This document shows, piece by piece, positions 1-64,000 of a stretch of 64,000 nucleotides of DNA. This stretch comes from Chloroflexota bacterium (GTDB lineage Bacteria; Chloroflexota; Dehalococcoidia; Tepidiformales; Tepidiformaceae). Within the stretch, counting starts at the first letter, position 1, and each line of letters opens with the position of its first letter. A program made the translations under genes and the position numbers. The stretch covers positions 186,001-250,000 of the forward strand of contig JAPPAK010000001.1 in assembly GCA_026705605.1 (NCBI GenBank). Direction: 5' to 3'. Under the pieces are notes generated by a model. The model ran no database searches. It worked only from the letters and a program-made list of their open reading frames with translations, and was not told where the DNA came from.

Positions 1-39
1 GAATCTCCGCCCCGCCAGACGGCGGCTGAGGAGTGCGCC

Positions 40-519
40 ATGCCCGTCGGACCCAACGATCTCGAGACCGCCCGCAAGCTCTTTGAAGAGGGCGGATGGG
101 GCAGCGGCGACCCCTATGGCCCCGACCAGTGGTTCGCCGAGGACGCGGTCATGCGCGACATCGTCGGCCATGAGGATGCGCTGCGTGGCCACGAGGAGAT
201 CCGCCAGTTCTGGGCCAGCCAGAAGGTCGGCATCACCCTCCGCGTCCCCGTCGAGGACCTCTACGTCGCCGAGGGCCACCGCGGCGTCGCCGTCCTCTGG
301 ATGGCCTACGTCCAGATCATGGACGAGGAGAACGAGAACTACGCCAAGTGGATCACCTTCGAGGGCATGTCCCGCCTCGAGTTCAACGACGAAGGCAAGG
401 TCACCCTCGAAGTCGACTACCACCACGGCCCCCAGGGCGTGACCGATAGCTGGGTCGCGCACTGGAACGCGCGCCGCGCCCGCCCCTGGAAGGAGCTGGG
501 CGAGATCACCGGCGCCTAG
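40..519 (+). CDS. SnoaL-like (NTF2-fold) protein, copy 1
   Basis: A 159-residue protein of the SnoaL/NTF2-like alpha-beta cone fold, recognised by its size, the N-terminal helix around residues 7-18, the 'WFAEDAVMRD' stretch near 31-40 and the 'GHEEIRQFW' segment near 50-58, which are typical of polyketide-cyclase-like or small-ligand-binding members. A GAGGAG ribosome binding site lies 7 bases before the ATG. No catalytic residues can be assigned, so enzyme or binding function is open. It is the first half of a tandem duplication and is about 85% identical to the next gene; the last 20 residues are identical in both. The fold assignment is fairly safe; the substrate is unknown. Confidence 0.85.
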   Translation: MPVGPNDLETARKLFEEGGWGSGDPYGPDQWFAEDAVMRDIVGHEDALRGHEEIRQFWASQKVGITLRVPVEDLYVAEGHRGVAVLWMAYVQIMDEENENYAKWITFEGMSRLEFNDEGKVTLEVDYHHGPQGVTDSWVAHWNARRARPWKELGEITGA

Positions 520-574
520 CTGCCCGCCAGACGCTTTCGTTCCCGCCCCGCCAGACACCACTGAGGAGTGCGCC

Positions 575-1054
575 ATGCCCGTCGGACCCAACGATCTTGA
601 AACCGCCCGCAAGCTCTTTGAAGAGGGCGGCTGGAGCAGCGGCGACCCCTACGGTCCCGACCAGTGGTTCGCCGAGGACGCCGTCATGCGCGACATCGTC
701 GGCCACGCCGAGCCCCTGCGCGGCCGCGAGGAAATTCGCGAGTTCTGGGCCAGCCGGCGCGTCGGCATCACGCTGCGCGTCCCCGTCGAGGAGCTCTACG
801 TCGCCGAGGGCCACCGCGGCGTCGCCGTCCTCTGGATGGCCTACGGCCAGATCGTGGACGAAGACAGCGACGACTACGGCCGCTGGGCCAGCTTCGAGGG
901 CATGTCCCGCCTCGAGTTCAACGACGACGGCGAGGTCACCCTCGAGGTCGACTACCACCACGGCGGCCAGGGCATCGTCGATAGCTGGGTCGCGCACTGG
1001 AACGCGCGCCGCGCTCGCCCCTGGAAGGAGCTCGGGGAGATCACGGGCGCCTGA
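575..1054 (+). CDS. SnoaL-like (NTF2-fold) protein, copy 2
   Basis: Same length (159 residues) and fold as the preceding gene, with the same GAGGAG ribosome binding site. Differences from copy 1 cluster at residues 45-47, 56-62 and 91-106, that is around the mouth of the presumed cone-shaped pocket, while the N-terminal 20 and C-terminal 20 residues are almost unchanged. This pattern would fit divergence of ligand preference, but that is inference. Copies 1 and 2 are separated by 55 bases and may be co-transcribed, although each keeps its own duplicated leader. The next gene is convergent and ends 9 bases downstream. Confidence 0.85.
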   Translation: MPVGPNDLETARKLFEEGGWSSGDPYGPDQWFAEDAVMRDIVGHAEPLRGREEIREFWASRRVGITLRVPVEELYVAEGHRGVAVLWMAYGQIVDEDSDDYGRWASFEGMSRLEFNDDGEVTLEVDYHHGGQGIVDSWVAHWNARRARPWKELGEITGA

Positions 1055-1063
1055 CGTCACGCC

Positions 1064-2236
1064 CTAGCGCCCCGCTGCCGCCTCCACCTCCGTCGCCGCG
1101 TCCTGCTCGACTGCGGTCACGTAAACCGTGCGCACGGCCAGCGCCTGCCGCAGATCCCGCACGACATCCTCGAAGAACTGCGCGCGGTAGTCGGCGTTCG
1201 TGACGATGCTCACCGTGAAGTAGAAGGCCGAAAAGGCGGTGAGGAAGACCGCCACCTTCACGTGCGCGAGCGTCAGCACGGTCCCGGTAGCATCGTCGAT
1301 TCCGAGGAGGACCTGCGGCTCCTGGCCGATCCAGTCCCGGACGAGCGCTTCGTCCATCGCGATCACGCCGAAGGCGACGAAGAACACCCCCAGCACCGCG
1401 CTCACGAACGCCACCTGCAGCGTCAGGCTGAAGAGCACGACCAGCCCCGCATTGAGCCACTGCCGCCTGCTGAGCGGGGCATCCAGCCGAAGCGCCCGCG
1501 CGTCCATCGCCAGCTCCTCGGCGGGCGTTCCCCGCACGAGTCCCTCCACCCGTTGGGCGCTGTCGAACGTCTCCAGCTCGCCGATCTCGCCCGGCAGCCG
1601 GGACACGAGGAAGGCGCCGGTCACCACGACGAAGAGTCCGACCAGGAGCCCGAGGAGAGCATCCTCGAGCCCTCCCGCCACTCTCCACACCTCCTCGGTG
1701 ATGAAGAGGAACGTCACGAACAGGAGCAACAGCGGCAGCGCCCGTGCGAACAGGCCCGCGACGTCGCGGACGTTCCGGACGAGGAGCAAGCCCGCCCAAC
1801 CCAGGATGGGTAGCAGCCCGTAGCTCACGACGGCGAAGATCACCGCCAGAATCACCGCGTTGAAGAACATGAGCGAGAAGAGGTGTGTCCAGTTCAGGTC
1901 GAGAGTGGCTGCGAGGGCGCCCGGCAGAACCAGGTACACGGCCACCTCCACCCACCCCACCCGCTGCGGCAGCGCCAGCAGCCTCCGTCCCCGCAGGAAG
2001 TTGAGCCCCGCCCAGACTCCCGGGATCAGCAGCAGCACAAACCCCACGACCAGCACGTTCACCCACCACGGAAGGCTCGGGTTCACGAAGAGGAAGGCCT
2101 CGAGCAGGAGCGCCAGCACGAGAAACGGCATGGCCCGCGTGAGAATGTCCTCGCGCGCGTTGTAGTTCTGGATGAAGTGAGGGACGCCCCGCCTCTGGAA
2201 CCACCCCTCCGTGGCCGCGATCGCCTCGGCGCTCAT
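1064..2236 (-). CDS. Polytopic membrane protein of unknown function
   Basis: I do not recognise the family. The 390-residue protein has about nine or ten hydrophobic segments, roughly at residues 30-48, 53-73, 90-107, 113-147 (two), 162-180, 187-205, 255-290 (two) and 320-342. A soluble loop of about 45 residues near 206-250 contains 'GEIGELETFDSAQRVEGL', and the C-terminal tail is acidic and alanine-rich. The frame is open further upstream to 2413, but that would overlap the next gene by about 150 bases, so I chose the ATG at 2236, 20 bases after the neighbour's stop. It probably forms a two-gene unit with the upstream small gene. Confidence 0.75.
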   Translation of the reverse strand: MSAEAIAATEGWFQRRGVPHFIQNYNAREDILTRAMPFLVLALLLEAFLFVNPSLPWWVNVLVVGFVLLLIPGVWAGLNFLRGRRLLALPQRVGWVEVAVYLVLPGALAATLDLNWTHLFSLMFFNAVILAVIFAVVSYGLLPILGWAGLLLVRNVRDVAGLFARALPLLLLFVTFLFITEEVWRVAGGLEDALLGLLVGLFVVVTGAFLVSRLPGEIGELETFDSAQRVEGLVRGTPAEELAMDARALRLDAPLSRRQWLNAGLVVLFSLTLQVAFVSAVLGVFFVAFGVIAMDEALVRDWIGQEPQVLLGIDDATGTVLTLAHVKVAVFLTAFSAFYFTVSIVTNADYRAQFFEDVVRDLRQALAVRTVYVTAVEQDAATEVEAAAGR

Positions 2237-2256
2237 GACGGCCGGCCCGGAGGCCG

Positions 2257-2649
2257 CTACTCGCTCAGGAACATCGGGCCCGGAGGTGCGCTCGCGGCCG
2301 CCGCCTCCGTCGCCTTCAGCATGTCCCGGATACGCTCCGCCTCGCGCCCGAGTTCCTCGGGGCTGAGCGAGTAGGCATGGCGCGCGATCCCGCCCATGCC
2401 CCGCGAACCCCACTCCACCACCAGGTCCTCAATCTCGTCCAGCACCGGCCCCGGCACGGCCTTGCGCGGCAGCCGCAGCTCCGCAATCCGCGTCCAAGCC
2501 GCCGCCAGGCCCTGCGGCGTCGGTTCCTCCGTGCCGAGGTCACCCACCGCATCCCGCAGCCGCGCGATCGTCGGCTCCAACTGGTGCGCGGTGTAGGTCG
2601 CGTCGTGGTCGTCCCGAAGGATGTCCGGCAGGTCCAGGTTGATGGGCAT
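2257..2649 (-). CDS. Hypothetical soluble protein, 130 residues
   Basis: A small acidic, mostly helical protein with no signal peptide or membrane segment. The N-terminus 'MPINLDLPDILRDDHDATY' is followed by a helix containing 'LRDAVGDLGT' and a C-terminal helical stretch around 'LSPEELGREAERIRDMLKA'. No family is recognised. It precedes the polytopic membrane protein with 20 bases between them on the same strand, so the two are probably translated from one message and this may be a cytoplasmic partner. The divergent neighbour is a nitroreductase starting 59 bases away. Confidence 0.65.
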   Translation of the reverse strand: MPINLDLPDILRDDHDATYTAHQLEPTIARLRDAVGDLGTEEPTPQGLAAAWTRIAELRLPRKAVPGPVLDEIEDLVVEWGSRGMGGIARHAYSLSPEELGREAERIRDMLKATEAAAASAPPGPMFLSE

Positions 2650-2708
2650 GGCCGCAGTCTAGCCCTCCGAGCGCCCCTCCGGGAGGCCGTCCGCGCTACA
2701 CTCCCGCC

Positions 2709-3317
2709 ATGAGCATTACCAGCGACATCTTCGAAGTTATGGACACCTGCCGCGCCATGCGCCGGCTCAAGCCCGACCCCGTCGACCGCGACCTTCTCCG
2801 CAAGCTCGTCCACGCCGCCACCCGCGCCCCCAGCGCCGGCAACACGCAGCTCTGGGGCTTCCTCATCGTCGATGAGCCGGAGGGCAAGCAGTTCCTCGGC
2901 GAACTCATGCGCGAGCAGTTCGGCGCGCGTTTCCAGGTGCCCGAGGGCGACGAGCCCCCCGCCCGCATGATGCGCGCCGTCGCCGAGCTCGTGAACAACT
3001 TCGACCAGGTGCCCGCCGTCATCTTCCCCTGCGTCGAGAACGGCTATCCGCCGGGCGGCGAGCCCAACCCGATGTTCATGTGGTCGACCGTCTACCCCGC
3101 CACCCAGAACCTCCTCCTCGCCGCCCGCGCCCTCGGCCTCGGCGCCGCCATGACCACCTTCCAGATGGCCAACGAGGACGCCATCAAGGAGCGCTTCGGC
3201 GTCCCCGAGAACGTCTCCATCGGCGCCACCATCCCCGTCGGCTATCCGAAGGGCCGCTTCGGACCGGTCACGCGCAAGCCCGTGGAGGAAGTCATCCACT
3301 GGAACGCTTGGAGCTAA
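2709..3317 (+). CDS. Nitroreductase family oxidoreductase
   Basis: A 202-residue FMN-dependent nitroreductase-fold enzyme. The phosphate-binding start 'CRAMRRLKPDPV' (residues 14-25), the 'RAPSAGNTQLW' flavin segment (39-49) and the dimer helix 'NLLLAARALGLGAAMTT' (residues about 137-153) are family hallmarks. Members reduce nitroaromatics, quinones, halogenated phenols or unsaturated rings with NAD(P)H; the substrate cannot be read here. A paralogue lies at 61064-61723 with a closely similar C-terminal end ('RKPV-EV--W'). There is no ribosome binding site: a TACACT -10-like box ends 6 bases before the ATG, so the message may be leaderless. Confidence 0.88.
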   Translation: MSITSDIFEVMDTCRAMRRLKPDPVDRDLLRKLVHAATRAPSAGNTQLWGFLIVDEPEGKQFLGELMREQFGARFQVPEGDEPPARMMRAVAELVNNFDQVPAVIFPCVENGYPPGGEPNPMFMWSTVYPATQNLLLAARALGLGAAMTTFQMANEDAIKERFGVPENVSIGATIPVGYPKGRFGPVTRKPVEEVIHWNAWS

Positions 3318-3327
3318 CGAGCGGACC

Positions 3328-4149
3328 TCAGTCCCCGTCGCGCGGAGGCAGCTCGACGGGGACGCCTACCCACGCGCCGATGTTCTCGCCCGTGCGCCCT
3401 TCCGGGCCCTCGCGCAGCAGGTCCAGCACGAGCCCCGCGATCTGCTCCGGCCGGATCCACGTCTCCACCCGGTAGGGGAAGGGGCGTCCCTGCCAGTAGG
3501 CGCGCAGCATCGGCGTGTCCGTCTCGCCCATGCAAATCGCGTTCACGCGCACCCCGTGCTCCCGCAGCGCCCCGGCCCACGCCTGCGTCAGACCAGTCAG
3601 GGCGAACTTCGAGGCGCTGTAGAGGTCGGTGAACGGCGGCCGCTCGCCCACGATCGCGAGTTCCTCGGCCGTCCGCGGCATCAGCGGCTTCGGTGGCACC
3701 ACGTAGTAGGTGCTCATGTTCACGATGTCGCCCCCGCCCCGCTCGATCATGCTCGGCATCACCGCCCGGCCGAAGAGAAAGCACCCCCGCAGGTTCGTCC
3801 CCATGATCGACTCGTACTCCCGCAGCGCCTTGCTCCGGGGGTCCCGAACCGTGTGGTCTCCCCAGACGGCGGCGTTGTTCACGAGGATGTCCACCCCGCC
3901 GAACCGCTCCGTCGCCAGGTCGACCGTCGTGTAGACGTCCTCCGGTTCCGAAACGTCCGCGACCAGCCCCACCACCTCACCCCCGCCCCGTTCCGTCACC
4001 TCGTCCGCGACCTCCTCCACCAGCGGCCGCACGTCGCACGTCACGACGCTCGCGCCCTCGGACGCCAGCGCCTCCACGCAGGCGCGCCCGATCCCCATCG
4101 CCCCGCCCGTGACGATCGCGCCCCTGCCCTCGAGGAGCTTCCCCGCCAC
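3328..4149 (-). CDS. SDR family oxidoreductase
   Basis: A 273-residue classical short-chain dehydrogenase. The Rossmann motif is 'TGGAMGIGRA' (residues 14-23), the NNAA motif is present, and the catalytic Tyr-Lys pair is in 'YSASK'. The C-terminal tail 'AWVGVPVELPPRDGD' is longer than usual. The best start is a GTG at 4149, only 3 bases after the upstream SDR's stop codon and without an obvious ribosome binding site, which suggests translational coupling to the preceding SDR. Together they would carry out two successive alcohol/ketone oxidoreductions in one pathway. Cofactor: 'TCDVRP' after the second strand has an Asp, suggesting NAD rather than NADP. Confidence 0.88.
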   Translation of the reverse strand: MAGKLLEGRGAIVTGGAMGIGRACVEALASEGASVVTCDVRPLVEEVADEVTERGGGEVVGLVADVSEPEDVYTTVDLATERFGGVDILVNNAAVWGDHTVRDPRSKALREYESIMGTNLRGCFLFGRAVMPSMIERGGGDIVNMSTYYVVPPKPLMPRTAEELAIVGERPPFTDLYSASKFALTGLTQAWAGALREHGVRVNAICMGETDTPMLRAYWQGRPFPYRVETWIRPEQIAGLVLDLLREGPEGRTGENIGAWVGVPVELPPRDGD

Positions 4150-4152
4150 GGG

Positions 4153-4926
4153 TCAGCCGTTCGCGTAGATGCCGGCGTCGACGATCAGCGTCTGTCCAGT
4201 CATCATGCGGCTCTCGTCCGAGGCCAGGAACACGGCCGTGCCCGTCAGGTCGCCCGGCTCGAGCGACGTGCCCAGCGCTGCCTGCTGCCGCATGTGCTCT
4301 GCGAATGCCTCCGGAACGACCCGCCTCGTCGCGTCCGTCATCGTCACGCCCGGCGCGATCGCGTTCACGCGGATGTTCGAGGGCCCCGCGGTCTTCGCCA
4401 TCGACTTCGTCAGGTACACCACCCCCGACTTCGAGAGTCCGTAGGCGTAGTTGGGGAAGTTCTCCACCTCCCCCGGCGGCTTGTTGAACATGTAGGAGGC
4501 GATCGACGAGATGTTGATGATGGAGCCGCCGCCCTGCTCCTTCATCTGCGGGAACACCGCCCGCCCGCACACGAGGATGCCCACCAGGTTCACGTCGAGC
4601 ACCCGCCGCAGGTAGTCGATGCTCGGGTCGCCCACCTCCAGGTCGTAGTAGATGGCGGCGTTGTTCACGAGGATGTCGACCCGCCCGAAGCGCTCGACCG
4701 TGTCCGCCACCATCTTCGCCGCCCCCGCCTCGTCCGCGACGTCGGCGTGGATGGCGAGGGCCGAGGCGCCCGTCGCCTCGATCTCCGATTCCACCTCCTT
4801 CGCCTCCTCCGCCCGCAGATCGGCGACCGCGACCGATGCCCCCTCTGCGGCGAACCGCAGGCTGTACTCCCGCCCGATGCCCTGTCCCCCGCCCGTGACG
4901 ATCGCGACTTTGTCCTGCAAGCGCAT
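4153..4926 (-). CDS. SDR family oxidoreductase
   Basis: A 257-residue classical short-chain dehydrogenase with 'TGGGQGIGREY' (nucleotide loop), 'NNAAIYYDL', a catalytic serine in 'NISSIASYMF' and 'YGLSK' as the Tyr-Lys pair. It ends in 'GQTLIVDAGIYANG', close to the usual SDR C-terminus. The frame stays open upstream to 5070, but the ATG at 4926 has a strong GAGGAGGAG ribosome binding site four bases before it and gives the standard N-terminus 'MRLQDKVAIVTGGG'. It leads a two-SDR unit. Asp after the second strand ('VADLRAE') favours NAD(H). Confidence 0.9.
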   Translation of the reverse strand: MRLQDKVAIVTGGGQGIGREYSLRFAAEGASVAVADLRAEEAKEVESEIEATGASALAIHADVADEAGAAKMVADTVERFGRVDILVNNAAIYYDLEVGDPSIDYLRRVLDVNLVGILVCGRAVFPQMKEQGGGSIINISSIASYMFNKPPGEVENFPNYAYGLSKSGVVYLTKSMAKTAGPSNIRVNAIAPGVTMTDATRRVVPEAFAEHMRQQAALGTSLEPGDLTGTAVFLASDESRMMTGQTLIVDAGIYANG

Positions 4927-5032
4927 GGCGCTCCTCCTCGTGGATGTTGGCGGGGAGCTTAGCGCGCCGCTCCCCGCCCCGTCCCGCGCGGTACCATCCC
5001 CGCGCAACCGCGAGCCACGGAGGAGACCCCGC

Positions 5033-5446
5033 ATGGATGAACAGGAACGCGCCAACGACGAGCTCGTCACCCGCTTCTGCAGGGAGTGGGACGCCGCCTA
5101 CCTCACCACCGAGGCCATGGCCCCCTACTTCACCGACGATGCCGTCTACCACAACATCCCCCTGCCCCCGATCGAAGGCGGCGCCAACATCGCCGCCATG
5201 CTTGGTGGCGGCGGCGCCCCCGACGAGGAGCGCGGCAGCAAGAACCTCGGCTGGGTCGTCCACCACCAGGCCGCCAACGGTGACGTCGTCCTGAACGAGC
5301 GCACCGACAGCTTCGAGGTCGCCGGGAAGCGCTGGGACGTGCCCGTCTGCGGCGTCTTCCTCATCCGTGACGGCAAGATCGCTCGCTGGTCCGACTACTT
5401 CGACATGGACCACACCTGGCTCCCGCGCCCCCCGCGCGACGGCTGA
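5033..5446 (+). CDS. Limonene-1,2-epoxide hydrolase family protein
   Basis: A 137-residue NTF2-fold protein of the limonene-1,2-epoxide hydrolase family. All five residues of the family active site can be matched: the Tyr and Asn in 'YHNIPLPP' (about residues 43-45), the Arg and Asp in 'ERTDSF' (about 88-90) and the Asp in 'WSDYFD' (about 122). Members open epoxides by a single-step hydrolysis. The start ATG has GGAGGAG 9-10 bases upstream. It is divergent from the SDR pair; an epoxide hydrolase beside dehydrogenases and near a P450 fits terpenoid or alicyclic epoxide degradation, but the substrate is inferred only from family. Confidence 0.85.
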   Translation: MDEQERANDELVTRFCREWDAAYLTTEAMAPYFTDDAVYHNIPLPPIEGGANIAAMLGGGGAPDEERGSKNLGWVVHHQAANGDVVLNERTDSFEVAGKRWDVPVCGVFLIRDGKIARWSDYFDMDHTWLPRPPRDG

Positions 5447-5456
5447 TCGCGGGCAA

Positions 5457-5488
5457 GAGAAAAGGGCCGCCTGGGCGGCCCCTTTCTC
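5457..5488. terminator. Bidirectional Rho-independent terminator
   Basis: A 15-bp stem with one mismatch (GAGAAAAGGGCCGCC pairing with GGCGGCCCCTTTCTC) and a 2-base loop TG lies between the convergent epoxide-hydrolase and hsp20 genes. It has an A-rich left flank and a T-rich right flank, so it can terminate both. Confidence 0.85.
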
Positions 5489-5512
5489 GGGAGGGATGGT
5501 GATCGCGAGAGG

Positions 5513-5944
5513 CTAGCTCGTCGCGATCTTGATCTGCTTCGGCTTCGCCGCCGCCGGCACCGGGATGCGCAGCGTCAGCACGCCGTTCTTCAGGTCGGCG
5601 TTCACGTCGGCGTCATGCAGCACGCCCGGGAGAGCCAGCCGCCGGCTCAACGTCGACCAGCGCCGCTCGCGCCGGTGGTAGCGCTCGTCCTCGTGCGCCT
5701 CGCTCACGCTGTGCTCCGCCTTGATGGAGAGCACGCCCTGGTGGAGCTGCACGTCGATCTCGTCCTCGGCGAAGCCGGGAAGGGAGGCGCGCACGATCAG
5801 TTCCTGGTCGGTCTCGGAGATGTCGACGCCGAGCGCGCCCTCGTCGTAGCCGCTCGCCTCGGTCGTCGCGAACGCGCGGTTGAAGAAGCGATCCATGAAC
5901 TCACGGGGCGAATCGAAGGGGTCGTAACGGACCATGCCTGCCAT
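5513..5944 (-). CDS. Small heat shock protein, Hsp20/alpha-crystallin family
   Basis: A 143-residue holdase chaperone. The N-terminal arm 'MAGMVRYDPFDSPREFMDRF' is typical of class A bacterial Hsp20; the alpha-crystallin domain runs from about residue 38 to 130, with 'VRASLPGF' and the conserved 'LKNGVLTLRIP' near the end; the C-terminal tail has an I/V-x-I-like 'IKIA'. The ATG at 5944 was chosen because upstream in-frame sequence is regulatory. Directly upstream lies a consensus -35/-10 promoter overlapped by a CIRCE inverted repeat, so heat control by an HrcA-type repressor is expected. It works as a cytoplasmic oligomer preventing aggregation. Confidence 0.93.
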   Translation of the reverse strand: MAGMVRYDPFDSPREFMDRFFNRAFATTEASGYDEGALGVDISETDQELIVRASLPGFAEDEIDVQLHQGVLSIKAEHSVSEAHEDERYHRRERRWSTLSRRLALPGVLHDADVNADLKNGVLTLRIPVPAAAKPKQIKIATS

Positions 5945-5989
5945 TTTCCTTAGCACTCCTCTCACAAACACGTTGTGAAGTCTGAGAAG

Positions 5990-6029
5990 AGTATGCGTTG
6001 CATTGGCACTCTTGTCAAGAGAGTGCCAA
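5990..6029 (-). promoter_or_regulatory. Heat-shock promoter with CIRCE operator
   Basis: Positions 6003-6029 are TTGGCACTC, nine bases, then GAGTGCCAA, a perfect inverted repeat matching the HrcA-binding CIRCE element (canonical TTAGCACTC-N9-GAGTGCTAA) with one compensated change per arm. On the minus strand a perfect TTGACA (6018-6013) sits inside the spacer, followed after 17 bases by CATACT (5995-5990). An extra single half-site TTAGCACTC lies at 5950-5958 in the leader of hsp20. Confidence 0.92.
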
Positions 6030-6084
6030 GAGGCCTTCACGCAGGCATCCGGAACGGAGGAAACAGGCCCTTCAGGAGGAGCCG

Positions 6085-7347
6085 CTAGGCCTTGTCGAAC
6101 AGGATGTGGAGGTTGTTCAGGCCCCGCAGGATGTAGCTCGGCTGGTGCGTCGGCGCCGGATGGTCGGGGTCCAGGCGGAAGTTCGTCATCCGCTTCACGA
6201 CCTCCTCGAACGCCACGCGGATCTCCAGCCGCGCCAGCGCCGCGCCCACGCAGTAGTGCGGCCCCGCGCTGAACGCCATCTGCTCGCGCGCGTTCTCCCG
6301 CCCCACATCGAACTGCGCCGCGTCGGCAAACTGGCACTCGTCACGGTTCGCCGCCGCGTAGATCAGCATCATCAGCTGACCTTCGGGGAGATCGACGCCG
6401 CCGAGCGTGACCGGCTTCGTGGTGCGGCGGAACAGGGCCCGCACGGGCGTCTCCACCCGCAACGTCTCCTCCACCATGTTCGTGATCAGCGAAGGGTCGT
6501 CCTGGACTTTCGTCAGCTCGTCCGGGTTCTCGATGAAGAGCAGCATCGTGCTGCCGATGCAGTGCGCGGTCGTTTCCTTCCCCGCCACCTGCAACTGCTG
6601 GAGGATGCTCAGGATCTCGGCGTCGTTCAGCGGGCGCTTCCCGTCGTCGGGGTGGTCCATCTCGACCGTCGCCAGGGTGGTGATGATGTTGTCCTTGGGG
6701 TCTTCCCGCGCCTCCTGGGCCCGCATCAGGAAGTATTCCTGCAGTTCCAGACCCGCCTTCAGGATGGAGCGTTCCTCCTCCGGGGGAATCTGCCGCTCGA
6801 TGCCCCCGATGGCCGCGTCCGCGCGCGCCTTGTAGTCCTTCAGGTCCTTCCGCGGCACCCCGATCTGGTCGGCGATCACCGCCATCGGCACCTCATCGGC
6901 GAACTGCTTCGTGAAGTCCACCTTGCCGTCGTCGATGAACTCGTCGATCAACCCGGTCACGATCTCGCGTACGTAGCCCTCCATGCTGGCCACGCGCCGC
7001 GCCGAGAGGGCCTTGTTCACGAGCGAGCGGTAGCGCATGTGATAGGGCGGGTCGGCCGCCAGGAGCGTGGGCGCGCTTGCCCGATTCGTGGTCTCGCGGA
7101 GCATCTTCAGCTCCTCGTCCACGTTCTCGTCCTGCTGCATGACCAGGTCGGCCGGCCCCGTCGGGATCGACGAGGAGTACGTGATCGGGTCGTGCACGAC
7201 CTCTGACAGCAGCTCGTACGTGCTCACCACGGCCATCCCCAGTTCGGGCACGAAGTGGACCGGCGCCTCGGCGTGCAGCGCCTCATAGAACGGGTACGGG
7301 CACTCCAGGGTCTCGGGCGCGATCAGGTTGAAGTCGGCAACGGACAT
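6085..7347 (-). CDS. Cytochrome P450
   Basis: A 420-residue soluble class-I-type bacterial P450. The oxygen-activation helix reads 'AGKETTAHCIG' (near residue 250), the K-helix ExxR is 'ETLR', and the haem-ligand loop is 'FSAGPHYCVGAALARLE', with the Cys as fifth haem ligand. No membrane segment is present. It needs separate ferredoxin and reductase partners, none of which lies in this window. The haem loop has FSAG where FGxG is usual, which is tolerated in many families. About 330 bases separate it from the next upstream gene, and this gap carries a tandem 55-56 bp array. Substrate unknown; terpene, steroid or alkyl oxidation is plausible. Confidence 0.93.
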   Translation of the reverse strand: MSVADFNLIAPETLECPYPFYEALHAEAPVHFVPELGMAVVSTYELLSEVVHDPITYSSSIPTGPADLVMQQDENVDEELKMLRETTNRASAPTLLAADPPYHMRYRSLVNKALSARRVASMEGYVREIVTGLIDEFIDDGKVDFTKQFADEVPMAVIADQIGVPRKDLKDYKARADAAIGGIERQIPPEEERSILKAGLELQEYFLMRAQEAREDPKDNIITTLATVEMDHPDDGKRPLNDAEILSILQQLQVAGKETTAHCIGSTMLLFIENPDELTKVQDDPSLITNMVEETLRVETPVRALFRRTTKPVTLGGVDLPEGQLMMLIYAAANRDECQFADAAQFDVGRENAREQMAFSAGPHYCVGAALARLEIRVAFEEVVKRMTNFRLDPDHPAPTHQPSYILRGLNNLHILFDKA

Positions 7348-7454
7348 GGCGATTCACTCCAGTCGCCCGCGGGCGGGCGTGGTCGCCGAATCGTACGGAC
7401 TTTGCCCCGCAGCCGCACCCGCAAGGCCCGCAGCGTCCCCCACACGACCCGGTC

Positions 7455-7673
7455 CACCCTTCGCGGCGGAAAACGATCGACGGCTAGAACTGCTGCCGGC
7501 CCAGAGAGTCACCCCTCGCGGCGCAGATCGGCGGGAAGGCTCGAACGTACTCCGGCCCAGAAAAACACCCCACGCGGCGCCGCGCTGTACGGTCGGAAAG
7601 AGAGGCGTTCTGCAACACCGCCACCCCTCGCGGCGGAGATCGGTGTGAAGGCTTGAGCTACTGGCGGCCCAGA
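7455..7673. repeat. Four-unit tandem array, 55-56 bp period
   Basis: The words TCGCGGCG (7461, 7516, variant at 7572, 7628) and GGCCCAGA (7498, 7554, 7666) recur with spacings of 55, 56 and 56 bases, giving four degenerate direct repeats. Unit 3 is the most diverged. The array starts right after the stop codon of the ABC ATPase gene and ends about 110 bases upstream of the P450 start. The rest of this 329-base gap shows no gene. Confidence 0.8.
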
Positions 7674-7676
7674 AAA

Positions 7677-8453
<777 letters not shown>

Positions 8454-8472
8454 CGGGCTTCCCCCTCAGATG

Positions 8473-9708
8473 CTAGCGCTCGCCGATGCCCAGCGAGCCT
8501 TCAACGCGCTGCGAAATGCGCGACATGATGAACGCCACGACCCAGAAGACCACGGCTACGAACACGTACGCCTCGATCCGGTCGGGCGTGAACTCGAACT
8601 GTGCGATCGCCGAGTCGGCGTTCCCCTTCAGCTCCCGCAGCGGCAGGATCACTGTCACCAGTGTCGTGTCCTTCCAGATGGAGATGGCCTGCCCGACCAT
8701 CGGCGGGATGGAGATACGTAACGCCTGCGGCATGACGATCAGCTGCATCGACTGGAACTGGTTCAGACCCACGGCGTGCGCCGCCTCTGACTGGCCGTGC
8801 GGGAGCGCCTGCAGCGCGCCGCGGATGTACTCGGCCATGTACGCCGCCGTGAACACCGCCAGCACCACCATCGCCCGCACGATCAGCTCGCCCCCGATCA
8901 CGTCGTCGAGGATGAACAGCGCCACGAAGAGCCAGCCCAGCAGCGGCGCCCCGCGCACCACCTCGATGTAGGTGGTGCAGGTCCACGAGATCGCCCGCAT
9001 CCGCGACGCCCGCCCGAGCGCCAGCGGGATGGCGATGATGAGGCCTCCCGCGATGCCCACCGGCGCCAGCACCAGGTTCAGCACGAACCCCTCGAGCTCG
9101 CGCGGTCGCGCCCCGCCGAAGGCCAGCAGCACGATCAGCACGATCGGCAGCGCCGCGACCAGCAGCCCGGCCACGCTGCGCTGCTGCAGCGTCCGCCCCC
9201 GGCTCGCGTCCCGCGGCATCCGGATCATGATCGCGTAGCCGGCGTACAGCAGTCCGACCGCGATCAGGTACCAGATCGTCGACCAGATAGCCGCGCCCCC
9301 GTGCGCCAGCAGGAGGATTGCGAAACCCGAGGCCAGGACGATGAAGAGGTGGTCCCGCCGTCCCAGGCTCGCCCACGTGCCGTAGGTCAGCCCGATGAGC
9401 AGGAACACGAACATGACGCTGAACCAGAGTCGCCACTCCTGGTCCATCGGGTAGCCGCCCGCGAACAGCAGCCAGCGGTTTTCCGTGATCACCCGCCAGT
9501 TCGCGTCGACGAACACGAAGTAGACGACGCCGTAGACGATCAGCGCGAGGATCGCGGCCGTGATGATCGTCAGGGCCGTGCCCGCCCGCGAGTTGAAGAG
9601 GTTACGGCGCGCCCACTCGCGGAAGCGCACGATCCGTGGCCGCCGCGCCCGCTCACGGTGGGGCGGCAGCACGATGCGCTGCGGGTTCTGTGCCGGCATG
9701 TCGACCAT
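8473..9708 (-). CDS. aapM: Amino-acid ABC transporter permease, AapM-like
   Basis: A 411-residue permease. It has about eight to nine membrane segments, longer than the usual 220-residue HisM type, with the transporter core in the C-terminal half from about residue 195. The ATPase-coupling EAA loop reads 'GQSEAAHAVGLNQFQSMQL', and 'VILPLRELKGNADSAI' follows it. Its length and order after a second long permease match the AapQ/AapM pair of general L-amino-acid importers. ATG at 9708 is used; a second ATG three codons later is equally possible. The gene is 13 bases downstream of the AapQ-like gene and 19 before the ATPase gene, so one operon. Confidence 0.92.
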   Translation of the reverse strand: MVDMPAQNPQRIVLPPHRERARRPRIVRFREWARRNLFNSRAGTALTIITAAILALIVYGVVYFVFVDANWRVITENRWLLFAGGYPMDQEWRLWFSVMFVFLLIGLTYGTWASLGRRDHLFIVLASGFAILLLAHGGAAIWSTIWYLIAVGLLYAGYAIMIRMPRDASRGRTLQQRSVAGLLVAALPIVLIVLLAFGGARPRELEGFVLNLVLAPVGIAGGLIIAIPLALGRASRMRAISWTCTTYIEVVRGAPLLGWLFVALFILDDVIGGELIVRAMVVLAVFTAAYMAEYIRGALQALPHGQSEAAHAVGLNQFQSMQLIVMPQALRISIPPMVGQAISIWKDTTLVTVILPLRELKGNADSAIAQFEFTPDRIEAYVFVAVVFWVVAFIMSRISQRVEGSLGIGER

Positions 9709-9721
9709 CAGCGCACCCTCC

Positions 9722-10924
9722 CTAGATCCTCTGCGCCGTTACGCGCGCGTTGAAGAAGTTCATCACCACCGAAATCGCGAACGAGATCAGCATGTAGGTG
9801 ACGATGATGACGAAGAACATCTCGAGCGCGTGCCCGGCCTTGTTCTGCACGATGTTCGCGACCCGGAAGAGGTCGTCGTACAGCACCGCGTACGCCAGCG
9901 ACGAGTTCTTGTTGATGTTGAGGTACTGGTTGGTGACCGACGGGATGATCTGTCGCAGCGCCTGCGGGAGGATCACCAGCGTCAGCCGCTGGTAGGCCGA
10001 GAGGCCGACCGCGTTCGCCGCTTCCGTCTGCCCCCTGGGAAGCGCCTGGATGCCGCCCCGCACGATCTCGGCGATGAAGGCGCTCGTATAGAGCGTGAGC
10101 CCCGCCACCAGCGCGGTGAACTCGGGCTCCATCACCATGCCCTCGATGTAGTGCGTGCCGACGATGACCGGCTCGTCGATGCTCACCGGCGCCCCGAGCG
10201 CGAAGAACGAGACCACCGCGCCCACCGCGAACACGCCCAGCGCCCAGCGGTTGGGGTAGTGCGGCTGGCCGGTCTCCCGCTCTCGGCCCTGCCGGTCGGC
10301 TCGCACCCGCTGAGCCACGACCCCGATCGCGATCAGCGCCGCCACCCACACCCCTACGAACCAGTCCGGCGTGCCCCAGAAGCCCGAGTCCGGCACCGGC
10401 CAGGGCATTGCCATCCCGCGATTCGAGATGAAGAAGAAGTCGCCTACGTTGACGACGTTCTCGATGAGCGGGGCCCCGATGAGCAGGATCGTGTAGACCA
10501 GCACCACCTGCACCAGCAGCGGCGTGTTCCGGAAGATCTCCACGTAGAGCATCGCCATCTGCGCCACGAGCCAGTTCGAGGACAGCCGCGCGACGCCGAT
10601 CAGCACGCCAATCACCGTCGAGAGCGCGATCGCCACGAGCACTGCCCGCAACGACGACCACACGCCGACCAGGTACATCGTGATGCGCGAGTTCGTGACG
10701 CCGTCGACGTCCGTCAGCCACTGGTTGCCGACCTTGAAGGCCGCCGGCTCGTTCAGGAACCCGAAGCCGAACTCGCGCAGGTCGAGCGACGTGTAGACGT
10801 ACCCGATCACCACGGCCGTCAGGGCCACGTAGATGCCCTGCGTCAGCAGCCGGCGAACTCCGCGCCGGTAGAGCAGCGGGACGTCCGACGATGGTGGTGG
10901 CGCGTTGCCCGCCGCTATTGCCAT
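9722..10924 (-). CDS. aapQ: Amino-acid ABC transporter permease, AapQ-like
   Basis: A 400-residue membrane permease with an N-terminal membrane helix near residues 28-45, a long periplasmic-type insertion and a C-terminal transporter core. The EAA loop is 'GQTEAANAVGLSAYQRLTL', followed by 'LPQALRQIIPSVTNQ', the typical AapQ pattern. With the AapM-like partner it forms the heterodimeric channel of a general amino acid importer. It is the first gene after an internal terminator that separates it from the binding-protein gene. A terminator there would let the binding protein be made in excess of the membrane subunits. Confidence 0.92.
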   Translation of the reverse strand: MAIAAGNAPPPSSDVPLLYRRGVRRLLTQGIYVALTAVVIGYVYTSLDLREFGFGFLNEPAAFKVGNQWLTDVDGVTNSRITMYLVGVWSSLRAVLVAIALSTVIGVLIGVARLSSNWLVAQMAMLYVEIFRNTPLLVQVVLVYTILLIGAPLIENVVNVGDFFFISNRGMAMPWPVPDSGFWGTPDWFVGVWVAALIAIGVVAQRVRADRQGRERETGQPHYPNRWALGVFAVGAVVSFFALGAPVSIDEPVIVGTHYIEGMVMEPEFTALVAGLTLYTSAFIAEIVRGGIQALPRGQTEAANAVGLSAYQRLTLVILPQALRQIIPSVTNQYLNINKNSSLAYAVLYDDLFRVANIVQNKAGHALEMFFVIIVTYMLISFAISVVMNFFNARVTAQRI

Positions 10925-11103
10925 GGGCCGTCACCTGGCTGCAGGCCGCCGTGCGCCCGTGCTTCGGGCACGGCCGCCTGGATGCCTGGCGCCTGCTGGG
11001 TCATTGCTACCCCTTCCCCCGGGGCGTCACCAGAACGCAGCCGCAAGAATAACGGGATCGGAGGCAAAAGTGGGGCAAAATTATGGGGACACGAGGAGAC
11101 ACA

Positions 11104-11130
11104 AAGGGGGCGCCCACTGGGCGCCCCCTT
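11104..11130. terminator. Internal operon terminator or attenuating hairpin
   Basis: A perfect 12-bp stem, AAGGGGGCGCCC paired with GGGCGCCCCCTT around the loop ACT, lies between the binding-protein gene and the first permease gene. Read on the minus strand it is followed by TTTGTGTCT. It probably terminates most transcripts after the binding-protein gene or protects its 3' end. The rest of the 252-base gap (10925-11176) shows no gene. Confidence 0.82.
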
Positions 11131-11176
11131 CGTCTAGTTGCCTCTGCGAACCCCGAAGCGCTCTCAGTGGTGTGGT

Positions 11177-12271
11177 TTAGCGGTACGGCAGCGCGTACTG
11201 GATGCCGCCCTGCCCGTCGGGGCAGCCGGAGTTGTTGATGACGAGGTCATTGAGCGTGCACGCGCGAGGAATGTTGTCCCCGATGGTGCGGTCGTAGATC
11301 TCGCCGTAGTTGCCGACGGCCGCGATGGCCCGCTGGATGAACTGCGGGTCAACACTGTCGAAGCCGAGTGCCGCGACCTCGCCGCCCTGGAACGGGACGC
11401 CGAGCAGGCGCGCGACCTCAGTGTTCGGCGGGTCCGCCGCCATCTGCGCCACGTTCGCCTTCGTGATGCCGATCTCCTCGGCCCTGATCAGGCCGTGGAC
11501 GACCCAGTTCACCACGTCCTTCCACTCGCTGTCGTAGTCCCGCACGCCGGGAGCGAGCGGCTCCTTCGAGATGATCTGCGGAAGGATCTTGTAGTCGCCT
11601 GCGTCGTCGCGAACGGCGATGCGCGAAGCGAGGTCCGAAGCGTCCGCCGTCAGCACGTCACAGCGCCCGGAGAAGAACGCGTCGGCCACGTCCTGGCTCA
11701 GGCCGCCCTGCGGGTCGTACTCGAGGCCGATGTCCGTGAAGTGGTCGGCCACGTTCTGCTCGGTGGTCGTACCGGTCTGCACGCAGATGATCGCGTCGCC
11801 CATGTCCGAGGTCGAGTCGATCCCGGAGTCGGTGCGAACCGCGAAGCCCTGGCCCGTGTAGAACGTCGTCTGGGCGAAGTCCACGCCCAGCTCACGGTCA
11901 CGCGAGGCCGTGATCGTCGTCGTGCGGATGAGCACGTCGATCTCTTCCTCGTTCAGCAGCTCGAAGCGCGTGGACGCGTCCGAAGCGTCGATGTACTCGA
12001 CCTTCGTGTGGTCCTTCAAAACCGCGGCCGCAAGCGCCTTGCAGAACTCGATGTCGAAGCCGACGACCGTGCCGTCCGCCTCGCGGAACCCGAAGAGCGG
12101 CTGCGTCTGCTTGACGCCGCACTTGAGCTCCCCGCGGTCCTTGATGGTCTGGACCGTGTTGCCGCGGCCTTCGCCGCCGCCGTCTCCGTCGTCGTCGCCG
12201 CATGCCACCGCGACCAGTGCCACTATCGCTACCACTGCGGCAGCGAGGAGGCCAAAGCGTAGTTTCCTCAT
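11177..12271 (-). CDS. aapJ: Amino-acid ABC transporter substrate-binding lipoprotein
   Basis: A 364-residue secreted binding protein. The N-terminus is a lipoprotein signal: 'MRKLRFGLLAAAVVAIVAL' then 'VAVACGDDD', with the lipobox Cys near residue 24, followed by an Asp/Gly-rich tether. The mature part begins with 'IKDRGELKCGV', contains 'VGFDIEFCKALAAAV' and 'DVLIRTTTITASRD', and is of the AapJ type (about 340 residues, longer than HisJ). It captures amino acids outside the membrane for the AapQMP importer. The frame is open upstream to 13063, but the ATG at 12271 has AAGGGGGA as ribosome binding site and gives the signal peptide. Confidence 0.94.
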   Translation of the reverse strand: MRKLRFGLLAAAVVAIVALVAVACGDDDGDGGGEGRGNTVQTIKDRGELKCGVKQTQPLFGFREADGTVVGFDIEFCKALAAAVLKDHTKVEYIDASDASTRFELLNEEEIDVLIRTTTITASRDRELGVDFAQTTFYTGQGFAVRTDSGIDSTSDMGDAIICVQTGTTTEQNVADHFTDIGLEYDPQGGLSQDVADAFFSGRCDVLTADASDLASRIAVRDDAGDYKILPQIISKEPLAPGVRDYDSEWKDVVNWVVHGLIRAEEIGITKANVAQMAADPPNTEVARLLGVPFQGGEVAALGFDSVDPQFIQRAIAAVGNYGEIYDRTIGDNIPRACTLNDLVINNSGCPDGQGGIQYALPYR

Positions 12272-12366
12272 GAGTCCCCCTTCGGTTCCATGGGTATATG
12301 GCCGCCCGAGTCTACGCGTCCGGTCAAGTTCCGGCCAGTTCCCTTTACCGAGTCGTGTCGGTTCGC

Positions 12367-13347
12367 TTACCCGGAAGCGGTTCGCAACGCCTCCGCCGTG
12401 CGTCGCGTGAATCCCAGGAAGCCGCCGGTCCCGATCGCCACCATGTTCAGGCCGTAGTTGCGCCCCTCGTTGAACACCTTCAGCGTCGCGATGTTCGCGC
12501 AGGCTGCCTTGAAGTAGTTGAAGATTTCCCAGTAGAGCAGCTCGTCGCCGCCGATCTCGAACTGCTCGACCTCTCGCAGCAGGTCGAGGATCGGCTCCGG
12601 CGGCCCGAACATCCGCCCCTTGATGTAGGCGAAGAAGGCCACGTCTTCCATCGGGTCGCCCAGGTTCGACCACTCCCAGTCGACGTGGGCCATGATCTTC
12701 CCTTCGTGCAGGATGAAGTTCCCGGCGCTCAGGTCGCCGTGGTTCAGGCGCACCGGGCGCTTCGGCTCCGGGATGTTGCGCCGCAGCCACGCGATTGCCT
12801 CTTCCAGCAGCGGCTCCCGCACGTACCGGTAGCGCTCGTAGCGATCGGTCCACAGGTCGAGCTGCTCGAGCGTGCTCTGGCGGGTGTCCTTCGGGATGCC
12901 GAGCTCGTGCAGTCCCAGCTCCTCGCACGAGTAGCGGTGCATCTCCCCGATCGACTTGATGTAGGTGCGCAGGATGGTCTGCGCTTTCTCCGGCTCCGCC
13001 AGGTAGCCGAAGCTGCCGTCCCCCTCCACCCGCTCCGTGACCATGAAGGGGTAGCCGAACCACTGCGGGTCCTCAACCAGCCAGCGCGGTTTTGGCACCG
13101 GCACCGGCCCCCCGTGCAGCGCCTGCAGCAGCTTGAACTCCGGCTCGCTGGAGGTGCCCAGCACGCCGCCCTGCTCGATGCGGAAGACGAGCTCGGCCTC
13201 ATCCGGCTGGTCCGTCTTCACCACCAGCGTCTCCCGCGATTGCCCCGAGGCGAGCCGCTTCAGCTCCACCACCTGCACCGGCTTGCCGAGCGCGTCGGAG
13301 AGGAAGGCGGCCGCGTCGTCCTTGCGAACCTCCGGCTGGTACGGCAT
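12367..13347 (-). CDS. Phosphotransferase family protein (APH/ACAD10-like kinase fold)
   Basis: A 326-residue protein kinase-like phosphotransferase. The catalytic loop is 'LNHGDLSAGNFIL' (about residues 206-218), with the HGD-x4-N pattern, and the metal Asp follows in 'HVDWEWSNLGDP'. Such proteins beside small companion genes are related to the ACAD10/APH group that phosphorylates hydroxyacyl-type substrates, rather than antibiotic-modifying enzymes; this is inferred from family. The gene starts 3 bases after the stop of its small upstream partner, so translation is probably coupled. Confidence 0.85.
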   Translation of the reverse strand: MPYQPEVRKDDAAAFLSDALGKPVQVVELKRLASGQSRETLVVKTDQPDEAELVFRIEQGGVLGTSSEPEFKLLQALHGGPVPVPKPRWLVEDPQWFGYPFMVTERVEGDGSFGYLAEPEKAQTILRTYIKSIGEMHRYSCEELGLHELGIPKDTRQSTLEQLDLWTDRYERYRYVREPLLEEAIAWLRRNIPEPKRPVRLNHGDLSAGNFILHEGKIMAHVDWEWSNLGDPMEDVAFFAYIKGRMFGPPEPILDLLREVEQFEIGGDELLYWEIFNYFKAACANIATLKVFNEGRNYGLNMVAIGTGGFLGFTRRTAEALRTASG

Positions 13348-13350
13348 CGC

Positions 13351-13818
13351 CTACCTCCGCTGCCTTCCCGGGTAGGTGAACCCGATCGGCTGCCAGAACT
13401 CCGCCTGCCGCGTCGCGATCTCCATCAGGTCGTCCGTAATCCCGAGCCGGTCCGCGGGAAGGTCGTGGAAGCCGTAGTCGCCCTGGTCGTAGGCGGCGTG
13501 GATAGCGTCGGTGATCGCCTGGCGCAGGGCCTCGTTGTGCGCGCGCAGCCCCTCCAGCCCCACATCCGCCGGCGCCGCCGGCGCCGCCACTGCATCGTCT
13601 CCCAGGGAGGCGTTCGCCTTCGCGAGCACGGCCTCGAGCTTCGCGTTCTCACCAGCCAGGAAGTCCGGCTCGCGATCCGCGCGCCCCTCCAGGTGCTGCA
13701 GCATGAGCGCCATCTGCGTGCCCATCGCCTGAGCCCAGTCGGATTGCAGCTCCGGGATGAGCACGTCCTCCAGCACGTTGCGGATGCCCACGATCAGCTC
13801 GTCGCTTGTCGGTCGCAC
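13351..13818 (-). CDS. Small partner of the phosphotransferase (DUF6285-like)
   Basis: A 155-residue helical protein whose layout (N-terminal 'PTSDELIVGIRNVLEDVLIP', a middle Ala/Pro-rich linker and a Trp-containing C-terminus) resembles the small family often found beside ACAD10-type phosphotransferases; I recall it as DUF6285, but the name needs a profile search. The start is a GTG at 13818 with GGAGGG upstream. It is immediately upstream of and probably coupled to the kinase-fold gene, so it may be its regulatory or complex partner. It is divergent from the HU gene. Confidence 0.7.
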   Translation of the reverse strand: MRPTSDELIVGIRNVLEDVLIPELQSDWAQAMGTQMALMLQHLEGRADREPDFLAGENAKLEAVLAKANASLGDDAVAAPAAPADVGLEGLRAHNEALRQAITDAIHAAYDQGDYGFHDLPADRLGITDDLMEIATRQAEFWQPIGFTYPGRQRR

Positions 13819-13937
13819 GCCTGGTTCCCTCCACCCGCCGGGGGCTGGGCCCGCCTTTGCGGCAGGCCGCAGATGATACCCGCGCCTCCCCGCAGCCGCT
13901 CCCTTCCCCCGATCAGTTGACGGAGACAGGTGACGAA

Positions 13938-13956
13938 AGCGCTAATGCGCTATAGT
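13938..13956 (+). promoter_or_regulatory. Probable -10 box and small palindrome upstream of HU gene
   Basis: AGCGC-TAAT-GCGCT (13938-13951) is a perfect 5-bp inverted repeat abutting and overlapping a good -10 box TATAGT (13951-13956). No convincing -35 box is present at 16-18 bases. The palindrome is a candidate operator. Confidence 0.5.
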
Positions 13957-13994
13957 CTCTTACCAGTTTCGACTGTTCAGGAGGGCAGATTGCC

Positions 13995-14282
13995 ATGAAC
14001 AAGACCGAGATGGTGGCCGCACTGGCCAGGAAGACCGAGATCACGCAAGCCAAGGCTGCTGAGGTCGTTGATGCGATCTTCAGCACCGTTCCCGGGCAAG
14101 GCCTCATCGCAGGCGAGCTCCAGGGTGGCGGCGAGGTCTCTATTGGCGGCTTCGGCAAGTTCGAGACGCGTGAGCGGGGCGCCCGCATGGGCCGCAATCC
14201 CGCCACCGGCGCGACCATCCAGATCGCCGCCAAGCGCGCGCCCGCCTTCAAGGCTGCCAAGAACCTGAAGGACTCCATCTAG
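13995..14282 (+). CDS. HU-family DNA-binding protein
   Basis: A 95-residue HU/IHF-type nucleoid protein. It has the N-terminal helices 'MNKTEMVAALARKTEITQ', the 'SIGGFGKFETRERGARMGR' turn and 'NPATGATIQIAA', then 'FKAAKNLKDSI', the standard HU signature and tail. The segment between the second helix and the GFG turn is about six residues longer than in typical HU and is Gly-rich. AGGAGGG lies 9-15 bases before the ATG. It bends and compacts DNA as a dimer. The single-gene context with its own promoter suggests the main chromosomal HU. Confidence 0.93.
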   Translation: MNKTEMVAALARKTEITQAKAAEVVDAIFSTVPGQGLIAGELQGGGEVSIGGFGKFETRERGARMGRNPATGATIQIAAKRAPAFKAAKNLKDSI

Positions 14283-14406
14283 GCGCTACCACCGGCCCGG
14301 GGCGGCTCCACCCATATCGCGGGGCCGCCCTGGCCACCCCTCTCCCCGCGCCCGGCGAGCCCCGCCGCCTCTCCCCACAACCCCGGTCGGCGGTACGATC
14401 GTGCCC

Positions 14407-14784
14407 ATGACGAGGGTCACGGCTCCCCGTGGTGCGCGACGCGTGCTCCTCGGCCCGCTCTGGCAGTGGGCCGTCATCATCGCCGTCATCGTTCCGCTGG
14501 CGCTTGCCTTCGCTGCCTGGGGCGGTGCCTTCAACGCCACCGCCGAGAACATCGCAAGGCACGCCCTTCGCGTCTGGTCGATTGTGCTCTTCAGCTCCTC
14601 CATCGCCTGGCTGGCGCTCGTGCTCCCCGGAGTCGTGCTCAGCACCATCGCCGCCCGCCGCCGCGGCACTCCCGGCCTCGTAGGGCAGGGCGCTTCCCTC
14701 TTCTGGGTCGGCGTGTCCCTCGTCGTCATCTCCATCGCCACCTCGGTCGGCGTCTGGCTGGGGCTGGGCGGCTGGCCCCGCTAG
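14407..14784 (+). CDS. Small three-helix membrane protein, unknown function
   Basis: A protein of about 126 residues with three strong hydrophobic helices, around residues 20-40, 55-80 and 97-120, and short basic loops ('IAARRRGT'). No family is recognised. There is no ribosome binding site before the ATG; instead a TACGAT box ends 7 bases upstream, so the message may be leaderless (a GTG two codons earlier is an alternative start). The stop codon TAG shares its CTAG with the stop of the convergent neighbour. Confidence 0.65.
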   Translation: MTRVTAPRGARRVLLGPLWQWAVIIAVIVPLALAFAAWGGAFNATAENIARHALRVWSIVLFSSSIAWLALVLPGVVLSTIAARRRGTPGLVGQGASLFWVGVSLVVISIATSVGVWLGLGGWPR

Positions 14785-15155
14785 GACCGGGCCGAATCGA
14801 ACGCCGCCGCCACCCGCTTCGGCGCGATCTGCCGCCACGAGTCCTCGACCAGATCCACCACCTCGTCCCAGTCCACCTCCCCGTCGACCCGTAGCCCCAC
14901 CCATCCCCGCGGCCCTACGTAGGCCGGCACGAAGAACCGTTCCGGCGCCGCCTCCACCAGCAGATCCCGAGCACCCGGCTCCGGCTTCAGCCAGAGCGCC
15001 ACGCGCCCGTCCCCGTGGTGGTTGTCGGCGAAGTGCGCGAACAGCTTCCCCCGCACCCGGAACGTGGGCATGCCCCACGCCTCCTTCTCCTCCGCCTCCG
15101 GCAGCGCGAGGCAGATCGCCCGCACCTGCTCCAGCGTCGCTGCCGCGTCCCCCAT
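14781..15155 (-). CDS. MmcQ/YjbR family DNA-binding protein
   Basis: A 124-residue protein of the MmcQ/YjbR family, which has a CyaY-like double-wing fold. The hallmarks are 'LALPEAEEKEAWGMPTFRV' near residue 17-35, 'LWLKPEP', 'VGPRGWVGLRVDG' and the final 'DWDEVVDLVEDSWR' helix. DNA binding is attributed by family only and the physiological role is not established. It begins 13 bases after the MaoC-like gene, so the two may be co-transcribed. Its stop overlaps the convergent membrane-protein gene by four bases (shared CTAG). Confidence 0.85.
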   Translation of the reverse strand: MGDAAATLEQVRAICLALPEAEEKEAWGMPTFRVRGKLFAHFADNHHGDGRVALWLKPEPGARDLLVEAAPERFFVPAYVGPRGWVGLRVDGEVDWDEVVDLVEDSWRQIAPKRVAAAFDSARS

Positions 15156-15168
15156 CTCTACGAGTCCT

Positions 15169-15585
15169 CTAGGTGTCGAACTCCACCTGCACGTTCCCCC
15201 GCACCGAGGGCTGCCCGTCCTCCATCAGCGTGACCACTTCCAGGTCCACCAGCTTCCGGCCGTCCTCCTCCCGCTTGTCCACCACCCGTCCCGCGACCAT
15301 GAGCGGGTTGCCCGCGAAGTCCGGCCGCCGGTACGCGACGCGTACGCTCCGCACCGTTGCGCCCTGCCCCGCCCAGTCGCTCGCGTAGCTCGTGATCCAC
15401 GCCAGCTTCATCAGCCCCGGCACCACCGCCCCGCGAAAGCCCTCGCGCTGCGCCGTCGCCGAGTCGCTGAAGCGGCTCTTCGTCGCCGGGTCCTGGCCCA
15501 TGAAGCGAAGCGCGTCGTCCTCCGTCGGCGTGCGATCCAGCGGCTCCAGCTCGTCGTCGATGTTCACGTCCTCGAAGCTGGCCAT
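15169..15585 (-). CDS. MaoC-like hotdog-fold dehydratase
   Basis: A 138-residue single hotdog domain of the MaoC/R-specific hydratase superfamily, suggested by 'RFMGQDPATKSRFSDSATAQ' near residues 28-47, the 'VVPGLMKLAWITSYASDW' helix and the 'VRSVRVAYRRPDFAGNPL' strand region. The usual catalytic D-x4-H (as in DPxHxD) is not clearly present: 'SDSATAQREGF' occupies that place, so hydratase activity is doubtful and a thioester-binding or thioesterase-like role is possible. It is upstream of the MmcQ/YjbR gene with a 13-base gap. Confidence 0.75.
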   Translation of the reverse strand: MASFEDVNIDDELEPLDRTPTEDDALRFMGQDPATKSRFSDSATAQREGFRGAVVPGLMKLAWITSYASDWAGQGATVRSVRVAYRRPDFAGNPLMVAGRVVDKREEDGRKLVDLEVVTLMEDGQPSVRGNVQVEFDT

Positions 15586-15734
15586 TGCGTCCTCCTCGCG
15601 TTCAGCTGGCGCTCACGATGATACGGACGCGCGCAACCCCGCATCGCCCCGAGTCGCTTGATCGCCGTTGGCCGGTATCGCCGGCCCCTGTCACGCTGGA
15701 CGCCCATCCCCGCTCGTCTGTTCCCGGAGGCCCC

Positions 15735-16166
15735 ATGGAAAGCGCCGAACCGTTTCGCCTGCTGGTGATCTGCACCGGTAACCGCGCCCGCTCCCAGATG
15801 GCGCACGGCTGGCTCCAGTCACTCGGCGGGGACCGCGTCGCCGTGTCGAGCGCCGGCGTCGAGCCCAAGACGGTCCACCCGATCGCCATCACCGTCATGG
15901 CGGAAGTCGGGATCGACATCTCCGGGCACACCTCCGACCACGTCGACCGCTACCTCGACGCCGAGTTCGACCTGGTGCTCACCGTCTGCGACGCCGCCCG
16001 CGAGGCCTGCCCCGTCTTCCCCGGCGCCAGGCGAACGCTCCACCACGCATTCGAAGACCCCGACTACCCCTGGATGAACGACGAAGAGATGACGGATGTC
16101 TTCCGCGGCATCCGCGACAGGATCGGCGAGTTCAGCCGCGAGCTGCTGGCGTCGGAGCTGCCGTAG
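15735..16166 (+). CDS. arsC: Arsenate reductase, thioredoxin-coupled (LMW-PTP fold)
   Basis: A 143-residue protein of the low-molecular-weight phosphatase fold. The nucleophile loop is 'CTGNRARSQ' (Cys13, C-x5-R-S), and two further cysteines Cys85 and Cys92 in 'CDAAREACP' are spaced seven apart, exactly as the resolving pair of thioredoxin-dependent ArsC. This separates it from tyrosine phosphatases, which lack that pair. It reduces arsenate to arsenite, passing a disulfide to thioredoxin. The ATG at 15735 has GGAGG four bases before it. No arsenite exporter or ArsR lies nearby, so resistance would depend on genes elsewhere. Confidence 0.9.
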   Translation: MESAEPFRLLVICTGNRARSQMAHGWLQSLGGDRVAVSSAGVEPKTVHPIAITVMAEVGIDISGHTSDHVDRYLDAEFDLVLTVCDAAREACPVFPGARRTLHHAFEDPDYPWMNDEEMTDVFRGIRDRIGEFSRELLASELP

Positions 16167-16267
16167 CCCGCCGCGCCCGCTCGCATCCCGTTGACCGCCC
16201 GCCCGCCCCTCTGCGACCCTACTCGCGCATGGCCCGAATTCCCCGGCGTCGTGTCCCGGAGGACTCC

Positions 16268-17623
16268 ATGGAAGACACGCTCATTGAGCAGCTGAAGAAC
16301 GAGATCCGCTACGAGTTCTCCCGCGAGGGTCCCCCCGAGGGCTTCCCCAAGTTCCCCGACATCCCCGGCGGACGCTACACCGACCCCGCCTTCTTCGAGC
16401 TCGAGCAGAAGTACCTCTGGCCGCGAACCTGGCTGCTTGCCGGCCGCCAGGAAGACCTGCCCGAAGTCGGCAGCTACTGGGTCTGGGAGTCGCTTCGCGA
16501 CACGCCCGTCGTCCTCGTCCGCGATGCCGACATGCGCATCCGCGCCTTCCGCAACGAGAGCCCCAACAACGCCCCGCTCGTCCCCTGGCACGACGAGAGC
16601 CACCTGCGGACCGAAGTCGAGTTCGACGCCCCCGGCAAGCTCTTCCGCCAGCAGCACTTCCCGCGCCGCACCCTCCCCGAAGGCGTGCTCCGCTGCCAGC
16701 GACGCGGCTGGGCCTACGACACCAACGGCCACCTCGTCGCCGTGCCCTTCGGCGAACAGCTCGACGCCATCCCCTACGAGGACCGCAGCCTCACCGAGTA
16801 CCGCTGCGAGGTCTGGGACGGCTGGGTCTTCGTGAACCAGGACCCCGACGCCATGCCCCTGCTCGAGTGGCTCGGCCCTATCGCCCGCCAGATGGCCCAG
16901 TTCCAGGGCGAGAACCTGCGCCTCTTCGAGAAGGACTCGCTCGTCATCAACTGCAACTGGAAGGTCACCGTTGAGGCTTTCCAGGAGGTCTATCACTTCA
17001 AGCACATTCACCAGAAAGATGGAGTCACCTCGATCGATCAGCGCGGCGCCACCATGGGCCTCTTCCCCCACGGCCACTCCCGCATGATCACGCCCGTCAC
17101 GAAGCGCGCCGCCGCCGCCTCGGGCATGGACGACCCCCTCGACTGGCGCCCGGGCCTCGGCATGATGCGCAGCTTCGCCGTCAAGGGCCCCATCCCCGAG
17201 ATCGAGACCGTCGTGCCCATGGTCAACTGCACCAGCACCGCCTTCAGCATCTTCCCCAACCTCATCACCCCCGTCGGCTCCACGGGCATGCCCTTCCTCC
17301 TCTGCTGGCCCATCGATATCGGCCACACCCTCTTCGAGTGGGTCACCTTCCAGAACGACTGGGGGGACGACGACGACCCCGCCGTCGTCCAGATGCGCGC
17401 CGACCGCCTCCACCAGCGCACTGTCGTGATGGAGGAGGACACCCGCAACATGACGCCTATGCAGAAGTCGCTCGACTCCCCCGGCCTCATCGGCATTCCC
17501 GTCAGCTACCAGGAGCGGCGCATCTGGCACTGCGCCGAGACGCTCGACCGCACGATCGGCCCGGAGCGCATCCCCGAGCACCTGCGCGTGCCCCAGCTCC
17601 TCGAGCCCTACCTCGAACGCTAG
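16268..17623 (+). CDS. Ring-hydroxylating-oxygenase alpha-subunit homologue lacking Rieske ligands, paralogue 1
   Basis: A 451-residue homologue of Rieske non-haem iron oxygenase alpha subunits. The catalytic domain keeps the iron site: Glu240, His243 and His248 in 'EAFQEVYHFKHIH', and Asp391 in 'MEEDTRNM', which sits where the third ligand is expected. The N-terminal Rieske domain can be aligned ('RAFRNESPNNAPL' and 'RCQRRGWAYDTNGHL'), but Cys-x-His has become Ser98-x-Asn100, and in Cys-x2-His the second ligand is Arg146; only Cys143 remains. A 2Fe-2S cluster therefore cannot form. The ATG at 16268 has GGAGGA close by; a start at 16229 would add 13 residues. The paralogue is at 57903. It may be a Rieske-independent enzyme. 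Its stop overlaps the VOC gene. Confidence 0.88.
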   Translation: MEDTLIEQLKNEIRYEFSREGPPEGFPKFPDIPGGRYTDPAFFELEQKYLWPRTWLLAGRQEDLPEVGSYWVWESLRDTPVVLVRDADMRIRAFRNESPNNAPLVPWHDESHLRTEVEFDAPGKLFRQQHFPRRTLPEGVLRCQRRGWAYDTNGHLVAVPFGEQLDAIPYEDRSLTEYRCEVWDGWVFVNQDPDAMPLLEWLGPIARQMAQFQGENLRLFEKDSLVINCNWKVTVEAFQEVYHFKHIHQKDGVTSIDQRGATMGLFPHGHSRMITPVTKRAAAASGMDDPLDWRPGLGMMRSFAVKGPIPEIETVVPMVNCTSTAFSIFPNLITPVGSTGMPFLLCWPIDIGHTLFEWVTFQNDWGDDDDPAVVQMRADRLHQRTVVMEEDTRNMTPMQKSLDSPGLIGIPVSYQERRIWHCAETLDRTIGPERIPEHLRVPQLLEPYLER

Positions 17624-18033
17624 GCCGGGCCCGCCGGCTCGGAGAAGTTGAGCAGGTTCCCGTCCGGGTCCCGGACGATGAAGCCGGTGAGTCCCCACGG
17701 CTTCGTCTCAAGCGGCCGGCAGAAGTCGACGTCGAGGCCAGCGTACTCCCGGTACAACCCTTCGACATCGTCGACCTCCAGGTAGGCGGCCAGCAGCTCG
17801 CCTCGCTCGGCCGCCTCCCGGTCGAGCACGGGAGCCTGGACGAGGCGCATGTTCAGCCGCACCGCGTCCCGCGAGAACTGCGCGTACACCGGCGGGTCAC
17901 CGAACAGGAAGCGGACCTCGAACCCGAGCTGCTCGCCGTAGAACTCGGCTGCACGCTCCATGTCGCCCGTGAACAGCTGCGGGTAGGCGGCAGTCAGCCG
18001 TCCAGTCCCCGTCGATTCTCTTGAGGCGCTCAT
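17620..18033 (-). CDS. VOC family (glyoxalase/bleomycin-resistance-like) protein
   Basis: A 137-residue vicinal-oxygen-chelate fold protein. Two beta-alpha-beta-beta-beta modules are visible, starting with 'AAYPQLFTGDMERAAEFYGE' (residues 15-34) and 'LAAYLEVDDVEGLYREY', and ending in 'GFIVRDPDGNLLNFSEP', the usual VOC C-terminal metal-ligand strand with Glu. Functions in the family range from ring-cleaving dioxygenase to isomerase and antibiotic binding; nothing here decides. It shares its CTAG stop with the convergent oxygenase homologue and is immediately downstream of purF. Confidence 0.85.
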   Translation of the reverse strand: MSASRESTGTGRLTAAYPQLFTGDMERAAEFYGEQLGFEVRFLFGDPPVYAQFSRDAVRLNMRLVQAPVLDREAAERGELLAAYLEVDDVEGLYREYAGLDVDFCRPLETKPWGLTGFIVRDPDGNLLNFSEPAGPA

Positions 18034-18061
18034 GCGTGCCTCTCGGGTGGCGATCCGCCCG

Positions 18062-19519
18062 TCAGCCGGAGCCCGACGAGCCCGTGGTCGCCAGGTCGCG
18101 CTCCGCGCGCGGGGCCACCAGCGGCAACTGGTCCTGCACGTCCATCGGGTAGCGGTTGGTGAAGCAGCCGTTGCAGAGGGAGTCCGCCGGACGGCGTGTC
18201 GACCGGACCAGTCCCTCGACGCTCAGGTAGCCCAGCGAGTCCGCGGCGATGTGCTCGCGGATCTCCGCCACGGTGTTGTTCGCCGCGATCAGCTCCGACC
18301 GCGTGGCCATGTCCACGCCCAGGTGACAGGGCGCGATGATCGGCGGCGAGGCGATGCGGACGTGCACCTCCTTCGCCCCCGCCCGGCGCAGCAGTTCCAT
18401 CACGCGCGGCTTCGTCGTTCCGCGCACGATCGAGTCGTCCACCACCACCACCCGCCGCCCCTCCAGCACCTCCCGCATCGCGTTCAGCTTCAGCGCCACG
18501 CCCGCATCCCGGATGCGCTGGTCCGGCTGGATGAACGTCCGCCCCACGTAGCGGTTCTTCACGAGCCCGTCCTGGTAGGGCAACCCCGCCTCCCGCGCGA
18601 ATCCTATCGCCGCCGGGATGCCCGAATCGGGTACCCCGATGACGAGGTCCGCGCTCGGCGGAGCCGGCTGCTCCCGCGCCAACTCCTCGCCCAGCCGCTC
18701 CCGCGCCAGGTAGATCAGCTCGCCCGAGAGTCGGCTGTCGGGCCGCGCGAAGTAGACGTACTCCAGCGTGCACCCTGCCGTCCGGTCCGACTGCCCCAGC
18801 GGGAAGAAGCTGCGCATGCCGTTCGCGTCGATCTGGACCACCTCACCCGGCGCCACCTCCCGCTCGATCGTCGCCCCCAGGTGCTCGAGGGCGCACGTTT
18901 CGGAGGCGGCGACCCAGCCGTCCCCGAGCCGCCCCAGGCAGAGCGGACGCACCCCCAGCGGGTCGCGCACCGCGAACAGCGTGTCCGGCGTCATGATCGT
19001 CAGCGAGTACGCCCCGCTCACGCGCCGCATTACGTAGTGGAAGCGCTCCTCCCACGTGCCCGCGGGTGCCAGCGTCAGCAGGTGCGCGATCAGCTCCGTG
19101 TCGGCCGTGCCGTGCAGCTCCACGCCCATCGCCGCGACGTCCTCGCGCAGCACGTCGGCGTTGACCAGGTTCCCGTTGTGCGCGACCGCAATCTCCGAGC
19201 CGCTTTCCCGGTCGCGCACGACGATCGGCTGCGCGTTCCGCGCCAGCGACCCGCCCGCCGTGCTGTAGCGCGTGTGCCCGATGGCGATGTGCCCCTGCAG
19301 GCGCGCCAGGTCCGGCTCGTCGAACACGTGCGACACCAGCCCCATGCCCGTGCGCAGCCGCACCGGCCCGCCATCGCTCGTGGCGATGCCGGCGCTCTCC
19401 TGGCCGCGGTGCTGGAGTGAGTAGAGCCCGTAGAAGGTGAGCCGAGCGACATCCTCTCCCGGGCCGTAGACGCCAAAGACGCCACAGGCCTCGCGTGGAT
19501 GGTCGCCGCCGTCGCTCAA
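18062..19519 (-). CDS. purF: Amidophosphoribosyltransferase
   Basis: A 485-residue first-committed-step enzyme of purine synthesis (PRPP plus glutamine to phosphoribosylamine). After an 11-residue propeptide the nucleophile Cys12 lies in 'ACGVFGVYG'; the PRPP loop is 'VVVVDDSIVRGTT'. Cysteines in 'GCTLEYVYFARPDS', 'APCHLGVDM' and the C-x2-C of 'LCNGCFTNRYP' match the Bacillus-type enzyme that carries a 4Fe-4S cluster. The only reasonable start is a TTG at 19519, unusual for a housekeeping gene. No other pur gene is adjacent; purA is 7 kb away. Confidence 0.96.
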   Translation of the reverse strand: MSDGGDHPREACGVFGVYGPGEDVARLTFYGLYSLQHRGQESAGIATSDGGPVRLRTGMGLVSHVFDEPDLARLQGHIAIGHTRYSTAGGSLARNAQPIVVRDRESGSEIAVAHNGNLVNADVLREDVAAMGVELHGTADTELIAHLLTLAPAGTWEERFHYVMRRVSGAYSLTIMTPDTLFAVRDPLGVRPLCLGRLGDGWVAASETCALEHLGATIEREVAPGEVVQIDANGMRSFFPLGQSDRTAGCTLEYVYFARPDSRLSGELIYLARERLGEELAREQPAPPSADLVIGVPDSGIPAAIGFAREAGLPYQDGLVKNRYVGRTFIQPDQRIRDAGVALKLNAMREVLEGRRVVVVDDSIVRGTTKPRVMELLRRAGAKEVHVRIASPPIIAPCHLGVDMATRSELIAANNTVAEIREHIAADSLGYLSVEGLVRSTRRPADSLCNGCFTNRYPMDVQDQLPLVAPRAERDLATTGSSGSG

Positions 19520-19636
19520 AGGCCCGTCCGCCCTTCGCGCGTGGCTTATTCGCCGCGCAGGCTCAGTATAGCGCCGATGCTCAGATGGGCTATGCGAACG
19601 CCGGGCCCGCGCAGACCCAGCGAATCCGGACAGACC

Positions 19637-21310
19637 TCACGACCCAGCCTCCCCGAAACACTCGGGCACAAGCTCCCGCACCGTGCCCGGAAGCCTGATG
19701 ACGATGCCGCTCAGGTCGCTTCCGTCCACGACGATCCGCGTGGCTTCGCTCTCCTCCCTCGTGAAACCACTCTCTTCCTCGTACCATCCAAGCTCGACGG
19801 ACTCTGGGGGGCAGTATCTGGTGACCTGAAGCCGGTAGGTGCTGTCCGGTGGACGAATCGTAAAGCGGGCGTTGCTGGCGACGGTCACCCCTTCGCTGCC
19901 CGAGCCGTCGACACGGACCGCGTACACGGAGAGACGAGTGGCATCGACAGGATTGTCGTCCGGGCCGCGGATACTCCCGGTAACGGTTCGTCGCACCACG
20001 AGGACCGTCGCACGATGGGCTGCGATTCCCTCATAGGCGTCCTCCGGAGAAAGCCCGAACGCGTCCTCGAACGCTTCCTCCCAGCTCTCGCTGGTCGGCA
20101 GTGCCTCGTAGTACACAACCAGGGCGGCTTCGCCTGCCCGGCTAACGAGCCACTCGGCTGCCAGCGTCGCGGTGGATGCGGTCTCCACGCCTGTCAGTTC
20201 CGCCGCTGTCGGCGACTGCCTTTCGAGGTCCTCAAGGGGAGTTGAGTCGAAGCTTGCCGCCCAGGTCACCAGGGCAAGCGCGTCCCCCAGTGTCTTCTCG
20301 CCCCTCCAGTGGCGAAAGAGGTGTGCTGTGTACATCGCCGCGCCCTCGCTCAACCACTCGGGCCCGAGGTCCCTGCCCCCTGCGGCCTGCTCCTGGAACG
20401 CCTCGAAGTAGAACCTCTCGATCCAATCGAAAGTTCGCGTCGCCTGGACGAAGAGGGCGCCGTTCCGGTAGGCGGCCTTGTGAATCTGGTCCACAGGTTC
20501 GACCGGTCCTCCCAGCGCTGTTGCCCAAGCGTCGTCGTCCGCCGCGATGTGAATGGGAAGGTTGGGCACATGAATCCCGAAGCGTTCGTCGAAGAACTGG
20601 ATGACGTCGGCCACCCTGGCGCGAAGCGCGTCCCGCTCCTCCTCCGGCACATCCCCCCAGAACGTGACAATCGGATCGCCCTCTTCTCTGGCCTCCGGGG
20701 TCGGCGTCGCTACAGCCGTCTCAGTTGCGGCAGGCGTGGGAGTCCTTTCGGATGCCGGCTCGGAGGTGGGAACCGGCGTAGATGTAGCCGTGGCGGCAGG
20801 CGTGCCGGTTGGGGCGGCCGTTGCCGTCGGAGTGGGGGTGGGTGTTGTCGGTGGCGAGGTCGCCTCTGCCGTGGCGGGTGTAGCACTGACGGTGGCTGCG
20901 CTGGCGGGTTCGTCCCCGGGGCTCGCCGCCGGCTCCCCGTCGTTCACGATCAGGTAGGCCAGGAATCCGGCGGCAACTGCGCCCCCGCCGACCACCGTGA
21001 TCGCCGCGCCAGCCAACACCGGCTTCCAGAAACCGACGAGCAGTCCAATCGGGGCCAGCATCCAGCGCCGCGCGGCTGGCTGCGATGCTGGCTGCGGCTC
21101 GCCACGCCATGCGACCAAGTCCGCCCGTTCCGTCAGGTCAAGCTTGTTGCGGATGTTCCTGATGTGAAACTTGACCGTCGCAAGGCTGAGGCCGAGGCGA
21201 ACGGCGATCTCCGCGTTCGTCGCGCCGGTGCGTATTTCGCGCAGGACGCGCCACTCCGCCGGAGTGAGGATGTCGGGATGAGGCGGACGCCCACGCCCTC
21301 GTCTGAGCAC
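19637..21310 (-). CDS. LuxR-type HTH / membrane / degenerate peptidase fusion regulator
   Basis: A 557-residue fusion with clear modules: a LuxR-type helix-turn-helix at residues 13-66 ('LTPAEWRVLREIRTGATN', 'VKFHIRNIRNKL'), a single membrane helix at about 97-122, a Pro/Thr/Ala linker at 125-208 and an outside domain resembling gluzincin (MA-clan) peptidases with 'PEWLSEGAAMYTA' at 318-330. Where HExxH should be there is 'RFYFEAFQ' (299-306), so the zinc site is lost. A carboxypeptidase-regulatory-like beta sandwich ('GSIRGPDDNPVDATRLSVY') follows near residues 450-510. The start is a GTG directly after an in-frame stop. It looks like a ToxR-style one-component membrane sensor that binds peptides or wall fragments without cutting them. 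Confidence 0.85.
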   Translation of the reverse strand: MLRRGRGRPPHPDILTPAEWRVLREIRTGATNAEIAVRLGLSLATVKFHIRNIRNKLDLTERADLVAWRGEPQPASQPAARRWMLAPIGLLVGFWKPVLAGAAITVVGGGAVAAGFLAYLIVNDGEPAASPGDEPASAATVSATPATAEATSPPTTPTPTPTATAAPTGTPAATATSTPVPTSEPASERTPTPAATETAVATPTPEAREEGDPIVTFWGDVPEEERDALRARVADVIQFFDERFGIHVPNLPIHIAADDDAWATALGGPVEPVDQIHKAAYRNGALFVQATRTFDWIERFYFEAFQEQAAGGRDLGPEWLSEGAAMYTAHLFRHWRGEKTLGDALALVTWAASFDSTPLEDLERQSPTAAELTGVETASTATLAAEWLVSRAGEAALVVYYEALPTSESWEEAFEDAFGLSPEDAYEGIAAHRATVLVVRRTVTGSIRGPDDNPVDATRLSVYAVRVDGSGSEGVTVASNARFTIRPPDSTYRLQVTRYCPPESVELGWYEEESGFTREESEATRIVVDGSDLSGIVIRLPGTVRELVPECFGEAGS

Positions 21311-21381
21311 GCCGTCAATCTAAGCCGTGAGACCGGGGAATTTCCCCAGCCCCCCACATTCGTGTCAGGCCTGCGGAAGCG

Positions 21382-22053
21382 CTAGTCCGCCGGTTCGAAG
21401 GGGTCCGTCGGCGGCTTGTCGTAGTCGACGTACGGGGGCCAGAGCGACTCAAGCTCGTTCCTGATGGGGTCGCCCTCGGGCAGGTAGCGGTGGAACTGCG
21501 GCTCCACGTCGCGACGCTGCCAGCCACCCGCGATCGTGTCTTCCTTGATCTTGTCCTGGAGGAGCATCAGGCCCGTCAGCAGCGACTCCGGTCGTGGCGG
21601 GCAGCCCGGCACGTACACGTCAACCGGCAGCAGCACGTTCACGCCCGGGGTCACGCTGTAGGCGTAGGCGAAAGGCCCGCCCATGGTGGCGCAGCCGCCC
21701 ATCGCGATCGCCCACTTCGGCTCGGGCATCTGCAGCCAGACGCGCCGAACGGCCGGCGCCATCTTCCACGTCACCGTGCCTGGCACGATCAGCAGGTCCG
21801 CCTGCCGCGGCGAGGCCCGAAAGATCTCGGCCCCGAAGCGCGCGATGTCGTAGCGTGGCATCGCCGTCGCGATCATCTCCATCGCGCAGCACGCCAGCCC
21901 GAACATCGCCGGCCACAGCGAGGATCGCCGAGCCCAGTTCAGCACCTGGTCCACGCTCGTCACGAGCACGGTCTGCTGGAACTCCTCCTCCACGCCTGTG
22001 ACGTCGTGAAGTGGCAGCGACTCGTAGACCTTCGTCGAATGTTCTGCGGGCAT
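21382..22053 (-). CDS. nuoB: NADH-quinone oxidoreductase subunit B
   Basis: A 223-residue NuoB, the complex I subunit that carries cluster N2 next to the quinone site. All four cluster cysteines are present: the tandem pair in 'GLACCAMEM', one in '[10 protein letters not shown]' and one in '[11 protein letters not shown]'. N-terminal and C-terminal extensions are slightly longer than in the minimal 160-residue form. It is solitary: neither nuoA nor nuoC/D flanks it. The neighbours are a zinc-ribbon protein and the LuxR fusion. An intact sequence argues for function, so the rest of complex I should be encoded elsewhere, or this is a second copy. Confidence 0.95.
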
Positions 22054-22086
22054 CGCGTTCAGCCTACGGCGGCGTCGGAACAGGCG

Positions 22087-22290
22087 CTAGCGCCGTCCCG
22101 AGTAGTACGCCCCGTCATTGATCGGCTCGTCGATAAACAGATCGCCGTTCCGGATCTTCATGTTGTAGCCGCACTCCGGATTCGTGCACGCCCAAGCCTT
22201 CCAGTGAATGGGAGCGCCCTGACTTCCGAAGTCCGAAAAGGGAACGAGATCACCGTCGTCACACCGACGGCAGCGCGGTAGCTCTTCCAT
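22087..22290 (-). CDS. Small zinc-ribbon protein
   Basis: A 67-residue protein with a C-x2-C knuckle near the N-terminus ('PRCRRCDDG') and a second C-x4-C pair ('ACTNPECGYN'), spaced as in a zinc ribbon. The C-terminus 'YYSGRR' is basic. It probably binds one zinc. No specific family is recognised. GGAGGA abuts the ATG. It is upstream of nuoB on the same strand with 33 bases between, so co-transcription is likely, but a link to complex I assembly is only a guess. Confidence 0.7.
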   Translation of the reverse strand: MEELPRCRRCDDGDLVPFSDFGSQGAPIHWKAWACTNPECGYNMKIRNGDLFIDEPINDGAYYSGRR

Positions 22291-22371
22291 TCCTCCACCC
22301 CAACCCGTGGTAGTCGCGGAATCCTACCAATCGCCCCCACGCCGGGCAACGGCCTCCGGGAACGCGGTTTC

Positions 22372-22836
22372 CTAGGCCTTCGCCGGCGCTGTTCGCGCCG
22401 CCTCCTGCAGGTCCGCCAGCAGCAGCTCGAAGTCGCCCTCCGGGATCTCCCGCAGGTTGCCCTGGTAGGCCAGCGTCCAGTGCTCCCGAGGCCACCGCTG
22501 CGTCCACTCCGTGCGGTCGTGGTACGGCTCCGCGTCGAGCCACTGCTCCTCGTCCAATTCCACCAGCGGCTCCGTGTCGACCCGGAAGGGATACAGCTCG
22601 TCCGGCTTCTTGCTGCTCTGCCAGATACGCGTGTTCTCCTCGACGATCCCCGAGGTCACCCGCACCGCCCCCGCTATCTGCTTCTTCCCCGTCACGTAGA
22701 ACACGAGCGCATCGCCCGCCTCGATGCGGTACACCATCTTGCTGCGCGTGCTCTTGAAGGCATGACGCGCGAACCCCAGCTCACGCGTCTTCCCGAAGAT
22801 CTCCGGACCCTGCGTCACCATCCAGTACCTCGGCAC
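22372..22836 (-). CDS. EVE-domain (PUA-like) protein
   Basis: A 154-residue protein of the EVE domain, a PUA-related fold that binds modified bases. It begins 'MPRYWMVTQGPEIFGKTREL' and contains 'AGDALVFYVTGKKQIAGAVR', the family hallmark. The best start is a GTG at 22836, seven bases after GGGAGGAA; it restores the conserved N-terminal PRYW. The frame is open further upstream but overlaps ribD. EVE proteins are associated with modified-DNA recognition and tRNA modification; here there is no restriction neighbour, so a housekeeping role is more likely. Confidence 0.85.
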   Translation of the reverse strand: MPRYWMVTQGPEIFGKTRELGFARHAFKSTRSKMVYRIEAGDALVFYVTGKKQIAGAVRVTSGIVEENTRIWQSSKKPDELYPFRVDTEPLVELDEEQWLDAEPYHDRTEWTQRWPREHWTLAYQGNLREIPEGDFELLLADLQEAARTAPAKA

Positions 22837-22870
22837 GATTCCGTTCCTCCCGGTGTGTCTCCTGTCGCCT

Positions 22871-23980
22871 CTACTGTACCTGCGGCGACCAGCCCCCCGC
22901 GTACCCCCGCACGAGGATGTCGTCGCCCAGCTCCTCGATGGTGCGTTCCCGCAGGCGGAACGCGTCCGCCGCGCGCCCGACGCCCGCCCCGCCCACCGCC
23001 GCCACCCCGTCCCCGCCGATGATGCTCGGCGCCAGAAACGCCCACACCTCGTCAACATGCCCGCCCCCGAACAGAGACCCCAGCACCGCTCCGCCACCCT
23101 CCGCCCAGATGGAGAGCACCCCCCGCTCCGCAAGCGCCGACAGCAGTTGGTCGAGGTTCAGCCCCGCCCCGTCCCGCTCGCATTCCACCACCTGCGCCCC
23201 CGCTCCCGCGATCGTCGCCTTCCACCCCGCTTCTGCCTCGTGCGAGGTCGCCACGAGCGTCCGCCCCGGCTCCGAGAACAGCTTCGCCTCCGGCGAGAGC
23301 CGCCCCCGCCCGTCGAGCACGACTCGGAGCGGCTGCCGTTCGGCCGTCCGCCCCCCGGGACGCGCCGTCAGCGACGGGTCGTCCGCAAGCGCCGTGCCGC
23401 TTCCCACCAGCACCGCGTCGACCCAGGCGCGCTGCTCGTGCGCCCGCTCCCGCGCCGCCTCGCCCGTGATCCACTGCGAGTCGCCACCAGCCGCCGCGAT
23501 GCGCCCGTCCAGCGTGGCCGCGAACTTGGCGATGACGTACGGCCGCCCCGTCTCGCGGTGCTTCAGGTAGGGCCGCAGCAGCGCTGTCGCCTCTTCCGCC
23601 CCGTCGCCCACCTCCACCTCGACGCCCGCCTCCCGCAGGAGTGCCACTCCCCGGCCCCGAATGCGCGGTTCCGCATCCAGCAGCGCCACCACCACCCGCT
23701 CGACTCCCGACTCGATGATCGCCTCCGCACACGGCTGCGTCCGCTTCCCCGGGAACGGCGCGCACGGCTCGAGCGTCACGTATAGCGTGCCGCCGCGTTC
23801 GCCCCCCGCCAGCGCCCCGGCTTCAGCGTGCGGACCCCCGTCCGGCGAGGTCGCGCCCTCCGCCACGACCCGGTCCCCGCGCACGAGCGCTGCGCCCACC
23901 CAGGGGTTGGGGCTCGTGTGCCCCCGCACCCCGCGCGCCGCCGCCAGCGCCCGCTGCATGAACGGTGAAGCTTCCGCCAT
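22871..23980 (-). CDS. ribD: Bifunctional pyrimidine deaminase/reductase of riboflavin synthesis
   Basis: A 369-residue RibD with an N-terminal zinc deaminase domain (residues about 1-145) and a C-terminal reductase domain. The deaminase shows 'HAEAGAL' and 'LEPCAPFPGKRTQPCAEAI', giving the His, Glu and two Cys zinc site. The reductase shows 'KFAATLDGRIAAAGGDSQWI' and 'ILVRGYAGG'-like C-terminus. It makes two steps from GTP-derived pyrimidine toward riboflavin, relevant here because flavins and F420 both descend from this pathway. ribB, ribE and ribH are not in the window and no FMN riboswitch is visible upstream. Confidence 0.95.
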   Translation of the reverse strand: MAEASPFMQRALAAARGVRGHTSPNPWVGAALVRGDRVVAEGATSPDGGPHAEAGALAGGERGGTLYVTLEPCAPFPGKRTQPCAEAIIESGVERVVVALLDAEPRIRGRGVALLREAGVEVEVGDGAEEATALLRPYLKHRETGRPYVIAKFAATLDGRIAAAGGDSQWITGEAARERAHEQRAWVDAVLVGSGTALADDPSLTARPGGRTAERQPLRVVLDGRGRLSPEAKLFSEPGRTLVATSHEAEAGWKATIAGAGAQVVECERDGAGLNLDQLLSALAERGVLSIWAEGGGAVLGSLFGGGHVDEVWAFLAPSIIGGDGVAAVGGAGVGRAADAFRLRERTIEELGDDILVRGYAGGWSPQVQ

Positions 23981-24046
23981 TCCCCCAGCTTAGCGGCCTC
24001 TCCCGCCCGCGGGCTCGTGTGAACCCGCGTAGTAAGCTTGAAGCAC

Positions 24047-24122
24047 GCCTCCGTAGCTCAACGGATAGAGCACCTGGCTTCGGACCAGGGGGTTGTGGGT
24101 TCGAGTCCTGCCGGGGGCGCCA
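24047..24122 (+). tRNA. tRNA-Arg (anticodon UCG)
   Basis: The acceptor stem GCCTCCG pairs fully with CGGGGGC (one G-U). The anticodon arm is CCTGG-CTTCGGA-CCAGG, which gives the anticodon TCG, and the T arm has the loop TTCGAGT. The discriminator base is G and CCA is encoded at the 3' end (24120-24122). The total is 76 bases. Confidence 0.96.
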
Positions 24123-24135
24123 CTCCCTGCGCTGT

Positions 24136-24468
24136 TCAGCGAACGGCCGCCGCCGAGGGTGGCTCAATCGTCAAACTCTCCACCTCTCCGTCCGCCCCAC
24201 GGACCTTGACCTCGACTTCCGCATCGAAAGCCGCGAGCAGCCTCTGGACGGTTCGCCAGGTCGGCTGCACTTCGGCGGCTTCCATCCGGGAGATCTCCGG
24301 CTGGGTCATCCCCGCCCGCTCCGCGACGGCAGCCTGCGAGAGCCCCGTCACTCGTCGCAGGGTAATGAGCAGGCTCGCGAGCTGGTACTGCGGCCTGAGG
24401 GCGTCATAGGCGACCCGGGTCTGTGGGTCGGCAAGCAGTTCGGCCTTGAGTTCCTTCCAATCGGTCAT
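24136..24468 (-). CDS. HigA-type antitoxin (XRE-family HTH)
   Basis: A 110-residue protein with an XRE helix-turn-helix in the middle ('TGLSQAAVAERAGMTQPEIS', about residues 41-60), preceded by a helix with 'LRPQYQLASLLITLRR' and followed by 'QRLLAAFDAEVEV'. It is 90 bases downstream of a RelE-like toxin gene on the same strand, the HigBA order, in which the toxin gene comes first. It should neutralise the toxin and repress the operon through the palindrome upstream of the toxin. It ends 13 bases from the 3' end of the tRNA-Arg gene. Confidence 0.88.
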   Translation of the reverse strand: MTDWKELKAELLADPQTRVAYDALRPQYQLASLLITLRRVTGLSQAAVAERAGMTQPEISRMEAAEVQPTWRTVQRLLAAFDAEVEVKVRGADGEVESLTIEPPSAAAVR

Positions 24469-24558
24469 GACAGTCTCCTACCCCCGGGCCATTGCCCGAG
24501 CTGTCTCCCCGTTCTAGGCGGTAGTTCAGCGTTAGAAGTTCGTCTCCTCTCTCGCAAG

Positions 24559-24888
24559 CTAGGTCGCTTGGCGCTTCCTAGCCGTCTCGATTTCTCGTTG
24601 CGGCGTCTGCTGCGTCTTCTTCGTGAAGCCGTGCAGCAGTCCAAACGTGCGCCGGAACCAGTGAAAGTAGATCACGCGGTAGATGCCGGACTGGTCCCGT
24701 GCCCGCAGTTCCCACAGGCCGTCGCCCAAGGACCGCGCGGGAGGCATCCCCAGACCTGCACCGTGCTCCTCGAGCAGGTCGATGGTGTTGATCACGACAG
24801 CCCTTGCCTCCGGTTCCAGGCTGCGGAGCCAATCGTTTACAGGCTTCTGGCCTGTTTCCGAGGTGAACGTCCGCACGGCCCATGCCAC
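24559..24888 (-). CDS. HigB/RelE-type toxin (phage Gp49-like family)
   Basis: A 109-residue RelE-superfamily mRNA interferase-like protein. Recognisable segments are 'KPVNDWLRSLEPEARAVVI' (residues 15-33), 'SLGDGLWELRARDQSGIYRV' and 'LLHGFTKKTQQTPQREIETA', with the basic C-terminus that contacts the ribosome-bound message in the family. The start is a GTG at 24888 without a ribosome binding site. A TATATT -10 box ends six bases upstream, so translation may be leaderless. It pairs with the downstream XRE antitoxin and is divergent from cofD. Confidence 0.88.
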   Translation of the reverse strand: MAWAVRTFTSETGQKPVNDWLRSLEPEARAVVINTIDLLEEHGAGLGMPPARSLGDGLWELRARDQSGIYRVIYFHWFRRTFGLLHGFTKKTQQTPQREIETARKRQAT

Positions 24889-24894
24889 TCACTC

Positions 24895-24913
24895 AATATA
24901 GCAAAGACGCTAT
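24895..24913 (-). promoter_or_regulatory. Toxin-antitoxin promoter with inverted-repeat operator
   Basis: ATAGC, six bases, GCTAT (24898-24913) is a perfect inverted repeat that overlaps a TATATT -10 box (minus strand, 24900-24895). This fits autorepression by the XRE antitoxin. Because cofD starts 48 bases away in the other direction, the operator could also influence cofD. Confidence 0.65.
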
Positions 24914-24960
24914 GACTCTCGCCAGCCCCAGCTGAACTTCCGCCCCTACAATGGCGCCCC

Positions 24961-25878
24961 ATGGACACCGTGCTCGCCGGTGGTGTTGGCGCTGCCCGAT
25001 TCCTCCAGGGACTCGTGCAGGTCGTCGACCCCGCCTCCGTCACCGTCGTCTCCAATGTCGCCGACGATGTCGAGATGTTCGGCCTGCACGTCTCCCCTGA
25101 CACGGACATCGTCATCTACTCCCTCGCCGGCGTCGTCAATCCCGAGACCGGTTGGGGCCTCGAGGGCGACACCTTCGATGTCGTCGACGCCCTCCGCCGC
25201 TTCGGCTACGGACGCTGGTTCAACCTCGGCGACCGCGACCTCGCGACCGCCGTCCACCGCACCCGTCTCCTCCGCGAAGGTCGCCCCATGCACGAGATCG
25301 TCGCCGAACTGACGGCAGCTTTCGGCGTCGCCTCGACGATCCTGCCCGTCACCAACGAGCGCGTGGCGACGCACGTGCTTACGTCCGACGGCGAGCTCGA
25401 CTTCCAGGACTACATGGTGCGGCTCGCCACCGAGCCCAACGTGACCGGCGTGCGCTTCGCCGGCGCCGGCGAAGCCGCCCCCGCCCCCGGCGTCCTCCAC
25501 GCCATCCGGGAGGCCGACCGCCTCATCGTCGCCCCCAGCAACCCGTTCGTGAGCATTGGCCCCATCCTCGCCGTCCCCGGCGTCCGCGAGGCCGTCGTCG
25601 AGAGCAGCGCCCGGCGCATCGGCATCAGCCCCATCGTCGGTGGCCAGGCGATCAAAGGCCCGGCCGCGAAGATGCTCGCCAACCTCGGCCACGAGGTGTC
25701 CGCCGTCGGCGTCGCCGAAATCTACCGCGATCTCGTCGACGTCATGGTCATCGACGACGAAGACCGCGCCCTCGGCCCCCGAATCGAGGCGCTCGGCCTA
25801 ACCTGCGCCGTCACCAACACCATGATGACCACCCCCGAACGCAAGGCCGCCCTCGCGCAGTTCCTCACGACCCTCTAA
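24961..25878 (+). CDS. cofD: 2-phospho-L-lactate transferase of coenzyme F420 synthesis
   Basis: A 305-residue CofD/FbiA. Motifs are 'LAGGVGAARFLQGL' at residues 5-18, 'NVADDVEMFGLHVSPDTD' at 31-48 (metal and substrate site), 'NLGDRDLATAVHRT' and 'VAPSNPFVSIGPIL'. It transfers phospholactate or phosphoenolpyruvate-derived moieties from the GDP adduct to the deazaflavin Fo. Its presence shows that the organism makes F420, which would serve some nitroreductase-fold or luciferase-like enzymes. A TACAAT -10 box ends eight bases before the ATG and there is no ribosome binding site, so a leaderless message is likely. No other cof/fbi gene is nearby. Confidence 0.95.
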   Translation: MDTVLAGGVGAARFLQGLVQVVDPASVTVVSNVADDVEMFGLHVSPDTDIVIYSLAGVVNPETGWGLEGDTFDVVDALRRFGYGRWFNLGDRDLATAVHRTRLLREGRPMHEIVAELTAAFGVASTILPVTNERVATHVLTSDGELDFQDYMVRLATEPNVTGVRFAGAGEAAPAPGVLHAIREADRLIVAPSNPFVSIGPILAVPGVREAVVESSARRIGISPIVGGQAIKGPAAKMLANLGHEVSAVGVAEIYRDLVDVMVIDDEDRALGPRIEALGLTCAVTNTMMTTPERKAALAQFLTTL

Positions 25879-26098
25879 TGCCGCTCAGGCGGTGAGGTGG
25901 CCTCCCTCTAGGGGCCGCCCCGTGCATCCCGCGCTGCCGCGTGATCTCCCGCTCGATCTCCGCCTGCCTCCGGAACTCCCCCCGTAGCTGTTGCTGCAGT
26001 GCGTCGGGGTCATCAGCCGCTGCGGGCTCGATGTCGCTGACTCGCCGGCGTTTCCCGGGCAGTAGCCACTTCCAGGAGAACTTCATCTTCGCCCTCAT
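25865..26098 (-). CDS. Small basic hypothetical protein
   Basis: A possible 77-residue protein with a basic N-terminus ('MRAKMKFSWKWLLPGKRRR') and a charged helix ('EFRRQAEIEREITRQ'). It overlaps the 3' end of cofD by 14 bases in convergent orientation. No family and no clear ribosome binding site can be seen, and the C-terminal part is rich in Arg, Gly and Pro as expected of GC-rich non-coding frames. The N-terminal half looks protein-like. It is listed as tentative. Confidence 0.4.
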   Translation of the reverse strand: MRAKMKFSWKWLLPGKRRRVSDIEPAAADDPDALQQQLRGEFRRQAEIEREITRQRGMHGAAPRGRPPHRLSGIRGS

Positions 26099-26165
26099 CC
26101 CCACACAAGCTTGACGCCCCCACCGTATCAGACCTCAATGTACGTCGATGCTGGCGCGCTCATGG

Positions 26166-26456
26166 TCACGGCGGCGGGTGTTGGCGGGCTTGGCGCCTTT
26201 TTCGGATAAGAGCGCCGAGCATGGCTGTAGCGACGCCCCAGACGCCACAGATGATGTAGGCGGCCAGGACGGCGTGCCATGCGATTCCATCACTGGAATC
26301 TGTATAGGGCTCCGGCAGGGCGGTGAGCACCCACACGAAAAGGGGCACGAGGGCTGCAACAGCGACGGGCCACCATCGCCACGGGGCAAAGAACCCCAGA
26401 GGGAAAGGCGCAACGAGGAGGAACCCCAGGGTAGACAACCAGAACGGTCCCCACAT
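26166..26456 (-). CDS. Small membrane protein downstream of purA
   Basis: A 96-residue protein with three hydrophobic helices: 'WLSTLGFLLVAPFPLGFF', 'WWPVAVAALVPLFVWVLTAL' and 'AVLAAYIICGVWGVATAML', ending in a basic tail ('IRKRRQARQHPPP'). The ATG at 26456 follows the purA stop by eight bases and has no separate ribosome binding site, which suggests translational coupling. No family is recognised. The hydrophobic pattern supports a real protein. Confidence 0.6.
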   Translation of the reverse strand: MWGPFWLSTLGFLLVAPFPLGFFAPWRWWPVAVAALVPLFVWVLTALPEPYTDSSDGIAWHAVLAAYIICGVWGVATAMLGALIRKRRQARQHPPP

Positions 26457-26464
26457 AAGCCAGG

Positions 26465-27769
26465 CTAGAAAATTGGGTTGACGATGATCGCCTGCTCGCG
26501 CTCCGGCCCCACCGAGATCAGGTCCACCGGGACGCCCAGCAACGACTCCACCCGCCGGATGTACACCTGCGCTTCCTGGGGCAGGTCGTCGAAGTTGCGT
26601 ACGCCCGAGGTGGGCGCGTCCCAGCCTGGAAGCTCCTCGTACACCGGCTTCACCTTGCGCAGGGCGGACGCGCTCGCCGGCATCGTCTTCACAATCTCGC
26701 CGTCGATCTCGTAGGCCGTACACAGCTTCAGCGCCGGCAGACCGTCGAGCACGTCGAGCCGCGTCAGCGCCAGCGCCGAGAGCCCGTTGAAGCGCACCGA
26801 GTACCGCGCCGCCACGGTGTCGAGCCAGCCGATGCGTCGCGGGCGGCCCGTCGTCGTGCCGTACTCGCCCCGGCCGAACTCCTTCCCGTGGTCCCGCAGC
26901 TTGTCCGCCATCTCCCCGAACAGCTCCGTTGGGAAGGGACCGTTGCCGACCCGCGTGCAGTAGCTCTTGAACACCCCCACCGCCCGCTGCACGTCCGTCG
27001 GCCCGATGCCCACGCCCAGCGTCGCCCCGCCCGCCGTGCTGCTCGGCACGCTTGAGGTCACGTATTCGTACGTCCCGTGGTCCAGGTCCAGCAGCGAGCC
27101 CTGCGCTCCCTCCAGGAGCACGTACTCCCCCGCGTGCAGCGCCTCCGACACGATCGCCTGCGTATCCGCCACGAACGGCTTCAGCCGCTGCCCGAACTCC
27201 TGGTACTGCTGGAAGCACTCATCGAAGTCGATCGGCTCCCCGTTGTACACGCCCGTGATCACGCGGTTCTGGTAGTCCACCACTGAGCGCATGCGCGAGA
27301 GCAGGTCTTCCGGTTCCAGCAGGTCGACGATGCGGATTCCCCGCCGCGCCACCTTGTCCGTGAAGCACGGCCCGATGCCCTTCCCCGTCGTCCCGATGGC
27401 GTCCGCCCCCAGCCGCTCTTCCTCCAGCCGGTCGATCAGCCGGTGCCACGGCATCACCACCTGGGCGCGAGCGCTCACCGCCAGCTTGCTCGTGTCGATC
27501 CCTCGCGACTCCAGCTGCGAGATCTCTCCCAGCAGCACCTCCGGGTCGACGGCCACGCCGTTCCCGATGACGCAGGTCTTTTCCGGGTAGAAAATGCCCG
27601 CCGGCACCACGTGCAGCTTGAACTCCCCGAGCTCGTTCACGATCGTGTGCCCGGCGTTGTTCCCCGCCGAGTACCGCGCAACGACACGCGCCTTTCGGGC
27701 CAGCAGGTCGACGATTCGGCCCTTGCCTTCGTCGCCCCACTGCCCACCAACAACCACAACAACCGGCAT
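26465..27769 (-). CDS. purA: Adenylosuccinate synthase
   Basis: A 434-residue GTP-dependent enzyme converting IMP and aspartate to adenylosuccinate. The P-loop is 'GGQWGDEGKGRIVD' (residues 8-21), followed by 'RYSAGNNAGHTIV' with the catalytic His, 'GTTGKGIGPCFTDKV', 'LEGAQGSLLDLDHGTYEYVT' and 'TTTGRPRRIGWLD'. The ATG at 27769 gives the standard N-terminus 'MPVVVVVGGQWG'. The frame upstream is open but non-coding in character. It is divergent from the biotin-carrier gene and followed by a small membrane-protein gene. Confidence 0.97.
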   Translation of the reverse strand: MPVVVVVGGQWGDEGKGRIVDLLARKARVVARYSAGNNAGHTIVNELGEFKLHVVPAGIFYPEKTCVIGNGVAVDPEVLLGEISQLESRGIDTSKLAVSARAQVVMPWHRLIDRLEEERLGADAIGTTGKGIGPCFTDKVARRGIRIVDLLEPEDLLSRMRSVVDYQNRVITGVYNGEPIDFDECFQQYQEFGQRLKPFVADTQAIVSEALHAGEYVLLEGAQGSLLDLDHGTYEYVTSSVPSSTAGGATLGVGIGPTDVQRAVGVFKSYCTRVGNGPFPTELFGEMADKLRDHGKEFGRGEYGTTTGRPRRIGWLDTVAARYSVRFNGLSALALTRLDVLDGLPALKLCTAYEIDGEIVKTMPASASALRKVKPVYEELPGWDAPTSGVRNFDDLPQEAQVYIRRVESLLGVPVDLISVGPEREQAIIVNPIF

Positions 27770-27893
27770 GGTGGACTCGCTCCGGGCGCTCCCCCTCTTA
27801 TGGGAAGCCCGCCCGTCCAGAAAGTGTACAGCCTCCCGCCTCCCGCGCGAGGGGGTCTCGCCTCCCCTCCCCCCGGCGCGGTAGAGTGCCGTT

Positions 27894-28115
27894 GTGGCCG
27901 TCGTCGATATTCCCGCCCCCATGTCCGGTTCCGTGTTCGAGGTGCTGGTCAGCGCCGGGGTCTCCGTGAGCGCCGGCCAGGAAGTGATCGTGCTGGAGTC
28001 CATGAAGATGGAGATTCCGGTCGAGAGCCCTGAGGCTGGCGTCGTCGCCGAGGTGCTCGTCTCCCCCGAGGAGACCGTCGAGGAGGGCCAGACCCTCGTC
28101 CGGGTCGAGTCCTAG
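27894..28115 (+). CDS. Biotin/lipoyl-attachment domain protein (biotin carboxyl carrier-like)
   Basis: A 73-residue stand-alone biotinyl domain. The modification site is 'VLESMKMEIPV', with the Lys between two Met as in biotin carriers, and 'DIPAPMSGSVFEVLVSAG' forms the opposite hairpin. The start is GTG. It lacks the N-terminal linker of AccB and stands away from carboxylase genes, so it presumably serves an acyl-CoA carboxylase or oxaloacetate-type decarboxylase encoded elsewhere. It shares a CTAG stop with the convergent zinc-ribbon membrane-protein gene. Confidence 0.92.
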   Translation: MAVVDIPAPMSGSVFEVLVSAGVSVSAGQEVIVLESMKMEIPVESPEAGVVAEVLVSPEETVEEGQTLVRVES

Positions 28116-28633
28116 CCCGCTTCCTCGCGTCCGCGTTCCTCCAGGAACCGTCCCCACAGTTCGTCGCGTTTGCGCGAACCCCGCAGGTACCCGACTTGCC
28201 CGCAGATCAGCGGTCCGAAGAGTTGCGCCAGCAGATATCCCCCGCCGATGAGCGCCAGGAACGCGATCCCCAGCGCGATGCTCCGGTTCCCCACCAGGTC
28301 CGTCCCGTACACCACCAGCGCCACGAACACGCCCGCCGCGAACAGAAGCCCCAGCATCGCCCCGCCGTACACCCAGCGCTCTTCCGTCCGCTTCTTCTCG
28401 CGGTAGATGATCAGCGCCTCCCGCGGCACCCGGTCGACTGTCGGGAAGTCCGACGTCTCGGTCCCGCAATAGGGGCAGCGCTCGGTGTCGCGCGCCAGCC
28501 GCGCGTAGCAGAACCCGCAGAAGCGTCCCGAGTTCGGGATCTGGCGGTCCAGGATCTCGTCCATCCGATCCTGCAGCCGCTGGACGTACGGGTACGGCGA
28601 GACGTACCCGGCGACCTCCTGCGTTTCCGCCAC
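28112..28633 (-). CDS. Zinc-ribbon membrane protein
   Basis: A 173-residue protein. Residues about 38-55 hold two C-x2-C knuckles ('CGFCYARL' and 'RCPYCGT') forming a zinc ribbon, and two membrane helices follow at about 90-110 and 120-140. The C-terminal tail is charged. No function is known to me. The start is a GTG 16 bases after the stop of the PEP-mobile-domain gene, in a run of five minus-strand genes (28112-31369) with short spacings, probably an operon. Cytoplasmic ribbon plus membrane anchor suggests a quality-control or tethering role, but that is inference. Confidence 0.75.
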   Translation of the reverse strand: MAETQEVAGYVSPYPYVQRLQDRMDEILDRQIPNSGRFCGFCYARLARDTERCPYCGTETSDFPTVDRVPREALIIYREKKRTEERWVYGGAMLGLLFAAGVFVALVVYGTDLVGNRSIALGIAFLALIGGGYLLAQLFGPLICGQVGYLRGSRKRDELWGRFLEERGREEAG

Positions 28634-28649
28634 CGTCTCCTCCGGGCTA

Positions 28650-30206
28650 CTAATCTCCGTGGATCCGGACGGTCCCGGCCTCGCCGTCGACCGTGACCGT
28701 GGCTCCGTCGGGGATGCGCTGCGTGCCCGACGCCGTACCGGTCACGCAGGGAATGCCGTACTCGCGCGCCTCGATGGCGGCGTGCGAGAGCACCCCGCCC
28801 TGGTTCGTCACGATCGCCGCCGCCGTGGTGAACACCGGCATCCAGGATGGCGCCGTGAACGGGCAGACGAGGATGTCCCCTGGCTCCAGCGTCTCCGCCT
28901 CCTCCAGGCTGAACACGACCCGCGCCCGCCCGGTCACCACTCCGCGGCTGGCTCCCTTGCCGTTCAGCAGCATCGGGTCGTCGCTGGGCTTCGGTGGCCC
29001 CCCGAACATGAGCGCGATCGGATTCGGTGGCCCGTCCGCGGGCGGCGGTGGTGGCGGCGGACCGAGCAAGAGCGGAGGCGCGAGCCCCGCCCACGAGGCA
29101 AGCTCGGCCTTCCGCTCCTCGATCGTCGCCAGCATTGCCCCGGACGGGTTCGCGGCGAGTGGGGCCAGCTCCGCCAGCCGCAGGTGAAACACGTCCTCGG
29201 AAGCCGCCAGCGCCCCCGCCTCCGCGAGCTTGCTTCCGAGCGCCAGGCATGCGGGGCGGAGCGCCCCCACGCAGTTCTGCTGCCAGTGCGCGCGCCCCTC
29301 GATCACGAACACGTAGTCGACGGCCCCCTCGACCAGCGCCCGGAACCGTTCCTGGTCGCCGTCGTCCGATAGGGCCGCTTCGCAACGCGCGATCGTTTCC
29401 GCGCGTTCCGCTGCCGAGCGCGTATGCGCCGCCACCGGAGCCCGCGAATGGTCGGCCACGTAGCCCGCAAGCAGGCGCAGCGCCGCCCCCGGCTCTTCCC
29501 GCCACGTTGGCGTGTGCAGCTCCCACCAGGTCTGCGAGCCGTGCCCGTAGTCCTCGAGGTACGCGTCGAACGCCTCCCCGAACGCCTCCCCGCCCTCTGC
29601 CGCCCGCGCCGCCGCGAGATCGCCCGCGCCGACCGCCTCCAGCAGTGCCGGCGATGCCTGCGCCAGCGGCGCCAGCGCTTCCAGCTTCAGCCCCCGTGCC
29701 GCCGACTCGTTGTCGACCCCCTGGACGAGCGCCGCCACGAGCCGGTCGCGGTCGCCCATCGCTTGGAGCTTCTCGCCGCAGAACACCATCAGCGCGCTCG
29801 CCGGGGCGGCGATGATCATGAGCGGCTGCATCGTGTACGCGAACCCGCGCGCCGCCTCCGCCACGTAGCCCGGAAGAGCCTGGGCCAGCTCCTCGATCGG
29901 CCAGGGCCCGTAGTCCTCCGACCACAGCCCCTCGCAGATCTCGCGGACGCGTGGCAGCGCGTGTTGCTCCCAGGCCTCCCGGCCGTCGTTCGACGGCGGC
30001 GGGTCGAGCGCAGCCGCCGGCTGCCCAGTCCCCCCTCCGAGGAACGTGTACCCGTTGATGTGTACCGCCCGTCCGCCGAAGGCCAGCATGAATGCCTCGA
30101 ACATCTCCTGCGCAAGGGGCGGCAGCGGCCGCAGCACGTGCGGGATCAGGCGCAGAGAGGTCTCTTCCAGGCCGGGCGGGGGCGCAAAGGCTTCGTTGGC
30201 TGTCAT
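28650..30206 (-). CDS. PEP-utilizing-enzyme mobile-domain protein without ATP-grasp domain
   Basis: A 518-residue protein whose C-terminal 90 residues are the phosphohistidine swivelling domain of PEP-utilising enzymes: 'GDILVCPFTAPSWMPVF', 'GGVLSHAAIEAREYGIP' (the His after Ser is the phospho-acceptor) and 'VTGTASGTQRIPDGATV'. The N-terminal 400 residues, rich in helices, do not show a nucleotide-binding ATP-grasp domain; a Pro-rich stretch 'LLLGPPPPPPPADG' is a hinge. Related architectures occur with phenylphosphate synthase and rifampin phosphotransferase, where the parts can be split. ATG at 30206 has GGAG upstream. The kinase half must be a separate protein, or the domain has another role. 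Confidence 0.8.
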   Translation of the reverse strand: MTANEAFAPPPGLEETSLRLIPHVLRPLPPLAQEMFEAFMLAFGGRAVHINGYTFLGGGTGQPAAALDPPPSNDGREAWEQHALPRVREICEGLWSEDYGPWPIEELAQALPGYVAEAARGFAYTMQPLMIIAAPASALMVFCGEKLQAMGDRDRLVAALVQGVDNESAARGLKLEALAPLAQASPALLEAVGAGDLAAARAAEGGEAFGEAFDAYLEDYGHGSQTWWELHTPTWREEPGAALRLLAGYVADHSRAPVAAHTRSAAERAETIARCEAALSDDGDQERFRALVEGAVDYVFVIEGRAHWQQNCVGALRPACLALGSKLAEAGALAASEDVFHLRLAELAPLAANPSGAMLATIEERKAELASWAGLAPPLLLGPPPPPPPADGPPNPIALMFGGPPKPSDDPMLLNGKGASRGVVTGRARVVFSLEEAETLEPGDILVCPFTAPSWMPVFTTAAAIVTNQGGVLSHAAIEAREYGIPCVTGTASGTQRIPDGATVTVDGEAGTVRIHGD

Positions 30207-30279
30207 GGGAGCTCCGTGAGGTGGGCGTCCCGGCATTCTACGGGCGCGCCTCCGGAAGGGCCTCGCGCTCGTCGCCGCT

Positions 30280-30699
30280 CTAGTGGAGGCCCGGCGCCTG
30301 TGCCCGCTGGTGTTCGACCTTCGTGCAGCGGTCCTGCGTCGCGACCAGCCCCGCCCCCAGCGCTCGCTCGATCGCCGCCTCGTTCCTGATCCCGAGCTGC
30401 AGCCACACCGCCCCCGCCCCGATCGCGATTGCGTCGTCCACGAACGGCCCGGTGTGATCGGGCCGAACGAACACGTCGACGAGGTCCACATGCTCGGGGA
30501 TGTCGCGAAGGCTGGCGTACGCCTGTTCCCCCAGCACCTCGTCCGCGGGCTGCTGCACCGGCACGGGGATGATCCGGTACCCCTGCGACTGCAGGTACGC
30601 CGCCACCTCGTACGCAGGGCGGAACGTACGCGTATCGAGCCCCACCACCGCGATCGTCTTCGCTCCCAGCAGGGCGTCGAGGGCTGGGTCGTTACTCAT
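30280..30699 (-). CDS. CoA-binding domain protein (YccU-like)
   Basis: A 139-residue Rossmann-fold CoA-binding protein. It has 'KTIAVVGLDTRTFRPAYEVA' at residues 14-33, 'YLQSQGYRIIPVPVQQPADE', 'HVDLVDVFVRPDHTG' and the end 'ATQDRCTKVEHQR', all typical of the small CoA-binding family related to succinyl-CoA synthetase alpha. A role in acyl-CoA sensing is likely but not proved. The gene overlaps the upstream membrane-protein gene by eight bases and belongs to the five-gene minus-strand run. Confidence 0.88.
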   Translation of the reverse strand: MSNDPALDALLGAKTIAVVGLDTRTFRPAYEVAAYLQSQGYRIIPVPVQQPADEVLGEQAYASLRDIPEHVDLVDVFVRPDHTGPFVDDAIAIGAGAVWLQLGIRNEAAIERALGAGLVATQDRCTKVEHQRAQAPGLH

Positions 30700-31369
30700 C
30701 AGGCGTTCCCCGGACCGCTTCCTCTTCGCTCAACTCGACCAGCTCCCAGCCCTCGGGCAGCTTCACCTCTGCCCCCGTCAGGTTCGCGACGGCGGTCGCC
30801 ACCGCGAGCGTGCGGTCCATGCCGTCCGTCTGGTCTCCGGCGGGAACGGGCACCTGCGTCAGCGTCAGCCGCTTTCCCGATTGCTTCACCAGCACCAGCG
30901 CGAACTGGCGCAGCGCGTCCGTCTCCTCGCGCCAGCGATCGGGTGCGTCCCCCTCGATCGTGATGGCCAGGTGGTCGATCTTCGCGAACGGCACCAGCTC
31001 GCGCGTCCCCACGCCCATCCCCAGGTACCCCTGCTGCCACGTCGCCGAGCCTTTGCGCCCGTCCACCACCACATCCGCCCCCATGACGGCCGTCACCAGC
31101 GCCATCGTCGAGATGGGGAAGGCAATCAGCGCGAACAGCAGGAGCGCCACCAGCAGGCCGAAGTGCAGGTTCCCCGCCTCGATCGCGATGAGCGCCCCCG
31201 CGCCCCCTCCCAGGACCACCCCCAGCAGCGGCAGAAGGATGGTGCTGCGGGCGCTCCGGATCTCCACCCGCTCCTCGCCGATGAGGGCCAGCGAGCGGTG
31301 CAGCAGCACCTCGTACCGCCCGTCCCGGCGGCGTGCGGCCACGTGGCTCGGAAGGGCGGCGTCGACCAT
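30692..31369 (-). CDS. Two-helix membrane protein with PH-like domain
   Basis: A 225-residue protein with a short cytoplasmic start, two adjacent membrane helices around residues 45-66 and 70-92, and a soluble beta-rich domain ('LVPFAKIDHLAITIEG' to 'GWELVEL') that resembles bacterial PH-like membrane proteins. No enzyme motif is seen. It heads the probable five-gene operon and overlaps the CoA-binding gene by eight bases. It is divergent from fabF with 79 bases between. Confidence 0.7.
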   Translation of the reverse strand: MVDAALPSHVAARRRDGRYEVLLHRSLALIGEERVEIRSARSTILLPLLGVVLGGGAGALIAIEAGNLHFGLLVALLLFALIAFPISTMALVTAVMGADVVVDGRKGSATWQQGYLGMGVGTRELVPFAKIDHLAITIEGDAPDRWREETDALRQFALVLVKQSGKRLTLTQVPVPAGDQTDGMDRTLAVATAVANLTGAEVKLPEGWELVELSEEEAVRGTPDE

Positions 31370-31448
31370 GCAGGAAGCGTAGCAGGGAGGCGCATGGGGC
31401 GCGCCGTCGCTCGCGGGTGATCGGGCGTGCCTGTACGCTTACTGAACG

Positions 31449-32708
31449 ATGAACGAGCTGCTGCGCTCGCGCACCCGCGTTGTTGTGACGGGCCTTGGAG
31501 CGGTGACCCCGGCGGGTACGAACGTGCCCGATTTCTGGGAGAACATGCTGGAGGGTCGCTCCGGCATCGATCACATCACCTTCTTCGACACGACCGAGTT
31601 TCCCTGCAAGTTCGCCGGCGAGATTCCCGAGTTCGTTCCCGCCGAATTCATGGACCGCAAGGCCGCCCGCCGCATGGGCCGCTTCTCGCAGCTGATGGTG
31701 GCCGCCGCCCGCGAAGCCATCCACGACGCCGCCCTCGACCTGGAGTCGCAGGACCTCAATCGGATCGGCGTCCTCGTTGGCAACGGCGGCGGCGGCTATC
31801 CCGGCATCCAGGAGGCCGCCCACACGCTCTTCGAACGCGGCGGCATGCGCATCGACCCCTTCTTCTTCTCGAAGCAACTCGCCAACATGGCGGGCGCCCA
31901 GGTCGCGATGCAGTTCGGACTGCGCGGCTACAACGGCACCATCGTCACCGCCTGTGCCGCCGGCACCCAGGCCATCGGCGAGGCCGCCCTCATGATCCGC
32001 AGCGGCCGCGCCGACGTCGTCCTCGCGGGCGGCTGCGAGGCCGGCATCAGCGAGCTCGGCCTCGCCGGCTTCTGCGTCATGAAGGCCGTCACCAGCGCCG
32101 AGGGAGCTCCCGAAAAGGCGAGCCGCCCCTTCGACGCTGACCGCGACGGCTTTGTCCCCTGCGAGGGCGCCGGCGCCGTCCTCCTCGAGAGCGAGGAGCA
32201 CGCCAGGCGCCGCGGCGCCACTGTCTACGCCGAGCTCGCGGGCTTCGGCTGCACGTCAGATGCCTTCCACGTTGTCGCCCCTCCCGAGGGCGGCGAGGGC
32301 GCCGCCCGCGCCATGCAGGAAGCGCTCGACGACGCCGGCATGCACCCCGACACGATCGGCTACATCAACGCCCACGCCACCAGCACCCCCGCCGGCGATA
32401 CCGCCGAAACCGATGCCATCAAGACCGTTTTCGGCGAGCGCGCCTACGACATCCCCATCAGCGCCACCAAGAGCCTCATCGGCCACGGTCTCGGGGCCAG
32501 CGGCGGCATGGAGACCGTCGCGGCCATCAAGACCCTGGAAACCGGGCTCGCCCACCCCACCATCAACCTCGAGAACCCCGACCCCACCTGCGACCTCGAC
32601 TACATCCCCGAGGGCCAGCGCCGCGTCGACCCCCAGGTCATCATGAAGAACAGCTTCGGCTTCGGCGGCCAGAACAGCTGCCTCGTCTTCTCCCGCTACG
32701 AACCGTAG
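31449..32708 (+). CDS. fabF: Beta-ketoacyl-ACP synthase II
   Basis: A 419-residue condensing enzyme of fatty acid elongation. The nucleophile Cys lies in 'VTACAAGTQAIG'; the two His are in 'NAHATSTPAGD' and 'SLIGHGLGASG'; the C-terminus has 'NSFGFGGQNSCLVF'. The N-terminus 'RVVVTGLGAVTPAG' is standard. It is not next to acpP or fabG, the usual partners. A TACGCT -10-like box is nine bases before the ATG and there is no clear ribosome binding site. A polyketide-type KAS is less likely because no ACP or ketoreductase is adjacent. Confidence 0.94.
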   Translation: MNELLRSRTRVVVTGLGAVTPAGTNVPDFWENMLEGRSGIDHITFFDTTEFPCKFAGEIPEFVPAEFMDRKAARRMGRFSQLMVAAAREAIHDAALDLESQDLNRIGVLVGNGGGGYPGIQEAAHTLFERGGMRIDPFFFSKQLANMAGAQVAMQFGLRGYNGTIVTACAAGTQAIGEAALMIRSGRADVVLAGGCEAGISELGLAGFCVMKAVTSAEGAPEKASRPFDADRDGFVPCEGAGAVLLESEEHARRRGATVYAELAGFGCTSDAFHVVAPPEGGEGAARAMQEALDDAGMHPDTIGYINAHATSTPAGDTAETDAIKTVFGERAYDIPISATKSLIGHGLGASGGMETVAAIKTLETGLAHPTINLENPDPTCDLDYIPEGQRRVDPQVIMKNSFGFGGQNSCLVFSRYEP

Positions 32709-32723
32709 TCCGGAAGCGTCCCC

Positions 32724-34457
32724 CTACGCCGACCCGTGCCGCAGGAGCTGGCCCGGCGTCGCGCCTGTGCAGTCCCGGTCCTCGAACGTGACCTCGCCGT
32801 TCACGAGCGTGTAGCGGTACCCCTCGGCCTTGCGTACGCGACGCCAGGCGCCCGCGGGGAAGTCCCAGGCCTTGACGATCGGCAGCATCTCCAGCTTCTC
32901 GTAGTCGTACACGACGATGTCCGCCGGAGCGCCTTCGCGGATGCAGCCCCGGTCGCGGAAGCCCGCCGCCAGCGCCGGGTAGGCCGCCAGCCGCCAGTGC
33001 GCCTGCTCCAGGTCCATGATCCCCGCGTCCCGCACCCAGCGCGCCAGGAACTCCGTCGGGTACGCCCCCAGCGTGATGAACTTGGTGTGCGCGCCCCCGT
33101 CCGACACGCCCGGGATGGCGACTGACGAGTTCGCCACTTCCGCCATCGCGTCCGGGTCCGTCGGACGTGGCGGCGTCACGAACGTCGCCTGCAGGTCGTC
33201 CTCCAGCGAGAGGTCGAGGAAGGCGTCGATGATGTGCTTCCCCTCGTTCCGGGCGATCTCGGCGAGGCCCAGCCCCTCGTAGTCCTTCAGGTCCGGACTC
33301 TCGACCTCCTCGACCGTGAGCTGCGCGATACCCGAAACGTTCGCGCCCCCTCCGGCCGCCTTCATCTGCGACTCGATGCCGCCGCCCGCGATCGGCCCGT
33401 GGCCCGCGTCGAACTCGTCCCGCAGCGCCTGGCGGATTTCGCCGTCGCGCATCTTCTCCATGCGCACATCACGCGTCCCGAGCGTGACCTCCCGCCAGAT
33501 CGGGCTGGAGTCGAACAGGTTCCAGTCCTCCAGGTTGAACTCGAAGCCCACGTCCACCGTCAGCGCCTGCCCGAAGATGCGCAGGCCCCTCGCGTTCGCC
33601 TCGTCCAGCTTCTCGATCATGAGGCGGTGGGGCGGCGTGTTCTGGCCGTGCTGGTCCGTCGCCGGGGCCAGCAGGTTCCAGATAACCGGCCGGCCGCTCA
33701 CCTCCGCCACCTTCTCCGCCGCCTCGAACGGCCCCGTGATCTGCGCGAACCCGCGCCCCACCTTCCCCATCACCCCCGCGAACGCCAGCAGGTCCTCCTC
33801 CGACATCAGGTCCGTGATCATCGGCGTCCCGTCGTAGTCACGCTGGACGCTCTCCTCGCCCCCGAGCTGCACGGAGAAGCCGCACGCCCCGGCCCGCAGC
33901 GCCTCCTCGAAGAGGCGACACATCTCCTCGCGCTCGGCCTCTGTGGCGGAACGGTTCTTCGCCGATTCCAGCCCCATGACGTACGCCATCAGCGGGTTCA
34001 GGCCCACGTAGCTCAGCAGGTTCACGCCCTTCGGCGTCCGCTCCAGGCTGTCCAGGAACTCCGGGTAGGTCTCCCAGTCCCAGGCCATCCCCTCCCGCAT
34101 CGACTCCATCGGCACGGCCTCGTTCCGGGCCATCGTGAGCATTGCCCGCTCCTGGTCCTCCGCCCGCACCGGCGCGAACCCGAAGCCGCAGTTCCCGATC
34201 ACCACCGAGGTCACTCCGTGCCAGCCCGAGATGCTGCACCACGGGTCCCAGTACACCTGCGAGTCGTAGTGCGTGTGCAGGTCGACGAACCCCGGGGCGA
34301 CGATCAGCCCCTCGGCGTCGATCACCCGCGCCCCGTCGCCGTTGTGGATGCGCCCGATTGAGGCGACCCGACCGTCTTTGATGCCGATGTCGCCGCGGAA
34401 GCGTGGTGTCCGCAGGCCGTCGATCACGGTCCCGCCGCGGATGATGGTGTCGAACAT
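32724..34457 (-). CDS. N-acyl-D-amino-acid deacylase family amidohydrolase
   Basis: A 577-residue zinc amidohydrolase of the D-aminoacylase family. The metal motif is 'FVDLHTHYDSQVYWDP' (about residues 57-72); the zinc-bridging Cys is in 'VIGNCGFGFAPV'; further signatures are 'GVNLLSYVGLNPLMAYVMG' and 'SDGGAHTKFITLGAYPTEFL'. It hydrolyses N-acyl-D-amino acids or similar cyclic amides. The C-terminal beta sandwich ends 'YTLVNGEVTFEDRDCTG'. It is convergent with fabF (15 bases apart) and stands alone. Confidence 0.92.
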   Translation of the reverse strand: MFDTIIRGGTVIDGLRTPRFRGDIGIKDGRVASIGRIHNGDGARVIDAEGLIVAPGFVDLHTHYDSQVYWDPWCSISGWHGVTSVVIGNCGFGFAPVRAEDQERAMLTMARNEAVPMESMREGMAWDWETYPEFLDSLERTPKGVNLLSYVGLNPLMAYVMGLESAKNRSATEAEREEMCRLFEEALRAGACGFSVQLGGEESVQRDYDGTPMITDLMSEEDLLAFAGVMGKVGRGFAQITGPFEAAEKVAEVSGRPVIWNLLAPATDQHGQNTPPHRLMIEKLDEANARGLRIFGQALTVDVGFEFNLEDWNLFDSSPIWREVTLGTRDVRMEKMRDGEIRQALRDEFDAGHGPIAGGGIESQMKAAGGGANVSGIAQLTVEEVESPDLKDYEGLGLAEIARNEGKHIIDAFLDLSLEDDLQATFVTPPRPTDPDAMAEVANSSVAIPGVSDGGAHTKFITLGAYPTEFLARWVRDAGIMDLEQAHWRLAAYPALAAGFRDRGCIREGAPADIVVYDYEKLEMLPIVKAWDFPAGAWRRVRKAEGYRYTLVNGEVTFEDRDCTGATPGQLLRHGSA

Positions 34458-34602
34458 GTCGGGTCGCCTCCAGGAGTCTCAGGGCGCCGATCCGCACCGC
34501 GTGCAGGGCGCGCAGGGCCCTGCGCTGAGCCTACCACTCCGGCCCTGCGGTTCCCATAACGAGGAGCCCATCCGCCGCCCGCCCTGCCGCATACTGGCGC
34601 CC

Positions 34603-35943
34603 ATGCCATGGGTCTCCGACGACAACGTCGCCGCCTTCGTTGATCTCTACGAGCTCACGATGGCCGCGAGCTATTTCGCCCACGGCATGAACGAGCCTGC
34701 CACCTTCGAGCTTTCCGTTCGGCAGCTTCCCCCCGGCCGCGGCTTCCTCGTCGCCTGCGGCCTCGAAGACGCCCTCGCCTACCTCGATGGCTTCGCCTTC
34801 AGTGACGAAACCATCGACTACCTTCGCTCCGTCGGCACGTTCGATGAGGCGTTCCTCGACTTCCTCGCGGGCCTCCGGTTCACCGGCGACGCCTGGGCCG
34901 TGCCCGAGGGCGAGACCGTGTTCGCGCAGGAACCCCTCCTCCGAGTCACCGCCCCCCTCATCGAGGCGCAGCTGGCTGAGACCTTCCTCCTCAACGCCAT
35001 CACCTTCCAGACCATGATCGCGACCAAGGCCGCGCGTATCGCCCTGGCCTGTGCCGACCGCCCCTTCGTCGACTTCTCCGGACGCCGCGACCATGGCGCC
35101 GACGCCGCCCTCAGGGTCGCGCGCGCCGCTTTCGTGGGCGGCGCGTCCGGCACCTCGAACGTGCTCGCGGGCCAGCTCCATGGCCTCGACCTCAGCGGCA
35201 CCATGGCCCACTCCTACGTCCTCTCCTTCCCCGACGAGTCCGACGCATTCCGCACCTACGCCCGCGACTTCTCCGATGGCGCCGTGCTGCTCATCGACAC
35301 CTACGACACCGTCGAGGGCGCGCGCCGCGCCGCCGCAGTCGCCAACGAGCTGCGTGCCGAGGGCGTCACGATCCGCGCCGTCCGCCTCGACTCCGGCGAC
35401 CTCGCCGCGCTCGCCCGCACGGTCCGGGCCGTCCTTGATGAGGCCGGCTGTGGCGACATCCGCATCTTCGCGTCCAGCGACCTTGACGAGTACCGCATCG
35501 CCGAGCTCCTGGCCGGGCGCGCGCCCATCGACGCCTTCGGTGTCGGCACCCGCCTTGGCACGAGCGCCGACGCCCCCTCCCTCGGTGGCGTCTACAAGCT
35601 GGTCGCCGGTCCCCGCGGCCCTGTCATGAAACGGTCCGCCGGCAAGGGGAGCCTGCCCGGCGTGAAGCAGGTCTACCGCGAGGAGCGCGGCGGCCAGTCC
35701 GTCGCCGACACGATCGCCCTCGCGGACGAACCCGGCATCCCCGCCCGCCCCCTGCTGGCGCAGGTGATGGCCTCCGGCGAACGGCTGTCGCCGCCCGAGC
35801 CCCTCGCCGGATTGCGCGAGCGCCGCGCCGAAGCCGTGGGCCGCCTCCCCGGGGCGGCGCGGGACCTCGAAGCGCCCGCGGACGCCTACCCCGTACGCCT
35901 CTCCGGAGGCCTTACGAACCTGGTCCGGCAGCTGGGCGGCTGA
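34603..35943 (+). CDS. pncB: Nicotinate phosphoribosyltransferase
   Basis: A 446-residue NAD-salvage enzyme joining nicotinate and PRPP. It shows 'DLYELTMAASYFAHGMNEPA' near the N-terminus, 'DFSGRRDHGADAALRVARAA', 'GGASGTSNVLAGQLHGL', 'GTMAHSYVLSF' with the catalytic His, 'LIDTYDT', 'VRLDSGD' and 'GVGTRLGTSADAP'. Length and order match the longer bacterial PncB. A CATACT box ends seven bases before the ATG with no ribosome binding site, so the message may be leaderless. The frame is open to 34273 but that part is antisense to the deacylase. Confidence 0.95.
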   Translation: MPWVSDDNVAAFVDLYELTMAASYFAHGMNEPATFELSVRQLPPGRGFLVACGLEDALAYLDGFAFSDETIDYLRSVGTFDEAFLDFLAGLRFTGDAWAVPEGETVFAQEPLLRVTAPLIEAQLAETFLLNAITFQTMIATKAARIALACADRPFVDFSGRRDHGADAALRVARAAFVGGASGTSNVLAGQLHGLDLSGTMAHSYVLSFPDESDAFRTYARDFSDGAVLLIDTYDTVEGARRAAAVANELRAEGVTIRAVRLDSGDLAALARTVRAVLDEAGCGDIRIFASSDLDEYRIAELLAGRAPIDAFGVGTRLGTSADAPSLGGVYKLVAGPRGPVMKRSAGKGSLPGVKQVYREERGGQSVADTIALADEPGIPARPLLAQVMASGERLSPPEPLAGLRERRAEAVGRLPGAARDLEAPADAYPVRLSGGLTNLVRQLGG

Positions 35944-35946
35944 CGC

Positions 35947-36348
35947 CTACTCGGAGGCGCCGTTCACGTTCGCGACGTATTCCTGGATCGCGTCGTAGAC
36001 GCGCCACAGCTCGTTGTCTTTCTCGAGCGGGTAGCTCGGCGGCGCGATGCGCACCCCCGGGAACGCGTCGATGACTTCCTGGTGGTCGTCGATCACGTAG
36101 TCGGGCGTGAACGGCACGCCGACTTCTTCGAGTCGCTCGTGGTGCCGGTACAGGGGCTTCCAGTAGCAGTCGATGATGTGGTCGTGCAGGTCGAAGCGCC
36201 GCACGATCTCCCAGCGCGGCCCGTTCCCGCTCCAGAGGTACACCTCGTGCCCCTCCTCCCGCAGCTTCTCGAACACCTCTACCACCCCCGGCCGCAGCCG
36301 CACGTCCCACGTGATGATGGTGTCGTCGACGTCGAAGAAGATGCGCAT
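35947..36348 (-). CDS. HAD-superfamily hydrolase
   Basis: A 133-residue haloacid-dehalogenase-fold phosphatase. Motif I is 'FFDVDDTIITWD' (residues 4-15, nucleophile Asp6 and acid Asp8), motif II is 'YLWSGNGPRWE' and the acidic motif is 'DYVIDDHQEVIDAFPG'. No cap domain is evident, so it belongs to the small capless group acting on large or protein-linked substrates. It is convergent with pncB, three bases apart. Confidence 0.88.
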   Translation of the reverse strand: MRIFFDVDDTIITWDVRLRPGVVEVFEKLREEGHEVYLWSGNGPRWEIVRRFDLHDHIIDCYWKPLYRHHERLEEVGVPFTPDYVIDDHQEVIDAFPGVRIAPPSYPLEKDNELWRVYDAIQEYVANVNGASE

Positions 36349-36445
36349 GGCCGTCGATTCTCCGCGATTCCGCCGCTACCTGCCCGCCTCCGAGCTCGAC
36401 CCCTGCAACCGTCCCGTCGCCGCAGGCTCCGAGCACCCCACGGGA

Positions 36446-38347
36446 CTACTGCCCTTCAGCCAACCGCATCGAAGCCTCAAAGACATCGTTGAGGATTTTC
36501 GCTCGCACCTCGCCCTCGGCGAACACCGGGCGGTAGAGGTCCTCGATCACGTACGGCGCGAAGCGCAGGTTCACCAGCCGCGCTCCCCAGAACGTCGCTT
36601 CGAGCAGGTACCCCTGCGTGTGCCCCTCAAGGCGCGTCTGGTCGTAGATGAAGTTCCCCAGCGCGTAGGCGATGAACGCGTCCCTGCCCGGCTCGATGGC
36701 CTGCACATGGTGCGCCTGGTTTCCCACCACCAGCGTCGCCCCTTCCTCCACCGCCGCCCGCAGGGCCTTGATGCTGCGCGGGCTCGGGTCGTGCGTGTCC
36801 TCCGTCCCCGTCTGCACCTGCACGATGACCACGTCGACCTCGTCCGCCAGCGCCCGCACCGTCGCCCGGAAGCGTTCCAGCCCCAGCTCCGATGCCGGCC
36901 GGAAGAACGCTGGCTCGCCCGCGGCGTTCTCCTCGCGGTAGTCGTCGTCGAGTGGCGCCGTCCCCGGGCGACTCGTCCCCGCCTCCAGGAAGTACGCCGC
37001 CACGTCGTCGAATCCCAGGACCCCGAAGGTCGTCCCTCCCACCTCGAAGATGGCCGGCGCCAGCGCCTCGGCGAGGTTCTCGCCGCCCCCCACGACCGCG
37101 ATCCCCGCCTCCTCCAGCAGCTGGATGGTGCGCAGGAACGCGGCTGCCCCGCACGGTTCCGCCCCGCAGTCGAACACGTGGTTCGTCGCGACCGTCACCT
37201 CGTCGAACCCCGAGAGGGTCAGCGCTTCGATCACCTCCGGCGGCGAGCTCAGATTCACATGGGAGAAGCATCCCAGCGGCTCCGCGATGTCCTGGATGCT
37301 CCCGTCGATCGAGCCCAGCGCCAGGTCCGCCGAGGCGAGGTACTCCCCTACCGGGCCCCGCAGTGCCGCCCCCCAGTCCCCCGTCGCCCGGATCTGTGTC
37401 AGTGAGCAGCGCGACTGGAGGATGTCGCCCGTCGCGACCACCGTCACCGCCTGCGGCAGCGGCGCCGAGTGCTCCTCCACGATCGCCTCCGCCGTCGCCC
37501 TCCCCTCCTCCGTGAGGGGCAGGATCGCCATCGCCTCCACGTACCGCCACGCCTGCGCATCACCCCGCCCCCGCACGATGTCGACCCCGTCCACGGCGAC
37601 CGCCGTCACCGTTGGGAGCATCTTCTCGATCGGTACGAACGCCCACGCTCCGGAATCGAGCGTCATCGCCGCCAGCAGCTCCCGGTAGGTCGCGAAGGTC
37701 TGCTCCGGGGTGACCGGCTCGAAGGGCAGCACCGTTGATCCCCTCCCCCGAACGATCGCGAAACCCCGCACCGGCCCCGCGATTCCCCCCACCGCCGACC
37801 AGTCCGTGATCGCGCCGCTCACGAGGCCCTCCACCTGCGCCCGCGTCAGCGAGTCCACCCCTGTTCCCATCGCGACGACCGGTACGTAGTAGCGACGCAC
37901 CAACCGGTACTCCCCTTCCCCCTCGGAGACGAAGGCAAGGTCCACCTCGTCCGTAGCCGGCTCAAGGTCCTCCGAACCCGTGAGCTCCCCGGGCAGCTCC
38001 CCCGAGTACCGCACCTTTGGTGCCATGGCCGGCGTGCTGGCCGTGGTGGGCGTGTCTGGCGCGTCCGGGGTCGCGGTCGGAGCCGTCGTGGGTGTCGCCT
38101 CCACCTCCGCGGTCGCCGGCGTCTCCGTGGCCGCTGCCGTTGAGGCCACCGACTGCGGCCCCGGCTCCTCCCCGATCATCCCGCGATCCAGCAGCAGGGC
38201 CGCCAGCGTGCCCAGGCTACCAACCAGGATTACGAACGAGATGATGGCGGCCCGCCTTGCGAGCCGGGACTGTCTCCCCGGTGTTGCGTCCCCGTTCTCG
38301 TGACCCGACCCGCGCGTCGCCATCCGGCCATGATCGGCGCGCGGCAT
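36446..38347 (-). CDS. Membrane-anchored PBP-like/CapA fusion protein
   Basis: A protein of about 633 residues. A membrane anchor lies near residue 34-54 ('AAIISFVILVGSLGTLAALL'), followed by a Thr/Pro/Ala linker and then a segment that looks like part of a PstS-type binding protein ('YYVPVVAMGTGVDSLTRAQV', 'LVSGAITDWSAVGG'). From about residue 315 a CapA-type metallophosphatase-fold domain follows: 'VVATGDILQSR', 'TVATNHVFDCG', 'VGNQAHHVQAIE' and 'IAYALGNFIYDQ'. CapA proteins take part in polyglutamate or surface-polymer handling. The start is uncertain; ATGs at 38347 and 38323 lack a good ribosome binding site. Confidence 0.82.
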   Translation of the reverse strand: MPRADHGRMATRGSGHENGDATPGRQSRLARRAAIISFVILVGSLGTLAALLLDRGMIGEEPGPQSVASTAAATETPATAEVEATPTTAPTATPDAPDTPTTASTPAMAPKVRYSGELPGELTGSEDLEPATDEVDLAFVSEGEGEYRLVRRYYVPVVAMGTGVDSLTRAQVEGLVSGAITDWSAVGGIAGPVRGFAIVRGRGSTVLPFEPVTPEQTFATYRELLAAMTLDSGAWAFVPIEKMLPTVTAVAVDGVDIVRGRGDAQAWRYVEAMAILPLTEEGRATAEAIVEEHSAPLPQAVTVVATGDILQSRCSLTQIRATGDWGAALRGPVGEYLASADLALGSIDGSIQDIAEPLGCFSHVNLSSPPEVIEALTLSGFDEVTVATNHVFDCGAEPCGAAAFLRTIQLLEEAGIAVVGGGENLAEALAPAIFEVGGTTFGVLGFDDVAAYFLEAGTSRPGTAPLDDDYREENAAGEPAFFRPASELGLERFRATVRALADEVDVVIVQVQTGTEDTHDPSPRSIKALRAAVEEGATLVVGNQAHHVQAIEPGRDAFIAYALGNFIYDQTRLEGHTQGYLLEATFWGARLVNLRFAPYVIEDLYRPVFAEGEVRAKILNDVFEASMRLAEGQ

Positions 38348-38429
38348 GTGACCGGTCAACGACGGTACGTCGGCCCACTCACCACGCGGCCCCGTTGCGC
38401 GATCCCCGCCGCCCCCTCACGATGCGCCC

Positions 38430-39008
38430 ATGACTGACCAGCCCCGCCTCGTCCTCGCCTCCGCCGACCCCGTCGAGCGCGCCGACCTTCGCGCCCTTCT
38501 GGCCGATGCCCCCGTCGAGTGCGTCGATCCCGACACGCCCCCCGATTCCCCTCCCGGGGGCGACTACGCCGCCCGCGCCACCCACCGTGCCCGCGCCTGC
38601 GCCGAGGCCACCGGCGAGATGGCCATCGCCCTCTGCGCCGGCATCGAGGTCTACCCCATGGACCTCCAGCCGGGCGCCCTCACCGAGACCTTCCACGCCG
38701 GCCTCCCCGACGCCGACCGCTGCCAGGCGCTGCTCCAGCGCCTCGCCCAGACCCCCGTCGGCCAGCGCATCACCGTCGGCCGCGCCGCCGCCGCCCTCGC
38801 CACCCCCGGCGACCCGAACGTGGCCGTCTCCATGTCCATCATCGAGTGCGAGATCCCGATGGAACCCCGCGGCGAAGGCGGCTACGGCCTCGACGCCGTC
38901 ACCCAGATCCTGAACGGCAAGACCCTCGCCGAGCTCGACGACGACGAGCGCAACCGCCTCGGCCACCGCGGCAAGGCCGTCAGACCCCTTCTCAGTCGCC
39001 TCGGCTAG
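38430..39008 (+). CDS. Divergent HAM1/RdgB-like NTP pyrophosphatase homologue
   Basis: A 192-residue protein that aligns end to end with the HAM1/RdgB (ITPase) family: 'LVLASADPVERADLRALL' replaces the usual T-G-N-x-x-K start, and 'GEGGYGLDAVTQI' plus 'LGHRGKAVRPL' match the C-terminal signature. Key catalytic positions are changed: the phosphate-binding Lys of the first loop is Glu, and the metal Asp of the D-S-G-L-x-V motif is replaced in 'LCAGIEVYPM'. It may be an inactive or retuned member. The stop CTAG is shared with coaE. Confidence 0.72.
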   Translation: MTDQPRLVLASADPVERADLRALLADAPVECVDPDTPPDSPPGGDYAARATHRARACAEATGEMAIALCAGIEVYPMDLQPGALTETFHAGLPDADRCQALLQRLAQTPVGQRITVGRAAAALATPGDPNVAVSMSIIECEIPMEPRGEGGYGLDAVTQILNGKTLAELDDDERNRLGHRGKAVRPLLSRLG

Positions 39009-39673
39009 CCCTGCGCCCCCGACTCCTGCGCCGCGTACCAGCGCGGCCGCGGCAGCGCGCCCGCACGGCGGGCCGCGACCGTCTCCGCGATCGCCTCATC
39101 GACCGCCGCCAGGTACGTCTCCTGCGTCCCGTCGTTGTGGAAGATGCGGTCGGCCGCGGGAGCGCGCTCGCGCCAGTCGCGCGCCGAGGCGAGCCGCTGC
39201 TCCGCCTCCTCCCGCGAGAGTGAGCGCGTCTCCATCAGCCGTGTGATCGCCGTCTCGCCCGCCGCTACCACCAGCCAGGCCGCGTCCGCCTTCGTCATGT
39301 AGTCCCGCTCGAGCAGGTTCACCGCCTCCAGCACGCCGATGCCGTCCTCCGGGAGCTCCTTCCGCCAGCGCTCGAGCAGCGCCATGAAATACGCCGGAAT
39401 GTCCCCGATGGCCGTGCGCAGGGCCTCCATCCGCTCCGGCTTCCCAAACACCATGCCCCCGAGCACGCGCCGGTCGATGACGCCGTCCTCCCCAACGATC
39501 TCCTCGCCGAACTCCGCCACCACGCGCTCGAACCCGGGCGTGTCCGGCGCGTACATGCGATGCACTTCGCGGTCGGCGTCGACGTGCAGGGCGCCGTGCT
39601 GCTCCGCGAGGTGTGTGCAGAGCAGGCTCTTGCCTGCCGCGATCGAGCCGGTGACGCCGAGTAAGAGGGGCAC
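39005..39673 (-). CDS. coaE: Dephospho-CoA kinase
   Basis: A 222-residue P-loop kinase for the last step of CoA synthesis. It begins 'MPLLLGVTGSIAAGKSLL', with the Walker A loop at residues 9-16, and has 'LHVDADREVHRMY' (the substrate Asp), 'DRRVLGGMVFG' and a lid region with 'RLMETRSLSREEAEQRLASA'. The start is a GTG at 39673. The frame upstream is open but antisense to the next gene. The Leu-Glu variant 'VLEAVNLLERDY' replaces the usual D-x-P-L-L-x-E; overall family match is still clear. Confidence 0.87.
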   Translation of the reverse strand: MPLLLGVTGSIAAGKSLLCTHLAEQHGALHVDADREVHRMYAPDTPGFERVVAEFGEEIVGEDGVIDRRVLGGMVFGKPERMEALRTAIGDIPAYFMALLERWRKELPEDGIGVLEAVNLLERDYMTKADAAWLVVAAGETAITRLMETRSLSREEAEQRLASARDWRERAPAADRIFHNDGTQETYLAAVDEAIAETVAARRAGALPRPRWYAAQESGAQG

Positions 39674-39699
39674 GCCGTATTCTAGAACTCCGAATCCCA

Positions 39700-40581
39700 A
39701 TGGAAGCCTGCGAAGCCGCCCAAGCCATCCATAGCGCCTTCCCCGACCTCGGAGAGGCCCCGGTGCGCCCCCTCCAGCACGGCTGGTCGCACTGGACCTT
39801 CGCCCACGGCGACCGCATCTTCCGCTTCCCCCGCACCCCAAACGACGCCCGCCTCCTCGAAGGCGAGATGCGCCTTCTCCCCCTTCTGGCCCCGCACCTC
39901 CCCGTCCCCGTTCCCGTGCCCGAGTGGGTGGGCGAGTGGGACGGCCGTCCCTTCGCCGGCTACCCCGTGATCGAGGGCCAGGCCCTTCGCCGGGGCACCT
40001 TGTTTGGTCCCGGCGGCGGCAACATCGCGCGCGAGATCGGCCAGTTCCTCACCGCCCTGCACGACTTCCCCGCAGAGCAGGCCGCCGAGGCGCTCGGCAC
40101 ACCCCTCCCCGAGCACATTCCCGACCCCCGCGACTGGCTCGAGGACATCCGCATGCGCGTCTTCCCCCGCCTCTCCGCCACCCTCCGCGTCGCCGTCGAT
40201 AGCGGCTTCACCCGCTACGTCGGCCACGGCTTCGATCCGCCCCCGCGCCTCGTCCACGCCGACCTCGGCTTTGTGCACATCCTCGAGCGCCATGGTCGCC
40301 TTGCGGGCGTCATCGACTTCAGTGATGCCGACCTGCGTGATCCCGCCTGCGACTTCGCCGTCATCCTCGCCGATGGCGGCTGGCATGCCGTCGATGACAT
40401 TGTTCGCTTCTATGATCGCCCCCTCGGCGAGGGCTTCCACGAGCGCGTCGAGTTCCACTACTGGACCATGGGCCTTTACGACATCGTTTACGGCCTGGAC
40501 ACGGAAGAGGAGCGCTACGTCGGCCTCGGTCGCTCCGCCCTCGCCCAGCGCATGCGCGAGACCGGCATCCTCCCTGCCTGA
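39700..40581 (+). CDS. Phosphotransferase family protein (APH-like)
   Basis: A 293-residue kinase-like phosphotransferase. The catalytic loop reads 'LVHADLGFVHILE', where His replaces the Asn of H-x-D-x4-N as in macrolide-phosphotransferase-like members ('HADLGPEHL' type), and the metal Asp follows in 'GVIDFSDADLRDP'. The nucleotide-binding N-lobe includes 'WTFAHGDRIFRFPR'. It could phosphorylate a small hydroxylated metabolite; antibiotic resistance should not be assumed. It precedes an SDR gene by 46 bases. Confidence 0.85.
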   Translation: MEACEAAQAIHSAFPDLGEAPVRPLQHGWSHWTFAHGDRIFRFPRTPNDARLLEGEMRLLPLLAPHLPVPVPVPEWVGEWDGRPFAGYPVIEGQALRRGTLFGPGGGNIAREIGQFLTALHDFPAEQAAEALGTPLPEHIPDPRDWLEDIRMRVFPRLSATLRVAVDSGFTRYVGHGFDPPPRLVHADLGFVHILERHGRLAGVIDFSDADLRDPACDFAVILADGGWHAVDDIVRFYDRPLGEGFHERVEFHYWTMGLYDIVYGLDTEEERYVGLGRSALAQRMRETGILPA

Positions 40582-40627
40582 GCCGCTGCCCCGCGCTAGA
40601 ATGCCCCGGCTCGCAAGGGGGCCCGTC

Positions 40628-41368
40628 ATGGAGATCGAAGGGAAAGTCGCCATCGTCACCGGGGCCGCGTCGGGCATCGGGCGCGCCACCGCCATCGCCC
40701 TGGCCGCCGAGGGCGCCAGCGTCGTCGTCGCCGATGTCGACGCCTCGGGTGGCGCCGCGACCGTCGGCGAGATCACCGGCGGCGACGGCTCCGCCACCTT
40801 CGTCGCCTGCGACGTGACCAGCCCCGAGAGCATCGCCAACCTCTTCGCCCAGGCCGAGGCCGCCTACGGCGGCGTCGACATCGTCTACAACAACGCCGGC
40901 ATCTCCAGCGGCGAGCCCCACTGGCCCGACGCTCCCCTCGCCCGCATCGCCGAGGAGACCCACATCAACACGTCCGGCGTGATGATGGGCACGCGCGAGG
41001 CCATCCACGCCATGCGAAAGCGCGGCGGCGGCGTCATCGTCAACACCGCCTCGGTCGCCGGCGATAGCCACCTCCCCTTCGACCCCATGTACTCCGCCAC
41101 CAAGAAGGCCGTCATGTCCTTCACCCAGAGCTGCGCCCCCTTCGCCGAGAGCGACAACATCCGCGTCAACGCCGTCTCCCCCGGCATGGTCCGCACAGCC
41201 TTCCAGGGCAAGACCGGCGATGGCGAGCGCCCCGCCTCGTGGCTCGCGCCCTCCATCGAGCGGCACGCCGACAGCATCCTGCCCCCCGAGGCCATCGCCG
41301 AGGCCGTCCTGGACTTCATCCGCGACGACTCGAAAGCCGGCGAGGTTCGCACCGTCGCACCCGCCTAG
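40628..41368 (+). CDS. SDR family oxidoreductase
   Basis: A 246-residue classical short-chain dehydrogenase with 'VTGAASGIGRATA', 'NNAGISSGEPHW', catalytic Ser in 'NTASVAGDSH' and 'YSATKKAV'. Asp after the second strand ('VVADVDASG') favours NAD(H). A TAGAAT -10 box and a 30-base leader precede the ATG. It is 28 bases upstream of the double CoA-transferase gene, with which it probably forms a catabolic unit that also includes YqgE by position. Confidence 0.9.
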   Translation: MEIEGKVAIVTGAASGIGRATAIALAAEGASVVVADVDASGGAATVGEITGGDGSATFVACDVTSPESIANLFAQAEAAYGGVDIVYNNAGISSGEPHWPDAPLARIAEETHINTSGVMMGTREAIHAMRKRGGGVIVNTASVAGDSHLPFDPMYSATKKAVMSFTQSCAPFAESDNIRVNAVSPGMVRTAFQGKTGDGERPASWLAPSIERHADSILPPEAIAEAVLDFIRDDSKAGEVRTVAPA

Positions 41369-41396
41369 CGGCGTATCATCCCCGCGGACGGTCGCC

Positions 41397-43826
41397 ATGC
41401 CCGAACTGCTCGACGATCTCCGCGTGCTCGACCTCAGCGAAGGCCCCATCGGTGGCATGACCACCATGGTGCTTGCCGACTTCGGCGCCGACGTCGTCAA
41501 GGTCGAACGCCCCGGCGGCGACCCCTGGCGCTCCGTCGCGAATGCGCCTATGTGGCTGCGGGGGAAGCGCAGCGCCGTCCTGGACCTGACGACCGGCGAG
41601 GGCCGCCAGTCCCTCGCCCGTCTCGCCGAAGGTGCCGACGTCGTCGTCATGAGCGGCCGCCCCGACAAGGCCGGAGCCCTCGGCGCGGACTACGAGACCC
41701 TCAACGCCATCAATCCCGCCCTTGTCTACTGCGCCATCACGGGCTTCGGGCCGGAAGGCCCTTACGCCGGGTACCCCGGCTACGAGGCCGTCGTCGCCGC
41801 CCGTCTCGGGCGCATGCTCACTTTCAGCGGCCTCGCCGACCGCGAAGGTCCCGCCTACCCCGCCGTCCAGGCCGGCTCCCACGCCACCTCCCAGGCCGCC
41901 CTCCACGGCATCCTCGCCGCCCTCATGGCCCGCGAGGAAAGCGGGCGCGGCCAGCTCGTCGAGACCAGCATCCTCCAGGGTCTGTTCGCTTACGACCTCG
42001 GTGGCCTCTTCCGCGCCCAGCTCGGCGACCGCTTCCCCGAGATCTTCGCCGGGCTCGCCATGCCCGTCATGCCCACCCTCAACTACCACGCCCTCCAGAC
42101 GAAGGACGGCCGCTGGCTCCAGTTCGGGAACCTCATGGCCCACCTCTTCGACAACTACCTCGCCGCCGTGGACCTCGCCGACATCTTCGCCGACCCCGAC
42201 TACGAGGGCAGTCCCGCGACCTGGTCGGAGGCGGCCCGCGAGCGTCTGAGGGATCGCATGTTCGAGCGCATGCTCGAACGCACCGCCGACGAGTGGATGG
42301 AGACGTTCATCGATCACGGCGGCGTTGCCGCCACCCCCTTCCAGAGCACTCAGCAGGCCCTCGACGACCCCGACCTCGTCCTCAACGAGCACGTCGTCGA
42401 GCGGGAGCACCCCACCCTCGGGACCGTGCGGCAGCTCGGCGCCCTCGCCCGCCTCATCGCCACCCCCGGCGCCGCCGGCGAAGCCGGCCCCGAGCCCGGC
42501 GAGCACACCGCCGAGGTCCTCGCCGAGACCGCCCCCGTCCGCCCCGCCGTCCCCGCGACCCCCGCCTCCGGCCCGCCCCTCCAGGGCGTCACCGTCCTCG
42601 AGTTCGCGACTGTCATCGCCGCCCCCCTCGGGGCCGCCATCCTCGCCGACCTCGGCGCGCGCGTCATCAAGGTCGAGCCCATCGGCGGCGACCCCTTCCG
42701 CGCCATGGGCATCGCCTCCCTCGGCGCCGGCCGCTGCAATGGCAGCAAGGAGAGCATCGCCCTCGACCTCAAGACCGCGGAGGGGCAGGAGATCGTCCAG
42801 TCCCTCGCCGCCTCCACCGACATCATCATCCACAACTACCGCCCGGGCGTGCCCGAGCGCCTCGGCATCGGCTACGAGACCCTCAAGGCCATCCGCCCCG
42901 AGCTCGTCTACGTCTACGTCAATGGCTACGGCCGCGGCGGCCCCGGCGCTCACCGCCCCTCCACTCACCCCATCCCCGGCGCTGGCCTCGGTGGCGCGCT
43001 CATGCAGATGGGCGAGGGCATGCCTCCCGTGTGCACGACCATCCCCGAGCTGCGCGAGATCGCCCGCAAGTTCTTCCGCGCCAACGAGCTCAACCCCGAC
43101 CCGAACACCTCCGTCGTCGTCGCCTCCGCCTCCCTCCTCGGCCTCTACGCCCGCCGCCGCTTCGGCCACGGTCAGGAGGTGTTCGTCGACATGTTCGGGG
43201 CGAACGCCTGGGCCAACGCCGACGACTTCATCGCCTACGAGGGCAAGCCCCCGCGCCCCACCCTCGACCGCGACCTCTATGGCCTCGGCCCCACCTGGCG
43301 GCTGTACGAAGCAGCTGAGGGCTGGGTCTTCCTCGGGCTGGCCGTGCAGCCCGAGTGGGAGCGCTTCTGCGAGCTGACTGGCCGCCCCGACCTCGCCGCC
43401 AACCCCCGCTTCGCCACCCCCGAGGCCCGCACCGCCAACGCCGTCGCCCTCATTGAGGCGCTGGCCGAGCTCTTTGCCGGGCACCCGGCGGACGAGTGGG
43501 AGGCGCTGCTCGCGACCGAGGGCCTCGGCTGCGTTCGCGCCGACGCCGCCCCCGTCCACGAGTTCATCGCCCGGGACGAGCACGTCGCCGCCAACGGCCT
43601 GCGGGTCCCGGCCCACAGCGCCAACTTCGGCGAGTACGAGCGCTACGGCCCCCTCACCGCCTTCAGCGAGAACAAGCTCGAGCTTCGCGGCTTCCCTCTC
43701 GCCGGCGAGCAGGCCGATGCCATCCTCGCCGAGTTTGGCTACGACCCCGACGCTGTCGAGGCCCTCCGCGCGAAAGGCGTCGTCTGGTCCGAGACGCCCG
43801 CCCCGCTCGCTGCCGTCACCGCCTGA
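41397..43826 (+). CDS. Tandem-domain CaiB/BaiF family CoA-transferase
   Basis: An 809-residue fusion of two family III CoA-transferase domains, about residues 1-385 and 395-800. Each domain opens with the family start ('LDDLRVLDLSEGPIGGMTTM' and 'LQGVTVLEFATVIAAPLGAA') and continues with 'GADVVKVERPGGDPWR' or 'GARVIKVEPIGGDPFR'. The catalytic Asp of the family appears kept in the second domain ('NPDPNTSVVVASASLLGLY') but is Gly/Ser in the first ('VQAGSHATSQAALHG'), so probably only one domain is catalytic. It would move CoA between acyl groups, activating organic acids. The ATG at 41397 follows a TATCAT box. Confidence 0.92.
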   Translation: MPELLDDLRVLDLSEGPIGGMTTMVLADFGADVVKVERPGGDPWRSVANAPMWLRGKRSAVLDLTTGEGRQSLARLAEGADVVVMSGRPDKAGALGADYETLNAINPALVYCAITGFGPEGPYAGYPGYEAVVAARLGRMLTFSGLADREGPAYPAVQAGSHATSQAALHGILAALMAREESGRGQLVETSILQGLFAYDLGGLFRAQLGDRFPEIFAGLAMPVMPTLNYHALQTKDGRWLQFGNLMAHLFDNYLAAVDLADIFADPDYEGSPATWSEAARERLRDRMFERMLERTADEWMETFIDHGGVAATPFQSTQQALDDPDLVLNEHVVEREHPTLGTVRQLGALARLIATPGAAGEAGPEPGEHTAEVLAETAPVRPAVPATPASGPPLQGVTVLEFATVIAAPLGAAILADLGARVIKVEPIGGDPFRAMGIASLGAGRCNGSKESIALDLKTAEGQEIVQSLAASTDIIIHNYRPGVPERLGIGYETLKAIRPELVYVYVNGYGRGGPGAHRPSTHPIPGAGLGGALMQMGEGMPPVCTTIPELREIARKFFRANELNPDPNTSVVVASASLLGLYARRRFGHGQEVFVDMFGANAWANADDFIAYEGKPPRPTLDRDLYGLGPTWRLYEAAEGWVFLGLAVQPEWERFCELTGRPDLAANPRFATPEARTANAVALIEALAELFAGHPADEWEALLATEGLGCVRADAAPVHEFIARDEHVAANGLRVPAHSANFGEYERYGPLTAFSENKLELRGFPLAGEQADAILAEFGYDPDAVEALRAKGVVWSETPAPLAAVTA

Positions 43827-43828
43827 CC

Positions 43829-44386
43829 ATGCCCGATTTCCACACCGGCCGCCTCCTCGTCGCCACGCCCAACATCGAGGACCCGAACTTCTGGCGCACC
43901 GTTGTCCTCCTCTGCGCGCACGACAAGGAAGGCGCCTTCGGTCTCGTCCTCAACCACGTCATGAACGGCGAGACCGTCGCCGGCCATCTCCCCGAGTGGG
44001 ACGGCCACGCCGTCGAGCCGGCCGTCCTCTTCCGCGGAGGCCCCGTCTCCACCGCCTCCGTCTTCGCCATGGCCACCGGCGACGACATGCCCGTCGATCG
44101 CTGGGGCCTGCGCATCGCTCCCGGCCTCGGCCTCGTCGACCCCGGCAAGGGCCCCGACCACTTCGAGGGCCGCCTCGGCCGCATGCGTTTCTTCGCCGGC
44201 TACGCCGGCTGGGGCGCGGGCCAGCTCGAGGGCGAGATCGCGACCCACGGCTGGTTCATCGTCGATGCCCTCCCCGACGACCCCTTCGCCGCCACCCCCG
44301 CCGACCTTTGGCGCGACGTCCTCCGCCGCCAGGGCGGCGAGCTCGCGCGCTTCGCGACCCACCCCGCCGAGCCCGGCGTCAACTAG
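43829..44386 (+). CDS. YqgE/AlgH family protein
   Basis: A 185-residue YqgE/AlgH (formerly DUF179) protein. It has 'GRLLVATPNIEDPNFWRTVV' at residues 7-26, 'GAFGLVLNHVMN', 'LFRGGPVS' and the typical 'FFAGYAGWGAGQLEGEIATH'. Its biochemical role is not settled. The ATG follows the CoA-transferase stop by two bases, so translation is probably coupled. The last bases of its TAG stop are the first bases of a heptamer-repeat hairpin. Confidence 0.92.
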   Translation: MPDFHTGRLLVATPNIEDPNFWRTVVLLCAHDKEGAFGLVLNHVMNGETVAGHLPEWDGHAVEPAVLFRGGPVSTASVFAMATGDDMPVDRWGLRIAPGLGLVDPGKGPDHFEGRLGRMRFFAGYAGWGAGQLEGEIATHGWFIVDALPDDPFAATPADLWRDVLRRQGGELARFATHPAEPGVN

Positions 44387-44480
44387 TGGCTGGTGGATAG
44401 TGACTGGTGGCTAGTCCCCGCCTCCCTCGCGGGTGGAGGGGCGGCGGGGACCAGCCACTAACCACTAGCCACCAGCCACT
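44385..44480. repeat. Heptamer-repeat hairpin element 1
   Basis: The left arm (44385-44419) is five consecutive 7-mers, AGTGGCT, GGTGGAT, AGTGACT, GGTGGCT and AGTCCCC. The right arm (44446-44480) is GGGGACC, AGCCACT, AACCACT, AGCCACC and AGCCACT. The arms match at 30 of 35 positions as an inverted repeat around a GC-rich 26-base loop. The left arm begins inside the stop codon of the YqgE gene. It probably terminates transcription. Confidence 0.9.
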
Positions 44481-44535
44481 CGTTCGCTGGTAGCATTGGC
44501 GCCCACCTCAAAACCCCCTGACAGGAGAAATCCCC

Positions 44536-44823
44536 ATGGCCGCATACGTGCTCGCGCAGGGTCGGGTCGAAGACCGCGACAAGCTCAACCAGTACCTCGC
44601 CGGAGCGGGCGGTAGCCTCGCCCCGTTCAATGCCAACGTCCTCGCCTACACCGAGGAGCCCGAGGTCATCGAGGGCGAAGTCCCCAACAACCGCTTCGTC
44701 CTCATCGAGTTCGCCGACGTCGAGACCGCCAAGGCCTGGTACAACTCCGACGACTACGCAGCCGTCCGCGGCCTCCGCATCGAAGGCGCCCCCGGCACCC
44801 TGGTGATCCTCCCGGGCATGTAG
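44536..44823 (+). CDS. DUF1330 family protein
   Basis: A 95-residue ferredoxin-like dimeric alpha-beta barrel protein of the DUF1330 family, recognised by 'AAYVLAQGRVEDRDKLNQYL' at the start, 'PNNRFVLIEFADVETAKAWY' in the middle and 'DYAAVRGLRIEGAPGTLVIL' at the end. Function is unknown. CAGGAG lies seven bases before the ATG. It is bracketed by two heptamer-repeat hairpins, one 55 bases upstream and one starting just after its stop codon, so its transcript is probably isolated from both neighbours. Confidence 0.9.
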   Translation: MAAYVLAQGRVEDRDKLNQYLAGAGGSLAPFNANVLAYTEEPEVIEGEVPNNRFVLIEFADVETAKAWYNSDDYAAVRGLRIEGAPGTLVILPGM

Positions 44824-44826
44824 CCG

Positions 44827-44926
44827 CTAGTGATTGGTGACTAGTGACTAGTGGTTAGTCCCCACTCCACCTCCCATGGGGGGAGGCGGAGGGGACCAGT
44901 CACCAGTCACCATCCACTAGTCACTA
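44827..44926. repeat. Heptamer-repeat hairpin element 2
   Basis: The left arm is AGTGATT, GGTGACT, AGTGACT, AGTGGTT and AGTCCCC (44829-44863). The right arm is GGGGACC, AGTCACC, AGTCACC, ATCCACT and AGTCACT (44891-44925). It has the same design as element 1 and lies exactly between two convergent genes, starting after one TAG and ending within the other gene's stop codon. A bidirectional terminator function is likely. Confidence 0.9.
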
Positions 44927-46141
44927 CATGGCCTTGATGCCCTGGTACTCCTGGGCGAACACGCACTCCTGCAGCCCGAGACCCACGTCGTTCGGGTCGT
45001 CCAGGTTCGTGTAGCGGGTGTACAGCTCGGCGAAGTGGCCTCCGGGCCGCTGCTTCACCTCGTTCCCGTCCAGGTCGCGCACGATTACCGGGTGGGAGAC
45101 GTCCCAGACCTCTCCCTCGACCGTGTCGCCCCGGTAGACCCCCCGCCCGAGCCCGTCGTCCCAGCCACCCCAGTAGCCCCCGCCCTGCATGTAGACGGGT
45201 TTGCTCACCGTCTCCAGCAGGAACCGGTCCACGCCCCCCTCCGGACGCGTCAGGTCGAGCCGCGCGCTCTTCAGCCGCGGGAAGCCGTCCTCGAACTCCG
45301 TGCTCACCACGTCAACGTCCGTGTACGCCCACCCCTCCTTGCCGGAGTCGTACGGGTAGTCGATGCGGCTGTGTACCCGCCCGTACTCCGGCAGGTTTCC
45401 GCCGCCCGTGCCTGAGGCCACGATCGTCCCGTCGGTGTGGTGCCGGAACGAGCAGTACATCGAGCGGTCCGGGAACCGCACCAGCGCCCACCAGCGCGCC
45501 CCCGGCTTCCCCCAGACCGACCGCCGCTCCAGCGGTGGCGCCGCGTGGCGGTTCGGCTGCTCGCCCTCGCCCGTGTTCGCCTGCCCCCAGGAGTGGTCCT
45601 TCGCCCCCACCCAGCCGTCGTCCACGTCGAAGCGGTACTCCTTGCCCCCCACCTTGATCCAGCCCGAGAGCCAGCCGAGCTGCACGAGGTTCGAGCGCTC
45701 CCCCACCATCCTCCCGTCCTGGTACATCTTCACGCCGGGGCACTCGTCGTACGGTGGCGCCGAACTCTCCCAGAGGATGTCGAACGAGCAGTCCACGTCC
45801 GTCTCCTCCAGCCCCAGCCGCAGCGTCCGCAGCCCCCGGATGATCTCCTGCGAGAACGGCCCCACCGTCAGGTCGTCGATGTCCGGCCGCAGGCGGCGCG
45901 TCGCCCGCACGTTGTACTGCTTCCCGTCGCCCGTGCTCAGGATCGAGTAGGCGTCGATCGTGTTCGTGTTGTGGTAGAGCCGCAGCGCCGTGATCAGGTT
46001 GACCTCGCCGTCCGGGTCGCCGATGCAGTGCCAGTACCCGTCGCTCCAGCCCGGACTCGGGTTCGCGATGATGTCGAACGTGTCGATCGTCTGGTGGCGG
46101 GGGTACTCATCCAGCTCGGTCAGGACGCGTTTTGGGGACAT
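44924..46141 (-). CDS. Lipocalin-like hydratase-type protein (CrtC/AttH or DUF7064-like)
   Basis: A 405-residue, beta-rich, Trp- and Gly-rich cytoplasmic protein without signal peptide. The motif 'VGAKDHSWGQANTG' near residue 190 matches the D-H-S/N-W-G motif of the CrtC/AttH-like and DUF7064 group of two-lipocalin-domain proteins, some of which hydrate isoprenoid double bonds. Family assignment by this motif and length is moderately safe; activity is unknown. The start is an ATG at 46141. It is convergent with the DUF1330 gene and divergent from an SDR gene. Confidence 0.7.
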   Translation of the reverse strand: MSPKRVLTELDEYPRHQTIDTFDIIANPSPGWSDGYWHCIGDPDGEVNLITALRLYHNTNTIDAYSILSTGDGKQYNVRATRRLRPDIDDLTVGPFSQEIIRGLRTLRLGLEETDVDCSFDILWESSAPPYDECPGVKMYQDGRMVGERSNLVQLGWLSGWIKVGGKEYRFDVDDGWVGAKDHSWGQANTGEGEQPNRHAAPPLERRSVWGKPGARWWALVRFPDRSMYCSFRHHTDGTIVASGTGGGNLPEYGRVHSRIDYPYDSGKEGWAYTDVDVVSTEFEDGFPRLKSARLDLTRPEGGVDRFLLETVSKPVYMQGGGYWGGWDDGLGRGVYRGDTVEGEVWDVSHPVIVRDLDGNEVKQRPGGHFAELYTRYTNLDDPNDVGLGLQECVFAQEYQGIKAM

Positions 46142-46258
46142 GCGGCTACCTCCGGCGGTTCGTGCCCGCGCAGGATACGCCGTGCGAACACCGCCCGCGT
46201 GAACGCCCGTGCGCGAAACACAACCGTCCGTACAATCCCCGTCCCGGAGGGTTTCGCT

Positions 46259-47119
46259 ATGTCAGACGACGTGTTCTCGATGGAAGGCAAGACGGTCATC
46301 GTCACCGGCGCGAGCTATGGGTTCGGTGTCACCTGGGCGGACGCTCTCTCGGAACGTGGCGCCAACATCGTCGGCACCTCGCGCAGCCTCGATCGCCTCG
46401 GGGACACCGCCGCCATGGTCGAGGCCAAGGGCCGCCGCTTCCTCCCCGTCGCGTGCGACGTCACCGACTACGAGCAGGTCGAGAACCTGATGAAGGCCGC
46501 CTGGGACGAGTTCGGCACCGTTGATGTGCTCATCAACAACGCCGGCATCTCCGACCTCAGCGCCTGGCGCGCGGAGCACTCCGACAACGACATGTTCCGC
46601 CAGATCGTCGAGACCGACCTCACCGGCCTCTGGCACTGCTGCCGCGCCGCCGCCCAGTACTTCCTGCGCCAGGGCCACGGCAACATCATCAACCTCAGCT
46701 CCATCTTCGGCGTCGGTGGCTTCGAGGGACGCACCCCCGGCTACTTCGCCGCCAAGGGCGGCGTCACCCGCCTCACCGAGTTCCTCGCCACCGAGTGGGG
46801 CGACCGCGGTATCCGCGTGAACGCCCTTGCCCCCACCGTCTTCGACACCCCCATGACGCACGACGGCCTCATCCAGAGCGGCGTCATGGAGATGCTCGAG
46901 GGGCGCACCCCGATGCGCCGCATCGGCCAGACCGAGGACCTCGTCGGCCCCATCGTCTTCCTCGCCTCCGACGCCTCGCAGTACGTGACCGGGGCCATCC
47001 TGCCGCTTGACGGCGGTCTCACCGCCAGCCGCGGCTACTCGCCGGGTCCCTGGCCTATGGACGAGTTCGACCCCGAGGGCCGCGGCAAGCCCATCAACCC
47101 CGGAGACCCCTGGGACTAG
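46259..47119 (+). CDS. SDR family oxidoreductase
   Basis: A 286-residue classical short-chain dehydrogenase with 'VTGASYGFGVTWA' (Tyr-Gly-Phe-Gly instead of the usual x-Gly-Ile-Gly), 'NNAGISDLSAW', 'NLSSIFGVGG' with the catalytic Ser and 'YFAAKGG' with Tyr and Lys. The C-terminal 40 residues beyond 'ILPLDGGLTAS' are an extension rich in Pro and Gly. A TACAAT -10 box is followed by a 22-base leader with GGAGG before the ATG. Substrate unknown. Confidence 0.9.
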   Translation: MSDDVFSMEGKTVIVTGASYGFGVTWADALSERGANIVGTSRSLDRLGDTAAMVEAKGRRFLPVACDVTDYEQVENLMKAAWDEFGTVDVLINNAGISDLSAWRAEHSDNDMFRQIVETDLTGLWHCCRAAAQYFLRQGHGNIINLSSIFGVGGFEGRTPGYFAAKGGVTRLTEFLATEWGDRGIRVNALAPTVFDTPMTHDGLIQSGVMEMLEGRTPMRRIGQTEDLVGPIVFLASDASQYVTGAILPLDGGLTASRGYSPGPWPMDEFDPEGRGKPINPGDPWD

Positions 47120-47157
47120 CGTCGCCCCGCACGCCTGCCGTGCCATACTGACGAGCG

Positions 47158-47370
47158 ATGGGGTCCGACTACGAGTCCGACCAGGATCGCTGGCGTCGCG
47201 CGTACGATCGCGAACGCAGCCGCGACTCATGGCACCAGATGGTCGCCTGGTTCTGGAACGGCGCGCTGGGGCAGCCGCTGTGGATGAAGGTGGTCTACTG
47301 CACGCTCAGCGTCGCCGTGATAGCCGCGCTCATCGCCCTCTTCTTCTTCGACGCCATCCTCAACGGCTAG
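47158..47370 (+). CDS. Small single-helix membrane protein
   Basis: A 70-residue protein with a very charged N-terminus ('YESDQDRWRRAYDRERSRDS'), two tryptophan-rich turns and one C-terminal membrane helix ('CTLSVAVIAALIALFFFDAI'). No family is recognised. A CATACT -10 box ends eight bases before the ATG and no ribosome binding site is present. The amphipathic or charged N-tail plus a helix is protein-like, so it is probably real. Confidence 0.6.
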   Translation: MGSDYESDQDRWRRAYDRERSRDSWHQMVAWFWNGALGQPLWMKVVYCTLSVAVIAALIALFFFDAILNG

Positions 47371-47372
47371 CC

Positions 47373-47434
47373 CGCTCCGCCCCTCGTGGGTGGGGTGGTG
47401 AGGACCAGCCACCAGTCACCAGCCACTATTCACT
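47373..47434. repeat. Heptamer-repeat element 3 (right half only)
   Basis: AGCCACC, AGTCACC, AGCCACT and ATTCACT run from 47407 to 47434, preceded by a loop-like stretch (TGGGTGGGGTGG) and GGACC as in elements 1 and 2. The left arm is missing. The repeats run into the 3' end of the M20 peptidase gene and contain its stop codon (47426-47428). Confidence 0.8.
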
Positions 47435-48745
47435 ACTACACATCCGCCGCGTGACCTCGTAGATCATCTGGCAGCTCAGCCGGAAGCTGTCCAGCGTCAT
47501 CCGCTCGTTGTGACCGTGCACCGTGCGCGCCAGGTTCGGCGAGGTGAGCCCGCCCGAGAACCCGTACGCCACGACCCCCTGGTTTCGGAACACGCGGCTG
47601 TCCGTGAACCCCGCCGTCACCCCCGGCGTCACCACCGCGTCCTCGACCAGCTCCCGCACCACCGACTCGATCGTCGCGAACAGCTCCGTGTCGTGCGAGC
47701 TCGTGTCCGACGCGCCCGCGAACACCCGCTCGAGCCGCACCTTCGGGTCGTCGATGACGCGCGCCACCTCCGCCTCGAATGAGTCCGGGTCGACCCCCGG
47801 CAGCAGGCGGCAGTCGATCGTCGCCTCCGCCCGCCCGGGGATGACGTTGTGCTTCATCCCCGCCGTCGCCGTCGTGGCGCTGATCGTGTTTGTCAGTAGT
47901 GCGCGCACGCGCCCGTCGGTCGCCGCCGTCTTCGCCAGCTGCTTGAGCGACGTGCCGCCGGCGTAGATCCCGGCCCGCTTGAGCCGCTCGAAGTACTCCT
48001 CCAGCACCGGCGAGAGCTCTGGTTCGCGTTCCCACTCCTGCAGCTTCCCCAGCGCGCGCACGAGCCGGTCGAGAGGGTTGTCGTTGTGCGGCACCGAGCC
48101 GTGCCCCGGTCGCCCCTCCGCCACGATCCGTAGCCAGAGCGGCCCCTTCTCCCCCGTCGTTACCGTGAACACCGGCCGCTTCACCCCGAACAGCTCCGTG
48201 GAGCCGCCCCCGCCCTCGTTGATGACGTACTCCGCCTCCAGCGCCTCGGGGTGGTGCTCGGCCAGCCACTCGATGCCGAGCAGCCCGCCCGCCTCCTCGT
48301 CCGCCACCGCCAAAAACACGATGTCGCGCGCTAGCGGCGTCCCCGCGCGTTTCAGCAGCAGGAACGTCAGCAGCTCCGCAATCCCCAGGCCCTTCATGTC
48401 GAGCGTTCCCCGCCCCCAGATCTCCCCGTTCCGGATGATCCCCGCGAACGGCTCCTCGTCCCAGAACTCCCGCTCCACCGGCACTACGTCCGTGTGATTC
48501 AGCAGCATCAGCGGCGGACGGCTGCCGTCGCCCTTGAGCACCGCCCGCAGCGAGACCCGGTCGTCGCCCGGGTCGAACAGCTCGTACTCGACTCCCTCGC
48601 GCTCGAGGATGCCGCCCAGGAAGTCGCACGCCAGCCGCTCCCGTCCCGGCGGGTTCGAGGTGTCGATGCGCAGGTACTCCTGCAGGATGCCCAGCGCCTC
48701 TTCGAACGCGGCGTCCCAGTCGACCCGCGGCTCGGTGATGGTCAC
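47426..48745 (-). CDS. M20 family metallopeptidase
   Basis: A 439-residue di-zinc peptidase or deacetylase of the M20/ArgE/DapE type. Metal ligands lie in 'LLNHTDVVPVE' (His), 'GRGTLDMKGLG' (bridging Asp) and 'AVADEEAGG' (Glu pair); the dimerisation domain follows 'GRPGHGSVPHNDNP'. The start is a GTG at 48745 whose GTGA overlaps the stop of the upstream amidohydrolase gene by four bases, so the two are coupled. The last codons and stop lie in a heptamer-repeat remnant, so the C-terminus ('RRMCSSE') may have been altered by that insertion. Confidence 0.92.
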   Translation of the reverse strand: MTITEPRVDWDAAFEEALGILQEYLRIDTSNPPGRERLACDFLGGILEREGVEYELFDPGDDRVSLRAVLKGDGSRPPLMLLNHTDVVPVEREFWDEEPFAGIIRNGEIWGRGTLDMKGLGIAELLTFLLLKRAGTPLARDIVFLAVADEEAGGLLGIEWLAEHHPEALEAEYVINEGGGGSTELFGVKRPVFTVTTGEKGPLWLRIVAEGRPGHGSVPHNDNPLDRLVRALGKLQEWEREPELSPVLEEYFERLKRAGIYAGGTSLKQLAKTAATDGRVRALLTNTISATTATAGMKHNVIPGRAEATIDCRLLPGVDPDSFEAEVARVIDDPKVRLERVFAGASDTSSHDTELFATIESVVRELVEDAVVTPGVTAGFTDSRVFRNQGVVAYGFSGGLTSPNLARTVHGHNERMTLDSFRLSCQMIYEVTRRMCSSE

Positions 48746-49920
48746 TCCCCTACCCCGTACACCTTCGCCGAGTTGTCGTGGAGGATTTTGCGCAGCGTGT
48801 CCTCGGGGAGGCCGCTCAGCTCCTGCTCGATGAAGTCCCTGGGGTAGATCGCGACGGAGTTCGGACCCGGCGACATGCTCGTCGGGTGCGGGAAGTCCGT
48901 CTCGTAGAGGATGTTGTCCGCCCCGATCTGTTCGATCGCGCTGATCGCGCTCCCCCGCTCGAACCAGAAGCACGCATAGCACTGCCGCTTGAAGTACTCG
49001 CTGGGCAGCAGGTCCATCTCCGGGTGCTCCTCGCGACAGCCGCTGTTCACCCACTGCCAGTCCATCGCCTCCAGCAGGAACGGCACCCAGCCCACGCCGC
49101 TCTCCACCGAGACGAACTTCAGGTCCGGGTAACGGTGGCAGATGCCCGACAGGATCACGTCCATCATCGCGGTGGAGTTGTCCAGGAAGATGCCGACCGT
49201 CGCCTTTGCGTACGCCGCCTGCCGCCCGTTGTTCACGTTCGCGTCCCGGATCACCGAGAGGTCGCCCGAGCCGATGTGGAAGTTGATCGAGAGGCCCAGC
49301 TCCTGCGCCTGCGCCCACAGCGGCTCCCAGTGAGGGTCCGTGATGTGGGGGAAGTCGAAGGAGTGCGGCTGGCTCGTCATCAGAATGCCCCGGTGGCCGC
49401 GATCCTTCGCCCGCCGCATCTCTTCCAGGCACAGGTCCACGTCCCAGAACGGCGTCGCCATGATCGGGATGAAGCGCTCGCTCGCCGGCTCCGTCCAGTC
49501 GATGAGGAAGTCGTTGTAGGCGCGGACGCACTCCTTCATCAGCTCCGGCTCCTTCAGCCGCAGGAAGTTCCCCGAGCCGAACCCGCCCACGTTCGGATAG
49601 ATCACCTGCGAATAGATGCCGTACTCGTCCATGCGCTGAAGCCGCGCGCCCACGCTGAACGCCCCGTGATCGGCCTGTGGCAGGGAGGGCGGGTGGTTCG
49701 GCGGCGGGTCCGTCCAGCCCGCCATCGCCGCGCTCGCCGTCGGACCGGCGGGCTGACCGCCCATGAACCAGCGGTCCTCGTTGATCTCCGGGTCGAACTT
49801 CACGTGCGGAACGAGGTCGCCCCACTTCTGGCTCGACACCCGGCTCGTCCACAGGTCCTCGGGCTCCGAGATATGGCTGTCTGCATCGATGACCTTGATC
49901 CGCTCGACGACCGTCGCCAT
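48742..49920 (-). CDS. Amidohydrolase-2 family metal-dependent hydrolase
   Basis: A 392-residue TIM-barrel protein of the amidohydrolase-2 (ACMSD/gamma-resorcylate decarboxylase-like) family. It has 'VIDADSHISEPEDLW' at the start, where the family usually has D-x-H, 'LSINFHIGSG' and 'ILYETDFPHPTS' with the catalytic Asp. Members decarboxylate or hydrolyse aromatic and heterocyclic acids. The ATG at 49920 has GGGAGGGATC upstream and is preferred over a GTG at 49944. It is coupled to the M20 peptidase by a four-base overlap. Confidence 0.9.
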   Translation of the reverse strand: MATVVERIKVIDADSHISEPEDLWTSRVSSQKWGDLVPHVKFDPEINEDRWFMGGQPAGPTASAAMAGWTDPPPNHPPSLPQADHGAFSVGARLQRMDEYGIYSQVIYPNVGGFGSGNFLRLKEPELMKECVRAYNDFLIDWTEPASERFIPIMATPFWDVDLCLEEMRRAKDRGHRGILMTSQPHSFDFPHITDPHWEPLWAQAQELGLSINFHIGSGDLSVIRDANVNNGRQAAYAKATVGIFLDNSTAMMDVILSGICHRYPDLKFVSVESGVGWVPFLLEAMDWQWVNSGCREEHPEMDLLPSEYFKRQCYACFWFERGSAISAIEQIGADNILYETDFPHPTSMSPGPNSVAIYPRDFIEQELSGLPEDTLRKILHDNSAKVYGVGE

Positions 49921-50075
49921 GGCGATCCCTCCCCGGCGGTCCACCTGCCGCCGCGCCGCGTGGCGGGCAGGATACGCGCCCCCGCCTCCGCGTGGTGTGC
50001 GGGCGATCTAACGGGGCTGAAAGGCGTACGAGGGGCTGAGCCCGCAGCCCAACCCCTCGCGTTGGCCCCTGCTTC

Positions 50076-50420
50076 CTACTGCCGGTTGCAGGGAGGGTCG
50101 TATGCGAGCCGGATGTCGCGTTCTTCAGCGCGACGTGCATCGGCCCCTCCACGGTTGACTCGCACGTGAATGTGCGTGGCGCCGTGGCGATTGATGCATG
50201 CCTGCTGGTGGTGGTTGTCGAACCTGGTGCTCAGGTCCTCGGTCTCCCCCGCGTAGATAGCTGCCCAACGGTTGCTGGTGTTGATCTTCGCGAAGATGTA
50301 GTTGCCAGGGAGAGCATTGAAGCTCGTTCCGATCGGGTAGATCTCGTACCTATACTGCGTTCCAGACGCACCTGTCCAGACGCAGGTCTCCACCTGTGTG
50401 GAGGAACGTGTCGGGGACAC
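50076..50420 (-). CDS. Stand-alone GIY-YIG-domain protein
   Basis: A 114-residue protein that shows the GIY-YIG nuclease layout: 'GNYIFAKINTSNRWAAIYAG' gives the two Tyr motifs, then 'ETEDLSTRFDNHHQQACI' with the catalytic Arg, 'GATHIHVRV' and 'RRAEERDIRLAYDPPCNRQ' with the metal Glu and the C-terminal P-x-C-N. The chosen GTG start at 50420 has AAAGGAG six bases upstream. The region is clearly less GC-rich than its surroundings and codon use is mixed, so recent transfer is likely. Targets unknown; members cut DNA in repair, homing or restriction. Confidence 0.8.
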   Translation of the reverse strand: MSPTRSSTQVETCVWTGASGTQYRYEIYPIGTSFNALPGNYIFAKINTSNRWAAIYAGETEDLSTRFDNHHQQACINRHGATHIHVRVNRGGADARRAEERDIRLAYDPPCNRQ

Positions 50421-50711
50421 GACAAACTCCTTTGTGTCATCACAGCGTTTGACCTCACGGTCACCGATGCACAGAATCACGCAGGCGGTCAAGTACGGCC
50501 TATGGGCCGCATGCAGACCTCCTATCTTCTGCGGTGGGGGGCCATTGCTTGGTAGGCCTGACCCCCCACCGCCAGTCGGTCTTCTCACTACTGCCAACGG
50601 GTGTCAGCGGCTGGGAGAAGGACTTCAAAAGCTAGCACTCTGAGCACGACATTGCTAGGTATCGTGCCCACTTGTATGGGCGCTTAACCATTTCTGCAAT
50701 TCAGCAGGACC
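50421..50711. other. Less GC-rich intergenic stretch
   Basis: This 291-base gap between the OB-fold gene and the GIY-YIG gene is lower in GC than its surroundings. The reading frame of the GIY-YIG gene stays open to 50597 but has no acceptable start signal there. I see no further gene, repeat or RNA. Confidence 0.5.
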
Positions 50712-51149
50712 TTATGTCCCCTCGGGTGTCTCCTGACCCAGGCGGACCGGCCGGAATTGCACCAGCGTGACCTCCTCGTCCACGTCCTCGTAGACCGCCT
50801 CCACCGCCATGCCGATGCGCACGTCCTCGATCGCGCACTCGACGATGTTCGTCGTCATGCGCGGCCCCTCCTCCAGCTCCACGATCCCGATGACGTAGGG
50901 CGCCCGCGCCACGAACGCCGGCGCTGTCCCCCGCCGGTCGACCGTGTACGAGTACAGCACCCCCCGCCCGCCCGCCTCCACCCACTCCGTCCCCGGTTCG
51001 AGGCTCCCGGGGCTGAAGGCCCGCGGGTAGAAGTAGGGCTCCCCGCTGTCTGTGAGCGGTAGCAGCAGCCGGTGCTCCCGCGCCGCTTCCCAGAAGGGGG
51101 CCGTCACGGCGGTCGGGCTCGGCAGGATGCGCGGAGGAGTCTCCGCCAT
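50712..51149 (-). CDS. OB-fold acyl-CoA-associated protein (DUF35-type) lacking the zinc ribbon cysteines
   Basis: A 145-residue protein of the DUF35/OB-fold family that pairs with thiolase-like enzymes. The OB part is clear ('GVLYSYTVDRRG', 'PYVIGIVELEEGPRMTTN', 'VRIGMAVEAVYE'). The N-terminal zinc ribbon should show four Cys around 'RLLLPLTDSGEPYFYPRAF', but none is present, so no zinc can be held there. The ATG overlaps the thiolase-like stop as TAATG, so the two are translated together and probably form one complex, as in steroid side-chain retro-aldolases. Confidence 0.88.
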   Translation of the reverse strand: MAETPPRILPSPTAVTAPFWEAAREHRLLLPLTDSGEPYFYPRAFSPGSLEPGTEWVEAGGRGVLYSYTVDRRGTAPAFVARAPYVIGIVELEEGPRMTTNIVECAIEDVRIGMAVEAVYEDVDEEVTLVQFRPVRLGQETPEGT

Positions 51150-52339
51150 TACGCCCCCTCCAGTACCAGCGCCACCTGCTCCGACATGCAGCCCCCCGTC
51201 CCCGTCACGTACCCCCGCTCCGCCGACCCCACCTGCCGTCGTCCCGCCCGCCCCTGCAGCTGCGTGACCACGTCGACAACGTGCGACATGCCGCCCGCCG
51301 CCCCGCCCTGGCCCATCCCCAGCTGCCCCCCGTGCGTGTTCAGCGGCCAGTCTCCCGAGAAGCGCAGGTCGTGCTCCTCGACGAACCGCGCCCCCTCCCC
51401 CTTCGCGCAGAACCCCGAGTCCTCGATCGTGACCAGCACCGTGATCGTGTAGCAGTCGTACATCGAGGCCACCTCGATCGCCTCCCGCTCCACCCCCGCC
51501 ATCGCAAAGGCGCGGTCCGCCGCTGCCACGATCGGGATCTGCGTGAGCGAGGGCGCGTACGTGATCGACTTGTGCGTGATGTGCTCCCCGAAGCCGCTCA
51601 CCACCACCGGACGCAGGCCCGTCCGCCGCGCTCGCTCCAGCGTCGTCACCACCACGCCCGCGCCCCCCGAGCACGGCATCACGATCTCCAGCAGATGCAG
51701 CGGGTCCACTACCATCGGCGAGTTCAGCACGTCCTCGATCGTGATCGGCTGGTCGCGAAAGATCGCCCTCGGGTTCAGGAGCGCGTTCTCCCGGCCCTGC
51801 ACCGCGATCTTCGCCAGCGTGCGCGGCTCCAGGTCGTACTCGTACATGTACCGCTGCGCCACCATCGCGAAGTGCGAGTTCGGGTTGATGAGCCCGTAAG
51901 GCGCATCGAATTGCCCGTGCGGCGCCCCCCAGGCGTCCGCCCCCATCATCCAGTTCTGTGTCCGTGCCGATGCTCCCGGCTGTGGTGGCGCCGGCACCGA
52001 CGGCAGCAGGCAGAGGCAGGCGTCGCACACCCCTGCCTCGATCGCCGCCGCCGCCCGCCACACCATGCCCGTCGCGTTCGCCCCGCCCAGGTCCACCACC
52101 TCCCCAAAGTTGGTGGCGATGCCCAGGTACTCGGCCACCGCCGCCGGCGCGAACATGGGCGCGTCCCCCAGCCGCGTGCAGAGGATCCCGTCGATCTCCC
52201 CGAGCTCCATGCCCGCGTCGTCCAGCGCCTCGCGAGCCAGCTTCCCGTACGCCTCCAGCCCGAACATGGGCGTGTCCCAGCGACGCTGGGGCACCCACTC
52301 CGCCGTCCCGCTGATCGCCGCTCGCCGCCCGTTCCGCAT
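51149..52339 (-). CDS. Thiolase-like enzyme, Ltp2/retro-aldolase type
   Basis: A 396-residue thiolase-fold protein of the SCP-x/Ltp2 group. The active-site Cys position of true thiolases is occupied by Asn in 'VDLGGANATGMVWRAAAAI', as in the non-thiolytic members. 'SMYDCYTITVL' carries the Tyr used by Ltp2-type aldolases, and 'NTHGGQLGMGQGGAAGG' is the C-terminal His-Gly-Gly motif. With its coupled OB-fold partner it probably cleaves a beta-hydroxyacyl-CoA by retro-aldol reaction, releasing a ketone, a step of steroid or terpenoid side-chain breakdown. The exact substrate is not deducible. Confidence 0.88.
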   Translation of the reverse strand: MRNGRRAAISGTAEWVPQRRWDTPMFGLEAYGKLAREALDDAGMELGEIDGILCTRLGDAPMFAPAAVAEYLGIATNFGEVVDLGGANATGMVWRAAAAIEAGVCDACLCLLPSVPAPPQPGASARTQNWMMGADAWGAPHGQFDAPYGLINPNSHFAMVAQRYMYEYDLEPRTLAKIAVQGRENALLNPRAIFRDQPITIEDVLNSPMVVDPLHLLEIVMPCSGGAGVVVTTLERARRTGLRPVVVSGFGEHITHKSITYAPSLTQIPIVAAADRAFAMAGVEREAIEVASMYDCYTITVLVTIEDSGFCAKGEGARFVEEHDLRFSGDWPLNTHGGQLGMGQGGAAGGMSHVVDVVTQLQGRAGRRQVGSAERGYVTGTGGCMSEQVALVLEGA

Positions 52340-52443
52340 GCGCGCCTCCGCTTACCTCGCGCCAGCCTACTCCCCGGCCCGGCGGAGCGCGCCCGCTGCC
52401 CGCTTGCGCCCGCGCCCGACGCTGGCCAAGCTGCGCCTCAGCC

Positions 52444-53349
52444 ATGCGTATCGCCTCCCTCCTCCCCAGCGCCACCGAGATCGTCTTCGCCGTCGGCGCC
52501 GGCGACGAGGTCGTCGGCGTCTCCCACGAGTGCGACTACCCCGCCGCCGCTCGGGACCTCCCCGTCCTCACCGGCCCCGCCGTCGAGACGCGTGGCCTTC
52601 CCCAGGCCGAGATCGACGCCGCCATCAGCAGCCTGCTCGCCTCCGGCGGCTCCACCTACGCCATCGATGTGTCCAGCCTGCGCGAGCTCCAACCCGACCT
52701 CGTCATCACCCAGGCCCTCTGCGATGTCTGCGCCGTGAGCGAGGGCCAGGTCCATCGCGTCGTGCACGAAGAGCAGCTCGGCGCCCGCGTCCTCACCCTC
52801 ACGCCCCTCGACCTCGAGGGCGTCGCCCGCTCCATCGAGGAGGTCGGTGAAGCGACCGGCCGCGCCGCCGAGGGCGCCCGCCTCGCCGCCGACCTGCGCG
52901 AAGGCATCGCACCGCCCTCCGCCCTCCCCTCCCCACCGCCCCGCGTGCTCGCCCTCGAGTGGTTCGACCCGCCCTTCACCGCCGGACACTGGGTACCCGA
53001 GCAGATCGCCCGCGCCGGCGGCGAGGACGTGCTCGCCAGCCCCGGCCAGAAGTCCGTGCGCGTGACCTGGGATACCGTCGCCGCCTCCGCCCCCGATGTC
53101 GCCCTCCTCCTCCCCTGCGGCCTCTCCCTGGACGAGGTTGTGCATGAAGCCGGGTCGCTGGCCGACCGCCCCGAGTGGCGCGGTCTCCCTGCCGTCGCCA
53201 GCGGCGCCGTCTGGGCCCTCGACGCGAACGCATGGTTCAGCCGCCCCGGGCCCCGCCTCCTCGACGGCATCGAGGCCCTCCGCGCCATCCTCGCAGACCC
53301 CACCGGCGACCGCCCCGTCCCCGGCGCCCGCCGCCTCCCTGCTCCCTGA
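52444..53349 (+). CDS. BtuF-like cobalamin/metal-chelate binding protein
   Basis: A 301-residue class III periplasmic-binding-protein fold. It has 'RIASLLPSATEIVFAVGAGD' and 'VVGVSHECDYPAAARDLPVL' in the first lobe and 'WFDPPFTAGHWVPEQIARAG' in the second. There is no signal peptide, so it is either a cytoplasmic cobalamin-binding variant, which is common, or the start is truncated. No BtuC or BtuD is adjacent and no cobalamin riboswitch is seen upstream. It is divergent from the thiolase-like gene. Confidence 0.87.
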   Translation: MRIASLLPSATEIVFAVGAGDEVVGVSHECDYPAAARDLPVLTGPAVETRGLPQAEIDAAISSLLASGGSTYAIDVSSLRELQPDLVITQALCDVCAVSEGQVHRVVHEEQLGARVLTLTPLDLEGVARSIEEVGEATGRAAEGARLAADLREGIAPPSALPSPPPRVLALEWFDPPFTAGHWVPEQIARAGGEDVLASPGQKSVRVTWDTVAASAPDVALLLPCGLSLDEVVHEAGSLADRPEWRGLPAVASGAVWALDANAWFSRPGPRLLDGIEALRAILADPTGDRPVPGARRLPAP

Positions 53350-53376
53350 CCCGGGTTGTGCCGGATACTCCCTTGC

Positions 53377-53637
53377 CTAGCCGAACATCCACTGGGCGAT
53401 CGCCAGGGCTGTCCCGGCAATCGCGATGTTCACTGCGAGCATGCCAAGGCCGAAGGTAAGCCCGAATGTAAGCAGGGCTCGGTTGAGCGCGCTCTGGAGC
53501 ATCGCTTCCGTCACGAGGTTCTCGGTGCCCTTCGCCACTCCCTCTTCCACCACATTCACCGTGGCGCGGGCGAGCGGCTCGGAAGTCCCAGCCTCCTGGA
53601 GTTCGGTGATGGCCTTGTGCGTATCCAACGTCGCCAA
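53377..53637 (-). CDS. CCDC90/DUF1640-like coiled-coil membrane protein
   Basis: An 86-residue protein. The N-terminal part 'LDTHKAITELQEAGTSEPLA' matches the CCDC90/DUF1640 start (D-T-x-x-x-V-x-x-L-x-x-A-G), followed by a short coiled coil and one C-terminal membrane helix ('LGMLAVNIAIAGTALAIA'). The coiled coil is much shorter than in typical members. A TTG start ten bases after GGAGG is preferred. The gene has lower GC than its neighbours. Confidence 0.7.
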   Translation of the reverse strand: MATLDTHKAITELQEAGTSEPLARATVNVVEEGVAKGTENLVTEAMLQSALNRALLTFGLTFGLGMLAVNIAIAGTALAIAQWMFG

Positions 53638-53981
53638 TGCAGTAGTTCCTCCATGCAAAAGTAGGGAATAGGCACAGACGTGTCAACCGCTTGAAACCGT
53701 CGCCCCCTGAACCTGTGTCTTTCCACGGCTCGCGTGCGATACATCTCATGCAGTGCCCCGCGACTCCGTCACCCTCCTCGTCGAGCACCACCCAGGGCAT
53801 AGGGGTCGACCACTGACCCGCCTGCAACGGCTGCTCGCTCGACCACCACGAGCTCGCGGAGGCCGCCGTTAGCTGACCGGAAGCATGCTGGTTGCTACCC
53901 TCGCGGCGGCGGGACGCGCACGCAGGAGATGACCCAGCGCTTCTCGTCGCGAAACGGAATGGTGCGAGCACACAGCAACCC
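53638..53981. other. Gene-free stretch upstream of nhaA
   Basis: This 344-base gap between the divergent CCDC90-like and nhaA genes holds no convincing gene. A minus-strand frame starting at 53800 encodes 'GHCMRCIAREPW', but it runs through the CCDC90-like gene out of frame and is probably spurious. I see no RNA gene; promoters for both flanking genes should lie here. Confidence 0.45.
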
Positions 53982-55262
53982 ATGACCGCTCTTGGCTCAA
54001 GCAGAAGGCGCGGCACCGCCCCGGTCTGGTGGGCGCCCGCTACTCGTGTCCGCTCCACCATCGTCGAGTTCATGCGGCTCGAGGCCGCGGGCGGGATCGT
54101 CCTCCTCGTCGCCGCCGTCGCCGCCCTGGTCTGGGTGAACGTCCACGGCGACTCCTACCACGACTTCTGGGACCACCACATCGAGTTCGGCATCCTCCTC
54201 TTCGACGAGCTGTTCGCCGTCGATGAGGGACTGAAGGCCTGGGTGAACGATGGCCTCATGGTCATCTTCTTCTTCGTCGTCGGCATGGAGATTAAGCGCG
54301 AGCTCGTCGTCGGCGAGCTTCGCGATCCCCGCCGCGCCGCCCTCCCCATCATCGGAGCCTTCGGCGGCATGCTCGTCCCCGCCGGCTTCTTCGCCCTCCT
54401 CAATCAGGGGGGCGAGGGTATCGATGGGTGGGGCATCCCCGTCGCTACCGATATCGCCTTCGTCGTGGGCGTTCTCGCTCTCTTCGGGCGCCGGTTGCCC
54501 GCCGGGCTGCGCGTCTTCCTCCTCACCCTCGCCATCGCCGACGACATCGGCGGCATCGCCATCATCGCCGTGTTCTACACCGACGACCTCTCCCTCCCCC
54601 ACCTTGGCACGGCCATCGGGCTGCTCGCCCTCATCCTTGCCGGCCAGCGCTTCGGGGTGCGCCACATCGCCATCTACGTCGTGGTCGGAATCATCCTCTG
54701 GTACGCGACCCACGAGTCTGGCATCCACGCCACCATCGCAGGCGTCGCGCTGGGACTCCTCACGCCCGCGCGCCCCTTCCGCGGCCGCGACGTGATGCAC
54801 TCCCTCGAGCACACGCTGCTGCCCTACTCCAGCTTCCTCATCGTGCCCCTCTTCGCCCTCGCGAACGCGGGCGTCGAGGTCACGCCAGACTCCCTCGGCA
54901 AGGCCTTCGGGGGAAGCATCGCCTGGGGCGTGGTCCTCGGCCTCGTCGTGGGGAAATTCGTGGGCATCAGCGCCACCACCATCGCCGGGGCTCGCCTCGG
55001 CGTGGGGCGCCTCCCAGCCGGTGTGAATCTGGGGCATGTCGTGGGCGCTTCTCTCCTGGCCGGGATCGGCTTCACCGTCTCCCTCTTCATCGCCGAGCTC
55101 TCCTTCGCCGATGCCCCTGCCCTGCTCGACCAGGCGAAGAAGGGCGTCCTCGCCGGCTCCCTCATCGCCGGGGCGCTGGGCGCCGTCTTCCTGCTCGTCA
55201 TCTCCCGCGTCACCCCCACCAGCGCCGAGCACGGCTCCATGGAGAGCGTCGCCCACAAGTAG
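53982..55262 (+). CDS. nhaA: Na+/H+ antiporter NhaA
   Basis: A 426-residue inner-membrane sodium-proton antiporter with about twelve hydrophobic helices. The ion-binding Asp pair is in 'LAIADDIGGIAII' (equivalent to Asp163/Asp164), helix IV has 'PVATDIAFVVGVLALFG', and 'FFFVVGMEIKRELVVGEL' is the typical helix II region. The ATG at 53982 gives a normal N-terminus. It maintains sodium and pH balance, relevant for a saline or alkaline habitat. Confidence 0.96.
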   Translation: MTALGSSRRRGTAPVWWAPATRVRSTIVEFMRLEAAGGIVLLVAAVAALVWVNVHGDSYHDFWDHHIEFGILLFDELFAVDEGLKAWVNDGLMVIFFFVVGMEIKRELVVGELRDPRRAALPIIGAFGGMLVPAGFFALLNQGGEGIDGWGIPVATDIAFVVGVLALFGRRLPAGLRVFLLTLAIADDIGGIAIIAVFYTDDLSLPHLGTAIGLLALILAGQRFGVRHIAIYVVVGIILWYATHESGIHATIAGVALGLLTPARPFRGRDVMHSLEHTLLPYSSFLIVPLFALANAGVEVTPDSLGKAFGGSIAWGVVLGLVVGKFVGISATTIAGARLGVGRLPAGVNLGHVVGASLLAGIGFTVSLFIAELSFADAPALLDQAKKGVLAGSLIAGALGAVFLLVISRVTPTSAEHGSMESVAHK

Positions 55263-55327
55263 CCGCCCCTTGACCCGCCCCCCGCCCCCGCCCATCCTCC
55301 CCGCATCCAGCGTCGCGGAGGTTTGCC

Positions 55328-56284
55328 ATGCCCAACCCACCCGTTGAAGACGAGGTCCTGACCTATCTCGATACGCTCTCGAACTGGGGCCGCTGGGGCG
55401 ACGACGATGAGCTCGGCACCCTCAACCTGATCACGCCCGAGAAGCGTCGCGCCGCCGCCGCCCTCGTGCAGGAAGGTATCAGCGTCTCCTGCTCCTGGGA
55501 GATCGAGACGCGCCCCCAGCCCGACCACGCCTTCGGCACGCCCCAGCGCTACATGCTCTTGACCGGCCAGGGCCTCAACGACGAGCACCGCGTCGGCGCT
55601 ACGGGCGCCCGCAACGCCGGCGCCCTCGAGTTCATCGGCTTAATCTTCCACGGCTACGCCATCACCCACATCGACGGTCTCTGCCACTTCTTCTGGGACG
55701 GCAAGATGTACAACGGCAAGCCCGCCGAGCTCGTCACCTCCGGCCTCGGCGCCACCCACCACGCCATCACCGCCCTCAGGGACGGCATCGTCACCCGCGG
55801 CGTCCTCCTTGATGTTGCCGCCGCCCAGGACCGCCCCTGGCTCGACCCCGGCGAGGGCGTCTATCCCGAGCACCTCGAGGCCGCCGAGGCCCGCCAGAAC
55901 GTGCGTGTCGAGCCCGGCGACGCCGTCCTCCTCCGCACCGGCTACGGCCGCAAGAAGGGCGAACTCGGCCGCGAGCAGCTCCCCGCCAACGGCTACCCCG
56001 GCTGGCACGCCGCCAGCCTCCCCTGGCTGCACGAGCGCGGCGCCGCCGTCATCGGCGCCGACACCGCCCAGGACGCCATGCCCTCCGGCTACACCGCCAT
56101 GAACCAGCCCGTGCACATCGTCAGCCTCACCGCCATGGGCCTCCACCTCATCGACAACTGCAACCTCGAGCAGCTCGCCGAGACCTGCGAACGGCTCGGC
56201 CGCTGGGAGTTCCAGTTCGTCCTCTCGCCCCTGCGCATGAGCGGCGGCACCGGCAGCCCGGCGAACCCACTCGCCATTTTCTGA
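55328..56284 (+). CDS. Cyclase family protein (kynurenine formamidase-like)
   Basis: A 318-residue metal-dependent hydrolase of the cyclase/KynB superfamily. The metal motif reads 'ITHIDGLCHFFWDGKMYNG', matching H-x-D-x3-H, and 'PGDAVLLRTGYGRKKGE' and 'HIVSLTAMGLHLIDNCNLE' follow. The protein is longer than KynB (about 210 residues), as in the plant-type and alicyclic-acid members, so kynurenine formamidase activity should not be assumed. GGAGG is present six bases before the ATG. Confidence 0.88.
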   Translation: MPNPPVEDEVLTYLDTLSNWGRWGDDDELGTLNLITPEKRRAAAALVQEGISVSCSWEIETRPQPDHAFGTPQRYMLLTGQGLNDEHRVGATGARNAGALEFIGLIFHGYAITHIDGLCHFFWDGKMYNGKPAELVTSGLGATHHAITALRDGIVTRGVLLDVAAAQDRPWLDPGEGVYPEHLEAAEARQNVRVEPGDAVLLRTGYGRKKGELGREQLPANGYPGWHAASLPWLHERGAAVIGADTAQDAMPSGYTAMNQPVHIVSLTAMGLHLIDNCNLEQLAETCERLGRWEFQFVLSPLRMSGGTGSPANPLAIF

Positions 56285-56347
56285 GGCCGGAGCAAGTTCA
56301 AGCCTCCTGAGTCATGGCCGCTGCGAGGGGTGAGGCCCGTGCCTTCC

Positions 56348-57352
56348 TCAGGCCAGGCCTTGCCGCTTGGCGAGCCGGATCGCCGTCGTGATCGCCTCGA
56401 CCATGCTCGTCTCGTCCGCCACGCCCTGGCCCGCGATGTCGAACGCCGTCCCGTGGTCGACCGATGTGCGGATGAACGGCAGCCCCAGGTTCACGCTGAT
56501 GCTCTCCTCGAAGCCGTGAACCTTGATCGCGATGTGCCCCTGGTCGTGGTACATCACGACCACCACTTCGTACTGGCCCGCGATCGCCTGCGGGAACACC
56601 GAGTCCGCCGGGACCGGCCCCGTCGCCGCGATCCCCTCCGCCCGCGCGTCCTCCACCGCCGGCCCGATCTCCGTCAGCTCCTCGGTGCCGATCAGCCCCC
56701 CGTCCCCCGCGTGCGGGTTGAGCGCGGCCACACCGATGCGCGGTTCCCCGAACCCCCACTCGCGGAAGTGCCGGTCCGTCAGCCGGATCGCCTCCAGCAC
56801 GTTCGCGCGCGTCACGTAGGCGCACGCCTCCGCCAGCGTCTTGTGCGTCGAGAGGTGCATGCAGCGCAGGTTCCCCGTAATCAGCATCGTCGCCACGTGG
56901 TCCGACCCCGACAGCCGCTTGAACACCTCCTGGTGCCCGGTATCCGAGCTCCCCGCGAGCTGCCATGACTCCTTGTTGATGGGCGCCGTCACGATCGCGT
57001 CCACCTCCCCTGCTAGAGCCAGCCGCGCCGCCTCCTCCACCCAGATGTGCGATGCCTCCCCCGCCACCAGGGAGTGCTCCCCCATCGCGAAGTAGTCCTC
57101 CCGGAACCCCCCGACTGCCAGCACCTCCGTCGTCCCCGCCTCCCCGCGCACGTCCTCCGGACGCCGTACCGGTCGCAGCTCGTCCGTCGAGCCGATCAGC
57201 CGCAGCGCCGCCGCCGCGCTCGTCGGCGATCCCAGCAGGAACAGCCCCGCTTCGTCCCGCAGCTCGTCCCGCTGCAGGGCCTTCGCCGCTACCTCCGGCC
57301 CAATCCCCGCCGGATCCCCCAGCGTAATCGCGATGAGCGGCCGTTCCGTCAC
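56348..57352 (-). CDS. pdxA: 4-hydroxythreonine-4-phosphate dehydrogenase family
   Basis: A 334-residue NAD-dependent PdxA. It shows 'ITLGDPAGIGPEVAAKAL', 'VTAPINKESWQLAG', the first metal His in 'DTGHQEVFKRL', the second in 'LNPHAGDGGLIG' and the third in 'MYHDQGHIAIK'. It ends 'GQGVADETSMVEAITTAIRL'. It acts in vitamin B6 synthesis; PdxA2-type paralogues act in terephthalate or hydroxythreonine catabolism, and the catabolic setting leaves that option open. The GTG start has GGAGGAAAG before it. An AT-rich operator-like array lies upstream. Confidence 0.93.
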   Translation of the reverse strand: MTERPLIAITLGDPAGIGPEVAAKALQRDELRDEAGLFLLGSPTSAAAALRLIGSTDELRPVRRPEDVRGEAGTTEVLAVGGFREDYFAMGEHSLVAGEASHIWVEEAARLALAGEVDAIVTAPINKESWQLAGSSDTGHQEVFKRLSGSDHVATMLITGNLRCMHLSTHKTLAEACAYVTRANVLEAIRLTDRHFREWGFGEPRIGVAALNPHAGDGGLIGTEELTEIGPAVEDARAEGIAATGPVPADSVFPQAIAGQYEVVVVMYHDQGHIAIKVHGFEESISVNLGLPFIRTSVDHGTAFDIAGQGVADETSMVEAITTAIRLAKRQGLA

Positions 57353-57375
57353 GCTTTCCTCCGCGGAGCGTTTGA

Positions 57376-57452
57376 AATGATCATTGGGTTAGACAAATCT
57401 AGCGGTTAGACCTTTCGACCGCCCGATGTCTAATTCTCAACCAAAATTAGAC
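57376..57452 (-). promoter_or_regulatory. AT-rich operator array upstream of pdxA
   Basis: Four copies of TTAGAC occur in both orientations at 57389-57394, 57406-57411, 57428-57433 (as GTCTAA) and 57447-57452. The last two form the perfect inverted repeat GTCTAATT-N9-AATTAGAC. The perfect palindrome AATGATCATT lies at 57376-57385. The patch is much less GC-rich than its surroundings and sits directly upstream of pdxA. Confidence 0.65.
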
Positions 57453-57464
57453 TCTGGGCCCTGC

Positions 57465-57797
57465 CTACCCCCGCTCCGACCGCGTTGCCGCCTTCGCGTC
57501 CAGCGGCGACCCCTCGACGTAGTCGATGACGCTCCAGTGATCCGAGATGATCCGCAGGATCTCTCCCGGCGGACCGTGGTGCGGGGACGCCATGTACTCC
57601 TCGAAGTCGGCGTGGTTCTCGAACGAGCACGAGATGCCGATGTCGCACGGATCGCCGAGGTCCTGGAAGTTCCAGCCACAGTAGTAGTCGATCGCCTTCG
57701 GGTGCTCGCTGATCGGCCCCAGCCTCTCGAAGAATGTCTCGAGGTCCTCAATCGAGGCGTCCTCGCGCAGCGTGATCGTGACGATGTGGCGAATCAT
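57465..57797 (-). CDS. Dabb-domain (stress-responsive A/B barrel) protein
   Basis: A 110-residue dimeric alpha-beta barrel protein. It begins 'MIRHIVTITLREDASIEDLE', the Dabb hallmark of 'HIVxxxxK/RxxxS' type, and has 'CSFENHADFEEYMASPHH' typical of the second half. Function is unknown in bacteria; plant relatives are stress-induced or act as polyketide cyclases. ATG at 57797 has GGAGGAG seven bases before it and is preferred over the upstream start at 57815. Confidence 0.85.
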   Translation of the reverse strand: MIRHIVTITLREDASIEDLETFFERLGPISEHPKAIDYYCGWNFQDLGDPCDIGISCSFENHADFEEYMASPHHGPPGEILRIISDHWSVIDYVEGSPLDAKAATRSERG

Positions 57798-57902
57798 GGG
57801 CGGCTCCTCCAGCAACCGGCTGCTCGTGGGGCAACGTGCCGGTCAGCGCGTAGAATCGCAGGACGCGACCGGCGCGGCCAGCGCCGGTCCGTGGAGGACC
57901 CC

Positions 57903-59243
57903 GTGAAAGAAGCCCTCGTCGAGCAGCTGAAGCAGGAAATCCGCTACGAGTTCTCGCGCGAAGGGCCGCCCGAGGGCTTCCCCAAGTTCCCCGACATTCC
58001 CGCCGGGCGCTACCGCAGCCAGGAGTTCTTCGACCTCGAGATGAAGCACTTCTGGCCCACGGTCTGGCTCTACGCCACTCGCGAGGAGGAGCTTCCCGAG
58101 CCCGGCTCCTACCAGGTCTGGGACCACCTCGGCATCCAGGTCATCCTCGTCCGTGGCGAGGACCTGGCCATCCACGCCTTCGAGAACGCCTCCGTTGACG
58201 GCTCGCCCATCTTCGACGTCCCCGACGACAGCCACCTCTTCCACTGGAAGGAGTTCGACTCCGCCGGGAACAACCTCCAGTTCCAGCAGGAGTTTCCCCG
58301 CCGGAAGCTCCCCGAGGGCGTCTTCCGCTCCTCCGAGGGCCACCTCTACGACTTCACAACCGGGAAGTTCGTCGGCGACAAGGCCGGAATTCCCAGGGAG
58401 AAACACCGCATCCGTGAGCTCCGCTGCGAGACGTGGGATGGCTGGGTCTTCATCAACCAGGACCCGGACGCCGAGCCCCTGCTCGACTGGCTCCACCCCC
58501 TCCCCGAGCAGATGTCGATGTTCCAGGGCGCCACCCTCCGCATGATCGACAAGCGCTGGACCATCATCCCCTGCAACTGGAAGGTCACCGTCGAGGCCTT
58601 CCAGGAGGTGTATCACTTCAAGCACATCCACCAGAAGGCGGGCGTCTCCGGCCTCGACCAGCGCGGCGCGACGATGGGCGTTCTGCCCAACGGCCACTCC
58701 CGCATGATCACGCCCCTCTCCAAGCGCGCCGCCGAGATGACCGGCATGGACCACCAGCTCGACTGGCGCACCGACCTCGACCGACAGGCCTTCGGCGCCC
58801 TGCACGACGGCATGGCCGAGATTAAGACCGTCAACGGCATGACGCGCTGCACGAGCACGGCCTTCAGCGCCTTCCCCAACCTCGTCACGCCCGTGAGCGC
58901 CACGGGCATGCCCTTCCTCCTCGCCTGGCCGCTCGACGTGGGAACGACCCGCTTCGAGTGGATCACCTTCTGCGTCGACTGGGGCGACGGCCCCTCCCCC
59001 GCCTCCTCCGAGGTCTGGCGGAACCGCCTCGACGGGTTCGACGTGGTCATGGAAGAGGACACGCGCAACATGGCGCCCATGCAGAAGTCGCTCAACTCGC
59101 CCGGCCTCACCGGCATGCCCGTCAGCTACCAGGAGCGGCGCATCTGGAACTGCGCCGAGCAGCTCGACCGCATGATCGGCCCCGAGCGCATCCCCGAAGA
59201 CCTGCGCGTGCCCCAGTTGCTCGCGCCCTACGTCGAGCGCTAG
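57903..59243 (+). CDS. Ring-hydroxylating-oxygenase alpha-subunit homologue lacking Rieske ligands, paralogue 2
   Basis: A 446-residue paralogue of the protein at 16268. The first 35 residues ('EIRYEFSREGPPEGFPKFPD') and the iron-site segment ('NWKVTVEAFQEVYHFKHIHQ') are nearly identical to it. The iron site is intact: Glu235, His238, His243 and the Asp of 'MEEDTRNMAPM'. All four Rieske ligand positions are lost ('HAFENASVDGSPIF', 'GVFRSSEGHLYDFTTGKF'). So no 2Fe-2S cluster is possible and electrons must come another way, or the protein is not an oxygenase. The start is a GTG with GGAGGA four bases upstream. It is followed after 15 bases by an MDR dehydrogenase, probably an operon partner. 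Confidence 0.88.
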   Translation: MKEALVEQLKQEIRYEFSREGPPEGFPKFPDIPAGRYRSQEFFDLEMKHFWPTVWLYATREEELPEPGSYQVWDHLGIQVILVRGEDLAIHAFENASVDGSPIFDVPDDSHLFHWKEFDSAGNNLQFQQEFPRRKLPEGVFRSSEGHLYDFTTGKFVGDKAGIPREKHRIRELRCETWDGWVFINQDPDAEPLLDWLHPLPEQMSMFQGATLRMIDKRWTIIPCNWKVTVEAFQEVYHFKHIHQKAGVSGLDQRGATMGVLPNGHSRMITPLSKRAAEMTGMDHQLDWRTDLDRQAFGALHDGMAEIKTVNGMTRCTSTAFSAFPNLVTPVSATGMPFLLAWPLDVGTTRFEWITFCVDWGDGPSPASSEVWRNRLDGFDVVMEEDTRNMAPMQKSLNSPGLTGMPVSYQERRIWNCAEQLDRMIGPERIPEDLRVPQLLAPYVER

Positions 59244-59258
59244 GAGTTATCGCGCCCA

Positions 59259-60293
59259 ATGCCAACAACCGCCCGCGTCGTCGTCCTCGAGGGCGACTTC
59301 GGAGTCTGTGCCATCCAGGAGCTGGAACTCCCCGACCCCGGACCGCACCAGGCCGTCCTCGAGATCTATGCCGCCGGCATCGAGCACGGCCAGCTCCAGC
59401 AGGTTGAGGAGCCCCAGCCCCTTCCCGTCATCCCCGGCCGGGAGGGCACGGCCCGCGTCCTTGAGGTCGGCAGCGAGGTCACCCGCTGCAAGGTCGGTGA
59501 TGTGGTGCTGATCACGCCCTGGAGCGCGGACTCCGGCCGCGAACCCGAGCTTCCCCTGGTCGAGTTCGACGACGGCACGGAGACCGAGGTGGCGCCCGCC
59601 GGCTCCTGGGGCACGAACCTCATCCTCGACGAGCAGTTCGTCGTCCCCATCCCCAACCTCATGGACAAAGAGGGCGCCTCCGTCCTCGGGAACACCACGC
59701 TCCTTGCCGTCAGTGCCGTCCGTACCGCGGGCGTCGGCGAAGGCGACAGCGTGGCCGTCTTCGGTTGCGCGGGTGTTGGCCTCTCGACCATCGCCGCGGC
59801 TGCCGCTGCCGGGGCCGGCGCGATCATCGCCGTCGCCCGCGACGACGAGCGCCTCGAGGCCGCCACGGCCGCCGGCGCCACCGAGACCCTGAACCTGAGC
59901 AGCGCCGCCGCCGTCGAGCGCATCGCCGAGCTCGCGCCCGGCGGTGTCGACCATCTCTTCGACTGCGTCTACGAGTTCGAGACCGCCTCCCGCCCCGGCC
60001 GGACGCCCGTCCGCGATGGCGGCAGCGCCCTCGTCGTCGGCCTTCCCGGCACGGAGGAGCGCCAGGACGAGCTCGACGCCATCGTCGCCGCCGGCGGCTA
60101 CACCCTCCCCGACCCACCCAGCCCCGACGAGGACGTCCCCGTGCTCCTCGAATGGATCGAAGACGGCCGCCTCCCCATCGCCACCATCGTCACCTTCCGC
60201 TGCACCATCGAGCAGGTGAACGAGGCCACCGCCTTGCTCGAAGCCGGCGACGTTGTCGGTCAGGCCGTCATGGTCGTGGAACCCCTCCGCTAG
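59259..60293 (+). CDS. MDR family quinone-oxidoreductase-like dehydrogenase
   Basis: A 344-residue medium-chain dehydrogenase. The N-terminal GroES-like domain has 'EIYAAGIEHGQLQQV' where zinc alcohol dehydrogenases have C-G-x-C-H-T-D, so the catalytic zinc site is absent, as in quinone oxidoreductases. The Rossmann domain has 'VAVFGCAGVGLSTIAAAAAA' and 'VARDDERLEAATAAGATETL'. It follows the Rieske-less oxygenase homologue by 15 bases and may supply reducing power to it or process its product; this link is inferred from position only. Confidence 0.88.
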   Translation: MPTTARVVVLEGDFGVCAIQELELPDPGPHQAVLEIYAAGIEHGQLQQVEEPQPLPVIPGREGTARVLEVGSEVTRCKVGDVVLITPWSADSGREPELPLVEFDDGTETEVAPAGSWGTNLILDEQFVVPIPNLMDKEGASVLGNTTLLAVSAVRTAGVGEGDSVAVFGCAGVGLSTIAAAAAAGAGAIIAVARDDERLEAATAAGATETLNLSSAAAVERIAELAPGGVDHLFDCVYEFETASRPGRTPVRDGGSALVVGLPGTEERQDELDAIVAAGGYTLPDPPSPDEDVPVLLEWIEDGRLPIATIVTFRCTIEQVNEATALLEAGDVVGQAVMVVEPLR

Positions 60294-60301
60294 CGGGACC
60301 G

Positions 60302-61027
60302 CTACTCCACGAACAGCTCGGACCCGAGCGGCGCGAGCGCCTCGCGAAGCGAGTCGCCCGGCGTCCGCAGGAGCGCCGCGTAGTGCAGCTCTTCCGCCAG
60401 CAACGCGCTCCGCGATGCCTCCGGCTCGCCCCCGCTCAGCGCCGCCTGCCCCTCGTCCTCCCAGTCCACTAGCGAGAGCCCCGGTATGTCGTAGGTCAGG
60501 CACGTGCCTTCGACATCGCGCGTGTTGTGCGTGCCCATCACCAGCGAGGCCAGCTCGTTCACGTCCGGGCTGAACCACGCCCCTTCGGTATTGAAGCGTT
60601 GGTAGGCGCGGCGGTTCAGGAATGTCATCGAGAGCGTCAGCCACGTTTCCCGGTCCGGCGAGGCCACCAGATTCCAGCCCCCCATCGCCCGCAGCAGCAG
60701 GAACGGCACGTCCGACGCGATGTCCCCGAACGCCTCGATCTCCGGCTCGGGAATCGCGATGCCCGTCGCCTCCAGCCCGACCTCCCAGCCCGTCCCCTCG
60801 CGCCACACCCGTCCCGCGACCACCGCCTCCGCCACCCCCAGCGCCCGCGACGCCGCCTCTCCGGCCCTGCCCGCCTCCCCCAGGTCGACCGCGAGGTCGT
60901 ACGCCCCAAGCGTTGTCGTCACCTCGACGAGCGCCAGTCCGCCGTCGCCGGGTGTGGCCGCCGCCCCCTCGACCGTTTCGCGCACGGCCGCGCGCGACTC
61001 CGGCCAGAAGCGGTAGAGCGCGATCAT
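60302..61027 (-). CDS. Hypothetical protein, unknown family
   Basis: A 241-residue soluble protein without recognised domain. It has a first part with 'MIALYRFWPESRAAVRETVE' and 'LALVEVTTTLGAYDLAVDLG' and a second with 'FNTEGAWFSPDVNELASLVM' and 'NTRDVEGTCLTYDIPGLSLV'. Composition is normal for a globular protein, with no signal peptide or membrane segment. It is convergent with the MDR gene and 36 bases downstream of a nitroreductase gene on the same strand, so may be co-transcribed with it. Confidence 0.7.
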   Translation of the reverse strand: MIALYRFWPESRAAVRETVEGAAATPGDGGLALVEVTTTLGAYDLAVDLGEAGRAGEAASRALGVAEAVVAGRVWREGTGWEVGLEATGIAIPEPEIEAFGDIASDVPFLLLRAMGGWNLVASPDRETWLTLSMTFLNRRAYQRFNTEGAWFSPDVNELASLVMGTHNTRDVEGTCLTYDIPGLSLVDWEDEGQAALSGGEPEASRSALLAEELHYAALLRTPGDSLREALAPLGSELFVE

Positions 61028-61063
61028 CGCTCGACCCCTCGCTTGGGCTGGCTGCGCTCCGCG

Positions 61064-61723
61064 CTAGGCGCGCGCCTGGGTGGCGTCCCAGCGCTCCCAG
61101 TTCGTCACTTCGTCCACCGGCTTGCGGTTGGTCGGACCGAAGTTCGCGTCGGGGAACCCCATCGGGATGATGGCCGCCGGGACCGCCTCGTCGGGAATCC
61201 CGCAGCGCTCCCGCAGCACGCCGTCGACGGCGCCCTGGAACGTCGTCATTACGGTGCCGAGCCCCAGCGCCCGTGCGGCCAGCATGATGTTCTGCACCGC
61301 CTGGTAGATTGAGCTCCCCGCCAGCAGCGTCGTCGGATCCTGCGTCGGTGAGGACACCTGGTAGAGACAGGGCACGATGAAGACGGGCGCCGAGGCCAGG
61401 TTCTCGAAGAGCCCGCGCGCGCCCGTCATCATCAGGCGCTCGCCCTTCGTCCCCGACTTAATTGCGTTGTCGATCATCGCCTGCAGACCCGGGTTCTCGA
61501 GCCCCTTGCGCAGCTGCGCCGAGATCGCATCCCGCGTCTCCTGGTCCTTGATCACGAGGAAGCGCCAGGGTTGCGTGTTGCTCCCCGACGGGGCCTTCGT
61601 GCCCGCCTCGATCACCTTCCAGATGAGCTCGTCCGGGACTTCCTGATCCGTCCAGCGGCGAATGGCCCGCTGCGTGTAGATCGCCTCCCAGACGTCGTTC
61701 GTGCCGGACTTCGCGTCGGCCAT
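61064..61723 (-). CDS. Nitroreductase family oxidoreductase
   Basis: A 219-residue FMN-type nitroreductase. It shows 'YTQRAIRRWTDQEVPDELIW', 'GTKAPSGSNTQPWRFLVIKD' and the helix 'QNIMLAARALGLGTVMTTFQ', then 'MGFPDANFGPTNRKPVDEV'. It is paralogous to the protein at 2709, sharing the C-terminal R-K-P-V-x-E-V-x-x-W pattern. It lies 13 bases after the molybdopterin oxidoreductase gene on the same strand, so both are probably one operon. Substrate unknown; reduction of nitro, quinone or enone groups is possible. Confidence 0.9.
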   Translation of the reverse strand: MADAKSGTNDVWEAIYTQRAIRRWTDQEVPDELIWKVIEAGTKAPSGSNTQPWRFLVIKDQETRDAISAQLRKGLENPGLQAMIDNAIKSGTKGERLMMTGARGLFENLASAPVFIVPCLYQVSSPTQDPTTLLAGSSIYQAVQNIMLAARALGLGTVMTTFQGAVDGVLRERCGIPDEAVPAAIIPMGFPDANFGPTNRKPVDEVTNWERWDATQARA

Positions 61724-61736
61724 GGTGCCTCCTCGC

Positions 61737-63884
61737 CTAGCTGGCGCCCACCGGCTCCTTCGCCGGGCGGATGTTCACCGGGATCGCGCTCTGCCGCGCC
61801 ATGCCCGTGATCGGGTCGTACGCCTCCTCGTTGTTCACGAGGCGGTTGGTGCTGCCGCCGATATTGCGAACGTCGTGGTCCGTCTCCGGAACGTCGCCCC
61901 ACGAGTGCGCCATCGAGATGACGCCCGAGGGCACGTCGTCGGCGAAAGCGGCCACGCCCAGGATCGTCGCCCGGCTCGACTCGATCTCGATGATCGCGCC
62001 GTCTTCGATGCCGAACGCCTCTCCGTCGCGTGGATTCATGAAGGCCGGGTTCGTGCCGCCGTCGCGCGCCGTCAGCCCCGCGATGTCGCGGCCCGAGGAG
62101 TTGTAGAACTCGCGCATGCGTCGGCTGATGAGCCGGTGCGAGAACTCCTCGCCCGGCAGGTAGCCGGCGCCCTCGACGATGGGCTGCTCCCGCACCTCGG
62201 CGATCTCCTCCACCAGGTCCGGCGGAGCGGCGTCGAGCCGTGCGTCCGTGCCCGCCGCCTTTGCGCCGACACGCACCTCCTCGCGCTCGAAGATGCCCCC
62301 GCCGTCCACGGCCCGCACCTCGTCCAGCGGGATGCGCGACTTTGCCGTGATCAGGTCCAGCACGTCGTCCGTGCTCGGCTTCGCGTCCATGGGCATCGGG
62401 CCGCCGGCCAGGTCGATCTCCGTCCCCAGCCGCTGGGCGATGCCCCAGAAGAACTCCCATTCCTCCATCACGTCGTCCTCCGCCTCGACCATCGCCGGCG
62501 TGTAGTGCGCGTACGGCACTGGGTACCACGAGTCGGTCAGGACCGTCAGGTCGGGCCGCTCCAGCGAGAGCTTCGGCGCGATCACGTAGTCCGCCATCTT
62601 CGCCGTCTGCGACATCTTGATGTCGATGCTCACGTTCAGGTCGAGCTGCTTCATCGCCTCGATCGTCTTCAGCTGGTCGGGCCATGCCCCCACGGGGTTG
62701 CCGCCCACGCTGATGAGCGCGCGCACGCGTCCCTCGCCCGGCGTGATGATCTCGTCGCTCAGGGCCGCCGTCGGCATCTCGCCGAACACCTCGCCCAGAC
62801 CGCGCACGCGGCTCGGTTCGCCCTTGCCCCAGGCGGGATTCGGCGGGTTCGCCTGCGCCAACCACGGCCGCTCCGGCCCGATGACGCCCGGGTTCGGCAC
62901 CACTTCGCCCTCGCGCAGGTGGCGTCCGCAGAGCGTGTTCAGCGTCTGCACGAAGTGCTCCGTCAGGTTCGGATGGGGCGACATGTTGGCGCCCGTGCCG
63001 CTCGAGGCGACCCCGCGCTGCGCTTCCGCGAACATGCGCGCCGCGCGCTCGACCAGCGCCGCCGCCACGCCCGTGCGCTCCTCCACGTAGTCCAGCGTGA
63101 AGCTGTCGACCGCCTGCCGCAGGTCCTCTACGTGGGCCACGTTCCCGGCGAGGAAGTCGCCGTCCACGAGCCCCTCTTCGAACATCACGCGGACGATTCC
63201 CGCCAGCAGCGTCGGATCCTCACCCGGCCGCACCTGCAGGTAGAGGTCCGCCCGCTTGGCAACGTCCGTCTCCCGCGGGTCGATCACGATCAGCTTCAGT
63301 CCGCGCTTCTGCGCGTCGCGGAGCCGCTTCCACGGGTTGAACGGAGGAATCCCCCCGAACATCGACACGACCGGGTTGTTCCCGATAAGCATTGCCACGT
63401 CGGCCGTCTCGAAGTTCTGGCTGCCGCCCAGCCACGTGCCCGCCCGCGAGGCGGCGATCGCCTTGGCCGGCTGGTCGATAGTCACGCTCGTGTAGTACGA
63501 GGGCGACTCGATGCCCGCGTGCCAGGCCCGCGTCACCGAGAGCGTGATCGCGTTGCAGAAGGCGTACGTGCCGTTGTAGCTGGCGACCGAGCGAGGCCCG
63601 TGCTCGTCGATGATGGAGCGCAGCTTCTCCGCGATCTCGTCGAGCGCCTGCTCGCTCGGGATCGGCTGGAAGCTGCCGTCCGGCATGCGCTTCAGCGACG
63701 TGCGCAGCCGGTCCTCGTGGTTGTGCTGGTCCGGCAGGTGCCGTCCCTTGATGCAGGTGTACCCGCCGTAGATCGGGTCGCTCGTATCACCGCGAACCTC
63801 GATGACCTTGTTGTCTTCGACGTCCACTTCAATGGCGCAGAAGGCATGGCAAAAGCGGCAAAACGATTTCTTGGTCTCGACCAT
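61737..63884 (-). CDS. Molybdopterin-dependent oxidoreductase, DMSO-reductase family
   Basis: A 715-residue bis-MGD enzyme. The N-terminal 4Fe-4S motif is C-x2-C-x3-C ('CRFCHAFCAI') with the fourth Cys in 'GYTCIKGR'; the Mo-cofactor domains show 'ASYNGTYAFCNAITLSVTRA', 'ADVAMLIGNNPVVS' and the C-terminal 'AFMNPRDGEAFGIEDGAII'. No Tat signal is present, so it is cytoplasmic. No electron-transfer subunit is adjacent, as often in single-subunit Mo-enzymes of this kind; the substrate is unassigned. GGAGA precedes the ATG. The last 116 bases of the window upstream hold no gene. Confidence 0.93.
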   Translation of the reverse strand: MVETKKSFCRFCHAFCAIEVDVEDNKVIEVRGDTSDPIYGGYTCIKGRHLPDQHNHEDRLRTSLKRMPDGSFQPIPSEQALDEIAEKLRSIIDEHGPRSVASYNGTYAFCNAITLSVTRAWHAGIESPSYYTSVTIDQPAKAIAASRAGTWLGGSQNFETADVAMLIGNNPVVSMFGGIPPFNPWKRLRDAQKRGLKLIVIDPRETDVAKRADLYLQVRPGEDPTLLAGIVRVMFEEGLVDGDFLAGNVAHVEDLRQAVDSFTLDYVEERTGVAAALVERAARMFAEAQRGVASSGTGANMSPHPNLTEHFVQTLNTLCGRHLREGEVVPNPGVIGPERPWLAQANPPNPAWGKGEPSRVRGLGEVFGEMPTAALSDEIITPGEGRVRALISVGGNPVGAWPDQLKTIEAMKQLDLNVSIDIKMSQTAKMADYVIAPKLSLERPDLTVLTDSWYPVPYAHYTPAMVEAEDDVMEEWEFFWGIAQRLGTEIDLAGGPMPMDAKPSTDDVLDLITAKSRIPLDEVRAVDGGGIFEREEVRVGAKAAGTDARLDAAPPDLVEEIAEVREQPIVEGAGYLPGEEFSHRLISRRMREFYNSSGRDIAGLTARDGGTNPAFMNPRDGEAFGIEDGAIIEIESSRATILGVAAFADDVPSGVISMAHSWGDVPETDHDVRNIGGSTNRLVNNEEAYDPITGMARQSAIPVNIRPAKEPVGAS

Positions 63885-64000
63885 GGGAAATCTCCAGGAA
63901 ACTGGTATGCGAGCGCGAGTCTACCAGACGAGGCCCGTCGCCCAACGAGGTGTCCGTTAGCGAAAAGGGTTCTCGTCGCCCGATGGAGCGGGCGCCGCCG

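Follow-up and report, generated by a model that had tools for sequence, protein, structure and literature searches.

Iron-only and Rieske-only alpha-subunit homologues that may form a two-chain oxygenase in Chloroflexota and sphingomonads

In canonical Rieske oxygenases each iron site is fed by the Rieske centre of the neighbouring subunit, and the acid which links the two centres between the subunits is an Asp (excerpt of PMC12445004). The same excerpt describes NdmA/NdmB as an alpha3alpha'3 enzyme, in which two different alpha chains are combined in one C3 assembly. In the 7-methylxanthine N7-demethylase NdmCDE, NdmC is an iron-bearing chain without a Rieske cluster, and the cluster is provided by another protein; there the reductase NdmD carries the Rieske domain as a fusion, and the GST-like NdmE is required as well (PMC4408171). 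A further case is the chlorophyllide a oxygenase MpCAO from Micromonas pusilla, an oxygenase in two polypeptide chains which is active in vitro, and for which a heterodimer or a trimer of dimers was suggested (excerpt of PMC9615114).

The window analysed here is a stretch of 64,000 nucleotides from a Chloroflexota bacterium. It encodes two oxygenase alpha-subunit homologues, A1 and A2, whose relatives are referred to as A proteins. The genes discussed are listed in Table 1.

Table 1. Location of the genes of the A/D set in the window genome
Gene	Position	Strand	Description
A1 (W1 type)	16268..17623	+	alpha-subunit homologue, iron site intact, Rieske site dead
A2 (W2 type)	57903..59243	+	second Rieske-less alpha homologue; all four Rieske ligands gone; long loop as in A1
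B	59259..60293	+	zinc-type MDR dehydrogenase, PF00107/PF08240; 15 nt after A2; conserved neighbour
C	60302..61027	-	241 aa, no Pfam match; homologues next to D in other genomes
D	G000:C4:84411-85634 (= L089:1357-2580)	+	outside the window; four Rieske ligands, no iron ligands

Ligands and fold of the A proteins

A1 (451 aa) and A2 (446 aa) are encoded by reading frames which are open across their whole intervals, and are 62% identical. The catalytic domain PF00848 was found above the cut-off in both (E 4.4e-21 and 4.5e-19, respectively). The Rieske domain PF00355 stays below threshold in A1 (15.2 vs. a cut-off of 20.3 bits), and no PF00355 match is listed for A2 in the Pfam scan. The original prediction, made from the letters alone, had read the Rieske pairs of A1 as S-x-N and C-x-x-R and those of A2 as lost altogether. 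Both readings were borne out: the pairs are S98-P-N100 and C143-Q-R-R146 in A1, while in A2 the first is S-V-D and the second is aligned as gap-S-S-E. The loop between the dead pairs comprises 42-46 residues in A proteins vs. 16-17 in two-site relatives, and is therefore about 25 aa longer.

The iron motif of A1 is E240-x2-H243-x4-H248 together with D391, and E236 is kept as well. This site had been predicted as retained in both proteins, in the most conserved surroundings of the pair, and A1 and A2 are indeed identical over residues 229-250. When the iron site was aligned to CntA (PDB 6y8j) by profile, as had been proposed, the E-x2-H-x4-H segment matched strongly; the Asp segment was aligned as well, but weakly (i-Evalue 0.96).

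The search for Rieske-less members, also proposed with the prediction, gave a set of 20 A proteins. E236, E240, H243, H248 and D391 are present in 20/20, the full Rieske set in 0/20, and the fourth Rieske ligand is missing in every one. The A loci were collected by scanning for two peptide patterns taken from A itself, which divergent A proteins or A proteins without D could escape. The W2-type proteins L036, L041, L042 and L046 still contain an intact first pair, C-x-H, plus the Cys that opens the second. In four W2-type proteins a C-P-E-E-G-H stretch might have supplied a shifted ligand, but this was rejected by sequence, as its His aligns with the column usually held by Trp and the remaining ligand set is lost in close relatives. 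In 26/26 two-site relatives the Rieske set is complete and the two His and the Asp are kept; the ligand count includes L072, which lies outside the clade in the tree, and leaves out L073, a partial two-site relative. The window genome itself encodes 16 further alpha-type proteins with both sites, 15 of which match the iron-motif pattern; the motif of the sixteenth, L082, is visible and its catalytic family was confirmed separately. In L074 the iron motif is spaced H-x3-H.

Judged by sequence, no A protein has the ligand set that its own Rieske cluster would require. The C-x-H/C-x2-H set that marks a single-chain alpha subunit is incomplete in them, and PF00848 with the predicted 2-His-carboxylate iron site is that of an alpha subunit. 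The AF2 model of A1 (pLDDT 88.5) shows a Rieske-oxygenase fold, and the 50 Foldseek matches listed are all Rieske oxygenases (E down to 4e-21, 428-509 alignment columns). On the question raised earlier, whether the Rieske domain folds without its metal, the dead domain of A1 is still predicted to be folded in the model.

The Rieske-only paralogue D and its co-occurrence with A

D, whose gene lies about 117 kb upstream of A1 in the window genome, shows the opposite pattern. The four Rieske ligands C, H, C, H are present in 13/13 D proteins and H243, H248 or D391 are aligned in 0/13, a score which in the remnant catalytic part rests on an uncertain alignment. An H-x4-H is absent anywhere in 12 of the 13; L101 has one. 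In the window genus D aligns with the larger part of the catalytic domain. Elsewhere (four D proteins) its length is 260-332 aa, and much of that domain is gone. Five D proteins were scanned with Pfam; PF00355 was found in all five, a remnant of PF00848 in three and a reductase domain in none. The D of the ALOHA MAG, a protein different from that of the window genome, was also modelled as a Rieske-oxygenase fold; the model of this short D consists of the Rieske domain with a remnant beta-sheet and helix. The ligand loss is thus reciprocal at the sequence level, A being iron-only and D Rieske-only. A and D each match ordinary ring-hydroxylating oxygenase families.

Selection mirrors this split. 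Within the window genus the median dN/dS of A is 0.12 and 0.09 in the catalytic domain and 0.23 and 0.27 in the Rieske domain; for D it is 0.13 in the Rieske and 0.32 in the catalytic domain. In both chains it is the domain with the surviving site that has the lower dN/dS. The sample comprised 8 W1-type, 8 W2-type (L038 omitted) and 9 D sequences, with 21 to 28 of 28 usable pairs per A region and 36/36 for D. Since the iron site is kept in all A proteins and no A region tested reaches a dN/dS of 0.3, chance or decay can be ruled out for A. The earlier argument from retention against decay holds too, as two A copies are present in 8 of the 10 genomes in which the class survey found A.

In the tree, which covers 14 of the 20 A rows, A forms one clade (14 rows, support 100/100) and D another (13 rows, 100/99), both inside a group of two-site oxygenases. 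The position of D is weakly supported (81/28), and D has long branches in the other genera. An arrangement of A and D as sister duplicates was marginally rejected (p-AU 0.042), which leaves a single duplication followed by complementary loss without support.

All 13 genomes that were found with A or D hold both an iron-only and a Rieske-only chain, although in one (G325) the contig ends shortly after the A gene has begun. They belong to three Chloroflexota genera and two sphingomonads, and 9 of the 13 are from one genus. D is present in 11/11 A-bearing genomes other than that of the window. Of the 393 genomes in the class survey, 10 exceeded the threshold for A and 11 that for D; the eleventh D genome is G325 (69% complete), where the A start follows D and C in the order D-C-A. 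A and D are near neighbours in 4/13 genomes. Besides G325 these are both sphingomonads (L044, L061), in which C-D stands head to head with A-B, and the ALOHA MAG (L158), in which A-B and C-D lie within about 4 kb. Most genomes of the window genus encode two A chains per single D.

With D as query only the window's own genome was found in a phylum draw (1/251, E 1e-36), and only G010 itself in the order of G010 (1/196, E 1e-40). In 249 genomes of the sphingomonad family A was found in one and D in two (E 1e-40); G615, taken as a D genome in that survey, was dismissed when its match turned out to be a two-site oxygenase. Carriage on plasmids was likewise rejected, as all matches are below 60% identity; the best among the matches listed is 36.6% for D (15 of 933) and 35.9% for A (15 of 481).

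B is 47% identical to the homologue that follows A in the ALOHA MAG; the homologues after A in the two sphingomonads are weaker (30-41% over matched pieces). C homologues adjoin D in L158, L157, L044 and L061, and those of both sphingomonads show a weak partial match to CoA-transferase family III. The scanned neighbours of A1 and A2 include phosphatase-like, glyoxalase-like, glutamine amidotransferase/phosphoribosyltransferase and MDR dehydrogenase proteins as well as a cyclase, PdxA, a molybdopterin oxidoreductase and a nitroreductase; neither a ferredoxin nor a reductase of the Rieske-oxygenase type was seen among them. In the part of the neighbours of the set that was scanned with Pfam, no GST-like third component was identified. 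One of the sphingomonads has a Fer2 ferredoxin gene (L044:11279-11599) close to A.

A possible division of labour between the two chains

Our main reading is that A is the iron-bearing and D the Rieske half of a two-chain Rieske oxygenase, to which we give a probability of about 0.7. D is probably the natural source of the cluster that A is missing. In an alpha3 ring the iron of each subunit is reduced by the Rieske centre of its neighbour, so that an assembly with D beside A could bring the cluster of D close to the iron of A. Electrons would then pass from NAD(P)H through a reductase or ferredoxin to D, and across the subunit interface past the conserved Glu240 to the iron of A, the site at which O2 would be activated. 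Glu240 lies at the place of the linking acid and is kept in 20/20 A proteins; in CntA-like enzymes a Glu serves as this acid. What the sequences show is the reciprocal loss, the joint occurrence of both chains, their linkage in 4/13 genomes, the mirrored selection and a single clade per type; the complex itself and its stoichiometry, metals, substrate and redox partner are inferred.

The distance of about 117 kb between A1 and D in the window genome counts against the two-chain reading, as does the surrounding of D, where no C homologue was seen within 20 kb and no Rieske-oxygenase reductase among 9 scanned of 17 predicted neighbours. The co-occurrence is also weighted by kinship, with 9 of the 13 genomes coming from a single genus. 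A classic mixed ring is less obvious because D has lost much of its catalytic domain outside the window genus. It also follows from reasoning that a head-to-tail trimer with both chains would have one working site only, which counts against such a ring.

The shortened D proteins, the reduced model and the D gene unlinked from A in the window genome would also suit a free Rieske ferredoxin, derived from an alpha subunit, which shuttles electrons by docking transiently to homomeric A rings and perhaps to other oxygenases, instead of joining A in a fixed mixed oligomer. We regard this as unlikely, since the dead Rieske domain of A1, still folded in the model, would presumably fill the place beside the iron in a homomeric ring, and since the D of the window genus aligns across most of the catalytic domain.

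According to the original prediction, A would depend on another reductant or on a substrate that reduces itself, unless its role is not that of an oxygenase. This is probably wrong, as D is present in 13/13 A genomes. A as a Rieske-independent iron oxygenase, drawing electrons from its substrate or from some soluble reductant while D is engaged in another reaction, would agree with the complete iron site and with the single PF00175-type reductase match in the window genome, PF00175 being the sole reductase family searched. However, D accompanies every A found and is near it in 4/13 genomes, and the acid at the linking position is invariant, which makes this quite improbable. A role of both chains as pseudo-enzymes (sensors or scaffolds), or a state of early decay, is very improbable: the Rieske-site residues of W2-type A proteins do differ among close relatives, but the iron ligands of A and the Rieske ligands of D are invariant, dN/dS is low and lowest where each site is kept, and the set occurs in two phyla.

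Comparison with described Rieske oxygenases

The canonical alpha subunits CntA and BphA1 of biphenyl dioxygenase share with A the fold, the E-x2-H-x4-H motif with the Asp, and an NWK segment. They carry both centres on each chain, whereas A is without the Rieske and D without the iron ligands. As regards annotation, neither A nor D would be expected to function on its own as an ordinary ring-hydroxylating oxygenase.

NdmCDE resembles the A/D pair in that an iron chain without cluster is combined with a cluster on a separate protein. In contrast to NdmD, D is derived from an alpha subunit and has no reductase domain in the five proteins scanned, so the fused Rieske-reductase of that type is not found in these, and A retains its dead Rieske domain. 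In titles and abstract openings no comparable bacterial pair besides NdmCDE was found among the matches listed. NdmA/NdmB are similar in having two unlike alpha chains per assembly, as proposed for A and D.

For MpCAO, work of Kunugi from 2013 reportedly places the Rieske motif on one chain and the iron motif on the other. Compared by description, not by sequence, it is an oxygenase split over two chains, as proposed for A/D. However, it is an algal pigment enzyme, while A and D are bacterial, have other neighbours, and mostly occur as two A per D in the window genus.

From these sequences it seems somewhat probable that a bacterial two-chain Rieske oxygenase made of complementary, half-dead alphas exists as a gene set common to Chloroflexota and sphingomonads, with two iron chains sharing a single Rieske chain in one Chloroflexota genus. 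If true, this would be a natural enzyme in which the transfer from Rieske centre to iron occurs solely between different proteins. If A and D are one enzyme, each metal centre could be varied, titrated and swapped separately, which single-chain enzymes do not allow, and the pair would represent another way of splitting this enzyme class, beside NdmC/NdmD and the algal CAO.

Iron site and loop of the A proteins

Both A1 and A2, the oxygenase alpha-chain homologues for which the original prediction claimed a lost Rieske cluster and a kept iron site, are real reading frames of 451 and 446 aa and are 62% identical to each other. As predicted, the Rieske pairs of A1 read S-x-N and C-x2-R, all four Rieske ligands of A2 are gone, and the iron site E-x2-H-x4-H is present together with the Asp in both proteins. 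The catalytic domain family PF00848 matches A1 and A2, and the Rieske family is below the cut-off or absent in each. A profile alignment of the family with carnitine monooxygenase CntA likewise recovered the iron site, strongly for the His segment and weakly for the Asp segment. The structure model of A1 exhibits the Rieske-oxygenase fold (pLDDT 88.5).

The loop separating the two dead Rieske pairs comprises 42-46 residues in A, 16-17 in two-site relatives (ordinary alpha chains with both Rieske and iron ligands) and 17 in D, a Rieske-only paralogue; about 25 extra aa are found in 20 of 20 A proteins. This long loop is under selection, as its dN/dS is 0.20 in A1 (residues 104-138) and 0.10 in A2 (residues 103-138), and it may offer a surface for docking or act as a plug.

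Two peptide patterns taken from the A1/A2 pair were scanned against the genome_contigs collection and revealed 44 loci. A proteins are found in Chloroflexota and, among sphingomonads, in two genomes, those of Sphingopyxis sp. Root154 and of one Sphingomonadales MAG; eight of the ten A-bearing genomes of the class survey contain two copies. Their closest relatives are ordinary two-site oxygenases from Actinomycetota (Acidimicrobiia) and other sphingomonads. One actinobacterium carries a tandem (L053:9255-10856), in which a two-site relative is directly followed by a second oxygenase of 533 aa with both motifs.

Features in the window and the D gene of the same genome
Feature	Location	Strand	Description
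A1	16268-17623	+	Rieske-oxygenase alpha homologue, iron site kept
Reading frame	44924-46141		405 aa, strong coding signal, Pfam match absent
A2	57903-59243	+	Rieske-oxygenase alpha homologue, iron site kept
B	59259-60293	+	MDR dehydrogenase, after A2
C	60302-61027	-	Small conserved protein, no Pfam match
Two genes downstream of C	61064-63884		Nitroreductase-family member and a 715-aa molybdopterin oxidoreductase, kept beside A2 in related MAGs
D (L089)	C4:84411-85634		Rieske ligands present, iron site absent

The Rieske-only chain D and reciprocal ligand loss

At both sphingomonad loci a shorter relative adjoins A head to head, in which the Rieske motif is intact (CRHRG, CQYHSW) and the iron ligands are absent. 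The 22 Rieske-domain matches of the window genome comprise 16 two-site oxygenases, five proteins without the catalytic-domain family and one D, which is the best match of A1 in that genome apart from the two A genes. Fifteen of the two-site proteins were assigned by the iron-motif pattern (one of them with H-x3-H) and L082 by eye.

The genome (2.79 Mb, nine contigs) encodes 19 oxygenase alpha-type proteins (16 two-site, two A, one D) against a single match to the reductase domain PF00175; the usual reductase of the Rieske-oxygenase class is not evident there by this family search. The window genome and G103 each have a distant relative of B (MDR dehydrogenase, about 29-30% identical) at most about 5 kb from D (L096:6318-8216 and L159:13471-14562). 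G103 is a genome of the same genus, recorded as Tepidiformaceae, Chloroflexota, whose A-gene coordinates match those in OY282446.1.

Ligands were counted in all collected A (n=20) and D (n=13) sequences and in 26 two-site relatives. E236, E240, H243, H248 and D391 are kept in 20/20 A proteins, the four Rieske ligands in none (0/20). D proteins keep C, H, C and H in 13/13 cases and H243, H248 or D391 in 0/13. None of the 26 two-site relatives lacks any of the four Rieske ligands, either His, the Asp or E240; position 236 is E or D in 25 of them. E240 of A occupies the position of the acid that bridges the two centres across subunits in known enzymes; in CntA-like enzymes this acid is a Glu. That it is kept in A is as expected if the iron is still fed from outside by a Rieske centre. 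A passage in PMC12445004 describes an Asp that links the Rieske and iron centres between subunits in known enzymes.

Within the window genus, the median dN/dS of the catalytic half of A (0.12 for A1, 0.09 for A2) is lower than that of the dead Rieske domain (0.23 and 0.27). For D, the Rieske domain (0.13) is lower than the dead catalytic half (0.32). In the tree A forms one clade (14 rows, 100/100) and D another (13 rows, 100/99), both nested in the two-site group (97/97). The position of D within that group is weakly supported (81/28), with long branches on some D rows, and a sister relation of A and D is marginally rejected (p-AU 0.042).

Co-occurrence and gene order

D was found in all 11 other genomes reached via A loci. 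Among the 393 genomes of the class survey, A is above threshold in ten and D in 11; in the eleventh D genome (G325, 69% complete) a contig end cuts the A gene located after D and C. Genomes of the A-locus set and the class survey were paired by identical contig coordinates. Fisher's test gave p = 5e-19 for co-occurrence, a value that ignores kinship, with nine of the 13 genomes belonging to one genus. A fairer count is therefore about five lineages.

In both sphingomonads C-D is arranged head to head with A-B. The ALOHA MAG contains A-B followed by C-D on the opposite strand, all within about 4 kb, and the order in G325 is D-C-A. A2-B-C are kept together in the window, where B starts 15 nt past A2, and A1 and D lie elsewhere. 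In two phyla, relatives of C accompany A, B and D; those of the sphingomonads match weakly to part of CoA-transferase family III and look like a fragment.

Proposed working site and known split systems

According to PMC12445004, the Rieske cluster of a subunit in known enzymes is separated by about 12 A from the neighbouring subunit's iron, but by about 45 A from the iron in the same subunit. Since this distance is short between subunits and long within one, A and D, each without the other's centre, can in principle still form one working site if D replaces the neighbour. D would occupy the neighbour-subunit place beside A, and its cluster would serve the iron of A.

Two split systems are known for comparison. 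The centres of the Micromonas CAO were reportedly divided, according to Kunugi 2013, with the Rieske motif on one chain and the iron motif on the other. PMC9615114 describes this enzyme as consisting of two chains and as active. NdmC, as portrayed in PMC4408171, has no Rieske cluster and is thought to rely on the extra Rieske cluster of the reductase NdmD; the same paper calls NdmC/NdmD the first reported Rieske domain split off an oxygenase. Among the literature matches listed, no bacterial pair of the A/D kind was seen except NdmCDE. The A/D pair would resemble both NdmC/NdmD and the Micromonas CAO in its way of working, and it looks like a separate, bacterial case of a split Rieske oxygenase.
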